Assembly: GCA_019751915.1 (NCBI GenBank)
Contig: JAIEMS010000017.1
Span: 1-53,059 of the forward strand
DNA from: Burkholderiaceae bacterium
Lineage (GTDB): Bacteria > Pseudomonadota > Gammaproteobacteria > Burkholderiales > Burkholderiaceae_C
DNA length: 53,059 bases
Direction: 5' to 3'
Shown here: piece after piece, positions 1 to 53,059 of the stretch
How the letters are laid out: each line of letters begins with the position of its first letter
Position numbering within the stretch: position 1 is the first letter of the stretch
The notes under the pieces: model-generated
What the model saw: the letters and a program-made list of their open reading frames with translations, nothing else
Database searches by the model: none
What the model was told of the DNA's origin: nothing
Position numbers and translations under genes: made by a program

Positions 1-33
1 TGAGGGGACGTCGGGCCATGATGGCTGAAGCAT
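1..33 (-). CDS. Possible 5' end of a gene running off the left edge
   Basis: An ATG on the minus strand (33 to 31) opens a frame of 11 codons (MLQPSWPDVPS) that stays open to the edge. GAGAGG lies about 12 bases upstream, a little far for a ribosome binding site. It would lie downstream of holA in the same direction. The fragment is too short to identify and could be chance. Confidence 0.25.
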   Translation of the reverse strand, partial: MLQPSWPDVPS

Positions 34-85
34 AACGCTAGGCGGCCTCTCAAAATAAGTTGTGTTAGCCACTCTTAGACGAACA

Positions 86-1141
86 TCAACGCCCGGCCAT
101 GGCAACCCGGCACAGTTGCAGCGCCAACCGCTGCAAGGCCTGCCAAGCATCCTGCGGCCAGTCGGGTACTTTGAGTCCCTTGACGATGCCATCGACCCAG
201 TGTGCCGACTGCAACAAATGTGCGGCCTCGGCATCAGACAAGCGCGGCACGATGCGCTCGTACAAGCGCTCTTTGGCCCCCCAGACACGGTTTTCGCGCA
301 AGGCAGCAGGCAAAGGTTTACCGGCATTCAGGGCATCTTTGACCCGTTTGAGGGTGCGGATGTCTTCGGCCAGTGCCCAATGCACCAGCACGGCGGCTTC
401 GCCCTCGGCCTGCAAACCGTCGAGCATGCGTTGCACCCGCAGCGCCTGCCCACCGAGTACGGCCTCGGACAGTTTAAAAACGTCGTAGCGCGCCACGTTG
501 AGCACAGCGGCCTCGACTTGCGCGGCGCTCAATTCGCCCGGCGGGTGCAAAAGTGCCAGTTTTTGGATTTCTTGGTGCGCCGCCAGCAGGTTGCCCTCAA
601 CGCGGTCGGCAAAGAACCCCAAGGTGCGCTGGCCTTCTTCGCCCGCCACCACGCGCTGGCCTTGCACGGCCAGCCGCTGGGCAATCCACTGCGGCAAAGC
701 AGCCCGGTCAATCGGGTCGATTTGCACCGTAGCACCGTTGTTTTCGAGCGCAGCAAACCAAGCCCCGGTTTTGGTGGCCTTGTCCAGACGCGGCAGCAGC
801 ACCAGCGTCAAGGTGCTGTCGTTGCCGGGCGCGGCTTGGGCGATCTGCTGAAGTGCGGCGCTGCCGTCTTTGCCCGGCTTTCCTGAGGGCACACGGATTT
901 CGAGCATCTGCTTGTCGGCAAACAAACTCAGGCTACCGCCAGCGGCCAACACCGCACTCCAGTCAAAGTGGGCACCGGCGACGGCAAAGGTGGTGCGCTC
1001 GGTGTAGCCCTGAGCGCGCGCCGCAGCGCGGATGGCATCTGCCGCCTCTTGCTGGAGCAATGGCTCGTCACCATGCAAGGTGTAGAGCGGGCGCAGGCCT
1101 TTTTGCAGGTGCGTAGCGAGCTGGTTCAGGGCAATGTGCAT
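86..1141 (-). CDS. holA: DNA polymerase III subunit delta
   Basis: This is the clamp-loader delta subunit, which opens the beta sliding clamp and forms the replicative clamp loader with delta' and gamma/tau. The 351-residue length is normal. The N-terminal part (LYTLHGDEPLLQQEAADAIR) has the family form YLLxGDExLLxxEaxdxIR, and the C-terminal helical part carries VHWALAEDIRTL, typical of the collar domain. No P-loop is present, as expected for delta. It starts 12 bases after the lptE stop, closing the classical leuS-lptE-holA cluster. Identification is firm from family features and neighbours. Confidence 0.95.
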   Translation of the reverse strand: MHIALNQLATHLQKGLRPLYTLHGDEPLLQQEAADAIRAAARAQGYTERTTFAVAGAHFDWSAVLAAGGSLSLFADKQMLEIRVPSGKPGKDGSAALQQIAQAAPGNDSTLTLVLLPRLDKATKTGAWFAALENNGATVQIDPIDRAALPQWIAQRLAVQGQRVVAGEEGQRTLGFFADRVEGNLLAAHQEIQKLALLHPPGELSAAQVEAAVLNVARYDVFKLSEAVLGGQALRVQRMLDGLQAEGEAAVLVHWALAEDIRTLKRVKDALNAGKPLPAALRENRVWGAKERLYERIVPRLSDAEAAHLLQSAHWVDGIVKGLKVPDWPQDAWQALQRLALQLCRVAMAGR

Positions 1142-1153
1142 GGGCAGTGCAAA

Positions 1154-1687
1154 TTACTGCCGACGCACTGCCGCCAACCGGCGCAGCAACTGCTGCACCA
1201 GATCGGTTTGCATGTTGCGGTAGAGCAAGGCTTCTTCGGCCTCTTTCGCCAAGGCGATGGTTTCGCTGTAGCTGATGTCGCGCGTTTGCAGCAGCTCGGT
1301 CTCGGGCAGTAGCTCTTGGCCGTCTTGCGCGCGCAGCTTGAAGCGCATCCGCAGGCGCAACTGCATTTCGCGCACTTGGCCCGATGCCGTCAAACCAACG
1401 ACGCTGCGCTCGTGCTGCTCAGAGAGCAAATCAAAAACCGCCTCAGCTTGGGGCAATTGGGCTGGTTCGCGCAACACCCGCAGGGCATCGGTGGCGCCTT
1501 CGAGGACGCGCTGCAATTCACGCGCCAACGGTGAGGTCGGCGGCGCAGCGATGTAGATCGACTTGAACGCAAACTCGGGCACGCCCCGCAGCCGAAAACC
1601 GCAGGCTGCCAGCACCAGCGGCGCAGGCAGCAGCGCCAGCAGAGTGCGTCGGCGCAGTGCGCCCACCAGTGCAGGGCGGTGTGCCAT
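1154..1687 (-). CDS. lptE: LPS-assembly lipoprotein LptE
   Basis: Outer-membrane lipoprotein that plugs the LptD barrel and takes part in inserting lipopolysaccharide at the cell surface. The N-terminus has arginines, a hydrophobic stretch and a lipobox ending LAAC (Cys about 29), followed by GFRLRG, the usual start of mature LptE. Length about 177 residues is normal. I chose ATG at 1687; a TTG two codons earlier (1693) would overlap the leuS stop and is the alternative. Its partner lptD lies in this same window near 38.2-40.7 kb, in a separate operon. Confidence 0.93.
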   Translation of the reverse strand: MAHRPALVGALRRRTLLALLPAPLVLAACGFRLRGVPEFAFKSIYIAAPPTSPLARELQRVLEGATDALRVLREPAQLPQAEAVFDLLSEQHERSVVGLTASGQVREMQLRLRMRFKLRAQDGQELLPETELLQTRDISYSETIALAKEAEEALLYRNMQTDLVQQLLRRLAAVRRQ

Positions 1688-1689
1688 GC

Positions 1690-4371
1690 TCAAAGCACCA
1701 CGTTGACAAGGCGGCCCGGCACCACAATGACCTTCTTGGGCAAGGCACCAGCGGCTTGCTTAACAAAGGCTTCGCTGGCCAGCGCTACGCGCTCAATTTC
1801 GGCCTTATCGGCCTGTGCTGGCACCAAAATCGAGCCGCGCAGCTTGCCATTGACTTGCAGCATCAGTTCGATTTCGTCTTGCACCAGTGCCTGTGCATCG
1901 ACCTTGGGCCAAGGTGCATCGAGCAAATCGCCCAAGTGCGCGGCGTAGCCCAGCTCTGACCACAGGCTATGGGCAATGTGCGGCGTGGCCGGGTACAGGC
2001 AGCGCAGCAAAATGCCAAAGCCCTCAATCAGCGCCACTTGCGCCCCGGTGCAGTCGTGGGCCTTGAAGTCTTCCAGCGCGTTGATCATCTTCATTGCGCC
2101 CGAAACCACGGTGTTGTACTGCATGCGTTGGTAGTCGTAATCGACCTGCTTGAGCACGGTGTGAATCCCCAACCGCAGCGCCTTGGCTTCTTTGCCAAAC
2201 TCAACATCTTTGAGGCTGCTAGCCCCCGCTACGCTTGCATTGACTGCTTCTAAATCAATAGCAGAAATTTTGACCCCAAAATTCCAGACCCGGCGCAAAA
2301 AGCGGTAGCTGCCTTCGACGGCAGCATCGTTCCACTCCAGCGTGGCTTCGGGCGGGGCGGTGAACATGGTGTACAGACGCGCGGTGTCAGCGCCGTACTT
2401 TTCGATCAAATCTTGCGGATCGACACCGTTGTTTTTCGACTTGGACATGGTGCCCACGCCCTCGTAGTCGATGGCAGTACCAACGGGCAAAGCACCGACC
2501 GCATTTTTCAGCTTGGCACCGATGACCTTGCCCGCATCGTCTTGCACATGCTCAACGTCGTGCGGCCAGAAGTAATCTTTGCCCCCTTTTTCCGTGCGGC
2601 GCGAGTAAATGTGGTTCAGCACCATGCCTTGCGTGAGCAGCTTGGTAAAGGGTTCATCGACCTTGACCAGCCCCAAGTCGCGCATCACCTTCGTCCAAAA
2701 GCGTGCGTAGAGCAAATGCAAAATGGCGTGTTCAATGCCGCCGATGTATTGGTCCATCGGCATCCAGTAATCAGCGCCCGACCCCACCATGGCCGTGCTG
2801 TTTTTCGGGTCGCAATAGCGCATGAAGTACCACGAGCTATCGACAAAGGTGTCCATGGTGTCGGTTTCGCGCCGCGCGGCCTTGCCACAGACCGGGCAGG
2901 TCACACCAGCGTGGAAGCCTTCGTGCTTGTGCAACGGGTTGCCCGAGCCATCGGGGATGCAGTCTTGCGGCAGCACCACCGGCAAGTCTTTCTCGGGCAC
3001 GGGCACTGCGCCGTGTTCGTCGCAGTGGATGATCGGAATCGGCGTGCCCCAGTAGCGCTGGCGGCTCACGCCCCAGTCGCGCAAACGCCAAGTGGTTTTT
3101 TTCTCGCCAAGGCCTAATTTTTCAAGCGCATGGGCGACCGCATGGACGGCTTCTTTGTGGCCCAATCCGCTAAAGCTATCGGAATTGACCGTCACGCCCT
3201 GCTCTTTATCGGCGTACCAGTCTTGCCATTGCAGGTAATCGAAGCTTTTGCCATCGACCTGCACCACCTGCTTGATCTCTAAACCGTATTGCAACGCAAA
3301 AGCAAAGTCGCGCTCGTCGTGGGCGGGGACTCCCATCACAGCGCCGTCGCCGTACCCCATCAGCACGTAGTTGCCGACCCAAACCTCGACCGCCTCGCCG
3401 GTGATCGGGTGGTTCACGCACAGGCCCGTGGGCTGGCCTTTCTTTTCCTGCGTTGCCAGCTCGGCCTCGGTGGTGCCACCACGCTTGCATTCTTCAATAA
3501 AGGCGGCCAGCTTCGGATTCGATAGGGCAGCGTGCGTAGCCAAGGGGTGCTCAGGAGCCACGGCGCAGAAGGTCACGCCCATGATGGTGTCAGCCCGGGT
3601 GGTGAACACATACAGCTTGCCATCGCCAATCAGCGTGCCGTCGTCGTCCGCAATGCTGTGCGGAAAGGCAAAGCGCACGCCTTGGCTTTTGCCAATCCAG
3701 TTTTCTTGCATCAGCTTGACACGCTCGGGCCAGCCGGGCATTTTGTCGCCCGCGACGTTGCCCAGCAGTTCTTCGGCGTAGTCGGTGATCTTCAGGTAAT
3801 AACCGGGGATTTCGCGCTTTTCCACCGCAGCGCCAGTGCGCCAGCCCTTGCCGTCAATCACCTGTTCATTCGCCAGCACGGTTTGATCGACCGGGTCCCA
3901 ATTGACGACTTGGGTTTTGCGGTAGGCGATGCCTTTTTCTAGCATCTTCAAAAACAGCCACTGGTTCCACTTGTAATAGTCGGGGTCACAGGTGGCAACT
4001 TCGCGGCTCCAATCAATCGCCAAGCCCATCGCCTGCATCTGCTTTTTCATGTAGGCGATGTTGTCGTAAGTCCACTGGGCTGGGGGTACGCCGTTTTTCA
4101 GGGCAGCGTTCTCAGCGGGCAAGCCAAAGGCATCCCAACCCATGGGCATCAGCACGTTGTAGCCATTCATGCGCAACTGGCGTGCCAGCATATCGTTGAT
4201 GGTGTAGTTGCGCACATGGCCCATGTGCAGCTTGCCGCTGGGGTAGGGCAGCATCGAGCAGGCGTAGAACTTCTTTTTGTCAGCGTTTTCGGTGACGCGG
4301 TAGGCATCGCTGGCAGTCCAATGGGCCTGCGCTGCGCGCTCGATCTCGGTGTGTTGGTATTTGTCTTGCAT
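1690..4371 (-). CDS. leuS: Leucyl-tRNA synthetase
   Basis: Class I aminoacyl-tRNA synthetase charging tRNA-Leu. The HIGH signature appears as HMGH (in [15 protein letters not shown]) and the KMSKS signature as MSKSKNN; the connective editing domain includes [10 protein letters not shown]. The start is the ATG at 4371 ([11 protein letters not shown]), matching the conserved family N-terminus; an upstream in-frame ATG at 4404 would add 11 unconserved residues. Length about 893 is slightly long for the family. Residues about 702-720, just after the catalytic core at the anticodon-binding domain, are encoded by a copy of the dispersed repeat and look like an in-frame insertion. Confidence 0.97.
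2213..2266 (+). repeat. Dispersed repeat copy inside leuS
   Basis: Read on the plus strand this segment begins GGCTGCTAGCCC and ends CTTCTAAATCAATAGCAG, aligning by eye with the copies at 52815, 11022 and 22479. It is more AT-rich than the flanking leuS sequence, lies antisense to the gene, and keeps the reading frame, adding an Ala/Ser/Val-rich stretch ([17 protein letters not shown]). Confidence 0.65.
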
Positions 4372-4447
4372 GGGTGCCCGAAAAAAGGTGAGATGCAGCC
4401 GCAAACCGCTGCGTAGCCGGGGATTTTAGGTGCAGGCACTGGCGCGC

Positions 4448-4876
4448 TTACGGGCGCGGGGGCTGGACGGGTTCGGCAACAAAACCAATGCGGTGCAGTC
4501 CAGCTTGGTGCGCGACCCCCATGACCTCTACCACCCGGCCATAGGGCACAGCCGCATCGGCGCGCAATTGCAGTTCGGTGTCGGGGTGGGTGGCGGCAAT
4601 GGCTTGCAGGCGCTGGGCCAATGCGGGCTGCGACAACGGGACTTCATCGACCAAAACGCGGCTGTTTTTGTCTAAAACCACCGTGATCGAATGCGGCGCA
4701 GTGCCGGGTGTGGTGCCTGCGGTGCGGGGCAAATCAAGGCGGATGGAACTGGTCAGCAGCGGGGCCGTCAGGATAAAAATGACCACCAGCACCAGCATGA
4801 CATCAATCAGCGGTGTCATGTTGATCTCGCTCAGGGGCTGCGGCCCGGTGGTGCGTTCGAGTCTGCCAAAGGCCAT
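4448..4876 (-). CDS. exbD: Biopolymer transport protein ExbD/TolR family
   Basis: Inner-membrane subunit that with ExbB forms a proton-driven motor energising outer-membrane transporters (TonB) or Tol-Pal. It has the family layout: short cytoplasmic N-terminus ending EINMTPLIDVMLVLVVIF with the conserved membrane Asp, one membrane helix, then a periplasmic domain (about residues 50-142). Start chosen at 4876 (MAFGRLERT); the open frame continues upstream but overlaps exbB and has no family homology. Length 142 is normal. It follows exbB by 17 bases. Whether it serves TonB or Tol cannot be told here, since neither tonB nor tolA is nearby. Confidence 0.93.
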   Translation of the reverse strand: MAFGRLERTTGPQPLSEINMTPLIDVMLVLVVIFILTAPLLTSSIRLDLPRTAGTTPGTAPHSITVVLDKNSRVLVDEVPLSQPALAQRLQAIAATHPDTELQLRADAAVPYGRVVEVMGVAHQAGLHRIGFVAEPVQPPRP

Positions 4877-4893
4877 AGCGGGCGCTGAAAAAC

Positions 4894-5577
4894 TCAATCG
4901 GGCCGGGCCGCTGGTGCAGCCCCGAGCAGCAACTCGCGCAAATCGAGGGCAAAGCCCTCCAGATCGGCCTCGATGCGGCCAATCAAGCGGCCAAAAACGT
5001 TGTAGGCCAACACCGCAGGAATCGCCACCGCCAAGCCAGCGGCGGTCATGATGAGCGCCTCCCCAACCGGGCCAGCCACGCGGTCGATGCTGATTTGGCC
5101 CGCGCCCGCAATGGCCGCCAGTGCATGGTAAATGCCCCAAACGGTGCCCAACAGTCCGACAAAAGGCGCGGTAGAACCCACGGTCGCCAACAGCACTTGG
5201 CCCCATTGCAATCGGCCCAGCACCGTGTGCAAGGCATCGCGCAGCACCCGGGTCAGTTGCTGGCTGGCACTGCCCGCCTGTGCCAGCGTGGTGCCAGCGC
5301 CCGCCGAGGCTTGCAAAAATGCTACTGAATTTGTAGCTACAACCAAAGGCAGAACAAGGGCTTCGCGGTCAAAAGACTGTAAATTTTGGCTGGCGACCCC
5401 TATCGACGGTGCCTGCCAAAATGCCGCCGTGCAGCGCGCCACATCGGCACTGGCGCGGCGCAGCAGCAGCGCCTTCCAAACAATCACCACCCAGCTTGCC
5501 ACCGACATCAGCAGCAGCAGCGCCGCCGTAGCTTGCGCCACCACATCGCCTTGGCGCAAGCTGTGCAGTGCGTTCAT
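4894..5577 (-). CDS. exbB: MotA/TolQ/ExbB proton channel family protein
   Basis: Pore-forming partner of ExbD. Three hydrophobic segments are visible: residues about 15-35 (ALLLLMSVASWVVIVWKALLL), about 120-140 (LATVGSTAPFVGLLGTVWGIY, the strongly conserved family motif) and about 165-190 (ALIMTAAGLAVAIPAVLAYN). Length 227 is normal. It begins 17 bases after the dapB stop and is followed closely by exbD. Residues about 72-88 in the cytoplasmic loop (core VVATNSVAF) are encoded by a dispersed repeat copy, so the loop is probably longer or altered relative to relatives. Confidence 0.93.
   Translation of the reverse strand: MNALHSLRQGDVVAQATAALLLLMSVASWVVIVWKALLLRRASADVARCTAAFWQAPSIGVASQNLQSFDREALVLPLVVATNSVAFLQASAGAGTTLAQAGSASQQLTRVLRDALHTVLGRLQWGQVLLATVGSTAPFVGLLGTVWGIYHALAAIAGAGQISIDRVAGPVGEALIMTAAGLAVAIPAVLAYNVFGRLIGRIEADLEGFALDLRELLLGAAPAARPD
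5313..5363 (-). repeat. Dispersed repeat copy inside exbB
   Basis: Read on the minus strand: GCCCTTGTTCTGCC, then TTGTAGCTACAAATTCAGTAGCA, which fits the family pattern (AGCCCTTG, about 15 variable bases, TAGCTA, AT-rich centre, TAGCA). It is in frame with exbB and in the same sense. Confidence 0.65.
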
Positions 5578-5594
5578 GGCGCAGGCTGGCCCAA

Positions 5595-6437
5595 TCAGTT
5601 CAAGCCGAGCACATCGAACATGTCGAACATGCCGGTGCTCTGCCCTTGGGTGCAGACAAAGCGCACCGCGCGCAAGCTGCCTTGGGCGTAGGTGGTGCGG
5701 CTGCTGGATTTGTGCGTGATCTCGATGCGCTCGCCGGTACCGGCAAACAGCACGGTGTGGTCGCCCACAATGTCGCCGCCCCGGATGGTGGCAAAGCCAA
5801 TGCTGGAGGGATCGCGCTCGCCAGTAACACCCTCGCGGGCATAGACGGCGCAGTCTTTCAAATCACGGCCCAGTGCCTCGGCAATGACCTCGCCCATCTT
5901 CAGCGCCGTGCCCGAGGGGGCATCGACCTTGTGGCGGTGGTGGGCTTCAATGATTTCGATGTCGTAGCCGGTGGGCATGGCCTTGGCCGCCATTTGCAAC
6001 AGCTTGAAAGTGACGTTCACGCCAACGCTCATGTTCGGTGCAAAAACGATGGCAGTTTGACCGGCCAATGCTGTCATTTCGGACTTTTGCGCTGCGGTAA
6101 AGCCCGTGGTACCAACGACGGCCTTCACACCCAGTTGCGCACACACTTGCAAATGTGCCAGCGTCCCCTCGGGGCGGGTGAAGTCGATCAAAACATCGGC
6201 GTTCTTCAGGCCTGCTTGCAAATCGGCAGTGATCGGCACGCCGCTGGCGTAACCCAGAAAGGCAGTGGCATCAGAGCCAATCGAAGGGCTGGCCGGAATA
6301 TCGAGCGCTCCGGTCAGCACACAGTCGTCGCTGGCGCGGATGGCCTCGATCAGCATGCGGCCCATGCGACCGCTGGCACCGGCAACGGCCACGCGGTAAG
6401 GAGCCAAATGGGAAGCGGAAGAAGTTGTCGCAGTCAT
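5595..6437 (-). CDS. dapB: 4-hydroxy-tetrahydrodipicolinate reductase
   Basis: NAD(P)H-dependent reductase of the diaminopimelate/lysine pathway, supplying peptidoglycan precursors. The N-terminal Rossmann motif is [14 protein letters not shown] (about residues 15-28); the substrate-binding signature [22 protein letters not shown] is clear. Start placed at 6437 ([11 protein letters not shown]) because AGGA sits six bases upstream; an ATG two codons earlier at 6443 is the alternative. Length 280 is slightly above the usual 265-275 through a small N-terminal extension. It precedes exbB in an apparent operon. Confidence 0.96.
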
Positions 6438-6496
6438 ATGCATTCCTGTAAATCAGATGCACCGCAGCAGCGGCACTGGCAAGAAAAGGGCCGTGC

Positions 6497-7063
6497 TCAA
6501 CGCACCGAAGGCTCTAGGGGCGGATAACTGGTGGGCAGTGCGGGCGCAGGCTCGGGCACCGCTCCAGAGGCAGCAGCTGCTGGGCGGGCCGGAAAACGCG
6601 CCAACTGGGACTCGGTGGCCTCCAGCGTGGGCACTGCGCGCTGGGACTTGCGCGTCTCTAGGGTCGAGACAAATTCGCTCTCAGAGGGCATAGCATCGCC
6701 CTCAAAGCGCTCAAAAACATCGCCATCAAAATAGACCGTCAGTTTGCGTGTTTGCGCCGGTACACCGGGGCGCTTGATGGTAAAAACATAATCCCAGCGG
6801 TCGGCGTGGAACAAGCTGGCAACCAGCGGCGAACCCAAAATATCGCGCACCTGCTGGCGCACCATGCCGGGCTGCAACGCCTCGACCTGTTCGCGCGAGA
6901 CAAAATTGCCCTGCACCACATCGACCTTGTAGGGTGTCACACCACTAACGAGGCGCTCGCTGGCATTGTCGAGGCTACCGCAGGCGGCCAGACTGGCAGC
7001 CCACAACAGGGCAAAACCCAGACGGGTGCGGCAATGGACTTGGGCAAACATGGGCAAAGACAT
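6497..7063 (-). CDS. bamE: Outer membrane protein assembly factor BamE (OmlA)
   Basis: Lipoprotein of the BAM complex that folds beta-barrel proteins into the outer membrane. It has a signal peptide with lipobox SLAAC (Cys about 28) and the SmpA/OmlA domain core (VSREQVEALQPGMVRQQVRD, then WDYVFTIKRPG). Length 188 is long because of a Pro/Ala-rich tail of about 50 residues after the domain, common in betaproteobacterial OmlA. It is divergent from fur, with about 53-74 bases between the starts, a common arrangement for omlA and fur in proteobacteria. Confidence 0.93.
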   Translation of the reverse strand: MSLPMFAQVHCRTRLGFALLWAASLAACGSLDNASERLVSGVTPYKVDVVQGNFVSREQVEALQPGMVRQQVRDILGSPLVASLFHADRWDYVFTIKRPGVPAQTRKLTVYFDGDVFERFEGDAMPSESEFVSTLETRKSQRAVPTLEATESQLARFPARPAAAASGAVPEPAPALPTSYPPLEPSVR

Positions 7064-7137
7064 AGGGCTATGATGGATTCATTGTAGCGGCTAGCCCACA
7101 GGCCTAGGCACGCTGGATGGCACACAAAAAATCCGAA

Positions 7138-7563
7138 ATGACGAACATTGATGAACTGAAAAACACGGGCCTCAAAGCCACCTTGCCACGCCTGAAGATT
7201 TTGGAGATTTTCCAAAAAGGTGCTCGGCGCCATATGACGGCAGAAGATGTTTTTCGGGTACTTTTAGAAGAACATGCCGATGTTGGTTTGGCCACGGTCT
7301 ACCGGGTGCTGACCCAATTCGAGCAAGCGGGTATTTTGATGCGCGGCCACTTTGAAAGTGGCAAAGCGGTGTACGAACTTGACCAAGGACAGCACCACGA
7401 CCACTTTGTCTGTACGACGTGTGGCAAGGTAGAGGAGTTTTACGATCCAGAAATCGAAAAACGCCAGCAATTGATCGCGAAAACCAAGGGCTGGGTGGTC
7501 AACGACCACGCCATGGCACTGTACGGACAGTGCGGCGCTTGCGTCAAACCGGCCCGCGCGTAA
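7138..7563 (+). CDS. fur: Ferric uptake regulator Fur
   Basis: Fe(II)-sensing repressor of iron uptake genes. The winged-helix N-terminal domain ([45 protein letters not shown]) is followed by the metal-binding dimerisation domain with [18 protein letters not shown] and a C-terminal CGAC, giving the structural Cys pairs. I prefer ATG at 7138 ([11 protein letters not shown], the conserved start), giving 141 residues; the in-frame ATG at 7117 adds MAHKKSE. It is convergent with hprK, leaving only six bases between stops and no terminator hairpin. Confidence 0.97.
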
Positions 7564-7569
7564 CACGCA

Positions 7570-8517
7570 TCAGCCCAAGTCCATGGCGCGCCGATGGCGC
7601 TCCACAAACTCTTGGTAGGTATCGATGCCGCGCAACTGCAAAATGGTGTTGCGCACTGCCGCCTCGACCAACACGGCAATATTGCGCCCAGCCACCACCT
7701 GAATCACGACCTTGAGCACCGGAACGCCCAGCACGTCCTGCGTCAACGGCTCGTAGGGCAGGCGCTCGTAATCGCGCTCCATGGTTTCTTTGCGCACCAA
7801 ATGCACAATCAACCGCAGGCGCATCTTGCGCCGCACAGCGGTTTCGCCAAAAATGGCACGAATGTCGAGCAGACCAATGCCACGCACTTCCAGCAGGTTT
7901 TGCAGCAGGTCAGGGCATTTGCCCTCAATGGTGGTTTGGTTGATGCGAAACAAATCGACTGCATCGTCGGCCACCAAGCCGTTGCCGCGCGAAATCAGCT
8001 CCAGCCCCAGCTCGCTCTTGCCCAAGCCAGATTCGCCCGTAATCAGCACGCCCAACCCCAAAATGTCCATGAACACGCCGTGCATGGTGGTGCGTTCGGC
8101 AAAATGCTTGGACAAGTAAGCGCGCAGCACGTCAATCACAAACGCCGAAGACTCGCGTGTGGAGAACATCGGAATTTGCGCACGCTCGCACATTTGCAGC
8201 AGGGCCTCGGGTGCGCCTTGGCCATCGGCCAAAATGAGCACCGGCGGCTCCAACGTGACGATCCGGGCAATGCGCCGCTTGCAATCTTCGGCAGTGGCGT
8301 TGGTGATGTAGGCAACTTCGCGGCTGCCCAAAATCTGCACCCGGTAGGGGTGGATGTAGTTCAAGTGACCGACCAAATCGGCACCGGAACGTGCTGCCCG
8401 CACTACGATTTCATCGAAACGGCGCTCAGAGGCCCCTAAACCGGCGACCCATTCCCAGCGCAAGGCGGAGCGGAATTCTTCAAACAGAGCATCAGCACTG
8501 ACAGCGTTGTGTTTCAC
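7570..8517 (-). CDS. hprK: HPr kinase/phosphorylase
   Basis: Bifunctional enzyme that phosphorylates and dephosphorylates the PTS carrier HPr on serine. The Walker A loop GESGLGKS is at about residues 161-168 and the HprK signature [16 protein letters not shown] follows at about 208-223. Length 315 is normal. It lies 21 bases after ptsN in the same direction, the usual proteobacterial pairing, in which the incomplete PTS serves regulation rather than sugar uptake. The HPr gene (ptsH) is not in the window. Confidence 0.96.
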
Positions 8518-8538
8518 GGCGCTCGGGGTGGTTGGGGG

Positions 8539-9006
8539 TTAAGCAGACTGGGTGGACTGCCAGCGCGCCACCATAGCGTGCAGTTCGACGGCATTGGTGC
8601 TGGCCTTGATTTTTTCGCGCAATGCGCTGTCGCTGAGCAACTCGGCGATTTCGGACAAAATTTCAAGGTGTTTTTGCGTGGCCGCCTCAGGCACCAGCAA
8701 AAAAATCAGCAAGCCCACCGGCTGCTCGTCAGGGGCATCAAAGCCAATCGGGTTAGCCAACTGAAACACCGCCGCCATCGGGGCTTTGAGTCCCTTGATG
8801 CGTCCGTGCGGAATGGCAACCCCGTGCCCTAATCCGGTCGAGCCCAGACGCTCACGGGCAAACAGGCTATCGGTAACAAGGGCGCGCGATAGGCCGTGCA
8901 GACTTTCGAACAGCAGGCCAGCTTCTTCAAAGGCACGCTTTTTGCTGGTGGCATCGACGCTCACGAGCACTTGGGCGGCAGGCAGGATAGAGGAAAGGCG
9001 GTTCAT
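8539..9006 (-). CDS. ptsN: PTS IIA-like nitrogen-regulatory protein PtsN (EIIA-Ntr)
   Basis: Phosphorylatable regulator of the nitrogen PTS, influencing potassium transport and carbon/nitrogen balance in species studied. The active His is in GVAIPHGR (about residue 67) with the preceding RERLGSTGLG typical of the family. Start chosen at 9006 (MNRLSSILP), the conserved N-terminus; the frame is open 31 codons further but that stretch is Cys/Arg-rich and unlike the family. Length 155 is normal. Next downstream is hprK. The hpf terminator lies just upstream, so ptsN-hprK probably has its own promoter around 9007-9060. Confidence 0.95.
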   Translation of the reverse strand: MNRLSSILPAAQVLVSVDATSKKRAFEEAGLLFESLHGLSRALVTDSLFARERLGSTGLGHGVAIPHGRIKGLKAPMAAVFQLANPIGFDAPDEQPVGLLIFLLVPEAATQKHLEILSEIAELLSDSALREKIKASTNAVELHAMVARWQSTQSA

Positions 9007-9063
9007 GGTATTGGCGCAGATTATGCACCGCCTTACACCTGCTCCGGTGCACCTTTGTGACGC

Positions 9064-9089
9064 ACAAAAAAGCCGCCGTGCGGCGGCTG
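9064..9089 (-). terminator. Rho-independent terminator of hpf
   Basis: A perfect 8-bp stem AGCCGCCG/CGGCGGCT with a two-base minimal loop (9071-9088) is followed on the minus strand by six T (TTTTTTG). It sits 20 bases after the hpf stop, separating hpf from ptsN. Confidence 0.88.
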
Positions 9090-9108
9090 TGACAGACACG
9101 ATGCTCTT

Positions 9109-9441
9109 TCAGGCATGGAGCCGACGCGGCGAATCAAAATGGTGCTCCTGCAATCGGGTCTTGTAGCGCACCACCTGCCGGTCAAGTTTGTCGATCAGCT
9201 CATCGACCGCAGCGTACAAATCTTGGTGTGAAGACTCGGCAAAAATATCGCTGCCCTTGACGTGAACATTGCACTCAGCGCGCTGGCGCTTTTCTTTCTC
9301 CTTTTGGTTTTCCACGGTCAATCGAACCTTAACGCCAACGACTTGGTCAAAGTGGCGCGTAATGCGGTCGAGCTTACTGGTGACATAACTGCGCAAAGCG
9401 GGTGTTACTTCGAGATGGTGACCGCTGATCGTCAAATTCAT
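9109..9441 (-). CDS. hpf: Ribosome hibernation promoting factor / RaiA family
   Basis: Binds the 30S decoding region of idle ribosomes in stationary phase. The start [20 protein letters not shown] and the later [25 protein letters not shown] region fit the family. At 110 residues this is the short form without the dimerising C-terminal domain. Start at 9441 is supported by GGGAGA upstream; the open frame extends 23 unconserved codons further. In many proteobacteria hpf follows rpoN; here no rpoN is adjacent and hpf has its own terminator, so it is apparently transcribed alone from the 300-base gap before purC. Confidence 0.92.
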
Positions 9442-9741
9442 AAAGTCTCCCTGTCGTTCACTAAGAAAGGTGCCGCCCTGACTGCACGGATGCGGCCCAC
9501 GAAACCCCAAATACTTCTCTAAAACCTGACTTCACTATGCGCCTGCCATAACCAAAAAGCAATGCCAGTCAGGGACTGTTTCCCCCTGATAAACCCCCGA
9601 TCTGTACGGCCTAAAAACAGCGCACAATGTTAGATTGGCCCGAACGCGGCCACCGCCTAAAATCCTCTCCTGCGCCCGGTACGCCCAGCGCTCGCCTCAC
9701 GCGCTGCCTTAGCGCCCCCTGTTTCTGATCGATCTGACACC
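9442..9741. promoter_or_regulatory. Divergent control region between hpf and purC
   Basis: No coding potential that I can support. It must hold promoters for hpf (minus) and purC (plus). A weak minus-strand pair TTGCTT, 17 bases, CATAGT lies near 9538-9566, and CACAAT near 9622-9627 is a possible plus-strand -10. A small inverted repeat CAGTC-AGG-GACTG is at 9566-9578. I looked for a sigma-54 site because of the hpf context and found no good GG-N10-GC match. Confidence 0.4.
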
Positions 9742-10662
9742 ATGACCCAGCCCAGCTCCTCTGCCCTGCACACTTCTACACTGACCTCGCTGGCGCTGCT
9801 GGCGCGCGGTAAGGTGCGCGACAACTACGCCGTGGGCGATGACCGCATCTTGATGGTCGCCAGCGACCGGCTGTCGGCCTTTGATGTCATCATGGGCGAA
9901 CCCATTCCCGGCAAGGGCGAGTTGCTCACGCAAATGGCGCTGTTTTGGTTTGACAAGCTGGGCCACATCTGCCCCAACCACTTGACCGGCGATGCCCCCG
10001 AGAGCGTGGTCACACCCGAAGAGGTGGCACAAGTGCGTGGCCGCTCCATGCTGGTGCAGCGCTTGCAACCGATTCCGGTCGAGGCGGTGGTGCGGGGCTA
10101 TTTGGCTGGCAGCGGCTGGAAGGAATACCAAGAGTCCCAAGCGGTGTGCGGTGTGCCACTGCCTGCGGGCCTGACCAACGCAGCCAAGCTGCCCCACACC
10201 ATCTACACCCCTGCGGCCAAGGCTGCGGTGGGCGACCACGACGAAAACATCACCTTCGAGCGCACGGTAGAGATGATCGGTCTGGATTTGGCCACGCGCA
10301 TCCGCGATTTGAGCATTGCCATCTACGAGGCCGCAGCGCAAATCGCCCTGAGCAAAGGGATGATCATTGCCGACACCAAGTTCGAGTTTGGCTTGGCCCC
10401 CGACGGTACGCTGGTACTGATGGACGAGGTGCTCACCCCCGATAGTTCGCGCTACTGGCCGGTCGAGGGCTACGAGGCTGCCTTGGCCGCCGGAGAAAAT
10501 CCACCCAGCTACGACAAGCAGTTTGTCCGCGATTGGTTAGAGCAAGCCCAAGTCGGCGGCAAGCCTTGGGATAAAACGCCGCCAGCGCCGCGTGTGCCCC
10601 AGGAAGTCATCGAGAAAACTGCCGCCAAATACCGCGAAGCGCTGCAACGGCTGACGGCCTGA
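9742..10662 (+). CDS. purC: Phosphoribosylaminoimidazole-succinocarboxamide synthase
   Basis: SAICAR synthetase of de novo purine synthesis, joining CAIR and aspartate with ATP. Recognised by [32 protein letters not shown] at the start, the central [26 protein letters not shown], and [13 protein letters not shown] toward the C-terminus. Length 306 is typical of the longer single-domain form. It ends at a strong bidirectional terminator shared with cnoX. purE and purK lie 1.1 kb downstream, separated by the oppositely oriented cnoX. Confidence 0.97.
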
Positions 10663-10688
10663 GCGCTCTTCAAAGCATCTGCAAAAAC

Positions 10689-10711
10689 AAAAGGCCCCGA
10701 GGGGCCTTTTT
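10689..10711. terminator. Bidirectional terminator between purC and cnoX
   Basis: A perfect 10-bp inverted repeat AAAAGGCCCC/GGGGCCTTTT with two central bases gives T runs on both strands, 26 bases after the purC stop and 32 bases beyond the cnoX stop. Confidence 0.9.
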
Positions 10712-10742
10712 GCTGGCTGGCGCTGTGCGGCAAGTGGGCCGG

Positions 10743-11663
10743 TTAGCTCAATACCACCGAACTCAAGCGGCGACGGTACGTAGCAACCACCGGGTCTTGC
10801 GGTGGAATTTGGCCGTCTGCCACCTTGACCTTGGGCGGCTCAATGAGTTCCAGAATCGCCACACAGGTCTTGCGCGCGGTCTCGTCGTTCCACGTTTTGT
10901 CGCGCATCAAAATTTCAAGCAATTCGTCCATGGCATCTGTCCAGCGCTGCTGTGCCATCAGCCAGCGGGCGCGCGCAAAGCGGGCTTCAAAATCACGCTT
11001 GTTAGCGGTAATTTTTGCATCAAAATCGGCTTCAGCGCTTGCACCACTTGCATTAATAGCTACAAAATCAATAGCATCCATCCACGCCTTGAGCGCCGAC
11101 AAGCTGCGCGATGTACCGGCCTTGGCAATCACCGGGGCAAAGGCCACCTTGGCATCGTCTTCGTGGCCCAGTTGCAGCAGCAGCTTGACGTAATCAAAAC
11201 GCACCTCATCGTTGGCCGGATCAGCCGCCACAGCGTGCTGGAGCTTTTCGAGGGCGGTGTTGGTGTCGCCATCGGCCAGCGCTTCAAGGGCTTGCTCTTC
11301 TTCGGTTTGGGCCAGAGCTTCCTCGGCACTGGGCACATGTTTGTCCAAAAACTGGCGCACTTCGGCGGCAGGCAGCGCCCCGACGAAACCATCGACCGGC
11401 TGGCCTTGCTTGAACAGCACGCAAAACGGAATGCTGCGAACCCCAAACATTTGCGAAAGTTGTCCGGCAATTTGCGGCACTTTGTCGGCATCGAGTTTGC
11501 CGAGGCTAAAGCGCCCAGCGTATTCGGTTTCGACCTGTTCAAGCACCGGGCCAAGCTGCTTGCACGGGCCACACCATTCGGCCCAAATGTCCAACAACAC
11601 GGGCGCTTGCATCGAGGCGGCAATCACCTCGGTTTCAAAATTTTCTAGGGTGATTTCAGTCAT
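10743..11663 (-). CDS. cnoX: Thioredoxin-TPR co-chaperone, CnoX/YbbN family
   Basis: An N-terminal thioredoxin domain (about residues 1-110, [13 protein letters not shown] with Cys31 and Cys34) joined to TPR-like helices (about 115-300). The E. coli homologue is a holdase that hands clients to GroEL and protects them from over-oxidation. Here the CXXC pair is complete, whereas E. coli YbbN is known to lack the first Cys, so this one may be redox active. Length 306 is slightly above the family norm; residues about 196-214 come from a dispersed repeat. It is divergent from purE and convergent with purC. Confidence 0.9.
11022..11077 (+). repeat. Dispersed repeat copy inside cnoX
   Basis: The plus-strand sequence runs GGCTTCAGCGCTTG, a variable spacer, then TAGCTACAAAATCAATAGCA, a close match to the family. 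It is antisense to cnoX and in frame, encoding about [16 protein letters not shown] in the C-terminal helical region. Confidence 0.75.
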
Positions 11664-11737
11664 GGGGGGAAAACGTAAAATTGCGGGTTCACACTCTGCG
11701 GCAGGCGACCAACGTGGCGCACCGCTCTATACACACT

Positions 11738-12235
11738 ATGACACCCATCCAGATCGGTGTGGTCATGGGCTCCAGCAGCGACTGGGAGACCATGCAGCAC
11801 GCAGTAGAGATTCTCCAGCAATTCGGTATCGCCCACGAGGCCCGCGTGGTCTCGGCGCACCGTATGCCTGACGATATGTTTGCCTATGCCCAGGCCGCTG
11901 CCGGGCGGGGCCTCAAGGCGATCATTGCCGGTGCTGGGGGCGCTGCCCACCTGCCGGGCATGATCGCGGCCAAAACCACCGTGCCGGTGCTGGGGGTTCC
12001 TGTAGCCAGTCGCCACCTGCAAGGGGTCGATTCGCTGCACAGCATTGTGCAAATGCCCAAGGGGATTCCGGTCGCTACGTTTGCCATCGGTACCGCCGGT
12101 GCTGCCAACGCAGCGCTGTTTGCCGTAGCGTTGCTGGCCAGCGAGAACCCAGCGCTGCGCCTTCGGCTCGAAGCCTTTCGCGCCGCACAAACCGAAACCG
12201 CCCGCGCCATGACCCTGCCGCCATTCACTGCATGA
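11738..12235 (+). CDS. purE: 5-(carboxyamino)imidazole ribonucleotide mutase
   Basis: Class I PurE, converting N5-CAIR to CAIR in purine synthesis. Recognised by [13 protein letters not shown] near the start, VVSAHRMPD at about residues 40-48, and [12 protein letters not shown] with the phosphate-binding glycines. Start at 11738 (MTPIQIGV) is the conserved one; 19 upstream in-frame codons are not family-like. Length 165 is normal. Its stop overlaps the purK start by four bases (ATGA), indicating translational coupling. Confidence 0.97.
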
Positions 12236-13401
12236 AGCCATTTTCTGAACCCCTTTTGCCCGGTGCCACGCTGGGCGTACTGGGCGGCGGCCAGCTCGGG
12301 CGCATGTTTGTGCATGCGGCGCAGGCGATGGGCTACTTCACCGCCGTGCTCGATGCCGACCCGACCAGCCCCGCCGGGCTGGTCAGCCACCACCACATCC
12401 AAACCGGCTACGAAGACCCCGAGGGATTGGCCCAGCTCGCAGCATTGAGCGATGCCGTCACCACCGAGTTCGAGAATGTGCCCGCAGTCTCGCTGGCAGC
12501 GCTGGCCGGACAATGCCCGGTAGCCCCAGCCGCTCGCGCTGTGGCGGTGGCACAAGACCGCGCCCAAGAAAAAGCCCATTTTGTCGGTTGCGGCGTGCCC
12601 TGTGCGCCCTACGCCGTGATCGAAACACCCGCGCAACTGGCGGCGGTAGCGGCTGACCTGCTGCCGGGCATCCTGAAAACGGCCCGCATGGGCTACGACG
12701 GCAAGGGCCAAGTGCGCGTGCAAACGGCGGCTGAATTGGCCCAAGCGTGGCAGTCACTGGGCCAAGTGCCCTGTGTGCTCGAAAAAATGCTGGCGCTGGC
12801 GCTGGAGTGCTCGGTGATCGTGGCGCGTGGTGCTGATGGGGCCATCGTCCACTTGCCGGTGCAGCGCAACCTGCACCGCGCCGGAATTTTGGCTGTGACC
12901 GAGGTTTATGACTCCAATGTGCCTCTGGCCGTTGCACAGCAAGCTATTGATGCTGCAAAATCAATAGCAAACGAATTGAATTATGTCGGTGTTTTGTGCG
13001 TCGAATTTTTCGTGCTGCAAGACGGTAGTTTGGTCGTCAACGAGATCGCTCCACGCCCGCACAACAGCGGCCACTACAGCCAAAACGCCTGTGACGTGTC
13101 GCAGTTTGAGTTGCAAGTGCGCACCCTTGCCGGTTTGCCACTGACGCAGCCACGCCAGCACAGCGCCGCCGTGATGCTCAACCTGCTGGGCGATTTGTGG
13201 TTTGCCCACGGCGAGACGGCGCAAACGCCGCCTTGGGCTGCGGTGCTGGCCCTGCCCGGCACGCACCTGCATTTGTATGGCAAAACCGTAGCCAAGCACG
13301 GGCGCAAGATGGGCCACCTGAACATCACTGCGCCCAGCCCCGAAGCCGCCCGCGCCTGCGCCCTGCAAGCGGCAGCCCTGTTGGGCATTGCGCCTTTTTG
13401 A
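12232..13401 (+). CDS. purK: 5-(carboxyamino)imidazole ribonucleotide synthase
   Basis: ATP-grasp enzyme making N5-CAIR from AIR, bicarbonate and ATP, the substrate of the adjacent PurE. The N-terminus has [21 protein letters not shown]-grasp elements include [12 protein letters not shown] and [24 protein letters not shown]. Length 389 is normal. Residues about 230-247 ([19 protein letters not shown]) are encoded by DNA resembling a degenerate dispersed repeat, though this stretch also fits ordinary PurK sequence. It is followed 12 bases later by the Sua5 gene. Confidence 0.97.
12920..12970 (+). repeat. Possible degenerate dispersed repeat inside purK
   Basis: GCCTCTGGCCGTTGCACAGC then AAGCTATTGATGCTGCAAAATCAATAGCAA aligns partly with the family and is AT-rich against its surroundings. 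The protein segment is plausible native PurK, so this is the weakest copy. Confidence 0.4.
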
Positions 13402-13413
13402 ACGGCAACACCG

Positions 13414-14430
13414 ATGATTTTGGACGGCTCCCGGCCCGACTCCATTACCGCTGCGGCCCGCACCCTGCGCGCTGGCGGCTTGCTCGGCTTGCCCACCGAG
13501 ACCGTCTATGGCTTGGCTGCCAACGCCCAAAGCGACGGGGCCGTGGCACAAATTTTTGCCGCCAAAGGCCGCCCGAGTGACCACCCTTTGATCGTGCACG
13601 TGGCCGATGCCTCGGCCATTGCCCACTTTGCCAGCGCGGTACCGGCGTTTGCACAGGCGCTGGTCGATGCCTTCTGGCCCGGCCCCCTGACGTTGATTTT
13701 GCCGCGCCGCCCCGGTGTTGCCAGCGCTGCCACGGGCGGCCAAGACAGCGTAGGTCTGCGCTGCCCGGCCCACCCGGTAGCCCATGCCTTGCTGCGCGCC
13801 TGTGCTGCGCAGGGCGACGATGCCACACTCGGTGGCCCTGCGGTGTGGGGCGTGGCGGCCCCCAGCGCCAACCGCTTTGGCCGCGTCAGCCCGACCACAG
13901 CGCAGCATGTGCAAACCGAACTGGGCAACGACTTGCTGGTGCTGGACGGCGGGCCGTGTGCGGTCGGCATCGAATCGACCATCGTGGACTGCACGCGCGG
14001 CGTGCCGGTGCTGCTGCGCCCCGGTGCCATCAGCCGCGCCCAAATCACCGCTGTGATGGCCGCTTACGGTCTGCATTTGCTCTCAAAAGAGGAGCTTCCA
14101 GAGCACACCCCACGCGCATCAGGCACCCTTTTGACCCATTACGCACCCAACGCCAAGGTACGGCTCATGGATGCCAAAGCCCTGCAAGCGGGCCTTGAAG
14201 TGCTCGGCCCCAATGCAGCGCACTTGGCCGTTTATGCCCGCACACCGCTGCGCGCGGCCAGCGTGCTGGTGCGCCGCATGCCCGACGATGCCAGCGCCAC
14301 GGCGGCGGAGCTTTTTGCCACCCTGCGTGCTTTTGACGATGCCGGTGCCCAGCTCATTTGGATCGAAACCCCGCCCAACACCCCCGACTGGGAAGGCGTG
14401 CGCGACCGACTGCAACGCGCAGCGGCATGA
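13414..14430 (+). CDS. tsaC: L-threonylcarbamoyladenylate synthase (Sua5/YwlC/TsaC)
   Basis: Makes threonylcarbamoyl-AMP from threonine, bicarbonate and ATP for the t6A37 tRNA modification. The YrdC domain covers about residues 1-205 (LRAGGLLGLPTETVYGLAANA; PLIVHVAD; AAPSANRFGRVSPTTAQHV). The extra C-terminal Sua5 domain (about 215-338) marks it as the long Sua5/YwlC form, consistent with the 338-residue length. It follows purK closely and probably shares its transcript. Another t6A component, tsaB, is at 17.8 kb in this window. Confidence 0.94.
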   Translation: MILDGSRPDSITAAARTLRAGGLLGLPTETVYGLAANAQSDGAVAQIFAAKGRPSDHPLIVHVADASAIAHFASAVPAFAQALVDAFWPGPLTLILPRRPGVASAATGGQDSVGLRCPAHPVAHALLRACAAQGDDATLGGPAVWGVAAPSANRFGRVSPTTAQHVQTELGNDLLVLDGGPCAVGIESTIVDCTRGVPVLLRPGAISRAQITAVMAAYGLHLLSKEELPEHTPRASGTLLTHYAPNAKVRLMDAKALQAGLEVLGPNAAHLAVYARTPLRAASVLVRRMPDDASATAAELFATLRAFDDAGAQLIWIETPPNTPDWEGVRDRLQRAAA

Positions 14431-14483
14431 AGCGGCTCGTTAAACTCACCATCCACCCCCCTACACCTACCGGAGAACACACT

Positions 14484-15428
14484 ATGGCAGCAAATTGGAT
14501 GCGCCGCACCGCCTTGGTCGCCGCATGTGCGTCGGTCACGCTGCTGGCGGCCTGCGGTTCTAGCACCACCGCATCGGCCCTCAAGCCCGATCACCTGATT
14601 TCTTTTGGCGACAGCTACAGCTACGTTGGCAACCAACGCTACAGCGTCAACAACGCCAGCATCAACAACTGGACGCTGCAACTGCTCGACCATTACAAGA
14701 GCGCAGGCAACGCCAGCGGCGGCTTGGTCAGCTACGCCGAAGGCAATGTGCGCCTGAGCGCCCACCCCGATGCAGCCGGGGTAGCCACCAGCACCACCGT
14801 CAGCGAACAAATTGACCGCTTCCTCGCCAAGCAAACGCCCGCTGCCAACGACATCATTTTGATCAACGGCGGCATCAGCGACCTGCTGGTGGGCATGGCC
14901 GCAGTGCGCGCTGGCACCCTGACACCGGCGCAGTTTGTGACCGATGCGCACCAAAACGGCCAAAAATTGGCAGAACTGGTACGCAAGCTGGTAACGGCAG
15001 GCGCACCCCATGTCGTGGTTGCAGGCACCTACAACCTCGGCAAAACGCCTTGGGCCAAAACCATCGGCCAAGAAACCCTGTTGAGCGATGCCAGCAGCCG
15101 TTTTAACGAAGGCCTGCTGGTAGCAATCAACGACTTGGGCAAGAACGTGCTCTATCTGGATGCGGCGTATTACGTCAATCTATACACCTCCACGCCGTCG
15201 TCGTTCTCGTTTGACAACGCCACCACGCCCATTTGCACCTCTGTGGATGCGGGCAACGGCATTGGCGTTGGCACTGGGCAAATTAACTCGGCGCTGTGCA
15301 CACAAAACACCCTGCTGGCCGGTGCCGCAGTCGATAAATACGTTTTTGCCGACTCGGTTTACATGACACCCTCAGCCCACCGCCAACTGGGCACTTACGC
15401 CTACGACAAACTGCGCGTGCGTTGGTAA
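14484..15428 (+). CDS. SGNH/GDSL-hydrolase-like lipoprotein, catalytic motifs altered
   Basis: An N-terminal signal peptide with lipobox LLAAC (Cys about 24) predicts a membrane-anchored lipoprotein. Block I is present as LISFGDSYSYVG with the nucleophile Ser about 44, giving a GDSY variant. Block III, usually GxND, reads GGISD, and block V, usually DxxHPT, reads DSVYMTPSAH: by my alignment the Asn and catalytic His are replaced by Ser and Tyr. The start at 14484 has CGGAG eight bases upstream; an ATG at 14427 overlapping the tsaC stop would put 19 residues before the signal peptide. Family is fairly sure; enzymatic activity is doubtful. Confidence 0.75.
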   Translation: MAANWMRRTALVAACASVTLLAACGSSTTASALKPDHLISFGDSYSYVGNQRYSVNNASINNWTLQLLDHYKSAGNASGGLVSYAEGNVRLSAHPDAAGVATSTTVSEQIDRFLAKQTPAANDIILINGGISDLLVGMAAVRAGTLTPAQFVTDAHQNGQKLAELVRKLVTAGAPHVVVAGTYNLGKTPWAKTIGQETLLSDASSRFNEGLLVAINDLGKNVLYLDAAYYVNLYTSTPSSFSFDNATTPICTSVDAGNGIGVGTGQINSALCTQNTLLAGAAVDKYVFADSVYMTPSAHRQLGTYAYDKLRVRW

Positions 15429-15443
15429 GGCGCTGGTAAATCT

Positions 15444-15968
15444 CTAGTTGGGCTGGGGACGGCCCAACTCGGGGGCCAGCCTTGCAGAGCGCAAAATAAC
15501 CAGTGCCCGCGCAAGAAATACCCCGCTAAAAAACCCATAGCAAAAACCCACCCAACCGACAAAAGCTATTTCACTGGCAATGGGGAGTTGCCGAGCCAAG
15601 GTGATACCGACAGCGTATTTCGTAAAAAAGATAGCCATCATCAAGGCCATGGGGAGCCAACTTCCCGGAACGAAAAACGACTGGGTTTCAGTAGAAAAGG
15701 TCACGCCCTTTGGCGCAGGGCGCTTTGCGATCACTCCCACAGCGATGGCAACACCCAGAATCCAAAAAACAAGGCCGATTGGATTGGCACCAAAAGCCGA
15801 AAACACACCGTAAAAAGACAGCACGACCATCGCCGCAGGGAGTAGGGAAACCTTGCTGTAACCCAGCGTTCTATTCTTGCTCTGGACATAGCCCAGCGCC
15901 AGCAGGACGAAAAATAGCAAAAACACCCAAGGCGGTGTGCGGGTCAAAATTTGGATCAACAAGGGCAA
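15444..15968 (-). CDS. Small integral membrane protein, function unknown (DUF6622-like)
   Basis: A 174-residue protein with about five hydrophobic segments: residues about 10-28 (TPPWVFLLFFVLLALGYV), 42-60, 64-82, about 103-122 and about 132-155. The opening LIQILTRTPPWVF resembles a family I recall as DUF6622, which I cannot verify. There is no catalytic motif. Base composition is noticeably less GC-rich than its neighbours, so it may be a later arrival. It is convergent with the GDSL-like gene, with 15 bases between stops. Confidence 0.7.
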   Translation of the reverse strand: MPLLIQILTRTPPWVFLLFFVLLALGYVQSKNRTLGYSKVSLLPAAMVVLSFYGVFSAFGANPIGLVFWILGVAIAVGVIAKRPAPKGVTFSTETQSFFVPGSWLPMALMMAIFFTKYAVGITLARQLPIASEIAFVGWVGFCYGFFSGVFLARALVILRSARLAPELGRPQPN

Positions 15969-16019
15969 CTCCTCGACTCAATTTGTAAGATGAGCTTATG
16001 GGGCGGCAGGTATTGCGGT

Positions 16020-16277
16020 TTATTTTTTATACCGCAGCTTCATCGCCAAAATCGCCCCGGCCAGCGCCAGCGTGACGGTGTTGGCCGCCACAATCGGCCA
16101 CGCCTTCAGCAACACGCCATAAACCAACCACAGCGCAACCCCCACGGTAAATACGCTGTACATCCCCAAAGAGATGCCCGAGACATCGCGGGTACGAAAC
16201 GTGTGCAGCGCCTGCGGCACAAAACTGCACGTGGTCAGGCTGGCGGCCAGATAACCGACCCAATCAGAAATTTGCAT
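16020..16277 (-). CDS. SemiSWEET-type sugar transporter
   Basis: An 85-residue, three-helix protein of the MtN3/PQ-loop superfamily, which works as a dimer to pass small sugars across the membrane. The SemiSWEET pattern is clear: GYLAASLTTCSFVPQALHTFRTRDVSGISLGMYSVF contains the PQ-loop Pro-Gln and the RDVSGIS signature, followed by LWLVYGVLLKAWPIVAANTV. Start at 16277 (MQISDWVG) fits the family; the frame is open far upstream inside dacB but in the wrong frame for that gene. It begins 11 bases after the dacB stop, so the two are probably co-transcribed. The substrate is unknown. Confidence 0.88.
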   Translation of the reverse strand: MQISDWVGYLAASLTTCSFVPQALHTFRTRDVSGISLGMYSVFTVGVALWLVYGVLLKAWPIVAANTVTLALAGAILAMKLRYKK

Positions 16278-16288
16278 ATTCACCTCGC

Positions 16289-17758
16289 CTATGGAGAGCG
16301 CAGCGGTTGGTCGCGGGCGGCCCAGTCGATCAGGGCATCGAATGCCGGGCGCGCCGCTGCTGCTGCGTTGGGGTGGTTGAGCATAGCCACGAGCACGTAG
16401 CGCTGGCCGCTGGCGGCGTGGACGTAGCCCGCCACCGCAGCAACATCGCGCAAACTGCCGGTTTTCAGATGGGCGCTGCCCAGTGCCCGGCTCTGGCTGC
16501 GCCGCAGCGTGCCATCGACCCCGGCAATCGGCAACGACGACAACAACTCCGGCATCACCGGCGAGACCCAAGCGGCCTGCAACATCCGCCCCAAGGCCTG
16601 CGCGCTGATGCGGGCCTCACGGCTCAGGCCTGCGCCGTTGTCGGTCACGGGCAAATCTGCATCGCCAAAACGGCTACGCCACCATTGGCGCAGCACCTCG
16701 CGCGCACCCTCGGGCGTAGCAATGCCATTTTTTTGTCCAGCCAACGTCAAAAAAAGCTGCTGCGCCATCACGTTGTTGCTGTATTTGTTGATATCGCGCA
16801 CCACCTCGGCCAGTGGTGGCGAACTGGCGCTAAAGGCAGGCTTAAGCGCCGCTGGCACCTTGCCCTCGCGCACGGTGCCTGTGAGTTTTCCGCCCCCTTC
16901 GCGCCACATCCCTTCGATGGCACGGGCAGCATAAGCACCCGGATCGGCGTAAGCCACAGCCCAATGGCGCTCGCCACAACTGGCCGGGTAAACGCCCAAA
17001 AAACCCAACCGCGCCGGATCAGCCAGCCCTGCGCGCAGGCCCGCACGCCAATCGCCACAAGCCGCCCCCGGTGCGGCCAATGGCACGCTGGCCTGCATGT
17101 GCACACCGGCCAGCGGCGGGTCAAACTGCACCCGCGCCACCCCGGCGGCAACATCGGGCGTAAAACCCATTGCCACGGCTTTAAAGTTCAGCAGCAACGC
17201 ATCGGGGGCGACGTTGTAGGGGCGCAGCGGCTCGCCATCAAACTGCGCCGGGTCGTGGGCAGGCAAGGCAAAAGCCGAGCGGTCGAGCACGATATCGCCA
17301 ACGATGGTTTGCACCCCCTGCCCCTGCAAGCGCCGCAACAGCAACCACAGGCGCTCCAACACCAGCTTGGGGTCGCCTTGCCCCCGGATATACACATTGC
17401 CGTGCAAACTACCGCCCTGCACCACACCATCGACATACACCGGCGTGTTCCAGACATACGCTGGCCCGAGCAGATCTAACCCGGCAAAGGTCGTCACCAA
17501 CTTCATCACCGAAGCCGGATTCATGGGCACCTGTGCGCGGTGCGACAGCCGCGCCGGTGCCGTGCCTTGGGCATCGACCACCAGCACCGACAGCGCCTCG
17601 CGTGGCACCTGCGCGCGCAGCAGCGCGGCCTCGACCTCGGGTGGCAATGGGCCAGAGCGGTCTGCCTGCGCTGGCGCAGCACCTGCTACAACAGCAAGGC
17701 TCAACAACAAGACACCGCACACCCACCGACGACTGAACAAAAAAGACAAAGACAACAT
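16289..17758 (-). CDS. dacB: D-alanyl-D-alanine carboxypeptidase/endopeptidase (PBP4, peptidase S13)
   Basis: Periplasmic penicillin-binding protein that trims or cleaves peptidoglycan cross-links. The signal peptide spans about residues 1-32, ending AGAAPAQA. Catalytic motifs are complete: SVMK (Ser83-Lys86), SNN (in NKYSNNVMAQ) and KTG (in AHLKTGSLRDVA). Length 489 fits PBP4. Start at 17758 (MLSLSFLFSRR) gives a proper signal peptide; the frame extends about 150 codons upstream through the divergent tsaB region and is not family-like. It is divergent from tsaB, with 79 bases between starts. Confidence 0.94.
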   Translation of the reverse strand: MLSLSFLFSRRWVCGVLLLSLAVVAGAAPAQADRSGPLPPEVEAALLRAQVPREALSVLVVDAQGTAPARLSHRAQVPMNPASVMKLVTTFAGLDLLGPAYVWNTPVYVDGVVQGGSLHGNVYIRGQGDPKLVLERLWLLLRRLQGQGVQTIVGDIVLDRSAFALPAHDPAQFDGEPLRPYNVAPDALLLNFKAVAMGFTPDVAAGVARVQFDPPLAGVHMQASVPLAAPGAACGDWRAGLRAGLADPARLGFLGVYPASCGERHWAVAYADPGAYAARAIEGMWREGGGKLTGTVREGKVPAALKPAFSASSPPLAEVVRDINKYSNNVMAQQLFLTLAGQKNGIATPEGAREVLRQWWRSRFGDADLPVTDNGAGLSREARISAQALGRMLQAAWVSPVMPELLSSLPIAGVDGTLRRSQSRALGSAHLKTGSLRDVAAVAGYVHAASGQRYVLVAMLNHPNAAAAARPAFDALIDWAARDQPLRSP

Positions 17759-17837
17759 ACAAGCCAGTGTAGAGGCGCTGCGCCAACGCGCCCGCGATAA
17801 TGCCCGGCCACAGACCCGCCCGAGATTTGTCCGCACC

Positions 17838-18584
17838 ATGCACCTGCTTGCCTTTGACACCAGCACCGATACCCTCTCCATCGCGGTGGCGCGCAGCGAC
17901 ACCGACACCCTCTGGACGCACAGCGGCCCCGGTGGGGCACACGCCTCGGCCACGCTGATTCCGACCGTGCTGCGCCTGCTGGCCGAGGCTGAACTCGATT
18001 TTTCCCAACTCGAGGCTATTGCCTTTGGCCGTGGGCCGGGTTCGTTTACCGGGCTGCGAACGGCCTGTGCCGTAGCCCAAGGGCTGGCCTTTGGTGCCGA
18101 TGGCGGACGCGGCATTCCGGTCTTGCCCATCGACACGCTGGCCGCCGTGGCTGAAGAAGCCCGCCACCAGCACGGTTGCACCCAAGTGGTTGCTGCGCTG
18201 GATGCGCGCATGGACGAGGTCTATAGCACCCGCTACCAATGGCAAGACGGCGCTTGGCACGGCGATGGCGACTTTGCCCTGTGCGCGCCCGAGGCGGTGC
18301 AAGTACCCACCGGCTGGGCTGTAGTTGGCAATGCCCACACCATCTACGGGCAGCGGCTGGCACCGGAGGCACTGCACCTGCCCGCCCTGCCCACTGCCGC
18401 CGCTTTGCTGCGTTTAGCCCCCAGCCTGATCGCTGCGGGTGGCGCGATACCAGCATCCCAAGCACTGCCACGCTACATCCGCGACAAAGTGGCCAAAACC
18501 ACCGCAGAACGTGCAGCCGAACGGGCCAGCGCCCAAGGTGCCACCACCACCCCCTTGCCCAAAGCGGACGGCCCGCAACCATGA
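17838..18584 (+). CDS. tsaB: tRNA threonylcarbamoyladenosine modification protein TsaB
   Basis: Partner of TsaD and TsaE in transferring threonylcarbamoyl to A37 of ANN-decoding tRNAs. The N-terminus LLAFDTSTDTLSIAV and the core EAIAFGRGPGSFTGLRTACAVAQGLAFG are diagnostic. Start at 17838 (MHLLAFDTS). Length 248 is normal, with a basic and Ala-rich tail. Its stop overlaps the rimI start by four bases. The tsaB-rimI pair is conserved in many proteobacteria. Confidence 0.96.
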   Translation: MHLLAFDTSTDTLSIAVARSDTDTLWTHSGPGGAHASATLIPTVLRLLAEAELDFSQLEAIAFGRGPGSFTGLRTACAVAQGLAFGADGGRGIPVLPIDTLAAVAEEARHQHGCTQVVAALDARMDEVYSTRYQWQDGAWHGDGDFALCAPEAVQVPTGWAVVGNAHTIYGQRLAPEALHLPALPTAAALLRLAPSLIAAGGAIPASQALPRYIRDKVAKTTAERAAERASAQGATTTPLPKADGPQP

Positions 18585-19060
18585 GTGCCCTTTGCACCCC
18601 CGACCCCAGTGCCCCCGAGGTGCACCTTGAACCGCTGGCGCTCAACCGCCTCGATGACCTGCTGACTATTGAGCAACTGGCTTACTCACACCCTTGGACG
18701 CGCGGCAACTTTATCGACTCACTCGCCAGTGGCTACCAGATTCAGTTGCTGATGGGCGGTGAGCAGCTGCTGGGGTATTTTGTTGCCATGCCCGGTGTGG
18801 ACGAGGCCCATTTGCTCAATCTCACAGTGGCCCCAGCCTTTCAGCAGCAAGGCTGGGCACGGGTGCTGCTGGATGCGCTGGCGCTATGGGCGCGTGGGTG
18901 CCAAGCCCAGTGGCTATGGCTGGAAGTACGTGCCAGCAACCTGCGCGCGCGCCACGTTTATGGGCAATATGGGTTTCAGCAGGTAGGCCAACGCAAGCGC
19001 TATTACCCTGCCAATGGCCCCGTGCGCGAAGATGCCATTGTCATGAGCTTGTCGTTATGA
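18581..19060 (+). CDS. rimI: Ribosomal-protein-alanine N-acetyltransferase
   Basis: GNAT-family acetyltransferase that acetylates the N-terminus of ribosomal protein S18 in E. coli. It has the conserved LTIEQLAYSHPWTRGNFIDSL, and the acetyl-CoA binding motif VAPAFQQQGWARVLLDAL, followed by WLEVRASNLRARHVYGQYGF. Length 159 is normal. Both ends overlap neighbours by four bases (ATGA with tsaB, TTATGA with the UDG-like gene), so the three are probably translated in a coupled fashion. Confidence 0.95.
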   Translation: MSALCTPDPSAPEVHLEPLALNRLDDLLTIEQLAYSHPWTRGNFIDSLASGYQIQLLMGGEQLLGYFVAMPGVDEAHLLNLTVAPAFQQQGWARVLLDALALWARGCQAQWLWLEVRASNLRARHVYGQYGFQQVGQRKRYYPANGPVREDAIVMSLSL

Positions 19061-19836
19061 GTCTGGACTTAGATGCCCGCCAGCGCGCCATGCTGGAAGA
19101 AATGGGGGTGCGTATTTGGTGGCCCAATCAGGCACTGGCAACTCCCACAACCGCGAACGCAGCCTCGGAAAATGCCACAGCCCCCGGCACCGCAACCGAG
19201 ACGGGCAATGCCCGACACGCACCACAGCACACGCAGCGCCCGACAGCCGCATCCAGCACAAGGCCAGCCCAGCCCATTCGCTCGGCCACACCAGCGCCTG
19301 TCACCGCAGCCAACACAGCAGGGATAAACACCGCTGCGGGACTGGTACTGCACCCGCCACAAGCGCTGTACCCCGAAGCTGACCCGCAACCAATGCACCC
19401 CGGGCAAGGCGCTACATGGCTGATCGTGACCCAAGGACAACCTGATGTCGACCCACTGGCAGGCGATGCCGGATTGCTGCTGCACAACATGCTGCACGCC
19501 TTGGGGCTAGGCCAGCATCCACGGGTATTTTTGAGCAAGGTAGGCACACAAGCCCCCGATGCACCACCGGCCCCAACGTGCGCACAGGCACTGGCCCAAG
19601 CCAGCGCCAACCTCCAGCCCAACATCGTGCTGGTGATGGGCCGAATGGCCGCGCGCGCGGTACTCGGGCGCAGTGACCCACTGGGGCAACTGCGCGCACA
19701 GCCGCACACCGTAGCGGGCCAACCCGCCATCGTGACCTACGAAGCACCCTACTTGTTGCGCGCACCACAGGCCAAGCCAGCAGCTTGGGCCGATTTATGC
19801 CGTGCCCTGACGCTGGCACGCATGCCACCAAGGTAA
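19057..19836 (+). CDS. Uracil-DNA glycosylase superfamily-like protein, divergent
   Basis: A conserved N-terminal tag (RQRAMLEEMGVRIW) is followed by a Pro/Ala/Thr-rich linker (about residues 27-105) and a C-terminal domain resembling family 4 UDGs: GDAGLLLHNMLHALGL matches GxAGxLLxxML, NIVLVMGRMAARAVLG matches the helix after the core strand, and VTYEAPYLLRAPQAKPAAWADL matches the VTxHPAYLLR region. The usual GEAPG motif reads VTQGQPDVD, the HPA segment reads EAP, and the four Fe-S cysteines of family 4 are absent. It may be inactive or re-purposed. Placement after rimI is, from memory, common in Burkholderiales. Confidence 0.72.
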   Translation: MSLDLDARQRAMLEEMGVRIWWPNQALATPTTANAASENATAPGTATETGNARHAPQHTQRPTAASSTRPAQPIRSATPAPVTAANTAGINTAAGLVLHPPQALYPEADPQPMHPGQGATWLIVTQGQPDVDPLAGDAGLLLHNMLHALGLGQHPRVFLSKVGTQAPDAPPAPTCAQALAQASANLQPNIVLVMGRMAARAVLGRSDPLGQLRAQPHTVAGQPAIVTYEAPYLLRAPQAKPAAWADLCRALTLARMPPR

Positions 19837-19859
19837 AAAACCAAACGCCCCGTCGCAAA

Positions 19860-19894
19860 AACGCCCAGCACCATCATGCACGGTGCTGGGCGTT
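19860..19894 (-). terminator. Terminator downstream of the FIST-like gene
   Basis: A 13-bp perfect stem AACGCCCAGCACC/GGTGCTGGGCGTT with a nine-base loop is followed on the minus strand directly by TTTTTG. On the plus strand the T run comes only after six more bases, so it serves the minus-strand operon best and may also stop the tsaB-rimI transcript. Confidence 0.88.
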
Positions 19895-19921
19895 GGCAGC
19901 TTTTTGAAAGAGCGGTGCAAA

Positions 19922-20905
19922 TTACTGCAATCGAACCATTACCATGGTTTGATTGAGCAATTGGTAGGCGATTTCACCAAAGGTAATGGGGCCTTCGACA
20001 CCACCAATGGCTTTACCTTCAAGATCGCCAAACAAGAAATTCAAAATACAGTTACAAGACAAAACAACGCCTTGATTGTCAATATCTTTGAGTTTTTCGC
20101 GGAAAGTGGCGGCATAGTCACCTACTGGCTTGGCAAATTTATAATCTACCTCGGTAAATACGGGGGCATACAAAGCCACTTTACCACCGGCCTCGCCAAC
20201 ATTCTGCAAAGAGACATTGACATTGGCACCACCAAAATCACCGACCAACGGCAAGGTACCATGCTCTAATCCATTCTTCCGAATGTATTCTGCAAAGTTT
20301 ACCTTAACGCCATTGACTTCACATTCATCCACTTCAAAACTGGTTTCGTTGAAGCGCAGAACGTCGCCGTCACCCGGATCAAACAAATTGACAATTTCTA
20401 AAGTAGCCAATTTATCTTCAGGTAGCTTGACATAAGCTACCACGGCCCGGTCTTCAAACTTCTCGGCTGTACGCCCATCGTAAACCTTAGGTGTCACAGC
20501 ACCCAATTGCGATAAGTGAACCCCAGAAATCCAACCTACTGTAGGCTTCAAAAAAGCGTCTTCGTAATTGGCGGCTTCGGCTGCAAATTTCTTGTGAGAG
20601 GTGCTACCAGCAGGAATAATGGTCAGACTAAAACCATTATCGGGTGCGTTGCCTGCAATTCCATACAGATCGTCTGGCCCATAACTGGAAACACTCACAA
20701 CACCCAAGGCGGATAAATCGGTTACAAAAACCTGATCGTCATTAACAACTACACCGCCAGTGGAAACCATAAAATAAGGAATCGTCCCACCAATCCAGTT
20801 ACCGGCAGGAAGTTTGTCCAATGCAGATTCTGGGCCAGCAAAACTGAGAGCAGCCCCACTTTTAATCAATTCAATAGCCGATTGAACAGTAATAAGTTGA
20901 TTCAT
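19922..20905 (-). CDS. FIST-domain-like protein of unknown function (DUF6976-like)
   Basis: A 327-residue protein with no signal peptide or membrane helix, so probably cytoplasmic. The C-terminal third has the layout of FIST_C sensor domains: a VNGVKVNFAEYI element, LPLVGDFGGANVNVS, a hydrophobic strand GKVALYAPV, a Cys-containing strand VVLSCNCILNFLFG and a final GPITFGEIAYQLLNQTMV, comparable to the FIST ending GEI...N.T. The N-terminal half contains GNWIGGTIPYFM. I recall the name DUF6976 for such proteins but cannot confirm it. FIST domains are thought to bind small ligands such as amino acids. Codon use is markedly more AT-rich than neighbours. It follows the 71-residue gene by nine bases. 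Confidence 0.72.
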   Translation of the reverse strand: MNQLITVQSAIELIKSGAALSFAGPESALDKLPAGNWIGGTIPYFMVSTGGVVVNDDQVFVTDLSALGVVSVSSYGPDDLYGIAGNAPDNGFSLTIIPAGSTSHKKFAAEAANYEDAFLKPTVGWISGVHLSQLGAVTPKVYDGRTAEKFEDRAVVAYVKLPEDKLATLEIVNLFDPGDGDVLRFNETSFEVDECEVNGVKVNFAEYIRKNGLEHGTLPLVGDFGGANVNVSLQNVGEAGGKVALYAPVFTEVDYKFAKPVGDYAATFREKLKDIDNQGVVLSCNCILNFLFGDLEGKAIGGVEGPITFGEIAYQLLNQTMVMVRLQ

Positions 20906-20914
20906 TTTTATCTT

Positions 20915-21130
20915 TCAGAGTGTTGACAGTTGCTGAATTTCTGCTTCCAAGGTTCGCTCCCACTTGACAAAGTAAGCGTAAATCTCAGCCGACTTGGTTG
21001 CAACAGAATCAGTACTCCGATCCAAACGCTTACCCATGAGCTGAATCCCAAGCTGATTGGTTTTTAATTTAGAAAAACCACCACTGGCAAGTTTTTGCCA
21101 GCAAGGATGATTTTGAGAAGGAATAGCCAT
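20915..21130 (-). CDS. 71-residue hypothetical protein, partner of the FIST-like gene
   Basis: A strong ribosome binding site (AAGGAG, seven bases before the ATG) supports translation. The protein is soluble, begins MAIPSQNHPCWQKLASG, carries a basic middle part (KLKTNQLGIQLMGKRLDRS) and ends in a helix of mixed charge (EIYAYFVKWERTLEAEIQQL) that could form a coiled coil. I do not recognise a family. It is AT-rich like the following gene and is probably the first cistron of a two-gene operon. Confidence 0.75.
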   Translation of the reverse strand: MAIPSQNHPCWQKLASGGFSKLKTNQLGIQLMGKRLDRSTDSVATKSAEIYAYFVKWERTLEAEIQQLSTL

Positions 21131-21186
21131 TAAGAGTCTCCTTTTATATTACACAAAATTTATATGCCACTCAAAATTCAACCACA

Positions 21187-21192
21187 ATTATA
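21187..21192 (-). promoter_or_regulatory. -10 box of the FIST-like operon
   Basis: A perfect TATAAT on the minus strand, 57 bases upstream of the first ATG. The expected -35 position holds only a poor match (TGAGTT at 17 bases), so the promoter may need an activator. Confidence 0.5.
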
Positions 21193-21338
21193 ATGCGATT
21201 AAGACAAACAACTCACACAAAAATCGGGGTCAGATTAAATTTATCCAGCCCGATGGGCTGCCATCCTTTTCGGCGCAGCCTCCCACCGGGCACACCAAGG
21301 CCCGTAGCCCCCTCTGCCATGCGCCTGTCACAGCCCGG

Positions 21339-21347
21339 TGCGATAAT
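21339..21347 (+). promoter_or_regulatory. Extended -10 promoter candidate for corA
   Basis: TGCGATAAT fits the extended -10 pattern TGn plus hexamer. No good -35 is visible 16-18 bases upstream. It would give a leader of about 125 bases before the corA ATG. Confidence 0.4.
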
Positions 21348-21401
21348 TTGGCGATCGCGTTTTTGTAGAAAGCGTCCCATGGAAACCTATCCCAGTCGAT
21401 A

Positions 21402-21437
21402 GCTTTCAGCTCCCAGGCCAGGGCCGGGGCTGAAAGC
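21402..21437 (+). promoter_or_regulatory. Stem-loop in the corA leader
   Basis: A perfect 9-bp inverted repeat GCTTTCAGC/GCTGAAAGC encloses 18 bases that can extend the stem by a G-T and two G-C pairs. It ends 41 bases before the start codon and is not followed by T residues, so it is not a simple terminator. A regulatory role is inference. Confidence 0.45.
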
Positions 21438-21478
21438 GCCCCTCTTTGCCACCGGCCTTCAAAATCAGGGAGTAAGCC

Positions 21479-22465
21479 ATGCTCAACATCTTCACACTTG
21501 CCAACGGACGACTCTTTCAAGAAGAGATCGAATCGCTCGAAGAGCTGTCCAAATTTCGCCCGATCTGGGTCGATCTCGAATCACCGACCGTCGACGAAAA
21601 GCGCTGGGTCTCGCAGTATTACGGTCTGTCGATTCCCGAAGACGCGATGGACGAAGACATCGAAGAATCGGCCCGTTTTTACGAAGAAGACAACGGCGAG
21701 CTGCACATTCGCAGCGACTTTTTGATTGATGACCACGATCAGCCGCGCTCGGTGCGGGTGGCTTTTATCCTCAACCTCACCAACCCCGACCTGCGCAGCA
21801 AGGGCGTGCTGTTCTCGATCCACGATGAGGATATTCCGGTGTTTCGCTTGCTGCGCCTGCGCGCGCGCCGCGCTCCGGGCCTGATTGAAGATGCCCGCGA
21901 GGTGCTGCTCAAGCTGTTTGATGCCGATGCCGAATATTCCGCCGACACCCTCGAAGGCATCTACGACGATCTGGAAAAAGTCAGCACCCAAGTGCTGGCC
22001 GGCGACGTGACCGATGCCCGCGCTGGCGAGGTGCTCGGGGCCATTGCCCGCCAAGAAGACTTGAACGGACGCATCCGGCGCAACGTGATGGACACGCGCC
22101 GGGCCGTCAGCTTCATGATGCGCAGCAAAATGCTCAACGCCGAGCAGTTTGAAGAAGCGCGGCAAATTCTGCGCGACATCGAGTCGCTTGACAGCCACAC
22201 GGCCTTTTTATTCGACAAGATCAACTTCTTGATGGACGCGACCGTGGGTTTTATCAACATCAACCAGAACAAAATCATCAAGATTTTCTCGGTTGCCAGC
22301 GTAGCGCTGCTGCCACCGACATTGATTGCCAGCATCTACGGCATGAATTTTCAGCACATGCCCGAGTTGTCGCAGGAGTGGGGCTACCCCTACGCACTCC
22401 TGCTGATGGCCGCCAGCGCCGTCGGCCCCATGTGGTACTTTCGCAAGCGCGGCTGGCTCAAATAA
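21479..22465 (+). CDS. corA: Magnesium/cobalt transporter CorA
   Basis: Homopentameric divalent cation channel of the inner membrane. The large cytoplasmic N-terminal domain is followed by two C-terminal helices, with the diagnostic GMN in SIYGMNFQHMPEL at the end of the first and a short basic tail (FRKRGWLK). Length 328 is normal. The start has GGGAG upstream. The leader contains a stem-loop that could be involved in ion-responsive control. Confidence 0.96.
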   Translation: MLNIFTLANGRLFQEEIESLEELSKFRPIWVDLESPTVDEKRWVSQYYGLSIPEDAMDEDIEESARFYEEDNGELHIRSDFLIDDHDQPRSVRVAFILNLTNPDLRSKGVLFSIHDEDIPVFRLLRLRARRAPGLIEDAREVLLKLFDADAEYSADTLEGIYDDLEKVSTQVLAGDVTDARAGEVLGAIARQEDLNGRIRRNVMDTRRAVSFMMRSKMLNAEQFEEARQILRDIESLDSHTAFLFDKINFLMDATVGFININQNKIIKIFSVASVALLPPTLIASIYGMNFQHMPELSQEWGYPYALLLMAASAVGPMWYFRKRGWLK

Positions 22466-22478
22466 CGCTTCTTTCAAG

Positions 22479-22537
22479 GCAAATTGGCCTCTAGCCCTTG
22501 CCTACCAAGGGCCAATAGCTATTGATTAGATAGCAAT
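22479..22537 (+). repeat. Dispersed repeat copy between corA and the IOR gene
   Basis: It reads AATTGGCCTCTAGCCCTTG, then CAATAGCTATTGATTAGATAGCAA, a near-complete intergenic copy beginning about 14 bases after the corA stop. Confidence 0.82.
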
Positions 22538-22690
22538 CTAAGGCCATTTAATAGCCGCCTGAGCACAAAGCTGCCTATCGGGCCTACACTTTGCCAAGCG
22601 CTTGGCGTTGGTGTATGCCCAGTCCAAGCGCGCCACGCAGCGAGGCGGCCTTGCGAAGCGGCCCGTTGCACCCGCTCAGGAGACAACGCC

Positions 22691-25600
22691 ATGCCCGACT
22701 CTTCGCCCGCGCAGAACCTTCCTGCGCCCCACAGCGCCCATCTGGACGACAAATACACCCTCGAACAGGGCCGCGCCTTTATGAGCGGCGTTCAAGCACT
22801 GGTGCGCCTGCCGATGCTGCAACGCCAGCGCGACGCGGCGGCGGGCCTGAACACCGCAGGCTTTATCAGCGGCTACCGGGGCAGCCCACTGGGCACCTAC
22901 GACCAAGCCTTGTGGGCGGCGCAAAAACACCTTGCAGCGCAGCACATCGTGTTCCAGCCGGGGGTGAACGAAGAACTCGGTGCCACCGCCGTTTGGGGCA
23001 CCCAGCAGCTTGATTTGTACCCACAGAGCCAAAAGTACGACGGGGTTTTTGGCATCTGGTACGGCAAAGGGCCGGGCGTAGATCGGTGCCCGGACGTATT
23101 CAAGCACGCCAACATGGCGGGCACGGCCCGTCACGGCGGCGTGATTGCTATTGCTGGCGACGACCACATCAGCAAAAGCAGCACCGCACCGCACCAGAGC
23201 GACCACATTTTCAAGGCCTGCGGTACGCCGGTATTTTTTCCGAGCAGCGTCCAAGAAATTTTGGACATGGGCCTGCACGCCTTTGCCATGAGCCGCTTTG
23301 CCGGGCTGTGGTCGGGCATGAAGACGATTCAAGAGGTGGTCGAATCGTCCAGCAGCGTATTGGTCGACGCAGACCGGGTCAAAATTGTGCTGCCCGAAGA
23401 CTTCGCCATGCCCGCCGGTGGCCTGCACATTCGCTGGCCCGACGCGCCGCTAGAGCAAGAAGCCCGGTTGATGGACTTCAAATGGTATGCCGCACTGGCC
23501 TACGTGCGTGCCAACCGGCTCAACTACAACACCATCGCTGGCCCCAACGACCGCTTTGGCATCATCGCCAGCGGCAAAGCCTACAACGACACCCGCCAAG
23601 CGCTGGTCGATTTGGGGCTGGACGATGCCACCTGCCAAGCCCAAGGCATTCGCCTGCACAAAGTCAATGTGGTTTGGCCGCTCGAAGCCAGCATTACCCG
23701 CGACTTTGCGATGGGCCTGCAAGAGATTTTGGTGGTCGAAGAAAAGCGCCAAGTCATCGAATACCAGCTCAAAGAGGAGCTTTACAACTGGCGTGACGAT
23801 GTACGCCCCAACGTATTGGGCAAATTTGACGAACCCGAGGGCGACTACTCGGGCGGCGAATGGTCGATGCCCAACCCCAGCCAAAACCAACTGCTGCGCT
23901 CCAAAGCCGACCTCTCGCCCGCCATCATTGCCCGCGCCATTGCCAAGCGCCTGAAAAAACTCGGTGTACCGCCCGAAATTGCCGCGCGCATGGACGCACG
24001 CTTGGCAGTTTTACAAGCCAAAGAGCGGGCACTAAACCCCGCCAGCACCGCAGCCACTGGGGAGCGCACCCCGTGGTTTTGCAGCGGCTGCCCACACAAC
24101 ACCAGCACCCGTGTGCCCGAAGGCTCGCGCGCCGTGGCCGGGATTGGTTGCCACTACATGACGGTGTGGATGAACCGTTCCACCAGCACCTTCACCCAAA
24201 TGGGCGGCGAGGGCGTAACGTGGATCGGCCAAGCGCCATTTACCAAAGAAGCCCATGTATTTGCCAACTTGGGCGATGGCACCTACTTTCACAGCGGCCT
24301 GCTGGCGATTCGCCAGAGCATTGCCGCAGGCGTGAACATCACCTACAAAATTCTTTACAACGATGCCGTCGCCATGACCGGCGGCCAGCGGGTCGGTGAG
24401 CGCCCCGAGGGGCACTCGGTGCTGCAAATCGTGCAAAGCGTCCAATCTGAGGGGGCAGCGCAAATTGCCATCGTGAGCGACGAACCCGAAAAATACGAAG
24501 GCATCTCCTTGGCCGAGGGAGTCACCGTTCACCACCGCGACGGACTCGACCACCTGCAACGCCAGTTGCGCGAGGTCAAAGGTTGCACGGTGCTGATTTA
24601 CGACCAAACCTGTGCCACCGAAAAGCGCCGCCGCCGCAAACGCGGCACTTTGGCAACGCCCGACAAAATCGTTCTTATCAACGAACAGGTGTGCGAGGGC
24701 TGCGGCGACTGCTCGGCCCAGTCCAACTGCTTGAGCGTCGAACCCATCGAAACCCCTTTGGGCCGCAAACGCCGTATCAACCAAAGTAGCTGCAACAAAG
24801 ACTACACGTGCCTGAACGGGTTTTGCCCCAGCTTTGTCACCATTGAAGGCGGTAAGCTCAAGAAGCCCCCAGCACCATCCCAAGGCAGCGCGGGCCGTGG
24901 GGCCAACCTGCCTGCCCTGCCCGAACCCACCTTGCCCGCTGCCGAGACCGCTTGGGGCATCGTGGTCGGCGGGGTCGGTGGCACCGGCGTTATCACCATT
25001 GGCTCGCTGCTGGGCATGGCCGCCCACTTAGACGGCAAAGGCGTGGTCACGCAAGATTCGGCAGGCTTGGCACAAAAGGGTGGGGCCACTTGGAGCCACA
25101 TCCAAATCGCGCAGCAACAAAGCGCCATCTACAGCACCAAGGTCGATATTGCCAAGGCTGATTTGGTCATTGGCTGCGATGCCATCGTTACGGCCCAAGC
25201 GACCACCTTGGCGGTGATGCAGCCGGGGCGCACCTTTGTGGTGCTGAACTCGCACAGCGCACCCACAGCCGCTTTTGTGCACCAACCCGATTGGCAGTTT
25301 CCAGCCACCCCATGCCAAACGGCGCTGGAAGCGGCGGTCGGGGCCGATCAGGTCGAGAGCTTTGATGCCGAACAAGTGGCGGTACAACTGCTGGGCGACA
25401 GCATCTACACCAACCCACTGCTGCTGGGCTACGCTTGGCAAAAGGGCCGGGTACCGCTGTCGCACGCGGCCCTGATGCAAGCGATGGTGCTCAACGGCGT
25501 GCAGATCGAGAACAACCAAGCCGCATTTGAGTGGGGACGGCGCTGCGCCGACCATTTGGCAGCAGTGCGGGCACAGATGGCACCCGAGCAAACCATCGAG

Positions 25601-26248
25601 TTTGTCAAAAAACCGCCGCTGGCCCAACTCATTACCGAGCGGGTCGCGTTTTTGACCGACTACCAAAATGCCGCCTATGCGGCCCAATACCAAACCTTTG
25701 TCGAGAAGGTGCAGGCCGCTGAAGCCGCACTGGGCCACGGCACCCGCCTCAGCGAAACAGTAGCGCGCTATCTGTTCAAACTCATGGCCTACAAGGATGA
25801 GTACGAGGTGGCACGGCTGCACACCGACCCCGCTTTTACCGCCAAAATTGCCAGCCTGTTTGAGGGCGACTATCGCATCATTCACCATCTGGCCCCCCCC
25901 GTTCTGGCCCACCTGAATGACCGTGGCATCGCCGACAAAGAATCTTATGGCCCGTGGATGCACCGCGCGCTGCACTGGCTGGCAAAGCTCAAGGGCTTGC
26001 GCGGCACCGCACTGGACATTTTTGGCCGCAGCGCCGAACGCCAAACCGAGCGTGCGCTGATCGTGCAATACCGCGCCTGCATCGAAGAACTGCTAGGCCA
26101 ACTAAGCACCGAGCGGCTGGCACTGGCGCTCGAGATTGCCGCCATCCCCGAAGGCATCCGAGGCTATGGACACATTAAGCAACGCCACTTGCTGGCCGCG
26201 CAGGCCCGCTGGGACAGCTTGATGGCGCAATGGCACCAGTTTGGATAA
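22691..26248 (+). CDS. iorAB: Indolepyruvate ferredoxin oxidoreductase, fused subunits
   Basis: A 1185-residue fusion of TPP-, iron-sulphur- and gamma-type domains that oxidatively decarboxylates aryl pyruvates (from aromatic amino acids) to acyl-CoA. In order: N-terminal pyrimidine-binding region (GFISGYRGSPLGTYD, about 57-71), TPP-binding core (FCSGCPHNTSTRVPEG at about 460; ANLGDGTYFHSG), a 4Fe-4S segment (CEGCGDCSAQSNC) with further Cys pairs, then the gamma domain (GGVGGTGVITIGSLLGMAAH, about 760) and a C-terminal helical region. The start ATG at 22691 is near AGGAGA. It appears monocistronic. Confidence 0.93.
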   Translation: MPDSSPAQNLPAPHSAHLDDKYTLEQGRAFMSGVQALVRLPMLQRQRDAAAGLNTAGFISGYRGSPLGTYDQALWAAQKHLAAQHIVFQPGVNEELGATAVWGTQQLDLYPQSQKYDGVFGIWYGKGPGVDRCPDVFKHANMAGTARHGGVIAIAGDDHISKSSTAPHQSDHIFKACGTPVFFPSSVQEILDMGLHAFAMSRFAGLWSGMKTIQEVVESSSSVLVDADRVKIVLPEDFAMPAGGLHIRWPDAPLEQEARLMDFKWYAALAYVRANRLNYNTIAGPNDRFGIIASGKAYNDTRQALVDLGLDDATCQAQGIRLHKVNVVWPLEASITRDFAMGLQEILVVEEKRQVIEYQLKEELYNWRDDVRPNVLGKFDEPEGDYSGGEWSMPNPSQNQLLRSKADLSPAIIARAIAKRLKKLGVPPEIAARMDARLAVLQAKERALNPASTAATGERTPWFCSGCPHNTSTRVPEGSRAVAGIGCHYMTVWMNRSTSTFTQMGGEGVTWIGQAPFTKEAHVFANLGDGTYFHSGLLAIRQSIAAGVNITYKILYNDAVAMTGGQRVGERPEGHSVLQIVQSVQSEGAAQIAIVSDEPEKYEGISLAEGVTVHHRDGLDHLQRQLREVKGCTVLIYDQTCATEKRRRRKRGTLATPDKIVLINEQVCEGCGDCSAQSNCLSVEPIETPLGRKRRINQSSCNKDYTCLNGFCPSFVTIEGGKLKKPPAPSQGSAGRGANLPALPEPTLPAAETAWGIVVGGVGGTGVITIGSLLGMAAHLDGKGVVTQDSAGLAQKGGATWSHIQIAQQQSAIYSTKVDIAKADLVIGCDAIVTAQATTLAVMQPGRTFVVLNSHSAPTAAFVHQPDWQFPATPCQTALEAAVGADQVESFDAEQVAVQLLGDSIYTNPLLLGYAWQKGRVPLSHAALMQAMVLNGVQIENNQAAFEWGRRCADHLAAVRAQMAPEQTIEFVKKPPLAQLITERVAFLTDYQNAAYAAQYQTFVEKVQAAEAALGHGTRLSETVARYLFKLMAYKDEYEVARLHTDPAFTAKIASLFEGDYRIIHHLAPPVLAHLNDRGIADKESYGPWMHRALHWLAKLKGLRGTALDIFGRSAERQTERALIVQYRACIEELLGQLSTERLALALEIAAIPEGIRGYGHIKQRHLLAAQARWDSLMAQWHQFG

Positions 26249-26417
26249 GGCGAGCTAAGAAGCAATCTCGGCCAACACCAGCGAGTGCTCGGGTTTTCGG
26301 CGGCAGGGCCAATGCAGGCTGCCGCATACAATGCGCCGTCGCCCCGTCGGGCGGGTGCCTTGGTGCCCGTTGGTGATGGGTTTGCCCCGTTTGACTCTCT
26401 GTTGTGGAGCCTTTTTC

Positions 26418-26753
26418 GTGTTCATTTCTTCTGCTTTTGCCCAGACCGCCCCTGCCGCTGCCGCTGCGGGCGGCGACATGATGTCCACACTCACCGGCAT
26501 GCTGCCGATGGTGCTGATGTTCGTGGTGCTTTACTTTGTCATGATTCGGCCCCAAATGCGGCGTCAAAAAGAACACCGCGCCCTGATTGAAGCTTTGACC
26601 AAAGGCGACGAGGTGGTCATCGGTGGCGGCCTGCTGGGCAAGGTCACGCGCCTGAACGGCGAATACATGCACATTGAAGTCGCCTCCGGCGTTGAAGTGC
26701 AAGTGCAACGCGCCGCTGTCGCGCTGGTGCTGCCCAAGGGCACCATCAAATAA
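26418..26753 (+). CDS. yajC: Preprotein translocase subunit YajC
   Basis: Small accessory protein of the SecDF-YajC membrane complex. One membrane helix (MLPMVLMFVVLYFVMIRPQMRR, about residues 25-46) with the diagnostic MIRPQxRRxKEH is followed by a cytoplasmic domain (KGDEVVIGGGLLGKV). I chose the GTG at 26418 (read as MFISSAFAQ), with GGAG ten bases upstream, giving the usual 111 residues; an ATG at 26331 would add 29 odd residues. In many bacteria queA-tgt precede yajC; here the IOR gene does. Confidence 0.94.
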   Translation: MFISSAFAQTAPAAAAAGGDMMSTLTGMLPMVLMFVVLYFVMIRPQMRRQKEHRALIEALTKGDEVVIGGGLLGKVTRLNGEYMHIEVASGVEVQVQRAAVALVLPKGTIK

Positions 26754-26832
26754 ACCGCTCTTTTTTGCTCTTTCCGCAGGCAGTGGCGCGCAAGCGGCTG
26801 CCTGTTTCCATTTTCCGTGAGGTTAAAGCGCG

Positions 26833-28716
26833 ATGAACCGTTACCCGGTCTGGAAGTACGTGATCTTGGTGGTTGCGTTGCTGGTGGGGGTGCTCTACAC
26901 CCTGCCCAATTTCTTTGGTGAAGCCCCGGCCGTACAGGTGTCGTCGGCCAAAGCCACCATCAAGGTCGATGAGGCACTGCTCCAACGCGTGCAAGCGGCC
27001 TTAGATGCAGCGGGGGTCAAGCCCGATATTTTGCGGCTAGAAGGCAGCTCGGTGCGTGCGCGCTTTGATGCGCCAGACACCCAACTCAAGGCCAAAGATG
27101 CGATCCAAAAGGCGTTGATTCCTGACCCTGCCGATCCAACCTACATCGTGGCACTCAATTTGGTCTCGCGCTCACCGGCTTGGCTGGCAGCGCTCCACGC
27201 CGCGCCGATGTATTTAGGGCTGGATTTGCGCGGCGGCGTGCATTTCATGCTGCAAGTCGATATGCAGGCTGCGCTGACCAAAAAGGCCGAGTCCTACGCG
27301 GGCGACATCCGCAGCGCACTGCGCGACAAAAACATTCGCCACGGCGGCATCAGCCGCGACGGTCAAACCATCGAACTGCGGGTGCGCGACCAAGCGACCG
27401 AAACTGCCGCGCGCAACCTGATTGCCGACCAGTTTGCTGACCTGCAAACCGCCAGCGTGCCCGACGGGGCCGAGTTCAAGCTGCGCGTGGGCATCAAGCC
27501 CGAAGCCACACGCCGGGTGCAAGAACAAGCGCTCAAGCAAAACATCACCACACTGCACAACCGGATCAACGAGTTGGGCGTGGCCGAACCGGTAATTCAG
27601 CAACAAGGGCTTGATCGCATCGTCGTGCAACTGCCCGGAGTGCAAGACACCGCCAAGGCCAAAGACATTTTGGGCCGCACCGCGACCCTCGAAGTGCGCT
27701 TGGTCGATGAAGGTACCGAGGCCCGTGCTGCCGAAATGGGCAATGCCCCGGTACCGTTTGGTGATGAAAAGTACCTTGACCGCAACAACCAAGCCGTCAT
27801 CGTCAAGAAGCAAGTCATCTTGACCGGCGAAAACCTGACCGATGCCCAACCCGGCTTTGACAGCCAGACGCAAGAGCCGACCGTCAACCTGACGCTCGAT
27901 GCCAAAGGCTCGCGCATCTTCAAGGACATCACCCGCGACAACATCGGCAAACGCATGGCCATCGTGTTGTTTGAAAAAGGCAAGGGCGAGGTCGTGACAG
28001 CACCGGTGATTCGGGGCGAAATCGGTGGCGGTCGGGTGCAAATTTCGGGCCGCATGACAACCATGGAAGCCAACGACACCTCGCTGCTGCTGCGCGCCGG
28101 TTCGCTGGCTGCGCCAATGGAAATCATTGAGGAATACACCATCGGCCCCAGCTTGGGCGCTGACAACATCAGCCGAGGCATTAGCAGCGTGGTCTGGGGC
28201 ATGGTGGCCATTGCCGTTTTCATGTGCTTTTACTACATGCTGTTTGGCGTGTTCTCAACCGTGGCACTGGGTGTCAATGTGCTGATGCTGATTGCCATTT
28301 TGTCGATGCTGCAAGCCACACTGACCCTGCCGGGCATTGCCGCGATGGCGCTGGCGCTGGGTGTGGCGATTGACTCCAACGTCTTGATTAACGAGCGTAT
28401 CCGCGAAGAACTGCGCGAAGGGGCCTCAGCGCAAATGGCCATTCACACCGGCTACGAACGCGCTTGGGCCACCATTCTCGACTCCAACGTCACCACCTTG
28501 ATTGCAGGCTTGGCACTGCTGGCCTTTGGCTCTGGGCCAGTGCGCGGTTTTGCCGTGGTGCATTGCATCGGTATTTTGACCAGCATGTTCTCGGCCGTGT
28601 TCTTCTCGCGTGGTTTGGTCAATCTTTGGTATGGCCGCCAGAAAAAGCTCAAGAGCGTGGCCATCGGCCAAGTCTGGAAGCCCGACAACGGCACTGCCGT
28701 GGTCACATCCAATTAA
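26833..28716 (+). CDS. secD: Protein translocase subunit SecD
   Basis: Inner-membrane RND-type protein that, with SecF, uses the proton gradient to pull exported proteins through SecYEG. First helix at residues about 7-25 (WKYVILVVALLVGVLYTLP); periplasmic domain with YLGLDLRGGVHFMLQVD; five helices near the C-terminus including GMVAIAVFMCFYYMLFGVF and the conserved ALGVAIDSNVLINERIREEL. Length 627 is normal for betaproteobacteria. It is followed by secF after 11 bases. Confidence 0.97.
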   Translation: MNRYPVWKYVILVVALLVGVLYTLPNFFGEAPAVQVSSAKATIKVDEALLQRVQAALDAAGVKPDILRLEGSSVRARFDAPDTQLKAKDAIQKALIPDPADPTYIVALNLVSRSPAWLAALHAAPMYLGLDLRGGVHFMLQVDMQAALTKKAESYAGDIRSALRDKNIRHGGISRDGQTIELRVRDQATETAARNLIADQFADLQTASVPDGAEFKLRVGIKPEATRRVQEQALKQNITTLHNRINELGVAEPVIQQQGLDRIVVQLPGVQDTAKAKDILGRTATLEVRLVDEGTEARAAEMGNAPVPFGDEKYLDRNNQAVIVKKQVILTGENLTDAQPGFDSQTQEPTVNLTLDAKGSRIFKDITRDNIGKRMAIVLFEKGKGEVVTAPVIRGEIGGGRVQISGRMTTMEANDTSLLLRAGSLAAPMEIIEEYTIGPSLGADNISRGISSVVWGMVAIAVFMCFYYMLFGVFSTVALGVNVLMLIAILSMLQATLTLPGIAAMALALGVAIDSNVLINERIREELREGASAQMAIHTGYERAWATILDSNVTTLIAGLALLAFGSGPVRGFAVVHCIGILTSMFSAVFFSRGLVNLWYGRQKKLKSVAIGQVWKPDNGTAVVTSN

Positions 28717-28727
28717 AGGGATTCGCC

Positions 28728-29678
28728 ATGGAATTTTTCCGCATCAAAAAAGACATTCCCTTCATGAAACACGCGTTGGTTTTCAACGCGATTTCATTCT
28801 TTACCTTTGCGCTGGCAGTGTTCTTCCTGTTCTCGCGCGGGCTGCATTTGTCGGTCGAATTTACCGGCGGCACCGTGATGGAGGTGGCCTACAGCCAGCC
28901 CGCCGAGCTAGGCAAAGTGCGCGATACGGTCTCTGGATTGGGCTACGCCGATGTGCAAGTGCAAAACTTTGGCACTGCCCGCGACGTGATGATCCGCTTG
29001 CCAGTGCAAAAGGGCGTGACCTCGGCCCAGCAAAGCGATCAGGTGCTGGCAGCCCTGAAGGCAGCCGACCCCGCAGTGGCACTGCGCCGCACCGAGTTTG
29101 TCGGCCCCCAAGTGGGCGAAGAACTGGTGCATGGCGGCCTGATGGCGCTGGGCATGGTGGTGCTGGGCATCGTCATTTACTTGGCGTTTCGCTTTGAATG
29201 GAAGTTTGGCGTTGCCGCGATCATTGCCAATTTGCACGATGTCATCATTATTTTGGGCTTTTTTGCCTTCTTTCAGTGGGAGTTCTCGCTGTCGGTGCTG
29301 GCCGCTGTGCTGGCAGTGCTGGGTTACTCGGTCAACGAATCGGTGGTGATTTTTGACCGAATCCGCGAAGCCTTCCGGCGCTACCGCAAGATGACCACCC
29401 ACGAAGTCATCGACCACGCCATTACCAGCACCATGAGCCGCACCATCATCACCCACGCATCGACCGAGGCGATGGTGCTGTCGATGTTTTTCTTTGGTGG
29501 CCCCAGCCTGCATTACTTTGCCTTGGCCCTGACCATTGGCATTTTGTTTGGTATTTACTCGTCGGTGTTTGTGGCCGCCGCCATTGCCATGTGGCTGGGT
29601 GTCAAGCGCGAAGACTTGGTCAAGGTCGCCCGCAAGGACGAAGATCCGAACGATCCCAACGCAGGCGCTACCGTCTAA
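28728..29678 (+). CDS. secF: Protein translocase subunit SecF
   Basis: Partner of SecD. The first helix (ISFFTFALAVFFLFSRGL) is followed by the conserved VEFTGGTVMEV, and C-terminal helices include LAVLGYSVNESVVIFDRIRE. Start at 28728 (MEFFRIKKDIPF) is the conserved one; the open frame upstream overlaps secD. Length 316 is normal. Confidence 0.97.
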   Translation: MEFFRIKKDIPFMKHALVFNAISFFTFALAVFFLFSRGLHLSVEFTGGTVMEVAYSQPAELGKVRDTVSGLGYADVQVQNFGTARDVMIRLPVQKGVTSAQQSDQVLAALKAADPAVALRRTEFVGPQVGEELVHGGLMALGMVVLGIVIYLAFRFEWKFGVAAIIANLHDVIIILGFFAFFQWEFSLSVLAAVLAVLGYSVNESVVIFDRIREAFRRYRKMTTHEVIDHAITSTMSRTIITHASTEAMVLSMFFFGGPSLHYFALALTIGILFGIYSSVFVAAAIAMWLGVKREDLVKVARKDEDPNDPNAGATV

Positions 29679-29720
29679 ACCACGACATCGACCCGCACAG
29701 GGGCAGGCACGCTCACGACC

Positions 29721-32156
29721 ATGAAGGATATGCACACGTCCGCCGCCCAGCCCCACCCACAACAGCATCTGGCGCGCCAAGCGCGCCAGATGTTTGTGGC
29801 GGCACTGAGCACTGATTTGGTCCACATCGATCAAGCGGTGCTGGATTTCTTAACGGAGTTGATGTCGCAAACGGCCACCCAACGCGACATGCAAACCCGC
29901 CGCGATGCTTGGATGTTGTACGACCAGCTGCATGGAGCGTGGACACAAGGCACCGCCCGGGTCTGGGCGCTGGCACTGGCGCCAGCGCCGGTCTCGACCA
30001 CGAGGGCACCAACTCCGTTGAATGCCAGTTTAGAGCTGCTCAGTGACGATGTGGTCGAGAACAAAATCGTGGCTTCGCGCATGGCCTTGACGGTACTAGA
30101 GGCCGTTAGCACCAGTTTCGACACTCTGCGCCGTCGTATCCAACTGCTAGAGGGGCAAGAGCTGGCCAGCAGCGACATCTTGCGCCCCGAAACCCTCTGC
30201 CTGCGCTTGGTAGAGCAATGGGTCGTGGCAGGCCTGCCAAGAGCCAATCTACAAATGGTGATTGACCCGCTCCAGCGGGCACTGGCCGAGCGGGTGCAGG
30301 CGGGCTACCAAGCGATCAACGATTTTTTAGCCCAGCAAGGTGTGGCACAGCAGGATGTGCGCCTGCGCGTCACCCGCCCCGGCGTGCCCGCCACCAATGT
30401 GGTGCCTAACGCAGCGCTATCGCAATTTGCCAGTGCACAGGACATGGCGGCTGCACAAGCTATGTCAGCCTTCGGCCCGCCCACGGGTTTACACCACCGC
30501 CCTACTGCCATGGGAGGGATCGGCCCATCGGGGGCGGCGCTCCCCATGACGGGCATCACGCCCTTGGCCCGGGCCCGCCAACGGGCCTACGGTGTCATGG
30601 GGCAACTGCGCCGCTTGATGGGACAGCAGGTGGTTGGCATGGAGGGGATGTTCCCGCCGACAGGCATGGCACCGGCCTTGACCGGCATGGTTGCCATCCA
30701 GCCCCATGCGGGCACCAGCATGGGCCACATTGCAGCGCCACAAGGCCCACCGGCACCACCTGCCACAGCGGCACTCGAACACGCCTTGGCCGAACAACGC
30801 ATGCAAGCGAGCACTTATTACAGCGGCGTTGGCCCCTTGGTGCAGGATGTCAGCCCTGCCGCTGTGGTGCAACTGGTGGGTGCAGTGCGCGAGCGCTCGG
30901 CAGAATTGAAAAAGAAAGCGGGCACCGACAGCGAAAAAGCCATCATTGAAGTGGTGGCACTGATGTTTCAGAGCATCTTGTCGGAAGACCGCATTCCCTC
31001 GGCAGTGCGGGTCTGGTTTGCCCGCCTGCAAGTGCCGGTGCTGCGTGTCGCGCTGGCCGAACCCGAATTTTTTAGCGACCTCAACCACCCGGCACGTCTG
31101 CTGATTGACCGCATGGGCGCTTGTGCGCTTGGATTTGATTCGACCTCGATCAACGGCAGTGCCCTCGAGGCAGAAATTCGCCGCGTGGTGCAGGTCATTG
31201 AGCAATACCCCGAAACAGGCAGCCGGGTATTTCAGCTCGTGCGCGAGGAGTTTGAGGCCTTTCTTGCCAAGTTCCTGACCGAAAAGCAATCGACTTCTCG
31301 GGTCGTCACCATCGCCCAACAGATGGAGCAAAAAGAAACGCTGACCATTCAATACACCATTGAGCTGCGTAACCTGCTCAAAGAGATGTCAGTGCGCGAC
31401 GATATTCGCGATTTTCTGTTTAAAACATGGGCCGAGGTGCTGGCACTGTCGGCAGTGCGTTTAGGCGCGCAGCACCCCGATACGCTGGCGTTCAAACACA
31501 CCGCTGCCGACTTGGTGTGGGCCGCCAGTGCCAAACCCAACCGCAATGACCGCGCCCAAGTCATTCAGGGTCTGCCGGGCTTGCTGGAACGTCTGCGCCA
31601 AGGTCTGGCCTTGGTGGGCATCGAGGGCGAAAGCCAAGATGTGCAAATCAAAGCCATCACCGACACTTTGGGCGAGGCATTTTTGTCCAAAACAGCCACC
31701 ATTGCCCGCGAACACATCGACGCAATGGCCCGGCGACTGGAAAATCTCGAAGACTTCATGACCGACCCAGAGCTGGGCGAAATGCCACTGGATGCAGAGT
31801 CCATCGAGATGATGCTGGGCATTGATGCCTCGACCCTGCACGTCGTGGCCGACAACGGTGCGCCCGTTGAGCCAAGCATGCTCGATTGGGCTGGCGAATT
31901 GCAACCGGGCGTTTGGTTCACGCTCGACCACAACGGTGTCACAGCCCAAGTGCAGTACGTGTGGCACAGCCAGCGCAAACAATTGCACCTGTTTGCCGCT
32001 GTCGATGGTCACAACTATCTGCTGCAACGGGGCCGCTTGGCGGCCTATTTGCAAGCGGGCCTGCTGGTGGCCCAAGAAGACGAAGGCCTGACCGAACGGG
32101 CCGCGCGCGACGCGCTGACCAAGCTCGATGCCAACCCCGAACGCCTGCTCCACTGA
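29721..32156 (+). CDS. DUF1631 family protein
   Basis: An 811-residue cytoplasmic protein of a family known mainly from beta- and gammaproteobacteria and without an assigned role. It is largely helical, with a Met/Gly/Pro-rich low-complexity stretch (about residues 235-350). The C-terminal part (ELQPGVWFTLDHNGVTAQVQYVWHSQRKQLHLFA) looks like a small beta-domain resembling PilZ-like folds, which is inference. There is no enzyme motif I can point to. It starts 42 bases after secF and may share its transcript. Confidence 0.85.
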   Translation: MKDMHTSAAQPHPQQHLARQARQMFVAALSTDLVHIDQAVLDFLTELMSQTATQRDMQTRRDAWMLYDQLHGAWTQGTARVWALALAPAPVSTTRAPTPLNASLELLSDDVVENKIVASRMALTVLEAVSTSFDTLRRRIQLLEGQELASSDILRPETLCLRLVEQWVVAGLPRANLQMVIDPLQRALAERVQAGYQAINDFLAQQGVAQQDVRLRVTRPGVPATNVVPNAALSQFASAQDMAAAQAMSAFGPPTGLHHRPTAMGGIGPSGAALPMTGITPLARARQRAYGVMGQLRRLMGQQVVGMEGMFPPTGMAPALTGMVAIQPHAGTSMGHIAAPQGPPAPPATAALEHALAEQRMQASTYYSGVGPLVQDVSPAAVVQLVGAVRERSAELKKKAGTDSEKAIIEVVALMFQSILSEDRIPSAVRVWFARLQVPVLRVALAEPEFFSDLNHPARLLIDRMGACALGFDSTSINGSALEAEIRRVVQVIEQYPETGSRVFQLVREEFEAFLAKFLTEKQSTSRVVTIAQQMEQKETLTIQYTIELRNLLKEMSVRDDIRDFLFKTWAEVLALSAVRLGAQHPDTLAFKHTAADLVWAASAKPNRNDRAQVIQGLPGLLERLRQGLALVGIEGESQDVQIKAITDTLGEAFLSKTATIAREHIDAMARRLENLEDFMTDPELGEMPLDAESIEMMLGIDASTLHVVADNGAPVEPSMLDWAGELQPGVWFTLDHNGVTAQVQYVWHSQRKQLHLFAAVDGHNYLLQRGRLAAYLQAGLLVAQEDEGLTERAARDALTKLDANPERLLH

Positions 32157-32178
32157 GCCAGCACAGCGCCTTGCAGCC

Positions 32179-33333
32179 TCACGCCCGGGCCATGCGCTGG
32201 AACAATCCCCCCGGCAAGCGGGCCACCGCACCATCGAGTTCTAATTCCAGCAGCTGCACCAGCAAGGTTGCCGTGTCCATGCCAGTGCGCGCCACCAAAG
32301 CATCAAGGCCCACTGGGTCAAAAGCCAAAGCCGCTAGCAAGGGGGCGTCCACAGGGCGCTCTGTGGGGGTCTCTTGGGCTACGGTAACTGTGCCAACGGG
32401 GGTAGGAAGGTGCAATTCTTCCAGCACGTCTTGGGCCGATTCAACCAATTTGGCACCTTGCCGAATCAAGGCATGGCAACCGCGCGACTGGGGTGCATGG
32501 ATAGAACCCGGAATGGCAAACACCTCGCGCCCTTGCTCTGCCGCCAGCCGCGCTGTAATGAGCGAGCCTGAAGCCGGGGCAGCCTCGACCACCAAGGTGC
32601 CTTGCGACAAGCCCGCAATGATGCGGTTGCGTTTGGGAAAATTACCCGCCAGCGGCGGCGTACCCAGTGGGTACTCACTCACCAGCAGCCCGTGGGCCGC
32701 AATACGGTGCGCCAAGTCAAGGTTGCGGCGCGGATAAACCCGGTCTAGACCCGTTCCGACCACGGCGATGGTGGCCGGGGTGGTGTCGCTGTCAGAAGCG
32801 TCGGCCAGCGCGCCTTCGTGGGCCGCAGCGTCAATGCCCAGCGCCAGCCCCGAGACGATGCTCAGGCCGCTGGCACGCAAAGAACGGGCAAACTCCGTGG
32901 CATTGCTTTGGCCTTGCGCTGTAGGGTTACGGCTACCGACCATTGCCACACATTGCTGTGCTCCCAAAGGGGCCGCCTCTGGGGCCAAAAACCGTGTCGG
33001 GCCGAGCAGGTACAACATCAACGGCGGGTCATCGGTCTCCAGCAAAGCTATCGGGTACAGCCGGTGGCCCAATGGAACCACGGCCCGCAAAGTGCCCGGT
33101 GCCGGGGTGTGCAGCCATTGCCAAGTCACATCGACCTGCTCGGCCAGTGCCGGTGGCAAGCTCTTGAGCGCTCGTGCTTGTGCCGATGTGACGCAGGTTT
33201 GGAGCGTTTGCTGCAGTTGCTCAAAAATACGCTCGGGTAGCCCAAAGGTTGCCAGCAGCTTGCGCGCCGTTTTGTCGCCCACACCCGTGGTCAGGGTCAG
33301 GCGCAGCCAAGCCGTCAGTTCGTCGCGGTTCAT
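32179..33333 (-). CDS. dprA: DNA-processing protein DprA (Smf)
   Basis: Loads RecA on incoming single-stranded DNA in natural transformation. A helical N-terminal part (LRLTLTTGVGDKTARKLL) is followed by the Rossmann-like core: MVGSRNPTAQG, SIVSGLALGIDAAAHEGAL, AVVGTGLDRVYPRRN, ISEYPLGTPP-type motif (LVSEYPLGTPPLAGNFPKRN) and EAAPASGSLITA. The C-terminal winged-helix domain (about residues 315-384) is present. Length 384 is normal. It begins 18 bases after the LysM gene, and a LysM-dprA pairing is, from memory, frequent in betaproteobacteria. Confidence 0.95.
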   Translation of the reverse strand: MNRDELTAWLRLTLTTGVGDKTARKLLATFGLPERIFEQLQQTLQTCVTSAQARALKSLPPALAEQVDVTWQWLHTPAPGTLRAVVPLGHRLYPIALLETDDPPLMLYLLGPTRFLAPEAAPLGAQQCVAMVGSRNPTAQGQSNATEFARSLRASGLSIVSGLALGIDAAAHEGALADASDSDTTPATIAVVGTGLDRVYPRRNLDLAHRIAAHGLLVSEYPLGTPPLAGNFPKRNRIIAGLSQGTLVVEAAPASGSLITARLAAEQGREVFAIPGSIHAPQSRGCHALIRQGAKLVESAQDVLEELHLPTPVGTVTVAQETPTERPVDAPLLAALAFDPVGLDALVARTGMDTATLLVQLLELELDGAVARLPGGLFQRMARA

Positions 33334-33351
33334 CGGGGCGGGGCCGCAAAC

Positions 33352-34587
33352 TTAGTGCGGATTGACCAAGCGATCACCGACCCGCACCGGAGTACGTACA
33401 TCCAAAATCAGCGCATAAGAGACGCGCTCGAAGGTGCGAAACACCATTGCCATGCCATTGCTCTCGCTGGGCAGTTTGATCATGGCCCGCGCGTCGTCGG
33501 TGGTGTCTTTGATGCGGTCGCCCTTGGTCATCAAATTGAGAACATGGCCGGTCTGGAGGCCTTCTTGTTCACCCCGGTTGATGGCAATGACTTGGTTTTG
33601 TGCCGCATTGGCAAAAGCTGCACCACCGTAAATTGAAACCACCCGTGCATCGACTTCCATCTGCGGTGCATGGGGGACGTAGCTAACAAAGGTGCGCGCT
33701 GGCGCGGGCAAGAGCCGGTCGCCTGCGCGGATTTCTTCACGGGCAGCGGTGATGTCGAGTGTGGCGGGGACGTAATCAAAGGCCATGCCCCCCTCGCCAT
33801 CGGGCGATTCTTCTACCGATTCACCGCGCAACAGTTCGGCCTTGCCCAAATACTGGGCCTCGTAGCCCAAAATCTCGCCACTGGCCGGGTCTTTGAGGGG
33901 TACGGCATTGCGAAACACCCGGTAGTAGCGCGGCTCGCCGTAATCGGTGCGCAGCGGGTTGGCTGCGTCACCCCGAGCGTAGGCCCGGTCGCCGGTGCTC
34001 ATTAACACACGGTCTTCAATCGTGGCAACGATGCGCGGCGCTTGCAGCAGCGTTTGCTCATCGACTACCACTGGCTCGACCAAAAAAGATTCAATCAGGT
34101 GCGATTTGAGGGTCGGCAGGGCGGTATCGGTCAAGCTGTCGCTGCGGGTGCGCGGCGAGACGCGCACCGTCGGGGGTTCGGTGCTGGCGTTGGCGCTGGC
34201 ACCGGGGCGGGTACCCAAACGGGCATAACCGCCTTGCTTGTCTAAATACAGCGTTTGGCCCGGAAAGATCAGGTGCGGGTTGGCGATGTCTTGCCGGTTC
34301 ATGCCCCACAGCGCAGGCCAGCGCCACGGACGGCGTAAATACAAGCCGGCAATGCCCCACAAGGTATCGCCGCGCTTGACGGCATAGGTATCGGGCGCAT
34401 TGGGTGCCAACTCTGCCACAGGCAGGCCCTGCGCAAAGGCTTGCTGGGCCGCGGCCTGCTGCTGGGCAGTGACCGGGGGCGTTTGTGCCAGCCCCTGTGC
34501 TGCCGCCACGACCAGCGCCATGCCCATAACGGCCACAGTGCCCTGTGCACGGCGCGGTGTAGCCCCGCAGTGTGTGTTGTGATCCAT
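33352..34587 (-). CDS. LysM peptidoglycan-binding domain protein
   Basis: A 411-residue exported protein. The signal peptide spans about residues 15-36 (AVMGMALVVAAAQGLAQ). The LysM domain at about residues 65-115 shows YAVKRGDTLWGIAGLYL and NPHLIFPGQTLYL. The remainder (about 130-411) lacks a catalytic motif I recognise, though segments such as ATIEDRVLMSTGDRAYARG repeat a pattern seen in homologues. It probably binds cell wall. It lies between the cyclophilin gene and dprA. Confidence 0.9.
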   Translation of the reverse strand: MDHNTHCGATPRRAQGTVAVMGMALVVAAAQGLAQTPPVTAQQQAAAQQAFAQGLPVAELAPNAPDTYAVKRGDTLWGIAGLYLRRPWRWPALWGMNRQDIANPHLIFPGQTLYLDKQGGYARLGTRPGASANASTEPPTVRVSPRTRSDSLTDTALPTLKSHLIESFLVEPVVVDEQTLLQAPRIVATIEDRVLMSTGDRAYARGDAANPLRTDYGEPRYYRVFRNAVPLKDPASGEILGYEAQYLGKAELLRGESVEESPDGEGGMAFDYVPATLDITAAREEIRAGDRLLPAPARTFVSYVPHAPQMEVDARVVSIYGGAAFANAAQNQVIAINRGEQEGLQTGHVLNLMTKGDRIKDTTDDARAMIKLPSESNGMAMVFRTFERVSYALILDVRTPVRVGDRLVNPH

Positions 34588-34620
34588 GCCAAACGCTCCT
34601 TGCGCGCCGATGCTACGCCA

Positions 34621-35481
34621 TCAACGCGTTTGTGTGGCTTTCAGAATCACCACTTCTGACAATGGCACATCGGTCAAGCCCGCTGCCGTGCCTGTGGGCA
34701 CACCGGCCAAGGTATCGATCAGGCCCAGACCGTCTTGAACCCGACCAAACACCGCATAACCGGGCGCAGAGGAGCTGGCGTAATCAAGGCCGGTATTGTC
34801 TTTTAAATTGACGTAAAACTGGCTGGTGGCGCTGTTGGCCGCCGAAGTGCGCGCCATTGCCAAGGTGCCGCGCAGGTTGCTCAGGCCGTTGGGGGTTTCC
34901 AGCGTGATCGGGTTGTAGGTGGGCGTTTTGTAGGCCATGCCCGTGGTAAAGCCGCCGCCTTGCACCACAAAGTTTGGAACCACGCGGTGAAACAGCGTTC
35001 CGGCATAAAAACCGCTGTTGACGTAGCCTAAGAAGTTCAACACCGTGGCTGGGGCTTTGTCGGGGTACAGCGCCAGCGTCAAGCGGCCCAGCGTGGTTTG
35101 CAACTCGACCTCGGGAGCTGGCACGTTAAAGCTACGGCTCAATAGCACCGCACCCGTCGCACCTTGGGCATCCACCTGCACGGTGCTGGCCCCAGTCACT
35201 TGGCACGCCATGCTTTGCTGCTCAGGGGTGCCGCCCGCCAGCAGTTGCAAGCCTTGGCACCCCTTGACGTTCAGGCTGACACCGCTGGTGTCGAGTCCGT
35301 GGCCGGTCAGGGTGAAGGTGGCAGCTTTGCTGTAGGCCAATGGAGCGCTGGTGGTGATGTCGCTCACCGAGACTGCCGGGGCAGTGCTGCCGCCACCGCC
35401 ACCACAACCGGCCAGCGCCAACGTAACTGCAGCGCACAGGCCAGTGGCCCGAAGTGTCTTGGAATCGAAAGATGTGTTCAT
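34621..35481 (-). CDS. Cyclophilin-type peptidyl-prolyl isomerase, lipoprotein
   Basis: A lipobox LALAGC (Cys about 26) followed by six consecutive glycines and a Ser predicts an outer- or inner-membrane lipoprotein facing the periplasm. A beta-rich spacer (about 35-120) precedes a cyclophilin domain (about 125-285): TLGRLTLALYPDKAPATVLNF, YAGTLFHRVVPNFVVQGGGF (active-site Arg in FHR and Gln in QGGG), and NSATSQFYVNL. Start at 35481 gives the signal peptide; upstream codons overlap rsmE. Length about 286 exceeds simple bacterial cyclophilins through the spacer, whose fold I do not recognise. Confidence 0.88.
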   Translation of the reverse strand: MNTSFDSKTLRATGLCAAVTLALAGCGGGGGSTAPAVSVSDITTSAPLAYSKAATFTLTGHGLDTSGVSLNVKGCQGLQLLAGGTPEQQSMACQVTGASTVQVDAQGATGAVLLSRSFNVPAPEVELQTTLGRLTLALYPDKAPATVLNFLGYVNSGFYAGTLFHRVVPNFVVQGGGFTTGMAYKTPTYNPITLETPNGLSNLRGTLAMARTSAANSATSQFYVNLKDNTGLDYASSSAPGYAVFGRVQDGLGLIDTLAGVPTGTAAGLTDVPLSEVVILKATQTR

Positions 35482-35546
35482 GGCAAAAGGCCGCCAGCGG
35501 GGGCGGAAAAAGGACGAAAAAACAAGGAAGGTGATTTTGGCAACTA

Positions 35547-36296
35547 TCAACGCAGTGTCAATGCAGCCAACGCGGCCAGCGGTGCAGTCTCGGCACGCAG
35601 CACCCGCTGGCCCAAAGTGACCGGCATGAAACCATGCTGCAAGGCCAGATTTTCTTCGGTGCTGGTCAATCCCCCTTCGGGGCCAGACAAAAACGTCACC
35701 GCCTGCGTACCGGGCGTTGCAGCGTGTAGCGGCCCTGTGCCGGGACTGAGCGATAACAACAGACGCTGGCCCACATCGGCAGCAGCCCGTGTGCTTTGCC
35801 CGGCCAGCCAATCGGCCAGACTTTGCGCCGGGTAAATTTGCGGCACCCGGTTACGACCACACTGCTCGCAAGCGGCCACAGCCACAGCCTGCCAGTGGGC
35901 ATGTTTTTTCTCGGCGCGTTCGCCTTTGAGCTTGAGTACGCTGCGCTCGGCCAGCAGCGGCGTAATGCTGGCAACGCCCAGTTCTGTGGCTTTTTCGACC
36001 AACCAATCCATGCGCTCGTTGGCAGTGATGCCCGCCAGCAAGTGAACGGCGCGCCCAGCCTCGCGCTCGGTAGCGTGGTGCGCACCGACCTGCACGCGCA
36101 CATCGCTGCGGCCCATGCGCAGCACGGTGGCATCAAATTCGCCACCGGAGGCCGCTGCATCGCCCAAGCCACCATGAAACAGCGTAATGCCGTCGCCCGG
36201 TTGCAAGCGCAGCACCTGCACATGGCGCGCCGCGCCAGCGGGCAGGTCGATTTCGGCACCGGGAGTCAAATCAACGGGGCAATAAAAACGGGGCAT
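35547..36296 (-). CDS. rsmE: 16S rRNA (uracil1498-N3)-methyltransferase
   Basis: SPOUT-class methyltransferase acting on 30S subunits. An N-terminal PUA-like domain begins PRFYCPVDLTPG; the knot domain has the ITANERMDWLVEKATELGV segment, ACEQCGRNRVPQI, and FLSGPEGGLTSTEENLA with the SAM-binding GPEGG. Length 249 is normal. It is downstream of amgK, separated by 90 bases containing a dispersed repeat. Confidence 0.95.
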   Translation of the reverse strand: MPRFYCPVDLTPGAEIDLPAGAARHVQVLRLQPGDGITLFHGGLGDAAASGGEFDATVLRMGRSDVRVQVGAHHATEREAGRAVHLLAGITANERMDWLVEKATELGVASITPLLAERSVLKLKGERAEKKHAHWQAVAVAACEQCGRNRVPQIYPAQSLADWLAGQSTRAAADVGQRLLLSLSPGTGPLHAATPGTQAVTFLSGPEGGLTSTEENLALQHGFMPVTLGQRVLRAETAPLAALAALTLR

Positions 36297-36310
36297 GGGT
36301 TCAATACGCT

Positions 36311-36368
36311 TCTTTTTTGATAGCTACTCATACTTACTGCACAAGGGCTACAGACCAATTTGATTCAT
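36311..36368 (-). repeat. Dispersed repeat copy between amgK and rsmE
   Basis: On the minus strand it reads ATGAATCAAATTGGTCTGTAG, CCCTTGTGCAGTAAG, then GTAGCTATCAAAAAAGAAG. It fills nearly all of the gap between the amgK stop and the rsmE start and so lies in the rsmE leader. Confidence 0.82.
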
Positions 36369-36386
36369 ATTTTTACAAAACAAGCC

Positions 36387-37529
36387 CTAAACGCGGCCAA
36401 AGGCATAGCCCATGGCGGTTTGCGTACCTTCGATCTGGTCGATCAGTTTGCACAGCGGGCCTAACTCGCGGTAGCGGTCGGTGGTGGTGCGGATGTAGTG
36501 CAAAAAGCGCGGCGTATCGGCCAAGTATTTTGGTTTGCCATCGCGCAGCGTCAGACGGGCAAAAATGCCGGCCACTTTGAGATGGCGTTGCAGCCCCATC
36601 CATTCGACGCTGCGGTAAAACTCGCCGAAATCAGCGCCCCAGCCGCTGGCACTTTGTGCGCCGACCAAACCCGCTTTGCGGGCCTTTTCCCAGTAGCGCA
36701 CGGTGATGTCGATGACAAAATTTTCGTCCCAGCTGATGAAGGCATCGCGCATCAGGCTGGCAATGTCGTAAGTGATCGGGCCATAGACCGCATCTTGAAA
36801 ATCCAACACCCCCAAGGCTGCGCCCGGTTGTGCCGGAGCCATCAGGTTGCGCGCCATGAAGTCGCGGTGGACAAACACGCTGGGAACGGCCAGATTGTTG
36901 GCAACGATGCGGTTGAAAGCGTGGTCCAGTACCGCCTGCTGTGCAGCATCTAAAGTGATGCCACGGTGCTTTGCCACGTACCACTCGGGAAACAGCGCCA
37001 GCTCGCGGCGCAACATCGCCTCGTCGTACACCGGCAACACCCCGGGGCGCGAGGCCAATTGCCATTGCAGCAACACATCGGTGGCCTGCTGGTACCAAGC
37101 GTAGGCATCTTGCGGCGATTCGGGGTCGAGTTTTTCGATCACGGTCTGCGGGCCTAAATCGGTCAGCAACATGAAGCCGTGCGGTTCATCCCAAGCCAAA
37201 ATCTGCGGCACATTCAGGCCCGCTTGCTGCATCAGCGCTTGCACTTGCACAAAGGGCTGGCAGTTTTCTTTGTCGGGCGGCGCATCCATCACGATGTGGC
37301 TGATGCCCGGTGTGGCAGTGTCGATGCGCAAATAGCGCCGAAAACTAGCGTCGGCAGAGGCAGCGCGCAGACTGCTGGGCTGCAATTGGTGCTGGGCTAC
37401 CAAAGGTGCCAGCCACGCATCAAAAGCGGCGCGGCGCACAGGGTCAGGCCACAAAACCGTTTCGGGCGCAGAAAAATCGGAGGGAGCCGACAGTGCGGCA
37501 GCGAAGGAGGAGGAGGCGGGGTGGCTCAT
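36387..37529 (-). CDS. amgK: Phosphotransferase, probable N-acetylmuramate/N-acetylglucosamine kinase AmgK
   Basis: Aminoglycoside-phosphotransferase fold. Visible kinase elements: SFRRYLRIDT, the VMDAPPDKENCQPFVQV region, catalytic loop VFVHRDFMARNLM (HxDxxxxN) and VLDFQDAVYGPITYD (metal-binding DFQD). In Pseudomonas and relatives this protein phosphorylates recycled cell-wall sugars, with MurU next in the pathway; murU, often adjacent, is absent here. The position beside lptD (divergent) is typical. Length 380 is slightly long. The APH-like family is certain; the exact substrate is inferred. Confidence 0.87.
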   Translation of the reverse strand: MSHPASSSFAAALSAPSDFSAPETVLWPDPVRRAAFDAWLAPLVAQHQLQPSSLRAASADASFRRYLRIDTATPGISHIVMDAPPDKENCQPFVQVQALMQQAGLNVPQILAWDEPHGFMLLTDLGPQTVIEKLDPESPQDAYAWYQQATDVLLQWQLASRPGVLPVYDEAMLRRELALFPEWYVAKHRGITLDAAQQAVLDHAFNRIVANNLAVPSVFVHRDFMARNLMAPAQPGAALGVLDFQDAVYGPITYDIASLMRDAFISWDENFVIDITVRYWEKARKAGLVGAQSASGWGADFGEFYRSVEWMGLQRHLKVAGIFARLTLRDGKPKYLADTPRFLHYIRTTTDRYRELGPLCKLIDQIEGTQTAMGYAFGRV

Positions 37530-37586
37530 GGAGCGCCCGATTTTAGAACCTGCGCCGCTCCCCCGCCTGTATCTACGATAGCGTTT

Positions 37587-37868
37587 TCAGTAACGCTCGT
37601 CTTTAATCAGCCCGCCTGTTTGGCGCAGCATGACGTAATCCCAGCTCTGGCTGTCTTGGTGCTGCTCTACCAACTTGAGCAGTTTGTCGTCGATTTTGCG
37701 CAACACGGCTTTGTGAAGCGGCAGCACCACTTCGGCCAGACGCTCATGAATGTGCTCGCGCAACTTGAACAGTTGCTCGGTATCGCCGACATCTTCGCTC
37801 CAAAATTCAATGTAGCCCTCGTAGCTTTTCAGACAGCTTTCAATCGACTTTTGTGGTGTGGTGTTCAT
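37587..37868 (-). CDS. 93-residue hypothetical protein
   Basis: Starts MNTTPQKSIESCLKSYEGYI with GAGGAG about 11 bases upstream. It is soluble, acidic in the first half and helical, with no motif I recognise (LREHIHERLAEVVLPLHKAV suggests an amphipathic helix). It is 57 bases upstream of amgK in the same direction and could share its transcript. Composition resembles the chromosome, so it looks like a real though unassigned gene. Confidence 0.65.
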   Translation of the reverse strand: MNTTPQKSIESCLKSYEGYIEFWSEDVGDTEQLFKLREHIHERLAEVVLPLHKAVLRKIDDKLLKLVEQHQDSQSWDYVMLRQTGGLIKDERY

Positions 37869-38166
37869 AAATTGCGGTTCTCCTCTTTCGGTCAGTTTGC
37901 CAATGGGGTGACTACAGGAGCCTGCGCAGAGCGCATCGGTTCTGAAGTGCCGGCGCAGACTCTACAACAGCCGCGCACGCCGTAGGATAGGAGTGTCTCG
38001 CAGTTTGCGGCTTTTCTGCCATATCTGGCCCACTTACTTGAGCAAACATCTGCACTTGAGCACCAAGACAACACAGCGCCCGGCACTCTATGCCACTGGC
38101 GCAGTGGCTCATGGATAATTGGCCTCGACACACCGGCTCCTTTTGGCGCAGGTAACCTACAGACGC
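37869..38166. promoter_or_regulatory. Divergent control region upstream of lptD
   Basis: 298 bases with no gene I can support. An inverted repeat GCCACT-GGCGC-AGTGGC lies at 38092-38108, followed by GATAAT at 38114-38119, a possible -10 for lptD without a clear -35. A TTG-initiated extension of lptD could begin at 38119. Confidence 0.4.
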
Positions 38167-40656
38167 ATGCCGGTGCGCGCTGCTCGCCGATTTTCTGGAC
38201 TCAACCCCTTGCCCGAACTGCTTCGCCCATCCCTACCGTCCGTGCGCCCCCATGCCCACAGCGTTCCGGCACACCCCCGCACCGCGCTTGCACAGTGGAT
38301 GGCAGGTATTTTGTGTGGCCTGCCACTGGCGGCGCTGGCCCAAGACGGCCCTGCCGCCGACACCCGCCCCCTGATCTTGCGCGCCAGCCCCAGACTGCAA
38401 GAGAGCATTTCGGATGCTGTGCGCGGGCAAATGCCTACTTTTGTCTTCGGCGACCACATCGAAGGACAGCCCGACATCCAAGCCACCATTGAGGGCCATG
38501 CCGAGCTGCGCCGCGCCGACACCGTGATCCGCGCCCAGCACATGCAGTACACCGCCCCCGACGACCTTGCCAAAGCGCAAGGGTCGGTGCGCATCAACCG
38601 TGCGGGCAATGTTTACGAAGGCGCTGCCCTCGAACTGCATGTCAACACCTTTGAGGGCTTCTTTACCGATGCCCGCTACCAATTTTTGCGCAACGCTGCC
38701 CACGGCGATGCCAGCCGCGTGAACTTTATCGACCGCGATCGAACCATCGTTTACAACGCCACCTACACCACCTGCCAGCGCAACGACGAGGCCAGTTGGC
38801 AACCCGATTGGGTGCTGCGGGCCAAAACCATTGATCTGGACACGCTCGAAGAAGTGGGCAATGCCAGCGATGCAGTGCTGGAGTTCAAAGGCATTCCGGT
38901 GCTGCCCTTTGGTGACATCAGCTTTCCGCTGTCGGACAAACGCAAATCAGGCCTGCTGCCGCCCACCATTGGGCTAGACAACCGCAACGGTCTGGAATAC
39001 GCCCAGCCCTATTACTGGAACATTGCGCCCAACCGCGATGCCACCCTGCACGGCTCGCTCATGGCCAAACGTGGTGTGCAATTGGGGGCCGAATTTCGCT
39101 ACCTCGAGCCGACCTACACCGGCTTGGCACGCGCCGACCTGATGCCCACCGACACCCTGCGCGAGCGCTCGCGCTGGGGCTACACACTCAAGCACGCAGG
39201 CACCGCCGAATCGCCGCTGGGCACACTGGGCTTGAACCTGAACGTACGCCGCGTCAGCGACGACAACTACTGGCGCGACTTCAACCGCTCTTGGGGCAGC
39301 GTCGATACCCTGACCCAGCGCAGCGTCGATATGCTGACCCAGCGCCTGCTGCCGGGCGATGCCTCGGTGTCGTGGGCCACGGGCGAGGCCGCTTTGCAGC
39401 TTCGCACCTTGCGGTGGCAAACCTTGCAAGACGTGACCGCGCCCATCGTGCCACCCTACGATCGGTTGCCGCAACTGCATGGGCGCTACGCACCCACCCG
39501 GTTGCTCGGTGGGGGTTTGGACTTCAGCATCGATGCCGACACCACGCGCTTTCATGCCGAGCAACGCTTGACCGGCCAGCCCAACGCCACGCGCAGCTAC
39601 GCGGTGGCCCAAATCAGCCGGCCTTTTTTGGCCCCGGCGGGCTTTATCACGCCGCGCCTGCAATTGCATGCCACCCAGTACCAGTTTGAAGGCCCGCTGG
39701 CCGATGGCAGCCGCTCGGCCAACCGGGTGCTACCAACGTTCAGCCTCGACAGCGGCTTGGTGTTCGAGCGCGATGCCAACTATCTGGGGCGCAACTTTGT
39801 GCAAACGCTCGAGCCACGCGCGTTCTACACCTATACGCCCTACCGCAACCAGAGCCTGCTGCCGGTGTACGACACCGCGGCCAACGACTTTAACTTTGCC
39901 ACTGTCTATACCGAAAACGCCTTTGGCGGCAACGACCGCATCGCGGACAACAACCTGCTGACGCTGGGCGTGAGCACCCGGCTGCTCGACCCCGCCACCG
40001 GCGCTGAGGCGGCCCGCTTTGGTGTGGCACAGCGGCTGCGCTTTTCTGACCAAAACGTCACGCTGCCGGGCAGTGCGCCACTGAACGAGCGCCTGTCAGA
40101 TTTGCTGCTGGGCGCGGGCATTCAGTGGACACCCCAATGGGGCCTTGATTCGACTGTCCAATTCAACCCCAAAACAGGGCAATCGATCCGCACTACCGTT
40201 GGTGCGCGTTACAGCCCAAGCAACTACCGCACCATCAATGCGGCCTACCGGCTGCAACGCGGCACCAGCGAACAAATCGACATCGGCTGGCAGTGGCCCA
40301 TCAACGACCTGTGGGGCGATAAGGGACAAGATTTGGGTGCAGGCCGGGGTCAGGGCGGAGGGCGTTGGTACAGCGTCGGACGGCTCAACTACAGCCTGCA
40401 CGACCGCAAATTGGTCGATACCGTCGTTGGTTTTGAATACGATAGCTGCTGCTGGATAGGCCGCGTGGTGCTCGATCGGCTGCAAAGCGGTGTCACCAGC
40501 GCCAGCACCCGGCTGTTGTTTCAAATCGAGTTTGTCGGCTTTTCACGCCTGACACTGGGTTCCAACCCCCTGCGCAGCCTCAAGCAAAATATTCCGCGCT
40601 ACCAATACCTGCGCGAGCAAGTCAGCACGCCCAGCCGCTTCAGCAATTACGACTGA
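38167..40656 (+). CDS. lptD: LPS-assembly protein LptD
   Basis: Outer-membrane beta-barrel that places lipopolysaccharide in the outer leaflet with LptE. After an unusually long N-terminal region (about 45 residues, Arg/Pro-rich) comes a hydrophobic signal segment (MAGILCGLPLAALAQ), the OstA-like periplasmic jelly-roll (about residues 75-230) and the C-terminal barrel. Cys residues near YTTCQRNDE and DSCCWIG fit the conserved disulphide pairs between the two domains. Start taken as ATG 38167; TTG 38119 or ATG 38299 are alternatives, the last leaving almost no signal-peptide n-region. Length 829 is normal. It heads lptD-surA-rsmA. Confidence 0.95.
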   Translation: MPVRAARRFSGLNPLPELLRPSLPSVRPHAHSVPAHPRTALAQWMAGILCGLPLAALAQDGPAADTRPLILRASPRLQESISDAVRGQMPTFVFGDHIEGQPDIQATIEGHAELRRADTVIRAQHMQYTAPDDLAKAQGSVRINRAGNVYEGAALELHVNTFEGFFTDARYQFLRNAAHGDASRVNFIDRDRTIVYNATYTTCQRNDEASWQPDWVLRAKTIDLDTLEEVGNASDAVLEFKGIPVLPFGDISFPLSDKRKSGLLPPTIGLDNRNGLEYAQPYYWNIAPNRDATLHGSLMAKRGVQLGAEFRYLEPTYTGLARADLMPTDTLRERSRWGYTLKHAGTAESPLGTLGLNLNVRRVSDDNYWRDFNRSWGSVDTLTQRSVDMLTQRLLPGDASVSWATGEAALQLRTLRWQTLQDVTAPIVPPYDRLPQLHGRYAPTRLLGGGLDFSIDADTTRFHAEQRLTGQPNATRSYAVAQISRPFLAPAGFITPRLQLHATQYQFEGPLADGSRSANRVLPTFSLDSGLVFERDANYLGRNFVQTLEPRAFYTYTPYRNQSLLPVYDTAANDFNFATVYTENAFGGNDRIADNNLLTLGVSTRLLDPATGAEAARFGVAQRLRFSDQNVTLPGSAPLNERLSDLLLGAGIQWTPQWGLDSTVQFNPKTGQSIRTTVGARYSPSNYRTINAAYRLQRGTSEQIDIGWQWPINDLWGDKGQDLGAGRGQGGGRWYSVGRLNYSLHDRKLVDTVVGFEYDSCCWIGRVVLDRLQSGVTSASTRLLFQIEFVGFSRLTLGSNPLRSLKQNIPRYQYLREQVSTPSRFSNYD

Positions 40657-40669
40657 GACCTCCATCGCC

Positions 40670-42064
40670 ATGAACCACCGTGTATTTGCCTTGGGCCTTG
40701 CCTGCCTGGCTTCTTTGTTCTCTCAAGGCGCGTTCGCGCAGGGGCTGCGCCCTTCTGGGGCCGGCGCTTCGGGCCTGTCGCGCACACCGGCAGTCACACT
40801 GCCAAGCACGCCCACCCTCTCCACCCAGCCCCGAGCTGCCGACTTCATCGTCGCCGTGGTCAATTCCGAGCCAGTCACCAACAACGAGTTGCGCATCCGG
40901 CTGGCACGGGTGCAACAACAAGCTGCCGCCCAAGGCAGCACGCTGCCACCGCGCGAGGTGTTGCTGCGCGAGGTGCTCGAGCGCTTGATTCTCGAAAAAG
41001 CCCAAGTGCAACTGGCCCGCGAGGGCGGCATCCGCGTTGACGATTTGGCCGTCTCGCAAGCCGAGCAGGCCGTGGCCCGGCAAAACAACGTCAGCGTTGC
41101 CGAAATGCAGCGGCGCTTGGCCGCCGACAGCATCACCCCAGAACGGTTTCGCGAAGAACTGCGCAGCCAGTTGCTGCAACAGCGCCTGCGCGAGCGCGAG
41201 GTCGATGGGCGGGTGCGTGTGAGCGAACTCGATATCGACCAGTACCTGCGCGAGCAACAAAGCCAAAGCGGCGACGCGGGGCGCATCGAAATCAACCTCG
41301 CCCATGTGCTGGTGGCAGTGCCCGAGAACGCCAGCCCCGGCCAATTGGCCGAGCGCCAGTCGCGCGCCCAAAGCGTGGCCAACAAAGCCCGTGCGGGCGA
41401 GGACTTTGCCACCCTCGCGCGCGACTACTCAGACTCACCCGAGCGCACCCAAGGCGGTGTGTGGGGCCTGCGTCCGCTCAGTCGCTACCCTGATTTGTTC
41501 GTCGAAGCGACCCAAACGCTGCCTGTGGGCGGCATTGCCGGGCCGGTACGCTCGGGGGCGGGTTTTCACATCTTGAAGGTGGTCGAAAAATCACGCGATG
41601 CCGGCGTTACTGCCACGGCTGTTCAAAGCCATGCCCGGCATATCTTGCTCGCCGTGGGGCCGCAACTGACCGAGGCCGCCGCCGCTGCGCGCTTGGCCGA
41701 TTACCGCCACCGTGTCCAATCGGGTCAGGCCGACTTTGCCGCGCTGGCACGCGAATACTCTAAGGACGGCAGCGCCAAACAAGGCGGCGACTTGGGTTGG
41801 GCCACGCCGGGGCGTTATGTGCCTGAGTTTGAACAGGCCATGAATGCACTGCAACCGGGCGGGATCAGCGAGCCGGTGGTGTCGCGCTTTGGAGTTCACC
41901 TGATTCAGTTGCTCGAGCGCCGCCAAGTCAAACTCTCGGTGCGCGAGCAGCGCGACATGGTGCGCGACACCCTGCGCGAAAAGAAAATCGAAGAAGCCTA
42001 CGCCACTTGGGCGCAGGACTTGCGCAACCGCGCTTACGTTGAATTTCGCGACGTTCCCCAATAA
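40670..42064 (+). CDS. surA: Periplasmic chaperone SurA
   Basis: Escort for outer-membrane beta-barrel proteins on the way to BAM. Signal peptide about residues 1-23 (ending GAFAQ); SurA N-terminal domain (FIVAVVNSEPVTNNELRIRL, about 62-81); two parvulin domains, about 200-305 and 325-420 (RHILLAVGP; SKDGSAKQGGDLGWATPGRYV is the conserved second one). Length 464 is normal. Its substrate LptD is encoded just upstream. Confidence 0.96.
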   Translation: MNHRVFALGLACLASLFSQGAFAQGLRPSGAGASGLSRTPAVTLPSTPTLSTQPRAADFIVAVVNSEPVTNNELRIRLARVQQQAAAQGSTLPPREVLLREVLERLILEKAQVQLAREGGIRVDDLAVSQAEQAVARQNNVSVAEMQRRLAADSITPERFREELRSQLLQQRLREREVDGRVRVSELDIDQYLREQQSQSGDAGRIEINLAHVLVAVPENASPGQLAERQSRAQSVANKARAGEDFATLARDYSDSPERTQGGVWGLRPLSRYPDLFVEATQTLPVGGIAGPVRSGAGFHILKVVEKSRDAGVTATAVQSHARHILLAVGPQLTEAAAAARLADYRHRVQSGQADFAALAREYSKDGSAKQGGDLGWATPGRYVPEFEQAMNALQPGGISEPVVSRFGVHLIQLLERRQVKLSVREQRDMVRDTLREKKIEEAYATWAQDLRNRAYVEFRDVPQ

Positions 42065-42074
42065 GCCCTCTTGA

Positions 42075-42833
42075 ATGAAACACATCCCTCGCAAACGCTT
42101 CGGCCAGCATTTTTTGGCCGATCGCCACATCATTGACGCTATCGTCGATGCCATCGCTCCCCAGCCGGGCGAGCCGATGGTCGAAATTGGCCCCGGTCTG
42201 GCCGCGCTGACCCAACCCCTGGTCGAGCGCTTGGGCCGCCTGACGGTGATTGAGCTAGACCGCGATTTGGCGCTGCGCCTGCGCCTGCATGGGCATCTGG
42301 ATGTGATCGAGTCTGATGTGCTCAAAGTGGACTTTGTGCAGGTGGCACAAGGCTTGGTCGCTCCTAAAATCAGAGTGGTTGGCAATCTGCCGTACAACAT
42401 TTCGACCCCGATTTTGTTTCACCTGCTCCAGTTCGTTGATGTCATCACCGACCAGCACTTTATGCTGCAAAAAGAGGTGATTGACCGCATGGTCGCCAAA
42501 CCATCGACCTCGGACTATGGCCGTCTGTCGGTGATGCTGCAATGGCGCTACGCGATGGAGAACGTGCTGTTTGTGCCTCCCGAGAGTTTTGACCCGCCCC
42601 CGCGCGTCGATAGCGCCGTGGTGCGCATGGTGCCCCGCCCTGACCCCGTAGCGCTCGCGCCTAAGCTGTTGGAAGAACTGGTGCAAGTGGCCTTTAGCCA
42701 GCGGCGCAAGCTGCTGCGCCACACCTTGGGCCGCTGGCTTGAGGCGCGCGGCTTTGCCGGAGAATTCAACGTGCTGCGCCGCGCCGAGGAAGTGCCGGTG
42801 GCCGAGTATCTGGCGCTGGCCGCCAGTTTGTAA
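42075..42833 (+). CDS. rsmA: 16S rRNA (adenine1518/1519-N6)-dimethyltransferase
   Basis: Also called KsgA; dimethylates two adjacent adenines in helix 45 of 16S r[13 protein letters not shown] at the start, SAM motif [14 protein letters not shown] (about 36-49), the catalytic NLPYNIS (about 110) and [14 protein letters not shown] are all present. Length 252 is normal. It starts ten bases after surA, as in many proteobacteria. Confidence 0.97.
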
Positions 42834-42853
42834 GCGCAGCGCCTGCGGCGGGG

Positions 42854-43489
42854 TCAATGCCCCAACAGCACCGGAAACAGCTTGCCCAGTCCAACGGCCA
42901 TCACCTCCACCGACAGCGCGGCCAAAATCAGCCCCATGATCCGCGTCATGACGTTGATGCCGGTTTTGCCCAACACCCGTGCAATCGGATCGGCCAGCGA
43001 AAAACACAGGTAGGTGGCCCCCGCAATCACCACACCGTAGCCCACCAACGCCGCGTGCTGCCAAAAGGTGTGGGCGCGGTCGGCGTAAATCACCACCGTG
43101 GACATGGTGGCCGGGCCGGTCAGCAGCGGTATCGTCAAGGGCACCACGGCGATGCTGGAGCCAGCAGCGGCTTTTTCAGCGCCCTCTTCTAGCTCGTGGG
43201 TGTGGGGTTTGGCCTCGGCGGGCTGGGCGTTGAGCATGTTCATGGCACTGATGAGCAGCAGCAAACCACCGCCGACCTGAAAACTCTGCAACGAAATCCC
43301 AAAAAACTCCAAAATTGCCAGCCCGAGCATGGCGCAGGTGGCAATCACGCAAAACGCACTGAATGCCGCCACCTGAATGGTCTGCTGGCGTTGCCGCGCC
43401 GAAAATCCTTGGGTGTAGTGGATAAAGAACGGCACGATGGCCAGCGGGTTAACGATCACCAGCAAGGTGAAGAGCGGTTTCAGGTCCAT
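42854..43489 (-). CDS. MarC family integral membrane protein
   Basis: A six-helix membrane protein of the MarC/UPF0056 family, whose role is not established. Opening LKPLFTLLVIVNPLAIVPFFIHYTQ and the later GGGLLLLISAMNML and PLTIPLLTGPATMSTVVIY are characteristic. Start placed at 43489 (MDLKPLF); an ATG three codons upstream (43498) is equally possible because neither has a convincing ribosome binding site. Length 211 is normal. It is convergent with rsmA. Confidence 0.9.
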   Translation of the reverse strand: MDLKPLFTLLVIVNPLAIVPFFIHYTQGFSARQRQQTIQVAAFSAFCVIATCAMLGLAILEFFGISLQSFQVGGGLLLLISAMNMLNAQPAEAKPHTHELEEGAEKAAAGSSIAVVPLTIPLLTGPATMSTVVIYADRAHTFWQHAALVGYGVVIAGATYLCFSLADPIARVLGKTGINVMTRIMGLILAALSVEVMAVGLGKLFPVLLGH

Positions 43490-43607
43490 AGCGGGCATCT
43501 TGCCATTGGACGGTGACGGCTGCGCGTTCCTGTAAAAATGCCCTCTCGTGCCCACGCCTGCTGCGCGGGCATGGCACCCAACACCACACCCTCAGGAGCA
43601 AGCCACC

Positions 43608-44303
43608 ATGTCCAGCCAGTTTATTGACCTGCAAGCCGCCGACGGCCACCGATTTGCCACTTGGGTCGCCGAACCCGGCGCAGCCCCGCGCGGCGCTGTG
43701 GTCGTGTTGCAGGAGATTTTTGGCGTTAACAGCCACATCCGCGCCGTCACCGAGCGCTTTGCTGCGCGTGGTTATTTGGCCGTGGCCCCTTCGACCTTCT
43801 CGCGGGTGCAGCCGGGCGTTGAACTGGGCTACAGCGCCAAAGACATGGAAGAAGGTTTTGCCATCAAACTGCGGGTCGATCAGCTGCCCGGCACCGGCGT
43901 GCTGCAAGACATCCAAGCCGCCATTGACTACGCCAGCACCCACAGCGGTGATTTGCCAGTCGCCATCGTGGGCTTTTGCTGGGGTGGTCTGCTGGCGTGG
44001 CACGCTGCCTGCCAGTTGCATGGCCTAGCGGCGGCAGTTTGCTACTACGGCGGCGGCATGACCAGCAACGAAGAAATCGCCCGCCAACCGCTCTGCCCGG
44101 TCATTGCCCACTTTGGCAACCGCGACCCGTGGATTGCCTTGGACAGCGTGCAAGCCTTTGACCGCGCCCACCCCGATGTGACCGTGCATGTGTACGACGC
44201 GGACCACGGCTTTAATTGCGATCAGCGCGGCTCCTACGACGCGGCATCGGCCATGAGCGCGCGCGACCGCACTTTGGCATTTTTTGACCAACATTTGAAG
44301 TAA
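43608..44303 (+). CDS. Dienelactone hydrolase family protein
   Basis: An alpha/beta hydrolase of 231 residues. The Cys nucleophile is in VGFCWGG (Cys about 124), the acid in NRDPWI and the His in YDADHGFN. Family members hydrolyse dienelactone in chloroaromatic degradation, but no catabolic genes are nearby, so the substrate is open. Start at 43608 has CAGGAG ten bases upstream. It ends at a repeat shared with the convergent hemB. Confidence 0.9.
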   Translation: MSSQFIDLQAADGHRFATWVAEPGAAPRGAVVVLQEIFGVNSHIRAVTERFAARGYLAVAPSTFSRVQPGVELGYSAKDMEEGFAIKLRVDQLPGTGVLQDIQAAIDYASTHSGDLPVAIVGFCWGGLLAWHAACQLHGLAAAVCYYGGGMTSNEEIARQPLCPVIAHFGNRDPWIALDSVQAFDRAHPDVTVHVYDADHGFNCDQRGSYDAASAMSARDRTLAFFDQHLK

Positions 44304-45366
<1,063 letters not shown>

Positions 45367-45486
45367 TCAAGCCCCGCACACAGCCAGGCGCTTGGCCCCC
45401 ACTGCCGATGCCGTTTTCCTGACTTCGCGCAGACAGTGTGCGCTGAATGCCACCGGCCAGCGCCTTCTGGCCCTTAAACTGCGACC

Positions 45487-45915
45487 ATGCTCTGGGTAAA
45501 AGCCTTTCACATCGTCTTCGTGGCCAGCTGGTTTGCTGGCCTTTTCTATTTGCCACGCATCTTCGTCAATCTGGCGATGGTGGCCCCCGATTCAGTGGCC
45601 GAGCGCGAGCGCCTGCTGCTGATGGCGCACAAGCTCATGCGCTTCACCACGCTGCTGGCGGTGCCTGCCGTGGCGCTGGGCGTGTGGCTATGGTGGGGCT
45701 ACGGCATCGGCTGGGGGCCGGGCAATGGCTGGATGCACGCCAAGCTGCTGGTGGTAGCGCTGGTGCTGGGCTACCACCACGCTTGCCGCTTGTTGCTGCG
45801 CCAATGGCTGGCCGGGGTCAACCAGCGCAGCCATGTGTGGTTTCGTTGGTTTAACGAGGTGCCGGTGCTGCTGCTGCTGCTGGCAGTGGTGTTGGTGGTG
45901 GTCAAGCCGTTCTGA
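45487..45915 (+). CDS. hemJ: HemJ-like/CopD family membrane protein (putative protoporphyrinogen IX oxidase)
   Basis: A 142-residue protein with four hydrophobic helices. The first (WVKAFHIVFVASWFAGLFYLPRIFV) carries the His and the LxRxF pattern of HemJ (UPF0093), and MLVVALVLGYHH-like LLVVALVLGYHHACR provides further His. HemJ performs the penultimate haem step in bacteria without HemG/HemY. The neighbour hemB supports a haem role, though CopD-type relatives share the fold. Confidence 0.8.
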   Translation: MLWVKAFHIVFVASWFAGLFYLPRIFVNLAMVAPDSVAERERLLLMAHKLMRFTTLLAVPAVALGVWLWWGYGIGWGPGNGWMHAKLLVVALVLGYHHACRLLLRQWLAGVNQRSHVWFRWFNEVPVLLLLLAVVLVVVKPF

Positions 45916-45969
45916 GTACGCGGGCAGAGGCAGCGTCCATCACAGCGTCTGATTTGGCCTGTTTTTTTC

Positions 45970-47085
45970 ATGCACAAGACCTCCGCTTGGCCGCTGACGC
46001 TGGTGTATTCAGCGTTGGTTATTTTTGCCAGCCTGTTTCCATTCCAAGGCTGGCGCGCGCAGGGCATCGCTCCCGAGGTGTTTTTGTTAGCGCGTATCCC
46101 TCCACCCTATTGGACGGGGTTTGATGTCACGATCAACGTCGCTGGTTACGCCCCCCTAGGGTTTCTATTCGCTTTGGCCTTGCTGCGTACCGGCTGGCCG
46201 GGCTGCGTGGTGCCACTGGTGACGGTGGCGGGCACCGTGCTGTCGCTGCTGATGGAGTTCTTGCAAATTTACCTGCCCCAGCGGGTGCCATCCAACCTTG
46301 ACTTGCTGCTCAATGCCACCGGAACACTCAGCGGCGCGCTGCTGGCTGCACTGCTGGAGCGGCTGGGTGCCATTGACCGCTGGAGCCGGTTTCGTGCCCG
46401 CTGGTTTGTGCCCGAAGCGCGTGGGGGCTTGGTGCTGTTGGCTTTGTGGCCTTGGGCTTTGCTGTTTCCGGCGGCCCAGCCTTTTGGTTTGGGGCAATGG
46501 CTAGAGCGCTGGTGGAGTACCTTGACCGATGTGCTCGACGGTACGCCATTTTTGGCGTGGCTCCCCGAGCACGTGCCAGCACTGCAACCACTGTCCCCGA
46601 GTGCCGAATTGTTGTGCGTGGCACTGGGTTTGCTCGCACCTTGCCTGCTGGCCTACAGCATCGTTCCCAACACGGTGCGCCGGGCCATGTTGGCGTTGTC
46701 GGCAGCAGTGATCGGTGTCGCGGCCACGGCGCTATCGGCGGCACTCAGTTACGGCCCGATGCACGCGTGGGATTGGCTCGATTTCCCCGTGCGCGCGGGC
46801 CTGTGGATCGGCCTGATACTGGCCCTGCTGCTGCTGGCCCTGCCACGGCGCATTTGTGCAGTGCTGCTGGTTGTGGTGCTGGTGGTGCATTTGTGTTTGT
46901 TGAACAGCGCTGTGCCGGGAGCCTACTTTGCCCAAACTTTGCAAACGTGGGAACAAGGGCGTTTCATTCGGTTTTTTGGCATCGGCCAGTGGCTCGGTTG
47001 GCTGTGGCCTTATGCGGCGCTGGTGTATGTGCTGGTGCGCGCGGTGCGCCGGGAGCGGCTGTTCCTAGAATATGCTCCACCATGA
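45970..47085 (+). CDS. VanZ-domain multi-span membrane protein
   Basis: A 371-residue integral membrane protein. The N-terminal part (about residues 1-135) resembles VanZ: SLFPFQGWR, a loop, then FDVTINVAGYAPLGFLFALAL and LMEFLQIYLPQRVPSNLDLLLNATG, which holds the conserved E, Q and N positions. The C-terminal half has about six more hydrophobic segments of no known domain. VanZ itself affects teicoplanin resistance, but the wider family has no assigned role. Its stop overlaps the next start (ATGA). Confidence 0.85.
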   Translation: MHKTSAWPLTLVYSALVIFASLFPFQGWRAQGIAPEVFLLARIPPPYWTGFDVTINVAGYAPLGFLFALALLRTGWPGCVVPLVTVAGTVLSLLMEFLQIYLPQRVPSNLDLLLNATGTLSGALLAALLERLGAIDRWSRFRARWFVPEARGGLVLLALWPWALLFPAAQPFGLGQWLERWWSTLTDVLDGTPFLAWLPEHVPALQPLSPSAELLCVALGLLAPCLLAYSIVPNTVRRAMLALSAAVIGVAATALSAALSYGPMHAWDWLDFPVRAGLWIGLILALLLLALPRRICAVLLVVVLVVHLCLLNSAVPGAYFAQTLQTWEQGRFIRFFGIGQWLGWLWPYAALVYVLVRAVRRERLFLEYAPP

Positions 47086-47444
47086 GCCACACAGACACCC
47101 CCTCCACCCCCCCAGCACCGGGCTACTTTTCCCGCCACATCTTCTTTTGCCTCAACGAGCGCCCCAATGGGCAACCGTGCTGCGCCCAGCACGCAGTGCA
47201 AGCAGCCTTTGAACGCTGCAAGGTACAGGTCAAGGCACTGGGGTTGTCCGGGCCGGGCCAAGTGCGCGTCAACAAAGCCGGTTGCCTTGACCGCTGCGCC
47301 GCAGGCCCCGTGGCAGTGGTGTACCCCGAAGGCACTTGGTACACCTATGTCGATGAAAGCGACATCGACGAGATCGTCACCTCCCACCTGCAAAATGGCA
47401 AGGTCGTCGAGCGCTTGCTGGTGCCCCCAGACGTGGGGCACTGA
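47082..47444 (+). CDS. Thioredoxin-like (2Fe-2S) ferredoxin domain protein
   Basis: A 120-residue protein with the cluster-ligand arrangement of thioredoxin-like 2Fe-2S ferredoxins: FFCLNERPNGQPCC (Cys-X9-Cys) and NKAGCLDRCAAGPVAVVYPEGTWY (Cys-X3-Cys). Relatives include the NuoE C-terminal domain and free-standing ferredoxins. The partner is unknown. It overlaps the VanZ stop by four bases, suggesting coupled translation. Confidence 0.9.
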   Translation: MSHTDTPSTPPAPGYFSRHIFFCLNERPNGQPCCAQHAVQAAFERCKVQVKALGLSGPGQVRVNKAGCLDRCAAGPVAVVYPEGTWYTYVDESDIDEIVTSHLQNGKVVERLLVPPDVGH

Positions 47445-47474
47445 TTTTCTGGTTTTTCGAGACTTTTAACGTCT

Positions 47475-47530
47475 TTTTGGCTACCAGCCCTTTTCCACTA
47501 AGGATTGGTAGCTATCAAATGGATAGCAAA
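47475..47530 (+). repeat. Dispersed repeat copy before the alpha/beta hydrolase
   Basis: It reads TTTTTGGCTACCAGCCCTTT, TCCACTAAGGAT, then TGGTAGCTATCAAATGGATAGCAAA. Its right end abuts the GTG start of the next gene. Confidence 0.82.
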
Positions 47531-47531
47531 C

Positions 47532-48173
47532 GTGAACGCACACACTGAACGCCTCACCCTGACCGGCGCAGCAGGCCCGATCCAAGCGCAACGCGACGCA
47601 GCCACACTGCCCGCAGGCATGGCAGCGCGCGGAGTGGCTGTCATTGCCCACCCCCACCCGCTGTTTGGCGGCACGATGGACAACAAAGTGGTGCAAACGC
47701 TGGCCCGTGCCTTCGTGCAAAGTGGCTGGACAGCGGTGCGCTTTAACTTTCGCGGGGTGGGCACCAGCGCTGGTAGCCACGACGACGGACGCGGCGAACT
47801 GCAAGACCTGCTGGCCGTGGTAGAGCAGACCGCCCCCGAGGGGCCGATTGCGCTGGCGGGATTTTCGTTTGGCGCTTTTGTTACCAGCCATGCGGTAGCG
47901 GCCCTGCACGAGCAGCGCAACATCGAGCAGGTGGTGTTGGTGGGCACAGCCGCCAGCCGCTTTACGGTCGCACCCGTGCCGCCGCAGATGCACACACGCA
48001 CGCTGGTCGTGCATGGCGAACTCGACGACACTGTGCCGCTCTCGGCAGTGCTCGACTGGGCACGCCCGCAGGTCTTGCCGGTCACGGTCGTGCCCGGTGG
48101 CGGGCATTTCTTTCACGGACAATTGACGCTGTTGCGGCACTTGGTAGCCCGCCATTTGCACAGCAGTCTTTAA
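47532..48173 (+). CDS. Alpha/beta hydrolase (HPHPxxGG family)
   Basis: A soluble hydrolase of about 213 residues. Markers: VAVIAHPHPLFGGTMDNKVV (about 35-54), FNFRGVGTSAG, the nucleophile elbow GFSFG (Ser about 112), Asp in HGELDDTVPL and His in GGGHFFHG. The substrate is unknown. I chose GTG at 47532; a TTG at 47505, inside the repeat, also opens the frame and would add nine repeat-encoded residues. Neither has a strong ribosome binding site. Confidence 0.88.
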   Translation: MNAHTERLTLTGAAGPIQAQRDAATLPAGMAARGVAVIAHPHPLFGGTMDNKVVQTLARAFVQSGWTAVRFNFRGVGTSAGSHDDGRGELQDLLAVVEQTAPEGPIALAGFSFGAFVTSHAVAALHEQRNIEQVVLVGTAASRFTVAPVPPQMHTRTLVVHGELDDTVPLSAVLDWARPQVLPVTVVPGGGHFFHGQLTLLRHLVARHLHSSL

Positions 48174-48227
48174 TCCAACACCGCGCGGGTTGTCCGCTTT
48201 GCATTTTTTTGTCAGACCGTTTTACCC

Positions 48228-49415
48228 ATGAACCCCATTTTGTCCAAGCTCCGCTCTCTGGCTGTGGCCGTGGGCGCAGCACCCATCATCTTGCTGGCCC
48301 CGGTACTGGCCCAAGCCCAAGTCCCAACCCCGCAGCCCCCTGAGATTGCCGCCCGCACCTACTTGCTGGTGGACATCACAGCCGATCAAATTTTGGCGGC
48401 CAAAGACATCGACACCCCGGTAGAGCAAGCCTCGCTGACCAAACTCATGACCGCTTACTTGGTTTTTGATGCCCTGCGTGCCAAGAAAATCGATCTCAAG
48501 CAAAAGCTACCCGTGAGCACCCGCGCATGGAAAATGCCCGGCTCACGCATGTTCATTGACCCGAAAATGCAAGTGCCGATCAACGACCTGCTCAAAGGCA
48601 TGATCGTGCAATCGGGCAACGATGCCACCACTGCACTGGCCGAGGGTGTCGGTGGCAGCGTGGACAACTTCGTCAAACTGATGAACGAGCAGGCCAAGGC
48701 GCTGGGCATGGCAAACACCAGCTACAAAAACCCCGAAGGCCTGACCGAACCGGGTCACCTGACCACAGCGCGCGACCTGAGCGTGCTGGCAACGCGGCTG
48801 ATGCATGACTTTCCTGAGCACATGCACTACTACGCCACCAAACAATACAGCTACCCCGGCACCCCGCCCTCGAATGGCAACAACCGCAACGCCCTGCTGT
48901 TTCGCGACCCCACTGTCGATGGCCTGAAAACCGGCCACACCAATGCCGCCGGCTACTGCTTGGTTGCTACAGCCAAGCGCGACTTCCCCAACGTAGGCAC
49001 ACGCCGCCTGCTGTCGGTGGTGCTGGGCACCTCCAGCGAGAACGCCCGCGCCAACGAAAGCCAAAAACTGCTCAACTGGGGCTATACCGCGTTTGATGCG
49101 GTCAAATTGTTCGATGCAGGCCAAAGTGTCGCTACGCCAACGGTCTGGAAGGGCAAAGAAAACACCGTCAAAATGGGCCGCGCCGATGGCGTTGTGGTGG
49201 CAGTTCCAGCGGGAGCTTCTGGCAAGATCAGTACCCAAGTTTCACACCAAGAACCTTTGATTGCCCCCTTTGCCAAAGACCACCCCATCGGCACCCTCAA
49301 GGTCATGCTGGGCGAACAAACAGTGCGCGAAGTCCCGCTGCTGGCCTTGGCTGGTGTGGAACAAGCGGGCATTCTGGGACGTGCTTGGGATGCCCTTCGC
49401 ATGTGGATTCGATAA
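48228..49415 (+). CDS. dacC: D-alanyl-D-alanine carboxypeptidase (PBP5/6, peptidase S11)
   Basis: Membrane-anchored carboxypeptidase removing the last D-Ala from peptidoglycan stem peptides. Signal peptide about residues 1-30 (ending VLAQAQ); catalytic SLTK (Ser69-Lys72), SGN (129-131) and KTG (234-236) all intact; C-terminal PBP5-type beta domain (about 285-370); final amphipathic helix (LGRAWDALRMWIR) for membrane anchoring. Length 395 is normal. dacA versus dacC cannot be separated by sequence here. It lies upstream of the str operon promoter. Confidence 0.92.
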   Translation: MNPILSKLRSLAVAVGAAPIILLAPVLAQAQVPTPQPPEIAARTYLLVDITADQILAAKDIDTPVEQASLTKLMTAYLVFDALRAKKIDLKQKLPVSTRAWKMPGSRMFIDPKMQVPINDLLKGMIVQSGNDATTALAEGVGGSVDNFVKLMNEQAKALGMANTSYKNPEGLTEPGHLTTARDLSVLATRLMHDFPEHMHYYATKQYSYPGTPPSNGNNRNALLFRDPTVDGLKTGHTNAAGYCLVATAKRDFPNVGTRRLLSVVLGTSSENARANESQKLLNWGYTAFDAVKLFDAGQSVATPTVWKGKENTVKMGRADGVVVAVPAGASGKISTQVSHQEPLIAPFAKDHPIGTLKVMLGEQTVREVPLLALAGVEQAGILGRAWDALRMWIR

Positions 49416-49451
49416 CCAGCAGCGGCTGTAGGCTGTATATGGGGTCTTTGC

Positions 49452-49480
49452 TTGCCTTAGATGCCTGAGGCGGGTACATT
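49452..49480 (+). promoter_or_regulatory. Probable str operon promoter
   Basis: TTGCCT and TACATT separated by exactly 17 bases, 65 bases upstream of the rpsL ATG. A small hairpin TTCGGA-AAT-TCCGAA follows in the leader at 49490-49504. Confidence 0.55.
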
Positions 49481-49544
49481 AGAAGGCTTTTCGGAAATTC
49501 CGAAGGGTTTCACGTTTTCGTTTTACGTTTAGGGACGATAGTTC

Positions 49545-49922
49545 ATGCCAACCATTAACCAGCTCGTGCGTCACGGGCGTGAGGTCGAAAAGACCAAATC
49601 CAAAAGCCCGGCGATGGAAAACTCGCCACAACGCCGTGGCGTGTGCACCCGCGTGTACACCACAACACCTAAGAAGCCAAACTCCGCTCTGCGTAAAGTT
49701 GCTAAGGTTCGCCTGACCAACGGCTTTGAAGTCATTTCCTACATCGGCGGCGAAGGCCACAACCTGCAAGAGCACAGCGTTGTGCTGGTGCGCGGTGGTC
49801 GCGTCAAGGATTTGCCAGGTGTGCGTTACCACATCGTGCGCGGTTCGCTCGACTTGCAAGGCGTGAAAGACCGCAAGCAATCGCGCTCCAAGTACGGCGC
49901 TAAGAAGCCTAAGGCCAAATAA
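49545..49922 (+). CDS. rpsL: 30S ribosomal protein S12
   Basis: Decoding-centre protein. The sequence is near the family consensus ([59 protein letters not shown]). The residues known to give streptomycin resistance when changed, Lys in PKKPNS and Lys in RVKDLP, are wild type. Length 125 is normal. First gene of the str operon; rpoBC, which often precede it, are not adjacent here. Confidence 0.98.
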
Positions 49923-50090
49923 GCCTGGCTCTTTTGCCACAACCAACAGGTGCTGTTTCCCGCGTGGCGCGGTGATTCGGCGTAGTGACCCCAAGCGCAA
50001 ATTGTCTGCGTGGGTCGAGTAAGTGGGAGTCCACAATGGCTCTCGCGGTGTCTGAAAAGATGCCAACTGAAGCAAATATAGAGGTGCAAA
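49923..50090 (+). promoter_or_regulatory. rpsL-rpsG intercistronic leader
   Basis: 168 bases, longer than usual for ribosomal protein operons. In E. coli the corresponding gap carries the S7 autoregulatory site; a like role is inference. CCGCGTGGCGCGG and GTGGGAGTCCAC can fold locally. A small ORF begins at 50036 (see separate entry). Confidence 0.5.
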
Positions 50091-50122
50091 ATGCCACGTC
50101 GTCGCGAAGTCCCCAAACGTGA
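50036..50122 (+). CDS. Candidate 28-codon leader ORF overlapping the rpsG start
   Basis: ATG preceded by GGGAG at a six-base spacing opens a frame ([19 protein letters not shown] and onward) that ends at TGA 50120-50122, 32 bases inside rpsG in another frame. No family is recognised. It could couple translation or be chance. Confidence 0.3.
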
Positions 50123-50564
50123 AATCCTGCCCGATCCTAAGTTCGGCAACGTCGAGCTGTCCAAATTCATGAACGTGATCATGGAAGGCGGCAAAAAGGC
50201 GGTTGCAGAGCGCATCATTTATGGCGCTCTTGACTTGATCGCAAAGAAGAACCCCGACAAAGACCCATTGGAAGCCTTCGTTGTTGCCATCAACAACGTC
50301 AAGCCCATGGTCGAAGTCAAGTCCCGCCGTGTCGGCGGTGCTAACTACCAAGTGCCCGTTGAAGTGCGCCCTGTCCGTCGTCTGGCTTTGTCCATGCGCT
50401 GGATCAAGGAAGCTGCTCGCAAGCGCGGCGAAAAATCGATGGCCCAACGTCTGGCCAACGAAATGCTGGAAGCCACTGAAGGCCGTGGCGGTGCTATGAA
50501 AAAACGTGACGAAGTTCACCGCATGGCCGAAGCCAACAAGGCATTCAGCCACTTCCGCTTCTAA
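50091..50564 (+). CDS. rpsG: 30S ribosomal protein S7
   Basis: Primary 16S rRNA-binding protein of the 30S head and, in E. coli, the str operon's own translational repressor. [39 protein letters not shown] and [19 protein letters not shown] are near consensus. Length 157 is normal. GAGGTG lies seven bases upstream of the ATG. Confidence 0.98.
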
Positions 50565-50592
50565 GCCAAAGGCTTACTTCCGGTGTTCCACT

Positions 50593-50622
50593 AAGGCCGC
50601 TGGCATTTTTGCCCGCGGCCTT
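50593..50622 (+). promoter_or_regulatory. Stem-loop between rpsG and fusA
   Basis: Perfect 8-bp arms AAGGCCGC/GCGGCCTT with an inner GGC/GCC and a loop of T residues, 28 bases after rpsG. Only TTT occurs a few bases downstream, so it is at most a partial terminator or an mRNA-processing/stability element. Confidence 0.45.
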
Positions 50623-50711
50623 CGGTGGGTTTAAATCACCAAAAACATTGGGCTGCGCCGCCAAGGTGTGCCGCCTGTCAATCGAACACAACGACCCATC
50701 AAGGACTCACC

Positions 50712-52814
50712 ATGGCTCGCAAGACCCCCATCGAGCGCTACCGCAATATCGGTATCTCGGCCCACATCGACGCTGGCAAGACAACTACCACCGAGCGTAT
50801 TCTTTTCTACACCGGCGTGAACCACAAAATTGGTGAAGTTCACGACGGCGCGGCCACCATGGACTGGATGGAGCAAGAGCAAGAGCGTGGCATCACGATC
50901 ACCTCTGCGGCCACCACCTGCTTCTGGAAGGGTATGGAAAATTCCTTCCCCGAGCACCGCATCAACATCATCGACACCCCCGGCCACGTTGACTTCACGA
51001 TTGAAGTCGAGCGCTCCATGCGCGTGCTCGACGGCGCTTGCATGGTGTACTGCGCTGTGGGCGGCGTGCAGCCCCAGTCTGAAACTGTGTGGCGTCAGGC
51101 CAACAAATACAAAGTGCCTCGTCTGGCCTTCGTGAACAAGATGGACCGTACTGGTGCCAACTTCTTCAAAGTCGTCGAGCAAATGAAGTTGCGCCTGAAG
51201 GCCAACCCCATTCCAATCGTCATCCCAATCGGTGCTGAAGAAAACTTCAAGGGCGTGGTCGATCTGCGCAAAATGAAGGCCATCTTCTGGGATGAAGCTT
51301 CGCAAGGTATGAAGTTCACCTACGAAGAAATTCCTGCTGACTTGGTCGAAGTGGCCAACGAATGGCGCGAAAAGATGGTTGAAGCCGCCGCTGAAGCCTC
51401 TGAAGAGCTGATGAACAAGTACCTCGAAGAAGGTGACTTGACGGAAGCTGAAATCACCTTGGGTCTGCGTACCCGCGCTATCGCCTGCGAAATCCAGCCG
51501 ATGCTGTGCGGTACTGCGTTCAAGAACAAGGGCGTGCAGCGCATGCTCGACGCGATCATCGAACTGATGCCTTCGCCAGTGGACATTCCACCCGTGGGCG
51601 GCATGGACGAAGACGAAGCCCCCATCTCGCGCACAGCTGACGACAGCGAAAAGTTCTCTGCACTGGCGTTCAAGCTGATGACCGACCCGTTTGTCGGTCA
51701 ATTGACTTTCGTGCGCGTTTATTCGGGCGTTCTGACCAAGGGCGACACCGTTTACAACCCCGTCAAAGGCAAGAAAGAGCGTATTGGCCGTATCGTGCAA
51801 ATGCACGCCAACGAACGCCTTGAAGTCGATGAAATTCGCGCTGGCGACATCGCCGCTTGCGTGGGTCTGAAAGACGTGACCACTGGCGAAACACTGTGCG
51901 ACGTGGCCAGCCCCATCTTGCTCGAACGCATGGTCTTCCCTGAGCCTGTGATCGCACAGGCGGTGGAACCCAAGACCAAGGCCGACCAAGAAAAAATGGG
52001 TATTGCCCTGCAACGTCTGGCCGCTGAAGATCCATCGTTCCGCGTCAAAACCGACGAAGAATCGGGCCAAACCATCATCGCCGGTATGGGCGAGTTGCAC
52101 TTGGAAATTATTGTTGACCGGATGAAGCGCGAATTCGGCGTGGAAGCCAACGTCGGCAAGCCCCAAGTGGCCTACCGCGAAACCATCCGCAAAACCGTCG
52201 AAGAAGCCGAAGGCAAATTCGTGCGTCAATCCGGTGGTAAGGGCCAATACGGTCACGTTGTGCTCAAAATCGAACCCAATGAACCCGGCAAGGGCATTGA
52301 ATTCGTCGACGCCATCAAGGGCGGTGTGGTGCCACGCGAGTACATCCCAGCGGTCGAAAAGGGTATCAACGAAGCCGTCACGCAAGGCGTGTTGGCTGGC
52401 TACCCCGTGGTCGATGTCAAGGTCACACTGCACTTTGGTTCGTACCACGATGTGGACTCGAACGAACTGGCCTTCAAGATGGCCGCTATCTTCGGCTTCA
52501 AGGAAGGCTGCCGCAAGGCCAACCCCGTCATCCTTGAACCCATGATGGCCGTGGAAGTCGAAACCCCTGAAGACTACGCCGGTAACGTGATGGGCGACTT
52601 GTCCTCACGCCGTGGCATGGTGCAAGGCATGGACGACATCCCGGGTGGCGGCAAAGCCATTCGCGCTGAAGTTCCATTGTCCGAAATGTTTGGCTACTCG
52701 ACCACACTGCGCTCGGCCACACAAGGCCGCGCTACGTACTCGATGGAATTCAAGCACTACAGCGAAGCCCCACGCAACGTGTCGGAAGCCATTATGGCTG
52801 CCCGCTCGAAGTAA
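50712..52814 (+). CDS. fusA: Elongation factor G
   Basis: GTPase driving ribosomal translocation. G-domain motifs: [13 protein letters not shown] (P-loop), [12 protein letters not shown] (switch), DTPGHVDFT and NKMDRTG. Domains II-V are complete to the conserved end [16 protein letters not shown]. Length 700 is normal. Start at 50712 ([12 protein letters not shown]) with AAGGA ten bases upstream; the in-frame ATG at 50625 is not family-like. Confidence 0.98.
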
Positions 52815-52880
52815 TTTTGAATCAAATTGGCTGTTAGCCCTTGTATAGCAAGCGCTAGCAGCTATTTATTTCATAGCAAA
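52815..52880 (+). repeat. Dispersed repeat copy between fusA and tuf
   Basis: The fullest copy: TTTTGAATCAAATTGGCTGT, TAGCCCTTGTATAGCAAGCG, CTAGCAGCTATTTATTTCAT, AGCA. It begins directly after the fusA stop. Confidence 0.85.
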
Positions 52881-52884
52881 AGTT

Positions 52885-52944
52885 GTCTGCGATCCGGTGC
52901 CGCCCCGTTTTCCGTGCAGGGCGAATCAGCAATCGGATGCAGAC
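52885..52944 (+). promoter_or_regulatory. Long-range inverted repeat in the tuf leader
   Basis: GTCTGC-G-ATCCG (52885-52896) pairs with CGGAT-GCAGAC (52934-52944): 11 base pairs with one bulged G and a 37-base loop, ending 41 bases before tuf. Possible mRNA structure, processing site or relic; no T run follows. Confidence 0.4.
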
Positions 52945-52949
52945 GTTAA

Positions 52950-53059
<110 letters not shown>

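Follow-up and report, generated by a model that had tools for sequence, protein, structure and literature searches.

The 53,059-nt stretch of Burkholderiaceae DNA analysed here (the window) carries a short sequence that recurs between and within its genes. This raises the question of whether the copies were inserted, as those of a mobile element would be, or are maintained where they stand, as in the known DNA uptake signals, the DUS of Neisseria (10–12 bp) and the USS of Haemophilus. The initial annotation had listed nine segments that share one pattern. All nine were confirmed in the window, on the strands it gave and within about 8 bp of the positions it gave (Table 1), and they scored 25–80 bits against 3.1 bits for the best of 20 shuffled (first-order Markov) windows. 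The scoring matrix was built from 33 copies, which included the five intergenic window copies and excluded the four in-gene ones. The G+C content of the nine copies is 36–49%. A weak tenth site reached at least 10 bits in 7 of 98 orthologous rows.

Table 1. Copies of the motif in the window, with their genetic context and matrix score
Position	Strand	Context	Score (bits)
2206–2264	+	In leuS, antisense to the gene (gene on the minus strand)	34
5319–5377	−	In a TolQ/ExbB-like gene (gene on the minus strand)	25
11019–11077	+	In a CnoX/YbbN-like thioredoxin-TPR gene (gene on the minus strand)	53
12912–12970	+	In purK, sense, native codons	30
14077–14135	−	Weak tenth site, in gene 13414–14430 (L-threonylcarbamoyladenylate synthase-like)	14
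22478–22536	+	Intergenic, about 12 bp past a stop codon (22465)	66
36306–36364	−	Intergenic	56
44300–44358	+	Between convergent genes, overlapping both 3′ ends (one ORF ends at 44303; porphobilinogen synthase ORF at 44344–45351, minus strand)	67
47471–47529	+	Intergenic	59
52821–52879	+	Intergenic, directly after a stop codon (52814); top score of the window	80

Alignment of 37 copies defined an almost indel-free unit of about 58 bp, composed of fixed-length blocks (AAAT, AGCGCTT, a GC-rich block at 32–35, AGCTAT, an AT-rich part and ATAGCA), with a mean column identity of 70% across the family. Its information content of 46–55 bits is somewhat inflated because the sites were picked by score; it also lies far beyond what marking some 400 sites would need, an excess compatible with copying and with recognition alike.

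Samples of the source genome (G000) contained 68 sites above 10 bits in 435,931 bases, which corresponds to one per 6.4 kb, or about 425 copies per genome if the samples are typical; the order-2 Markov versions of the sampled stretches (one each) contained none above 5 bits. In another genome, G147, 72 sites were found in 400 kb and none in order-2 Markov controls judged by the same cut-off, whereas G002, a genus-mate almost without the family, had a single matrix site in 400 kb and no model matches. Over-representation in G000 and G147, relative to G002 and the Markov controls, is thus strong and genome-wide. A genome-wide profile scan, which the initial annotation had called for, returned at least 150 matches, all with E ≤ 3e-7 and the model's own copies among them. 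Matches with E up to 1e-4 occurred in 31 of 60 relatives and in none of 24 genomes from the order's other families. Among the matches listed, 22 of 25 genus-mates were motif-rich, the exceptions being G002, G005 and G008 with 0, 4 and 2 matches, and a family-wide survey found the motif in 83 of 220 genomes (52 of 115 genera). The earlier description of one dispersed, high-copy sequence family of Comamonadaceae, lying both between and within genes, is supported.

Strand and position bias, which had been proposed as a further check, gave a divided answer: sites are concentrated in intergenic DNA and show no bias in orientation. In the G000 samples, 47 of 67 classified sites were intergenic, against 8.8% of the DNA. 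Gaps between convergent genes contained the motif in 12 of 31 cases and divergent gaps in 4 of 52 (p = 0.001); the corresponding counts for G147 were 11 of 32 and 8 of 44 (p = 0.12). In-gene sites lay mostly within the downstream half of the gene (30 of 43). Relative to co-directional genes, 14 sites had the same and 17 the opposite orientation in G000, and 12 and 13, respectively, in G147. Site spacing in G147 was random, with no clear ori–ter or replichore strand polarity; strand runs were slightly more clustered than expected by chance, and 4 of 200 permutations were as high as the best two-breakpoint split.

Within genes, the copies lie in native codons (leuS, cnoX, purK, tolQ) and do not change the length of the protein. 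We collected 43 in-gene sites from two genomes, of which 18 had a motif-free orthologue and could be used as an insertion test, the other 25 being uninformative. None of these 18 sites, which represent about 14 independent loci since four genes were counted in both genomes, showed the gap predicted for an insertion, namely at least 12 residues. At 14 of them at least one motif-free orthologue was gapless, and at the remaining four the motif-free orthologues had solely small gaps. The leuS site was gapless in all 15 relatives aligned, as was the cnoX site in the relatives aligned. The TolQ/ExbB-like site falls in a variable protein stretch with small gaps in many relatives. Among 20 aligned genomes, its own included, the motif also scored 40 bits there in G006 and, more weakly, 7 bits in G013, and the native LVLPLV residues are retained within a half-built motif. 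Coincidence with the protein sequence was ruled out at the four in-gene window sites, as synonymous codon resampling reached the observed score in 0 of 3000 trials at each.

The purK site was gapless in all 29 relatives and in 79 of 80 named loci. Its scores across 104 distinct sequences were bimodal, with 46 above 10 bits, 55 below 0 and three between. In the 46 motif-bearing sequences, 63.5% of codons at the site ended in A or T, whereas none of 321 other purK windows exceeded 25.8%. Grouping by motif score is partly circular, and the loci were therefore regrouped by the presence of other copies elsewhere in the locus: AT3 at the site was at least 0.4 in 23 of 24 loci with other copies and in 10 of 56 without. 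The purK pattern persists in different genera even though it requires codons that are uncommon elsewhere. With regard to the choice of measure, plain codon identity at the site was not extreme in motif-bearing genomes (110 of 321 windows were as high), and AT-ending codons rather than same-codon conservation were informative.

The initial annotation had favoured a non-autonomous mobile element. Such an element (MITE, REP or RPE-like), inserted long ago by an unknown transposase and now decaying, would be in line with the fixed unit length, the high information and the column identity, as well as with motif-free orthologous intergenic gaps that are often 45–80 bp shorter (flank identity in these alignments was about 65–90%); an insertion origin of the intergenic copies is possible. 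At the in-gene sites, however, insertion was unsupported wherever it could be assessed, and a purK pattern that persists across genera despite third-position drift elsewhere does not look like decay. A RAYT helper, suggested earlier as a gene to look for, is not required, since motif-rich G003 lacks a Y1_Tnp match (E 0.001), whereas motif-poor G002, G026, G030 and G032 have one or more each. Overall, we consider a mobile element unlikely. Homogenisation through gene conversion among the repeats, with no reader involved, could yield both in-place copies and high information, but a converted tract would overwrite the native residues inside the half-built tolQ motif, and loss from whole lineages would need a separate cause, which leaves this explanation barely credible.

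A hairpin in RNA or DNA had also been suspected from the near-palindromic sequence. This description holds for the consensus, but actual pairing is barely above what column composition predicts. Covariation was not found in the 37-copy alignment. Stem 1 was paired in 61.1% of cases across 97 intergenic copies versus 59.8% after shuffling, a slight excess (50 of 2000 shuffles as high), and in 51.1% versus 51.9% across 39 in-gene copies, without covariation; an Rfam scan of the window at gathering thresholds gave no matches. The would-be pairing block differs between genera and is mostly replaced in loci from the Polaromonas/Rhodoferax side; genus-level dialects of the motif are suggested. An RNA element or intrinsic terminator at gene ends would account for the foldable consensus and for the crowding of sites at 3′ ends and in convergent gaps, and there is a parallel in closely overlapping USS pairs, which, in the portion available of PMC7811141, are mostly found at the ends of genes and serve as terminators. 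Yet the near-absence of stem covariation, the replaced pairing block and the sense copy inside purK all argue against it, and the even orientation speaks against a terminator; we regard this class of explanation as very improbable. The in-place position, the maintenance, the use of both strands and the lineage-wide loss would suit any DNA-binding reader, including one for a chromosomal landmark without a role in uptake, such as a nucleoid organiser, a replication or segregation factor or a recombination hot-spot. Several observations fit such a selected protein-binding site poorly: random spacing without a clear ori–ter strand pattern in G147, where a weak regional bias is possible; an information content that implies an unusually long site; copies in integron cassettes, unexpected for a housekeeping landmark; and near-total loss in genus-mates (G002), which suggests that the motif is dispensable. 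We deem it doubtful, though worth keeping in view.

The cassette copies lie in two cassettes of class 1 integrons and in an integron array on the G147 chromosome. On R751, the DUF1010 (PF06231) reading frame includes a copy of 52 bits, and the cassette body between dfrA12 and aadA2 includes one of 47 bits; the two records, annotated as DUF1010 or with nothing, presumably correspond to gcuD and gcuF. The motif is not an attC site: in the G147 array and both class 1 cassettes it lies in the cassette body, and separate attC-like sites with RYYYAAC and GTTRRRY cores bound the cassettes. Nor is DUF1010 a mere translation of dispersed copies, as translations of five ORFs at motif sites remained without a DUF1010 match even at E up to 10; full-length DUF1010 therefore has the look of a cassette family. 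Short partial matches, covering the first 20–40 positions of DUF1010, nevertheless coincided with motif sites in all three cases compared in G147. Among plasmid records, 1799 had a motif match, 1746 of them in a band of 90–95% identity that includes the match of the dfrA12–aadA2 island (92.3%), and one motif-bearing cassette may be very common in plasmids. The motif was also present on one Diaphorobacter plasmid. Of 50,697 phage records searched by blastn (E 0.01), one matched, namely a Salmonella island. Portable cassette copies fit a motif that aids the spread of its carrier; its presence on seven viral contigs, found by pattern search, was counted against an uptake signal.

On our best reading, the motif is kept by drive or selection and, in genes at least, does not consist of inserted elements. 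We are evenly balanced on whether the family represents a long recognition motif, of about 58 bp, in double-stranded DNA, with DNA uptake as its most likely role. Something in the cell would then read the motif and maintain its sites, the most likely candidate being the type IV pilus DNA-uptake machinery. Motif-bearing DNA from kin would be taken up preferentially, and recombination would copy the motif in place, a molecular drive that could act with or without selection. Sites would build up where the sequence is permissive, for instance at the 3′ ends of genes, in short gaps between genes and in variable stretches of proteins, and in a lineage that lost the uptake preference they would decay together. 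The in-gene sites arise in place, are conserved and occupy permissive positions, as do those of DUS and USS. A wider version, to which we assign a somewhat less than even probability, would see a third, independently evolved uptake-signal system, in which the competence machinery of about half of the family's sampled genera reads a multi-block, dialect-forming 'self' mark of roughly 58 bp and cassettes hitch-hike on it; the R751 DUF1010 and dfrA12–aadA2 cassettes and the chromosomal arrays would then spread via the uptake mark.

Competence genes did not predict the motif. No receptor was found, and ComEC, PilQ and GspH/FimT all failed to separate motif-rich from motif-poor genomes. ComEC was matched in 220 of 220 family genomes (215 passing the cut-off), including an open frame in motif-poor G002 and G005 (865 and 825 codons). 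PilQ was present in 28 of 28 genomes and GspH/FimT in 27, the sole miss being motif-rich G015. In G028, ComEC is broken across frames and the purK site is lost, in line with an uptake signal, yet 86 weaker motif matches are present; in G086, ComEC is matched at E 6.5e-4 only, yet 22 motif matches were among those listed. In the Comamonadaceae literature we found no named uptake sequence, the 25 papers listed of 847 that matched motif words were unrelated by title, and no reader of the motif was named in the literature searched. According to the sections available of one study, Acidovorax temperans, A. facilis and Verminephrobacter eiseniae are transformable, and type IV pilus mutations abolish uptake in V. 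eiseniae; its authors inferred selective uptake and, in these sections, discussed DUS without naming a signal (PMC4212676). In the same sections, A. temperans took up DNA of its own species only, and neither A. defluvii nor A. delafieldii yielded transformants, so that a family-wide signal alone would be an insufficient explanation (PMC4212676).

A fragment of the motif is already in print. The accessible part of PMC5217627 lists as uncharacterised the spaced pairs GCTTAT(N)5AAGCG from Acidovorax ebreus (114 copies, 107 intergenic, 44 of those convergent) and ATAGCT(N)22CAAAAG from Polaromonas naphthalenivorans, and gives Rhodoferax ferrireducens the most significant pairs of any genome (140). 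The first pair is a fragment of the motif, since all 13 matches in 400 kb of G147 fell on motif sites; the G000 and G002 samples had one match each, off motif sites. The second matched one site in the G000 samples and none in six Polaromonas loci, and likely belongs to this motif as well. That account differs from ours in giving word pairs only, with no full motif, in-gene maintenance, family-wide picture or function in the part accessible (PMC5217627).

If the motif is an uptake signal, it offers a sequence candidate for the selective uptake reported in Acidovorax and Verminephrobacter, and would bring to three the bacterial groups whose genomes bear a self mark. Its unusual length, natural gains and losses and perhaps dialects would make it a model for the origins of uptake signals. 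A third system would also tag motif-bearing cassettes as Comamonadaceae-derived, with a mark whose length would suffice to alter codons and residues where it lies in genes. The motif also hints at where two integron cassettes of unknown function originated, and even without a role in uptake, a 58-bp pattern kept in leuS, purK and cnoX requires a reader.

Among known repeats, REP/RAYT systems share dispersed, short, palindrome-like sequences that often lie at gene ends, but the present motif does not depend on RAYT and its in-gene copies are in place. The betaproteobacterial repeat element (BRE), compared here by its description in the portion available of PMC3110155, is likewise found in Comamonadaceae and others and partly in genes; at about 90 bp and 69% G+C in Bordetella, it is longer and more G+C-rich than the window copies. 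The DUF1010 (gcuD, gcuF) cassettes carry the motif, whereas the dispersed sites are not cassettes. The USS measures 31 bp and occurs about once per kb in the text available of PMC7811141, compared to which our motif is about twice as long and, at one per 6.4 kb, several-fold sparser. It thus differs from both uptake signals in length (about 58 bp versus 10–12 for DUS and 31 for USS) and in the bacterial family that carries it. With both it shares at least hundreds of dispersed, lineage-specific sites on both strands, genic and intergenic, in permissive places; core and AT-rich parts; inverted halves near gene ends; possibly dialects; and hosts with type IV pilus genes.

The nine segments in the window are genuine members of one family, as the initial annotation had proposed: in an alignment with another 28 copies of the window's own genome (G000), they formed a block of ∼58 positions with hardly an indel. 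We scored them with a weight matrix derived from 33 copies, excluding the four in-gene window copies: those four reached 25, 30, 34 and 53 bits and the five intergenic window copies 56–80 bits, against a top score of 3.1 among 20 first-order Markov windows. The genome scan proposed at the same time recovered 68 sites >10 bits in 435,931 sampled bases of G000 (one per 6.4 kb, or, should this sample be representative, ∼425 copies per genome). In 400 kb each, 72 such sites were found in G147, a motif-rich genome of the same family, and one in the genus-mate G002. One order-2 Markov version per sampled stretch of these three genomes gave no site >5 bits. The consensus of 97 intergenic copies is roughly atnAAAtngGcCtcTAGCgCTTgtcnagcAAGCgcnagtAGCTATnAatTtaatAGCaa, with extra Ts preferred at positions −5 and −4. 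Orthologues of a weak tenth site in the window (see table) reached ≥10 bits in 7 of 98 rows.

The motif is present in some lineages of the family and absent or nearly so in others; the family is called Comamonadaceae here on the strength of the record titles of relatives that carry names. A model of it (R1) matched 31 of 60 relatives at E ≤ 1e-4 and none of 24 genomes belonging to the order's other families. Within the window's genus, 22 of 25 mates had at least 91 hits, the others being G002 (0), G005 (4) and G008 (2). Family-wide, 83 of 220 genomes and 52 of 115 genera contained a match, and 60 of the 220 genomes had at least 12. By record title, the site in purK is present in Giesbergeria, Acidovorax, Simplicispira, Rhodoferax and Polaromonas, among others; several Comamonas have it in weak form, and it is missing from other records such as Delftia, Limnohabitans and Variovorax, as well as from Acidovorax sp. 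Root219. One record titled Hymenobacter frigidus (L186), whose purK is 65% identical to the window's, was listed among Polaromonas hits and is possibly a mislabelled or contaminating contig.

The initial annotation had regarded the copies as non-autonomous mobile elements, a reading that fails for those inside genes. The window hosts are leuS, a CnoX/YbbN-like gene, purK and a TolQ-like gene. In purK, the site was gapless in alignments to 29 of 29 relatives, in 79 of 80 named loci and against the two best PurK chains of known structure (4izo, 4e4t); the leuS and cnoX sites were likewise gapless against motif-free relatives. The tolQ site lies in a variable protein stretch, and in G000 and G006 the motif is half-built on conserved native residues. 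Among 43 in-gene sites of two genomes, 18 had at least one motif-free orthologue, the remaining 25 being uninformative on insertion for lack of a usable one. An inserted 58-bp unit should leave a footprint of ∼19 residues, but a gap of ≥12 residues was seen at none of the 18: 14 had a gapless motif-free orthologue and four only small gaps. Since four genes were counted in both genomes, these represent ∼14 independent loci. Where the comparison could be made, in-gene copies are not insertions. Separately, purK of G004 and G016 (L059, L060) carries an in-frame, G+C-rich insertion of ∼29 residues, away from the motif, at about residue 143 in the numbering of the window's PurK; by description rather than sequence, it resembles the BRE repeat in the G+C content and in-gene position reported for the latter (PMC3110155).

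What is kept inside genes is the DNA pattern, not the protein. On synonymous resampling, 0 of 3000 versions reached the observed score at each of the four in-gene window sites. Scores at the purK site were bimodal across 104 distinct sequences (46 >10, 55 <0, three between). In the 46, 63.5% of codons at the site end in A or T, whereas none of 321 purK windows elsewhere exceeded 25.8%, and one position is ATA in 78%, ATT or ATC being preferred there in the 55 sequences that lack the motif. Because the 46 had been picked by score, we regrouped the 80 named loci by the presence of other copies elsewhere in the locus: the share of A/T-ending codons at the site was ≥0.4 in 23 of 24 loci with other copies versus 10 of 56 without. 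Grouped by score, with three in-between loci dropped, 22 of the 27 loci that have the purK site also had other copies, as did 1 of the 50 lacking it. Counting against maintenance, simple identity of codons over the site was not extreme among motif-bearing genomes (110 of 321 windows were as high).

Outside genes, motif-free orthologous gaps are often 45–80 bp shorter, which fits insertion but would also follow from a need for room, the flanks being too diverged to tell these apart. With genes called by a simple codon-usage caller, 47 of the 68 G000 sites were intergenic, 20 in-gene and one at an edge, although gaps ≥30 bp account for 8.8% of the sample. In G147, 49 sites were intergenic and 23 in-gene. 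The median distance to adjacent gene 3′ ends was 15 bp in G000 and −1 in G147. Sites occupied 12 of 31 convergent versus 4 of 52 divergent gaps ≥30 bp in G000 (p = 0.001), a trend weaker in G147 (11 of 32 versus 8 of 44, p = 0.12), and their orientation relative to co-directional genes was unbiased. The best 149 hits in G147 were randomly spaced, with no clear replichore pattern, and strand runs showed slightly more clustering than expected by chance (matched by 4 of 200 permutations). In-gene sites preferred the downstream half of the gene (30 of 43, p = 0.014); the two stop-free frames of the consensus accounted for 16 of 20 such sites in G000 and for just 11 of 23 in G147. Motif pairs in opposite orientation, ∼50 bp apart, also occur in G000.

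The suggested hairpin did not hold up. In intergenic copies, stem 1 was 61.1% paired versus 59.8% expected from column composition (50 of 2000 shuffles as high), and stem 2 and in-gene copies showed no excess; this near-absence of excess pairing speaks against a hairpin element. The would-be pairing block is CAAG in 3 of 48 Polaromonas/Rhodoferax-side sites versus 25 of 62 Acidovorax-side ones, and its GC is retained in 45 and 58 of them, respectively, the two sets of loci being hand-chosen and their sites, which include orthologues, not independent. This difference suggests that the DNA motif has dialects.

The motif also occurs in integron cassettes. Its consensus matched 1799 plasmid records, mostly enterobacterial. 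The R751 match (52 bits) falls within a DUF1010 reading frame situated between dfrB3 and qacE; a Salmonella island catalogued among phage records has one (47 bits) between dfrA12 and aadA2. In these two class 1 integrons (L250, L252), the copies thus sit in uncharacterised cassettes next to drug-resistance ones, which suggests a Comamonadaceae origin for the cassettes that bear them. Full-length DUF1010 matches were clustered in several family genomes. One cluster in G147, the one searched for an integrase, follows an integron integrase (465.8 bits) and holds 13 motif sites >20 bits within ∼13 kb on one strand, several of them inside 320-bp units that attC-like sites delimit; for the remaining clusters, the scan covered motif sites and attC-like cores. 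The Pfam family DUF1010 (PF06231) appears to represent the coding frame of integron cassettes that bear the motif. In the three G147 cases compared, short matches to its first 20–40 positions coincided with dispersed motif sites, which raises the possibility that certain proteins annotated as DUF1010 are spurious.

Coordinates of features in the window and in related genomes
Feature	Location	Strand	Remarks
Chromosomal integron	G147:C1:1575001-1595000 (L273)		integrase, motif sites and tandem units
Integrase gene	1196-2239 of L273	-	TIGR02249
320-bp tandem units	14050-15627 of L273		
IS5-family transposase, far end of L273 integron	15802-16896 of L273	-	
Weak tenth motif-like site	window 14077-14135	-	14 bits, inside L-threonylcarbamoyladenylate synthase-like gene
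Opposed motif pairs	G000:C12:42787-42949 and 9029-9198		
ComEC, three pieces	G028:C1:1835975-1837847		

As to what reads the motif, the RAYT-like helper envisaged initially was not borne out, as the Y1_Tnp family is not linked to the motif. ComEC, PilQ and GspH/FimT are present almost everywhere, motif-rich or not. In one relative, G028, ComEC is split over three frames and falls below the family cut-off; its motif sites are weaker and degraded-looking, and its purK site is lost. Since another genome, G086, does not line up, this association of broken ComEC with motif decay is only suggestive. The strongest pointer to the reader is a transformation study (PMC4212676) that reports success with A. 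temperans, A. facilis and V. eiseniae and none with A. defluvii and A. delafieldii. In V. eiseniae, mutation of type IV pilus genes abolished uptake, and excess salmon DNA reportedly cut transformation only about tenfold; its authors inferred selective binding, and their discussion of DUS names no sequence. The open literature searched names no uptake sequence for Comamonadaceae. Among potential novel motifs, one report (PMC5217627) gives GCTTAT(N)5AAGCG in A. ebreus with 114 copies. All 13 matches to this word pair in the G147 sample fell on motif sites, and a fragment of the motif is therefore already in print, unexplained; the G000 and G002 samples each had one match, off motif sites.

Given these transformation reports and the habits of known uptake sequences, we rate a DNA uptake signal as the likeliest function, a role we would grant a probability of about one half. 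A putative, as yet unnamed chromosomal binding site is the less likely rival, with perhaps a quarter. If the motif does aid uptake, this would explain the spread of motif-bearing cassettes. The DNA uptake sequences of Neisseriaceae (DUS) and Pasteurellaceae (USS) are described as dense, possibly maintained by drive, and found in permissive core positions (PMC7811141, PMC2397512). Those of Pasteurellaceae are also reportedly biased to gene termini (PMC2346458), to which the downstream lean of in-gene motif sites bears a loose likeness only.
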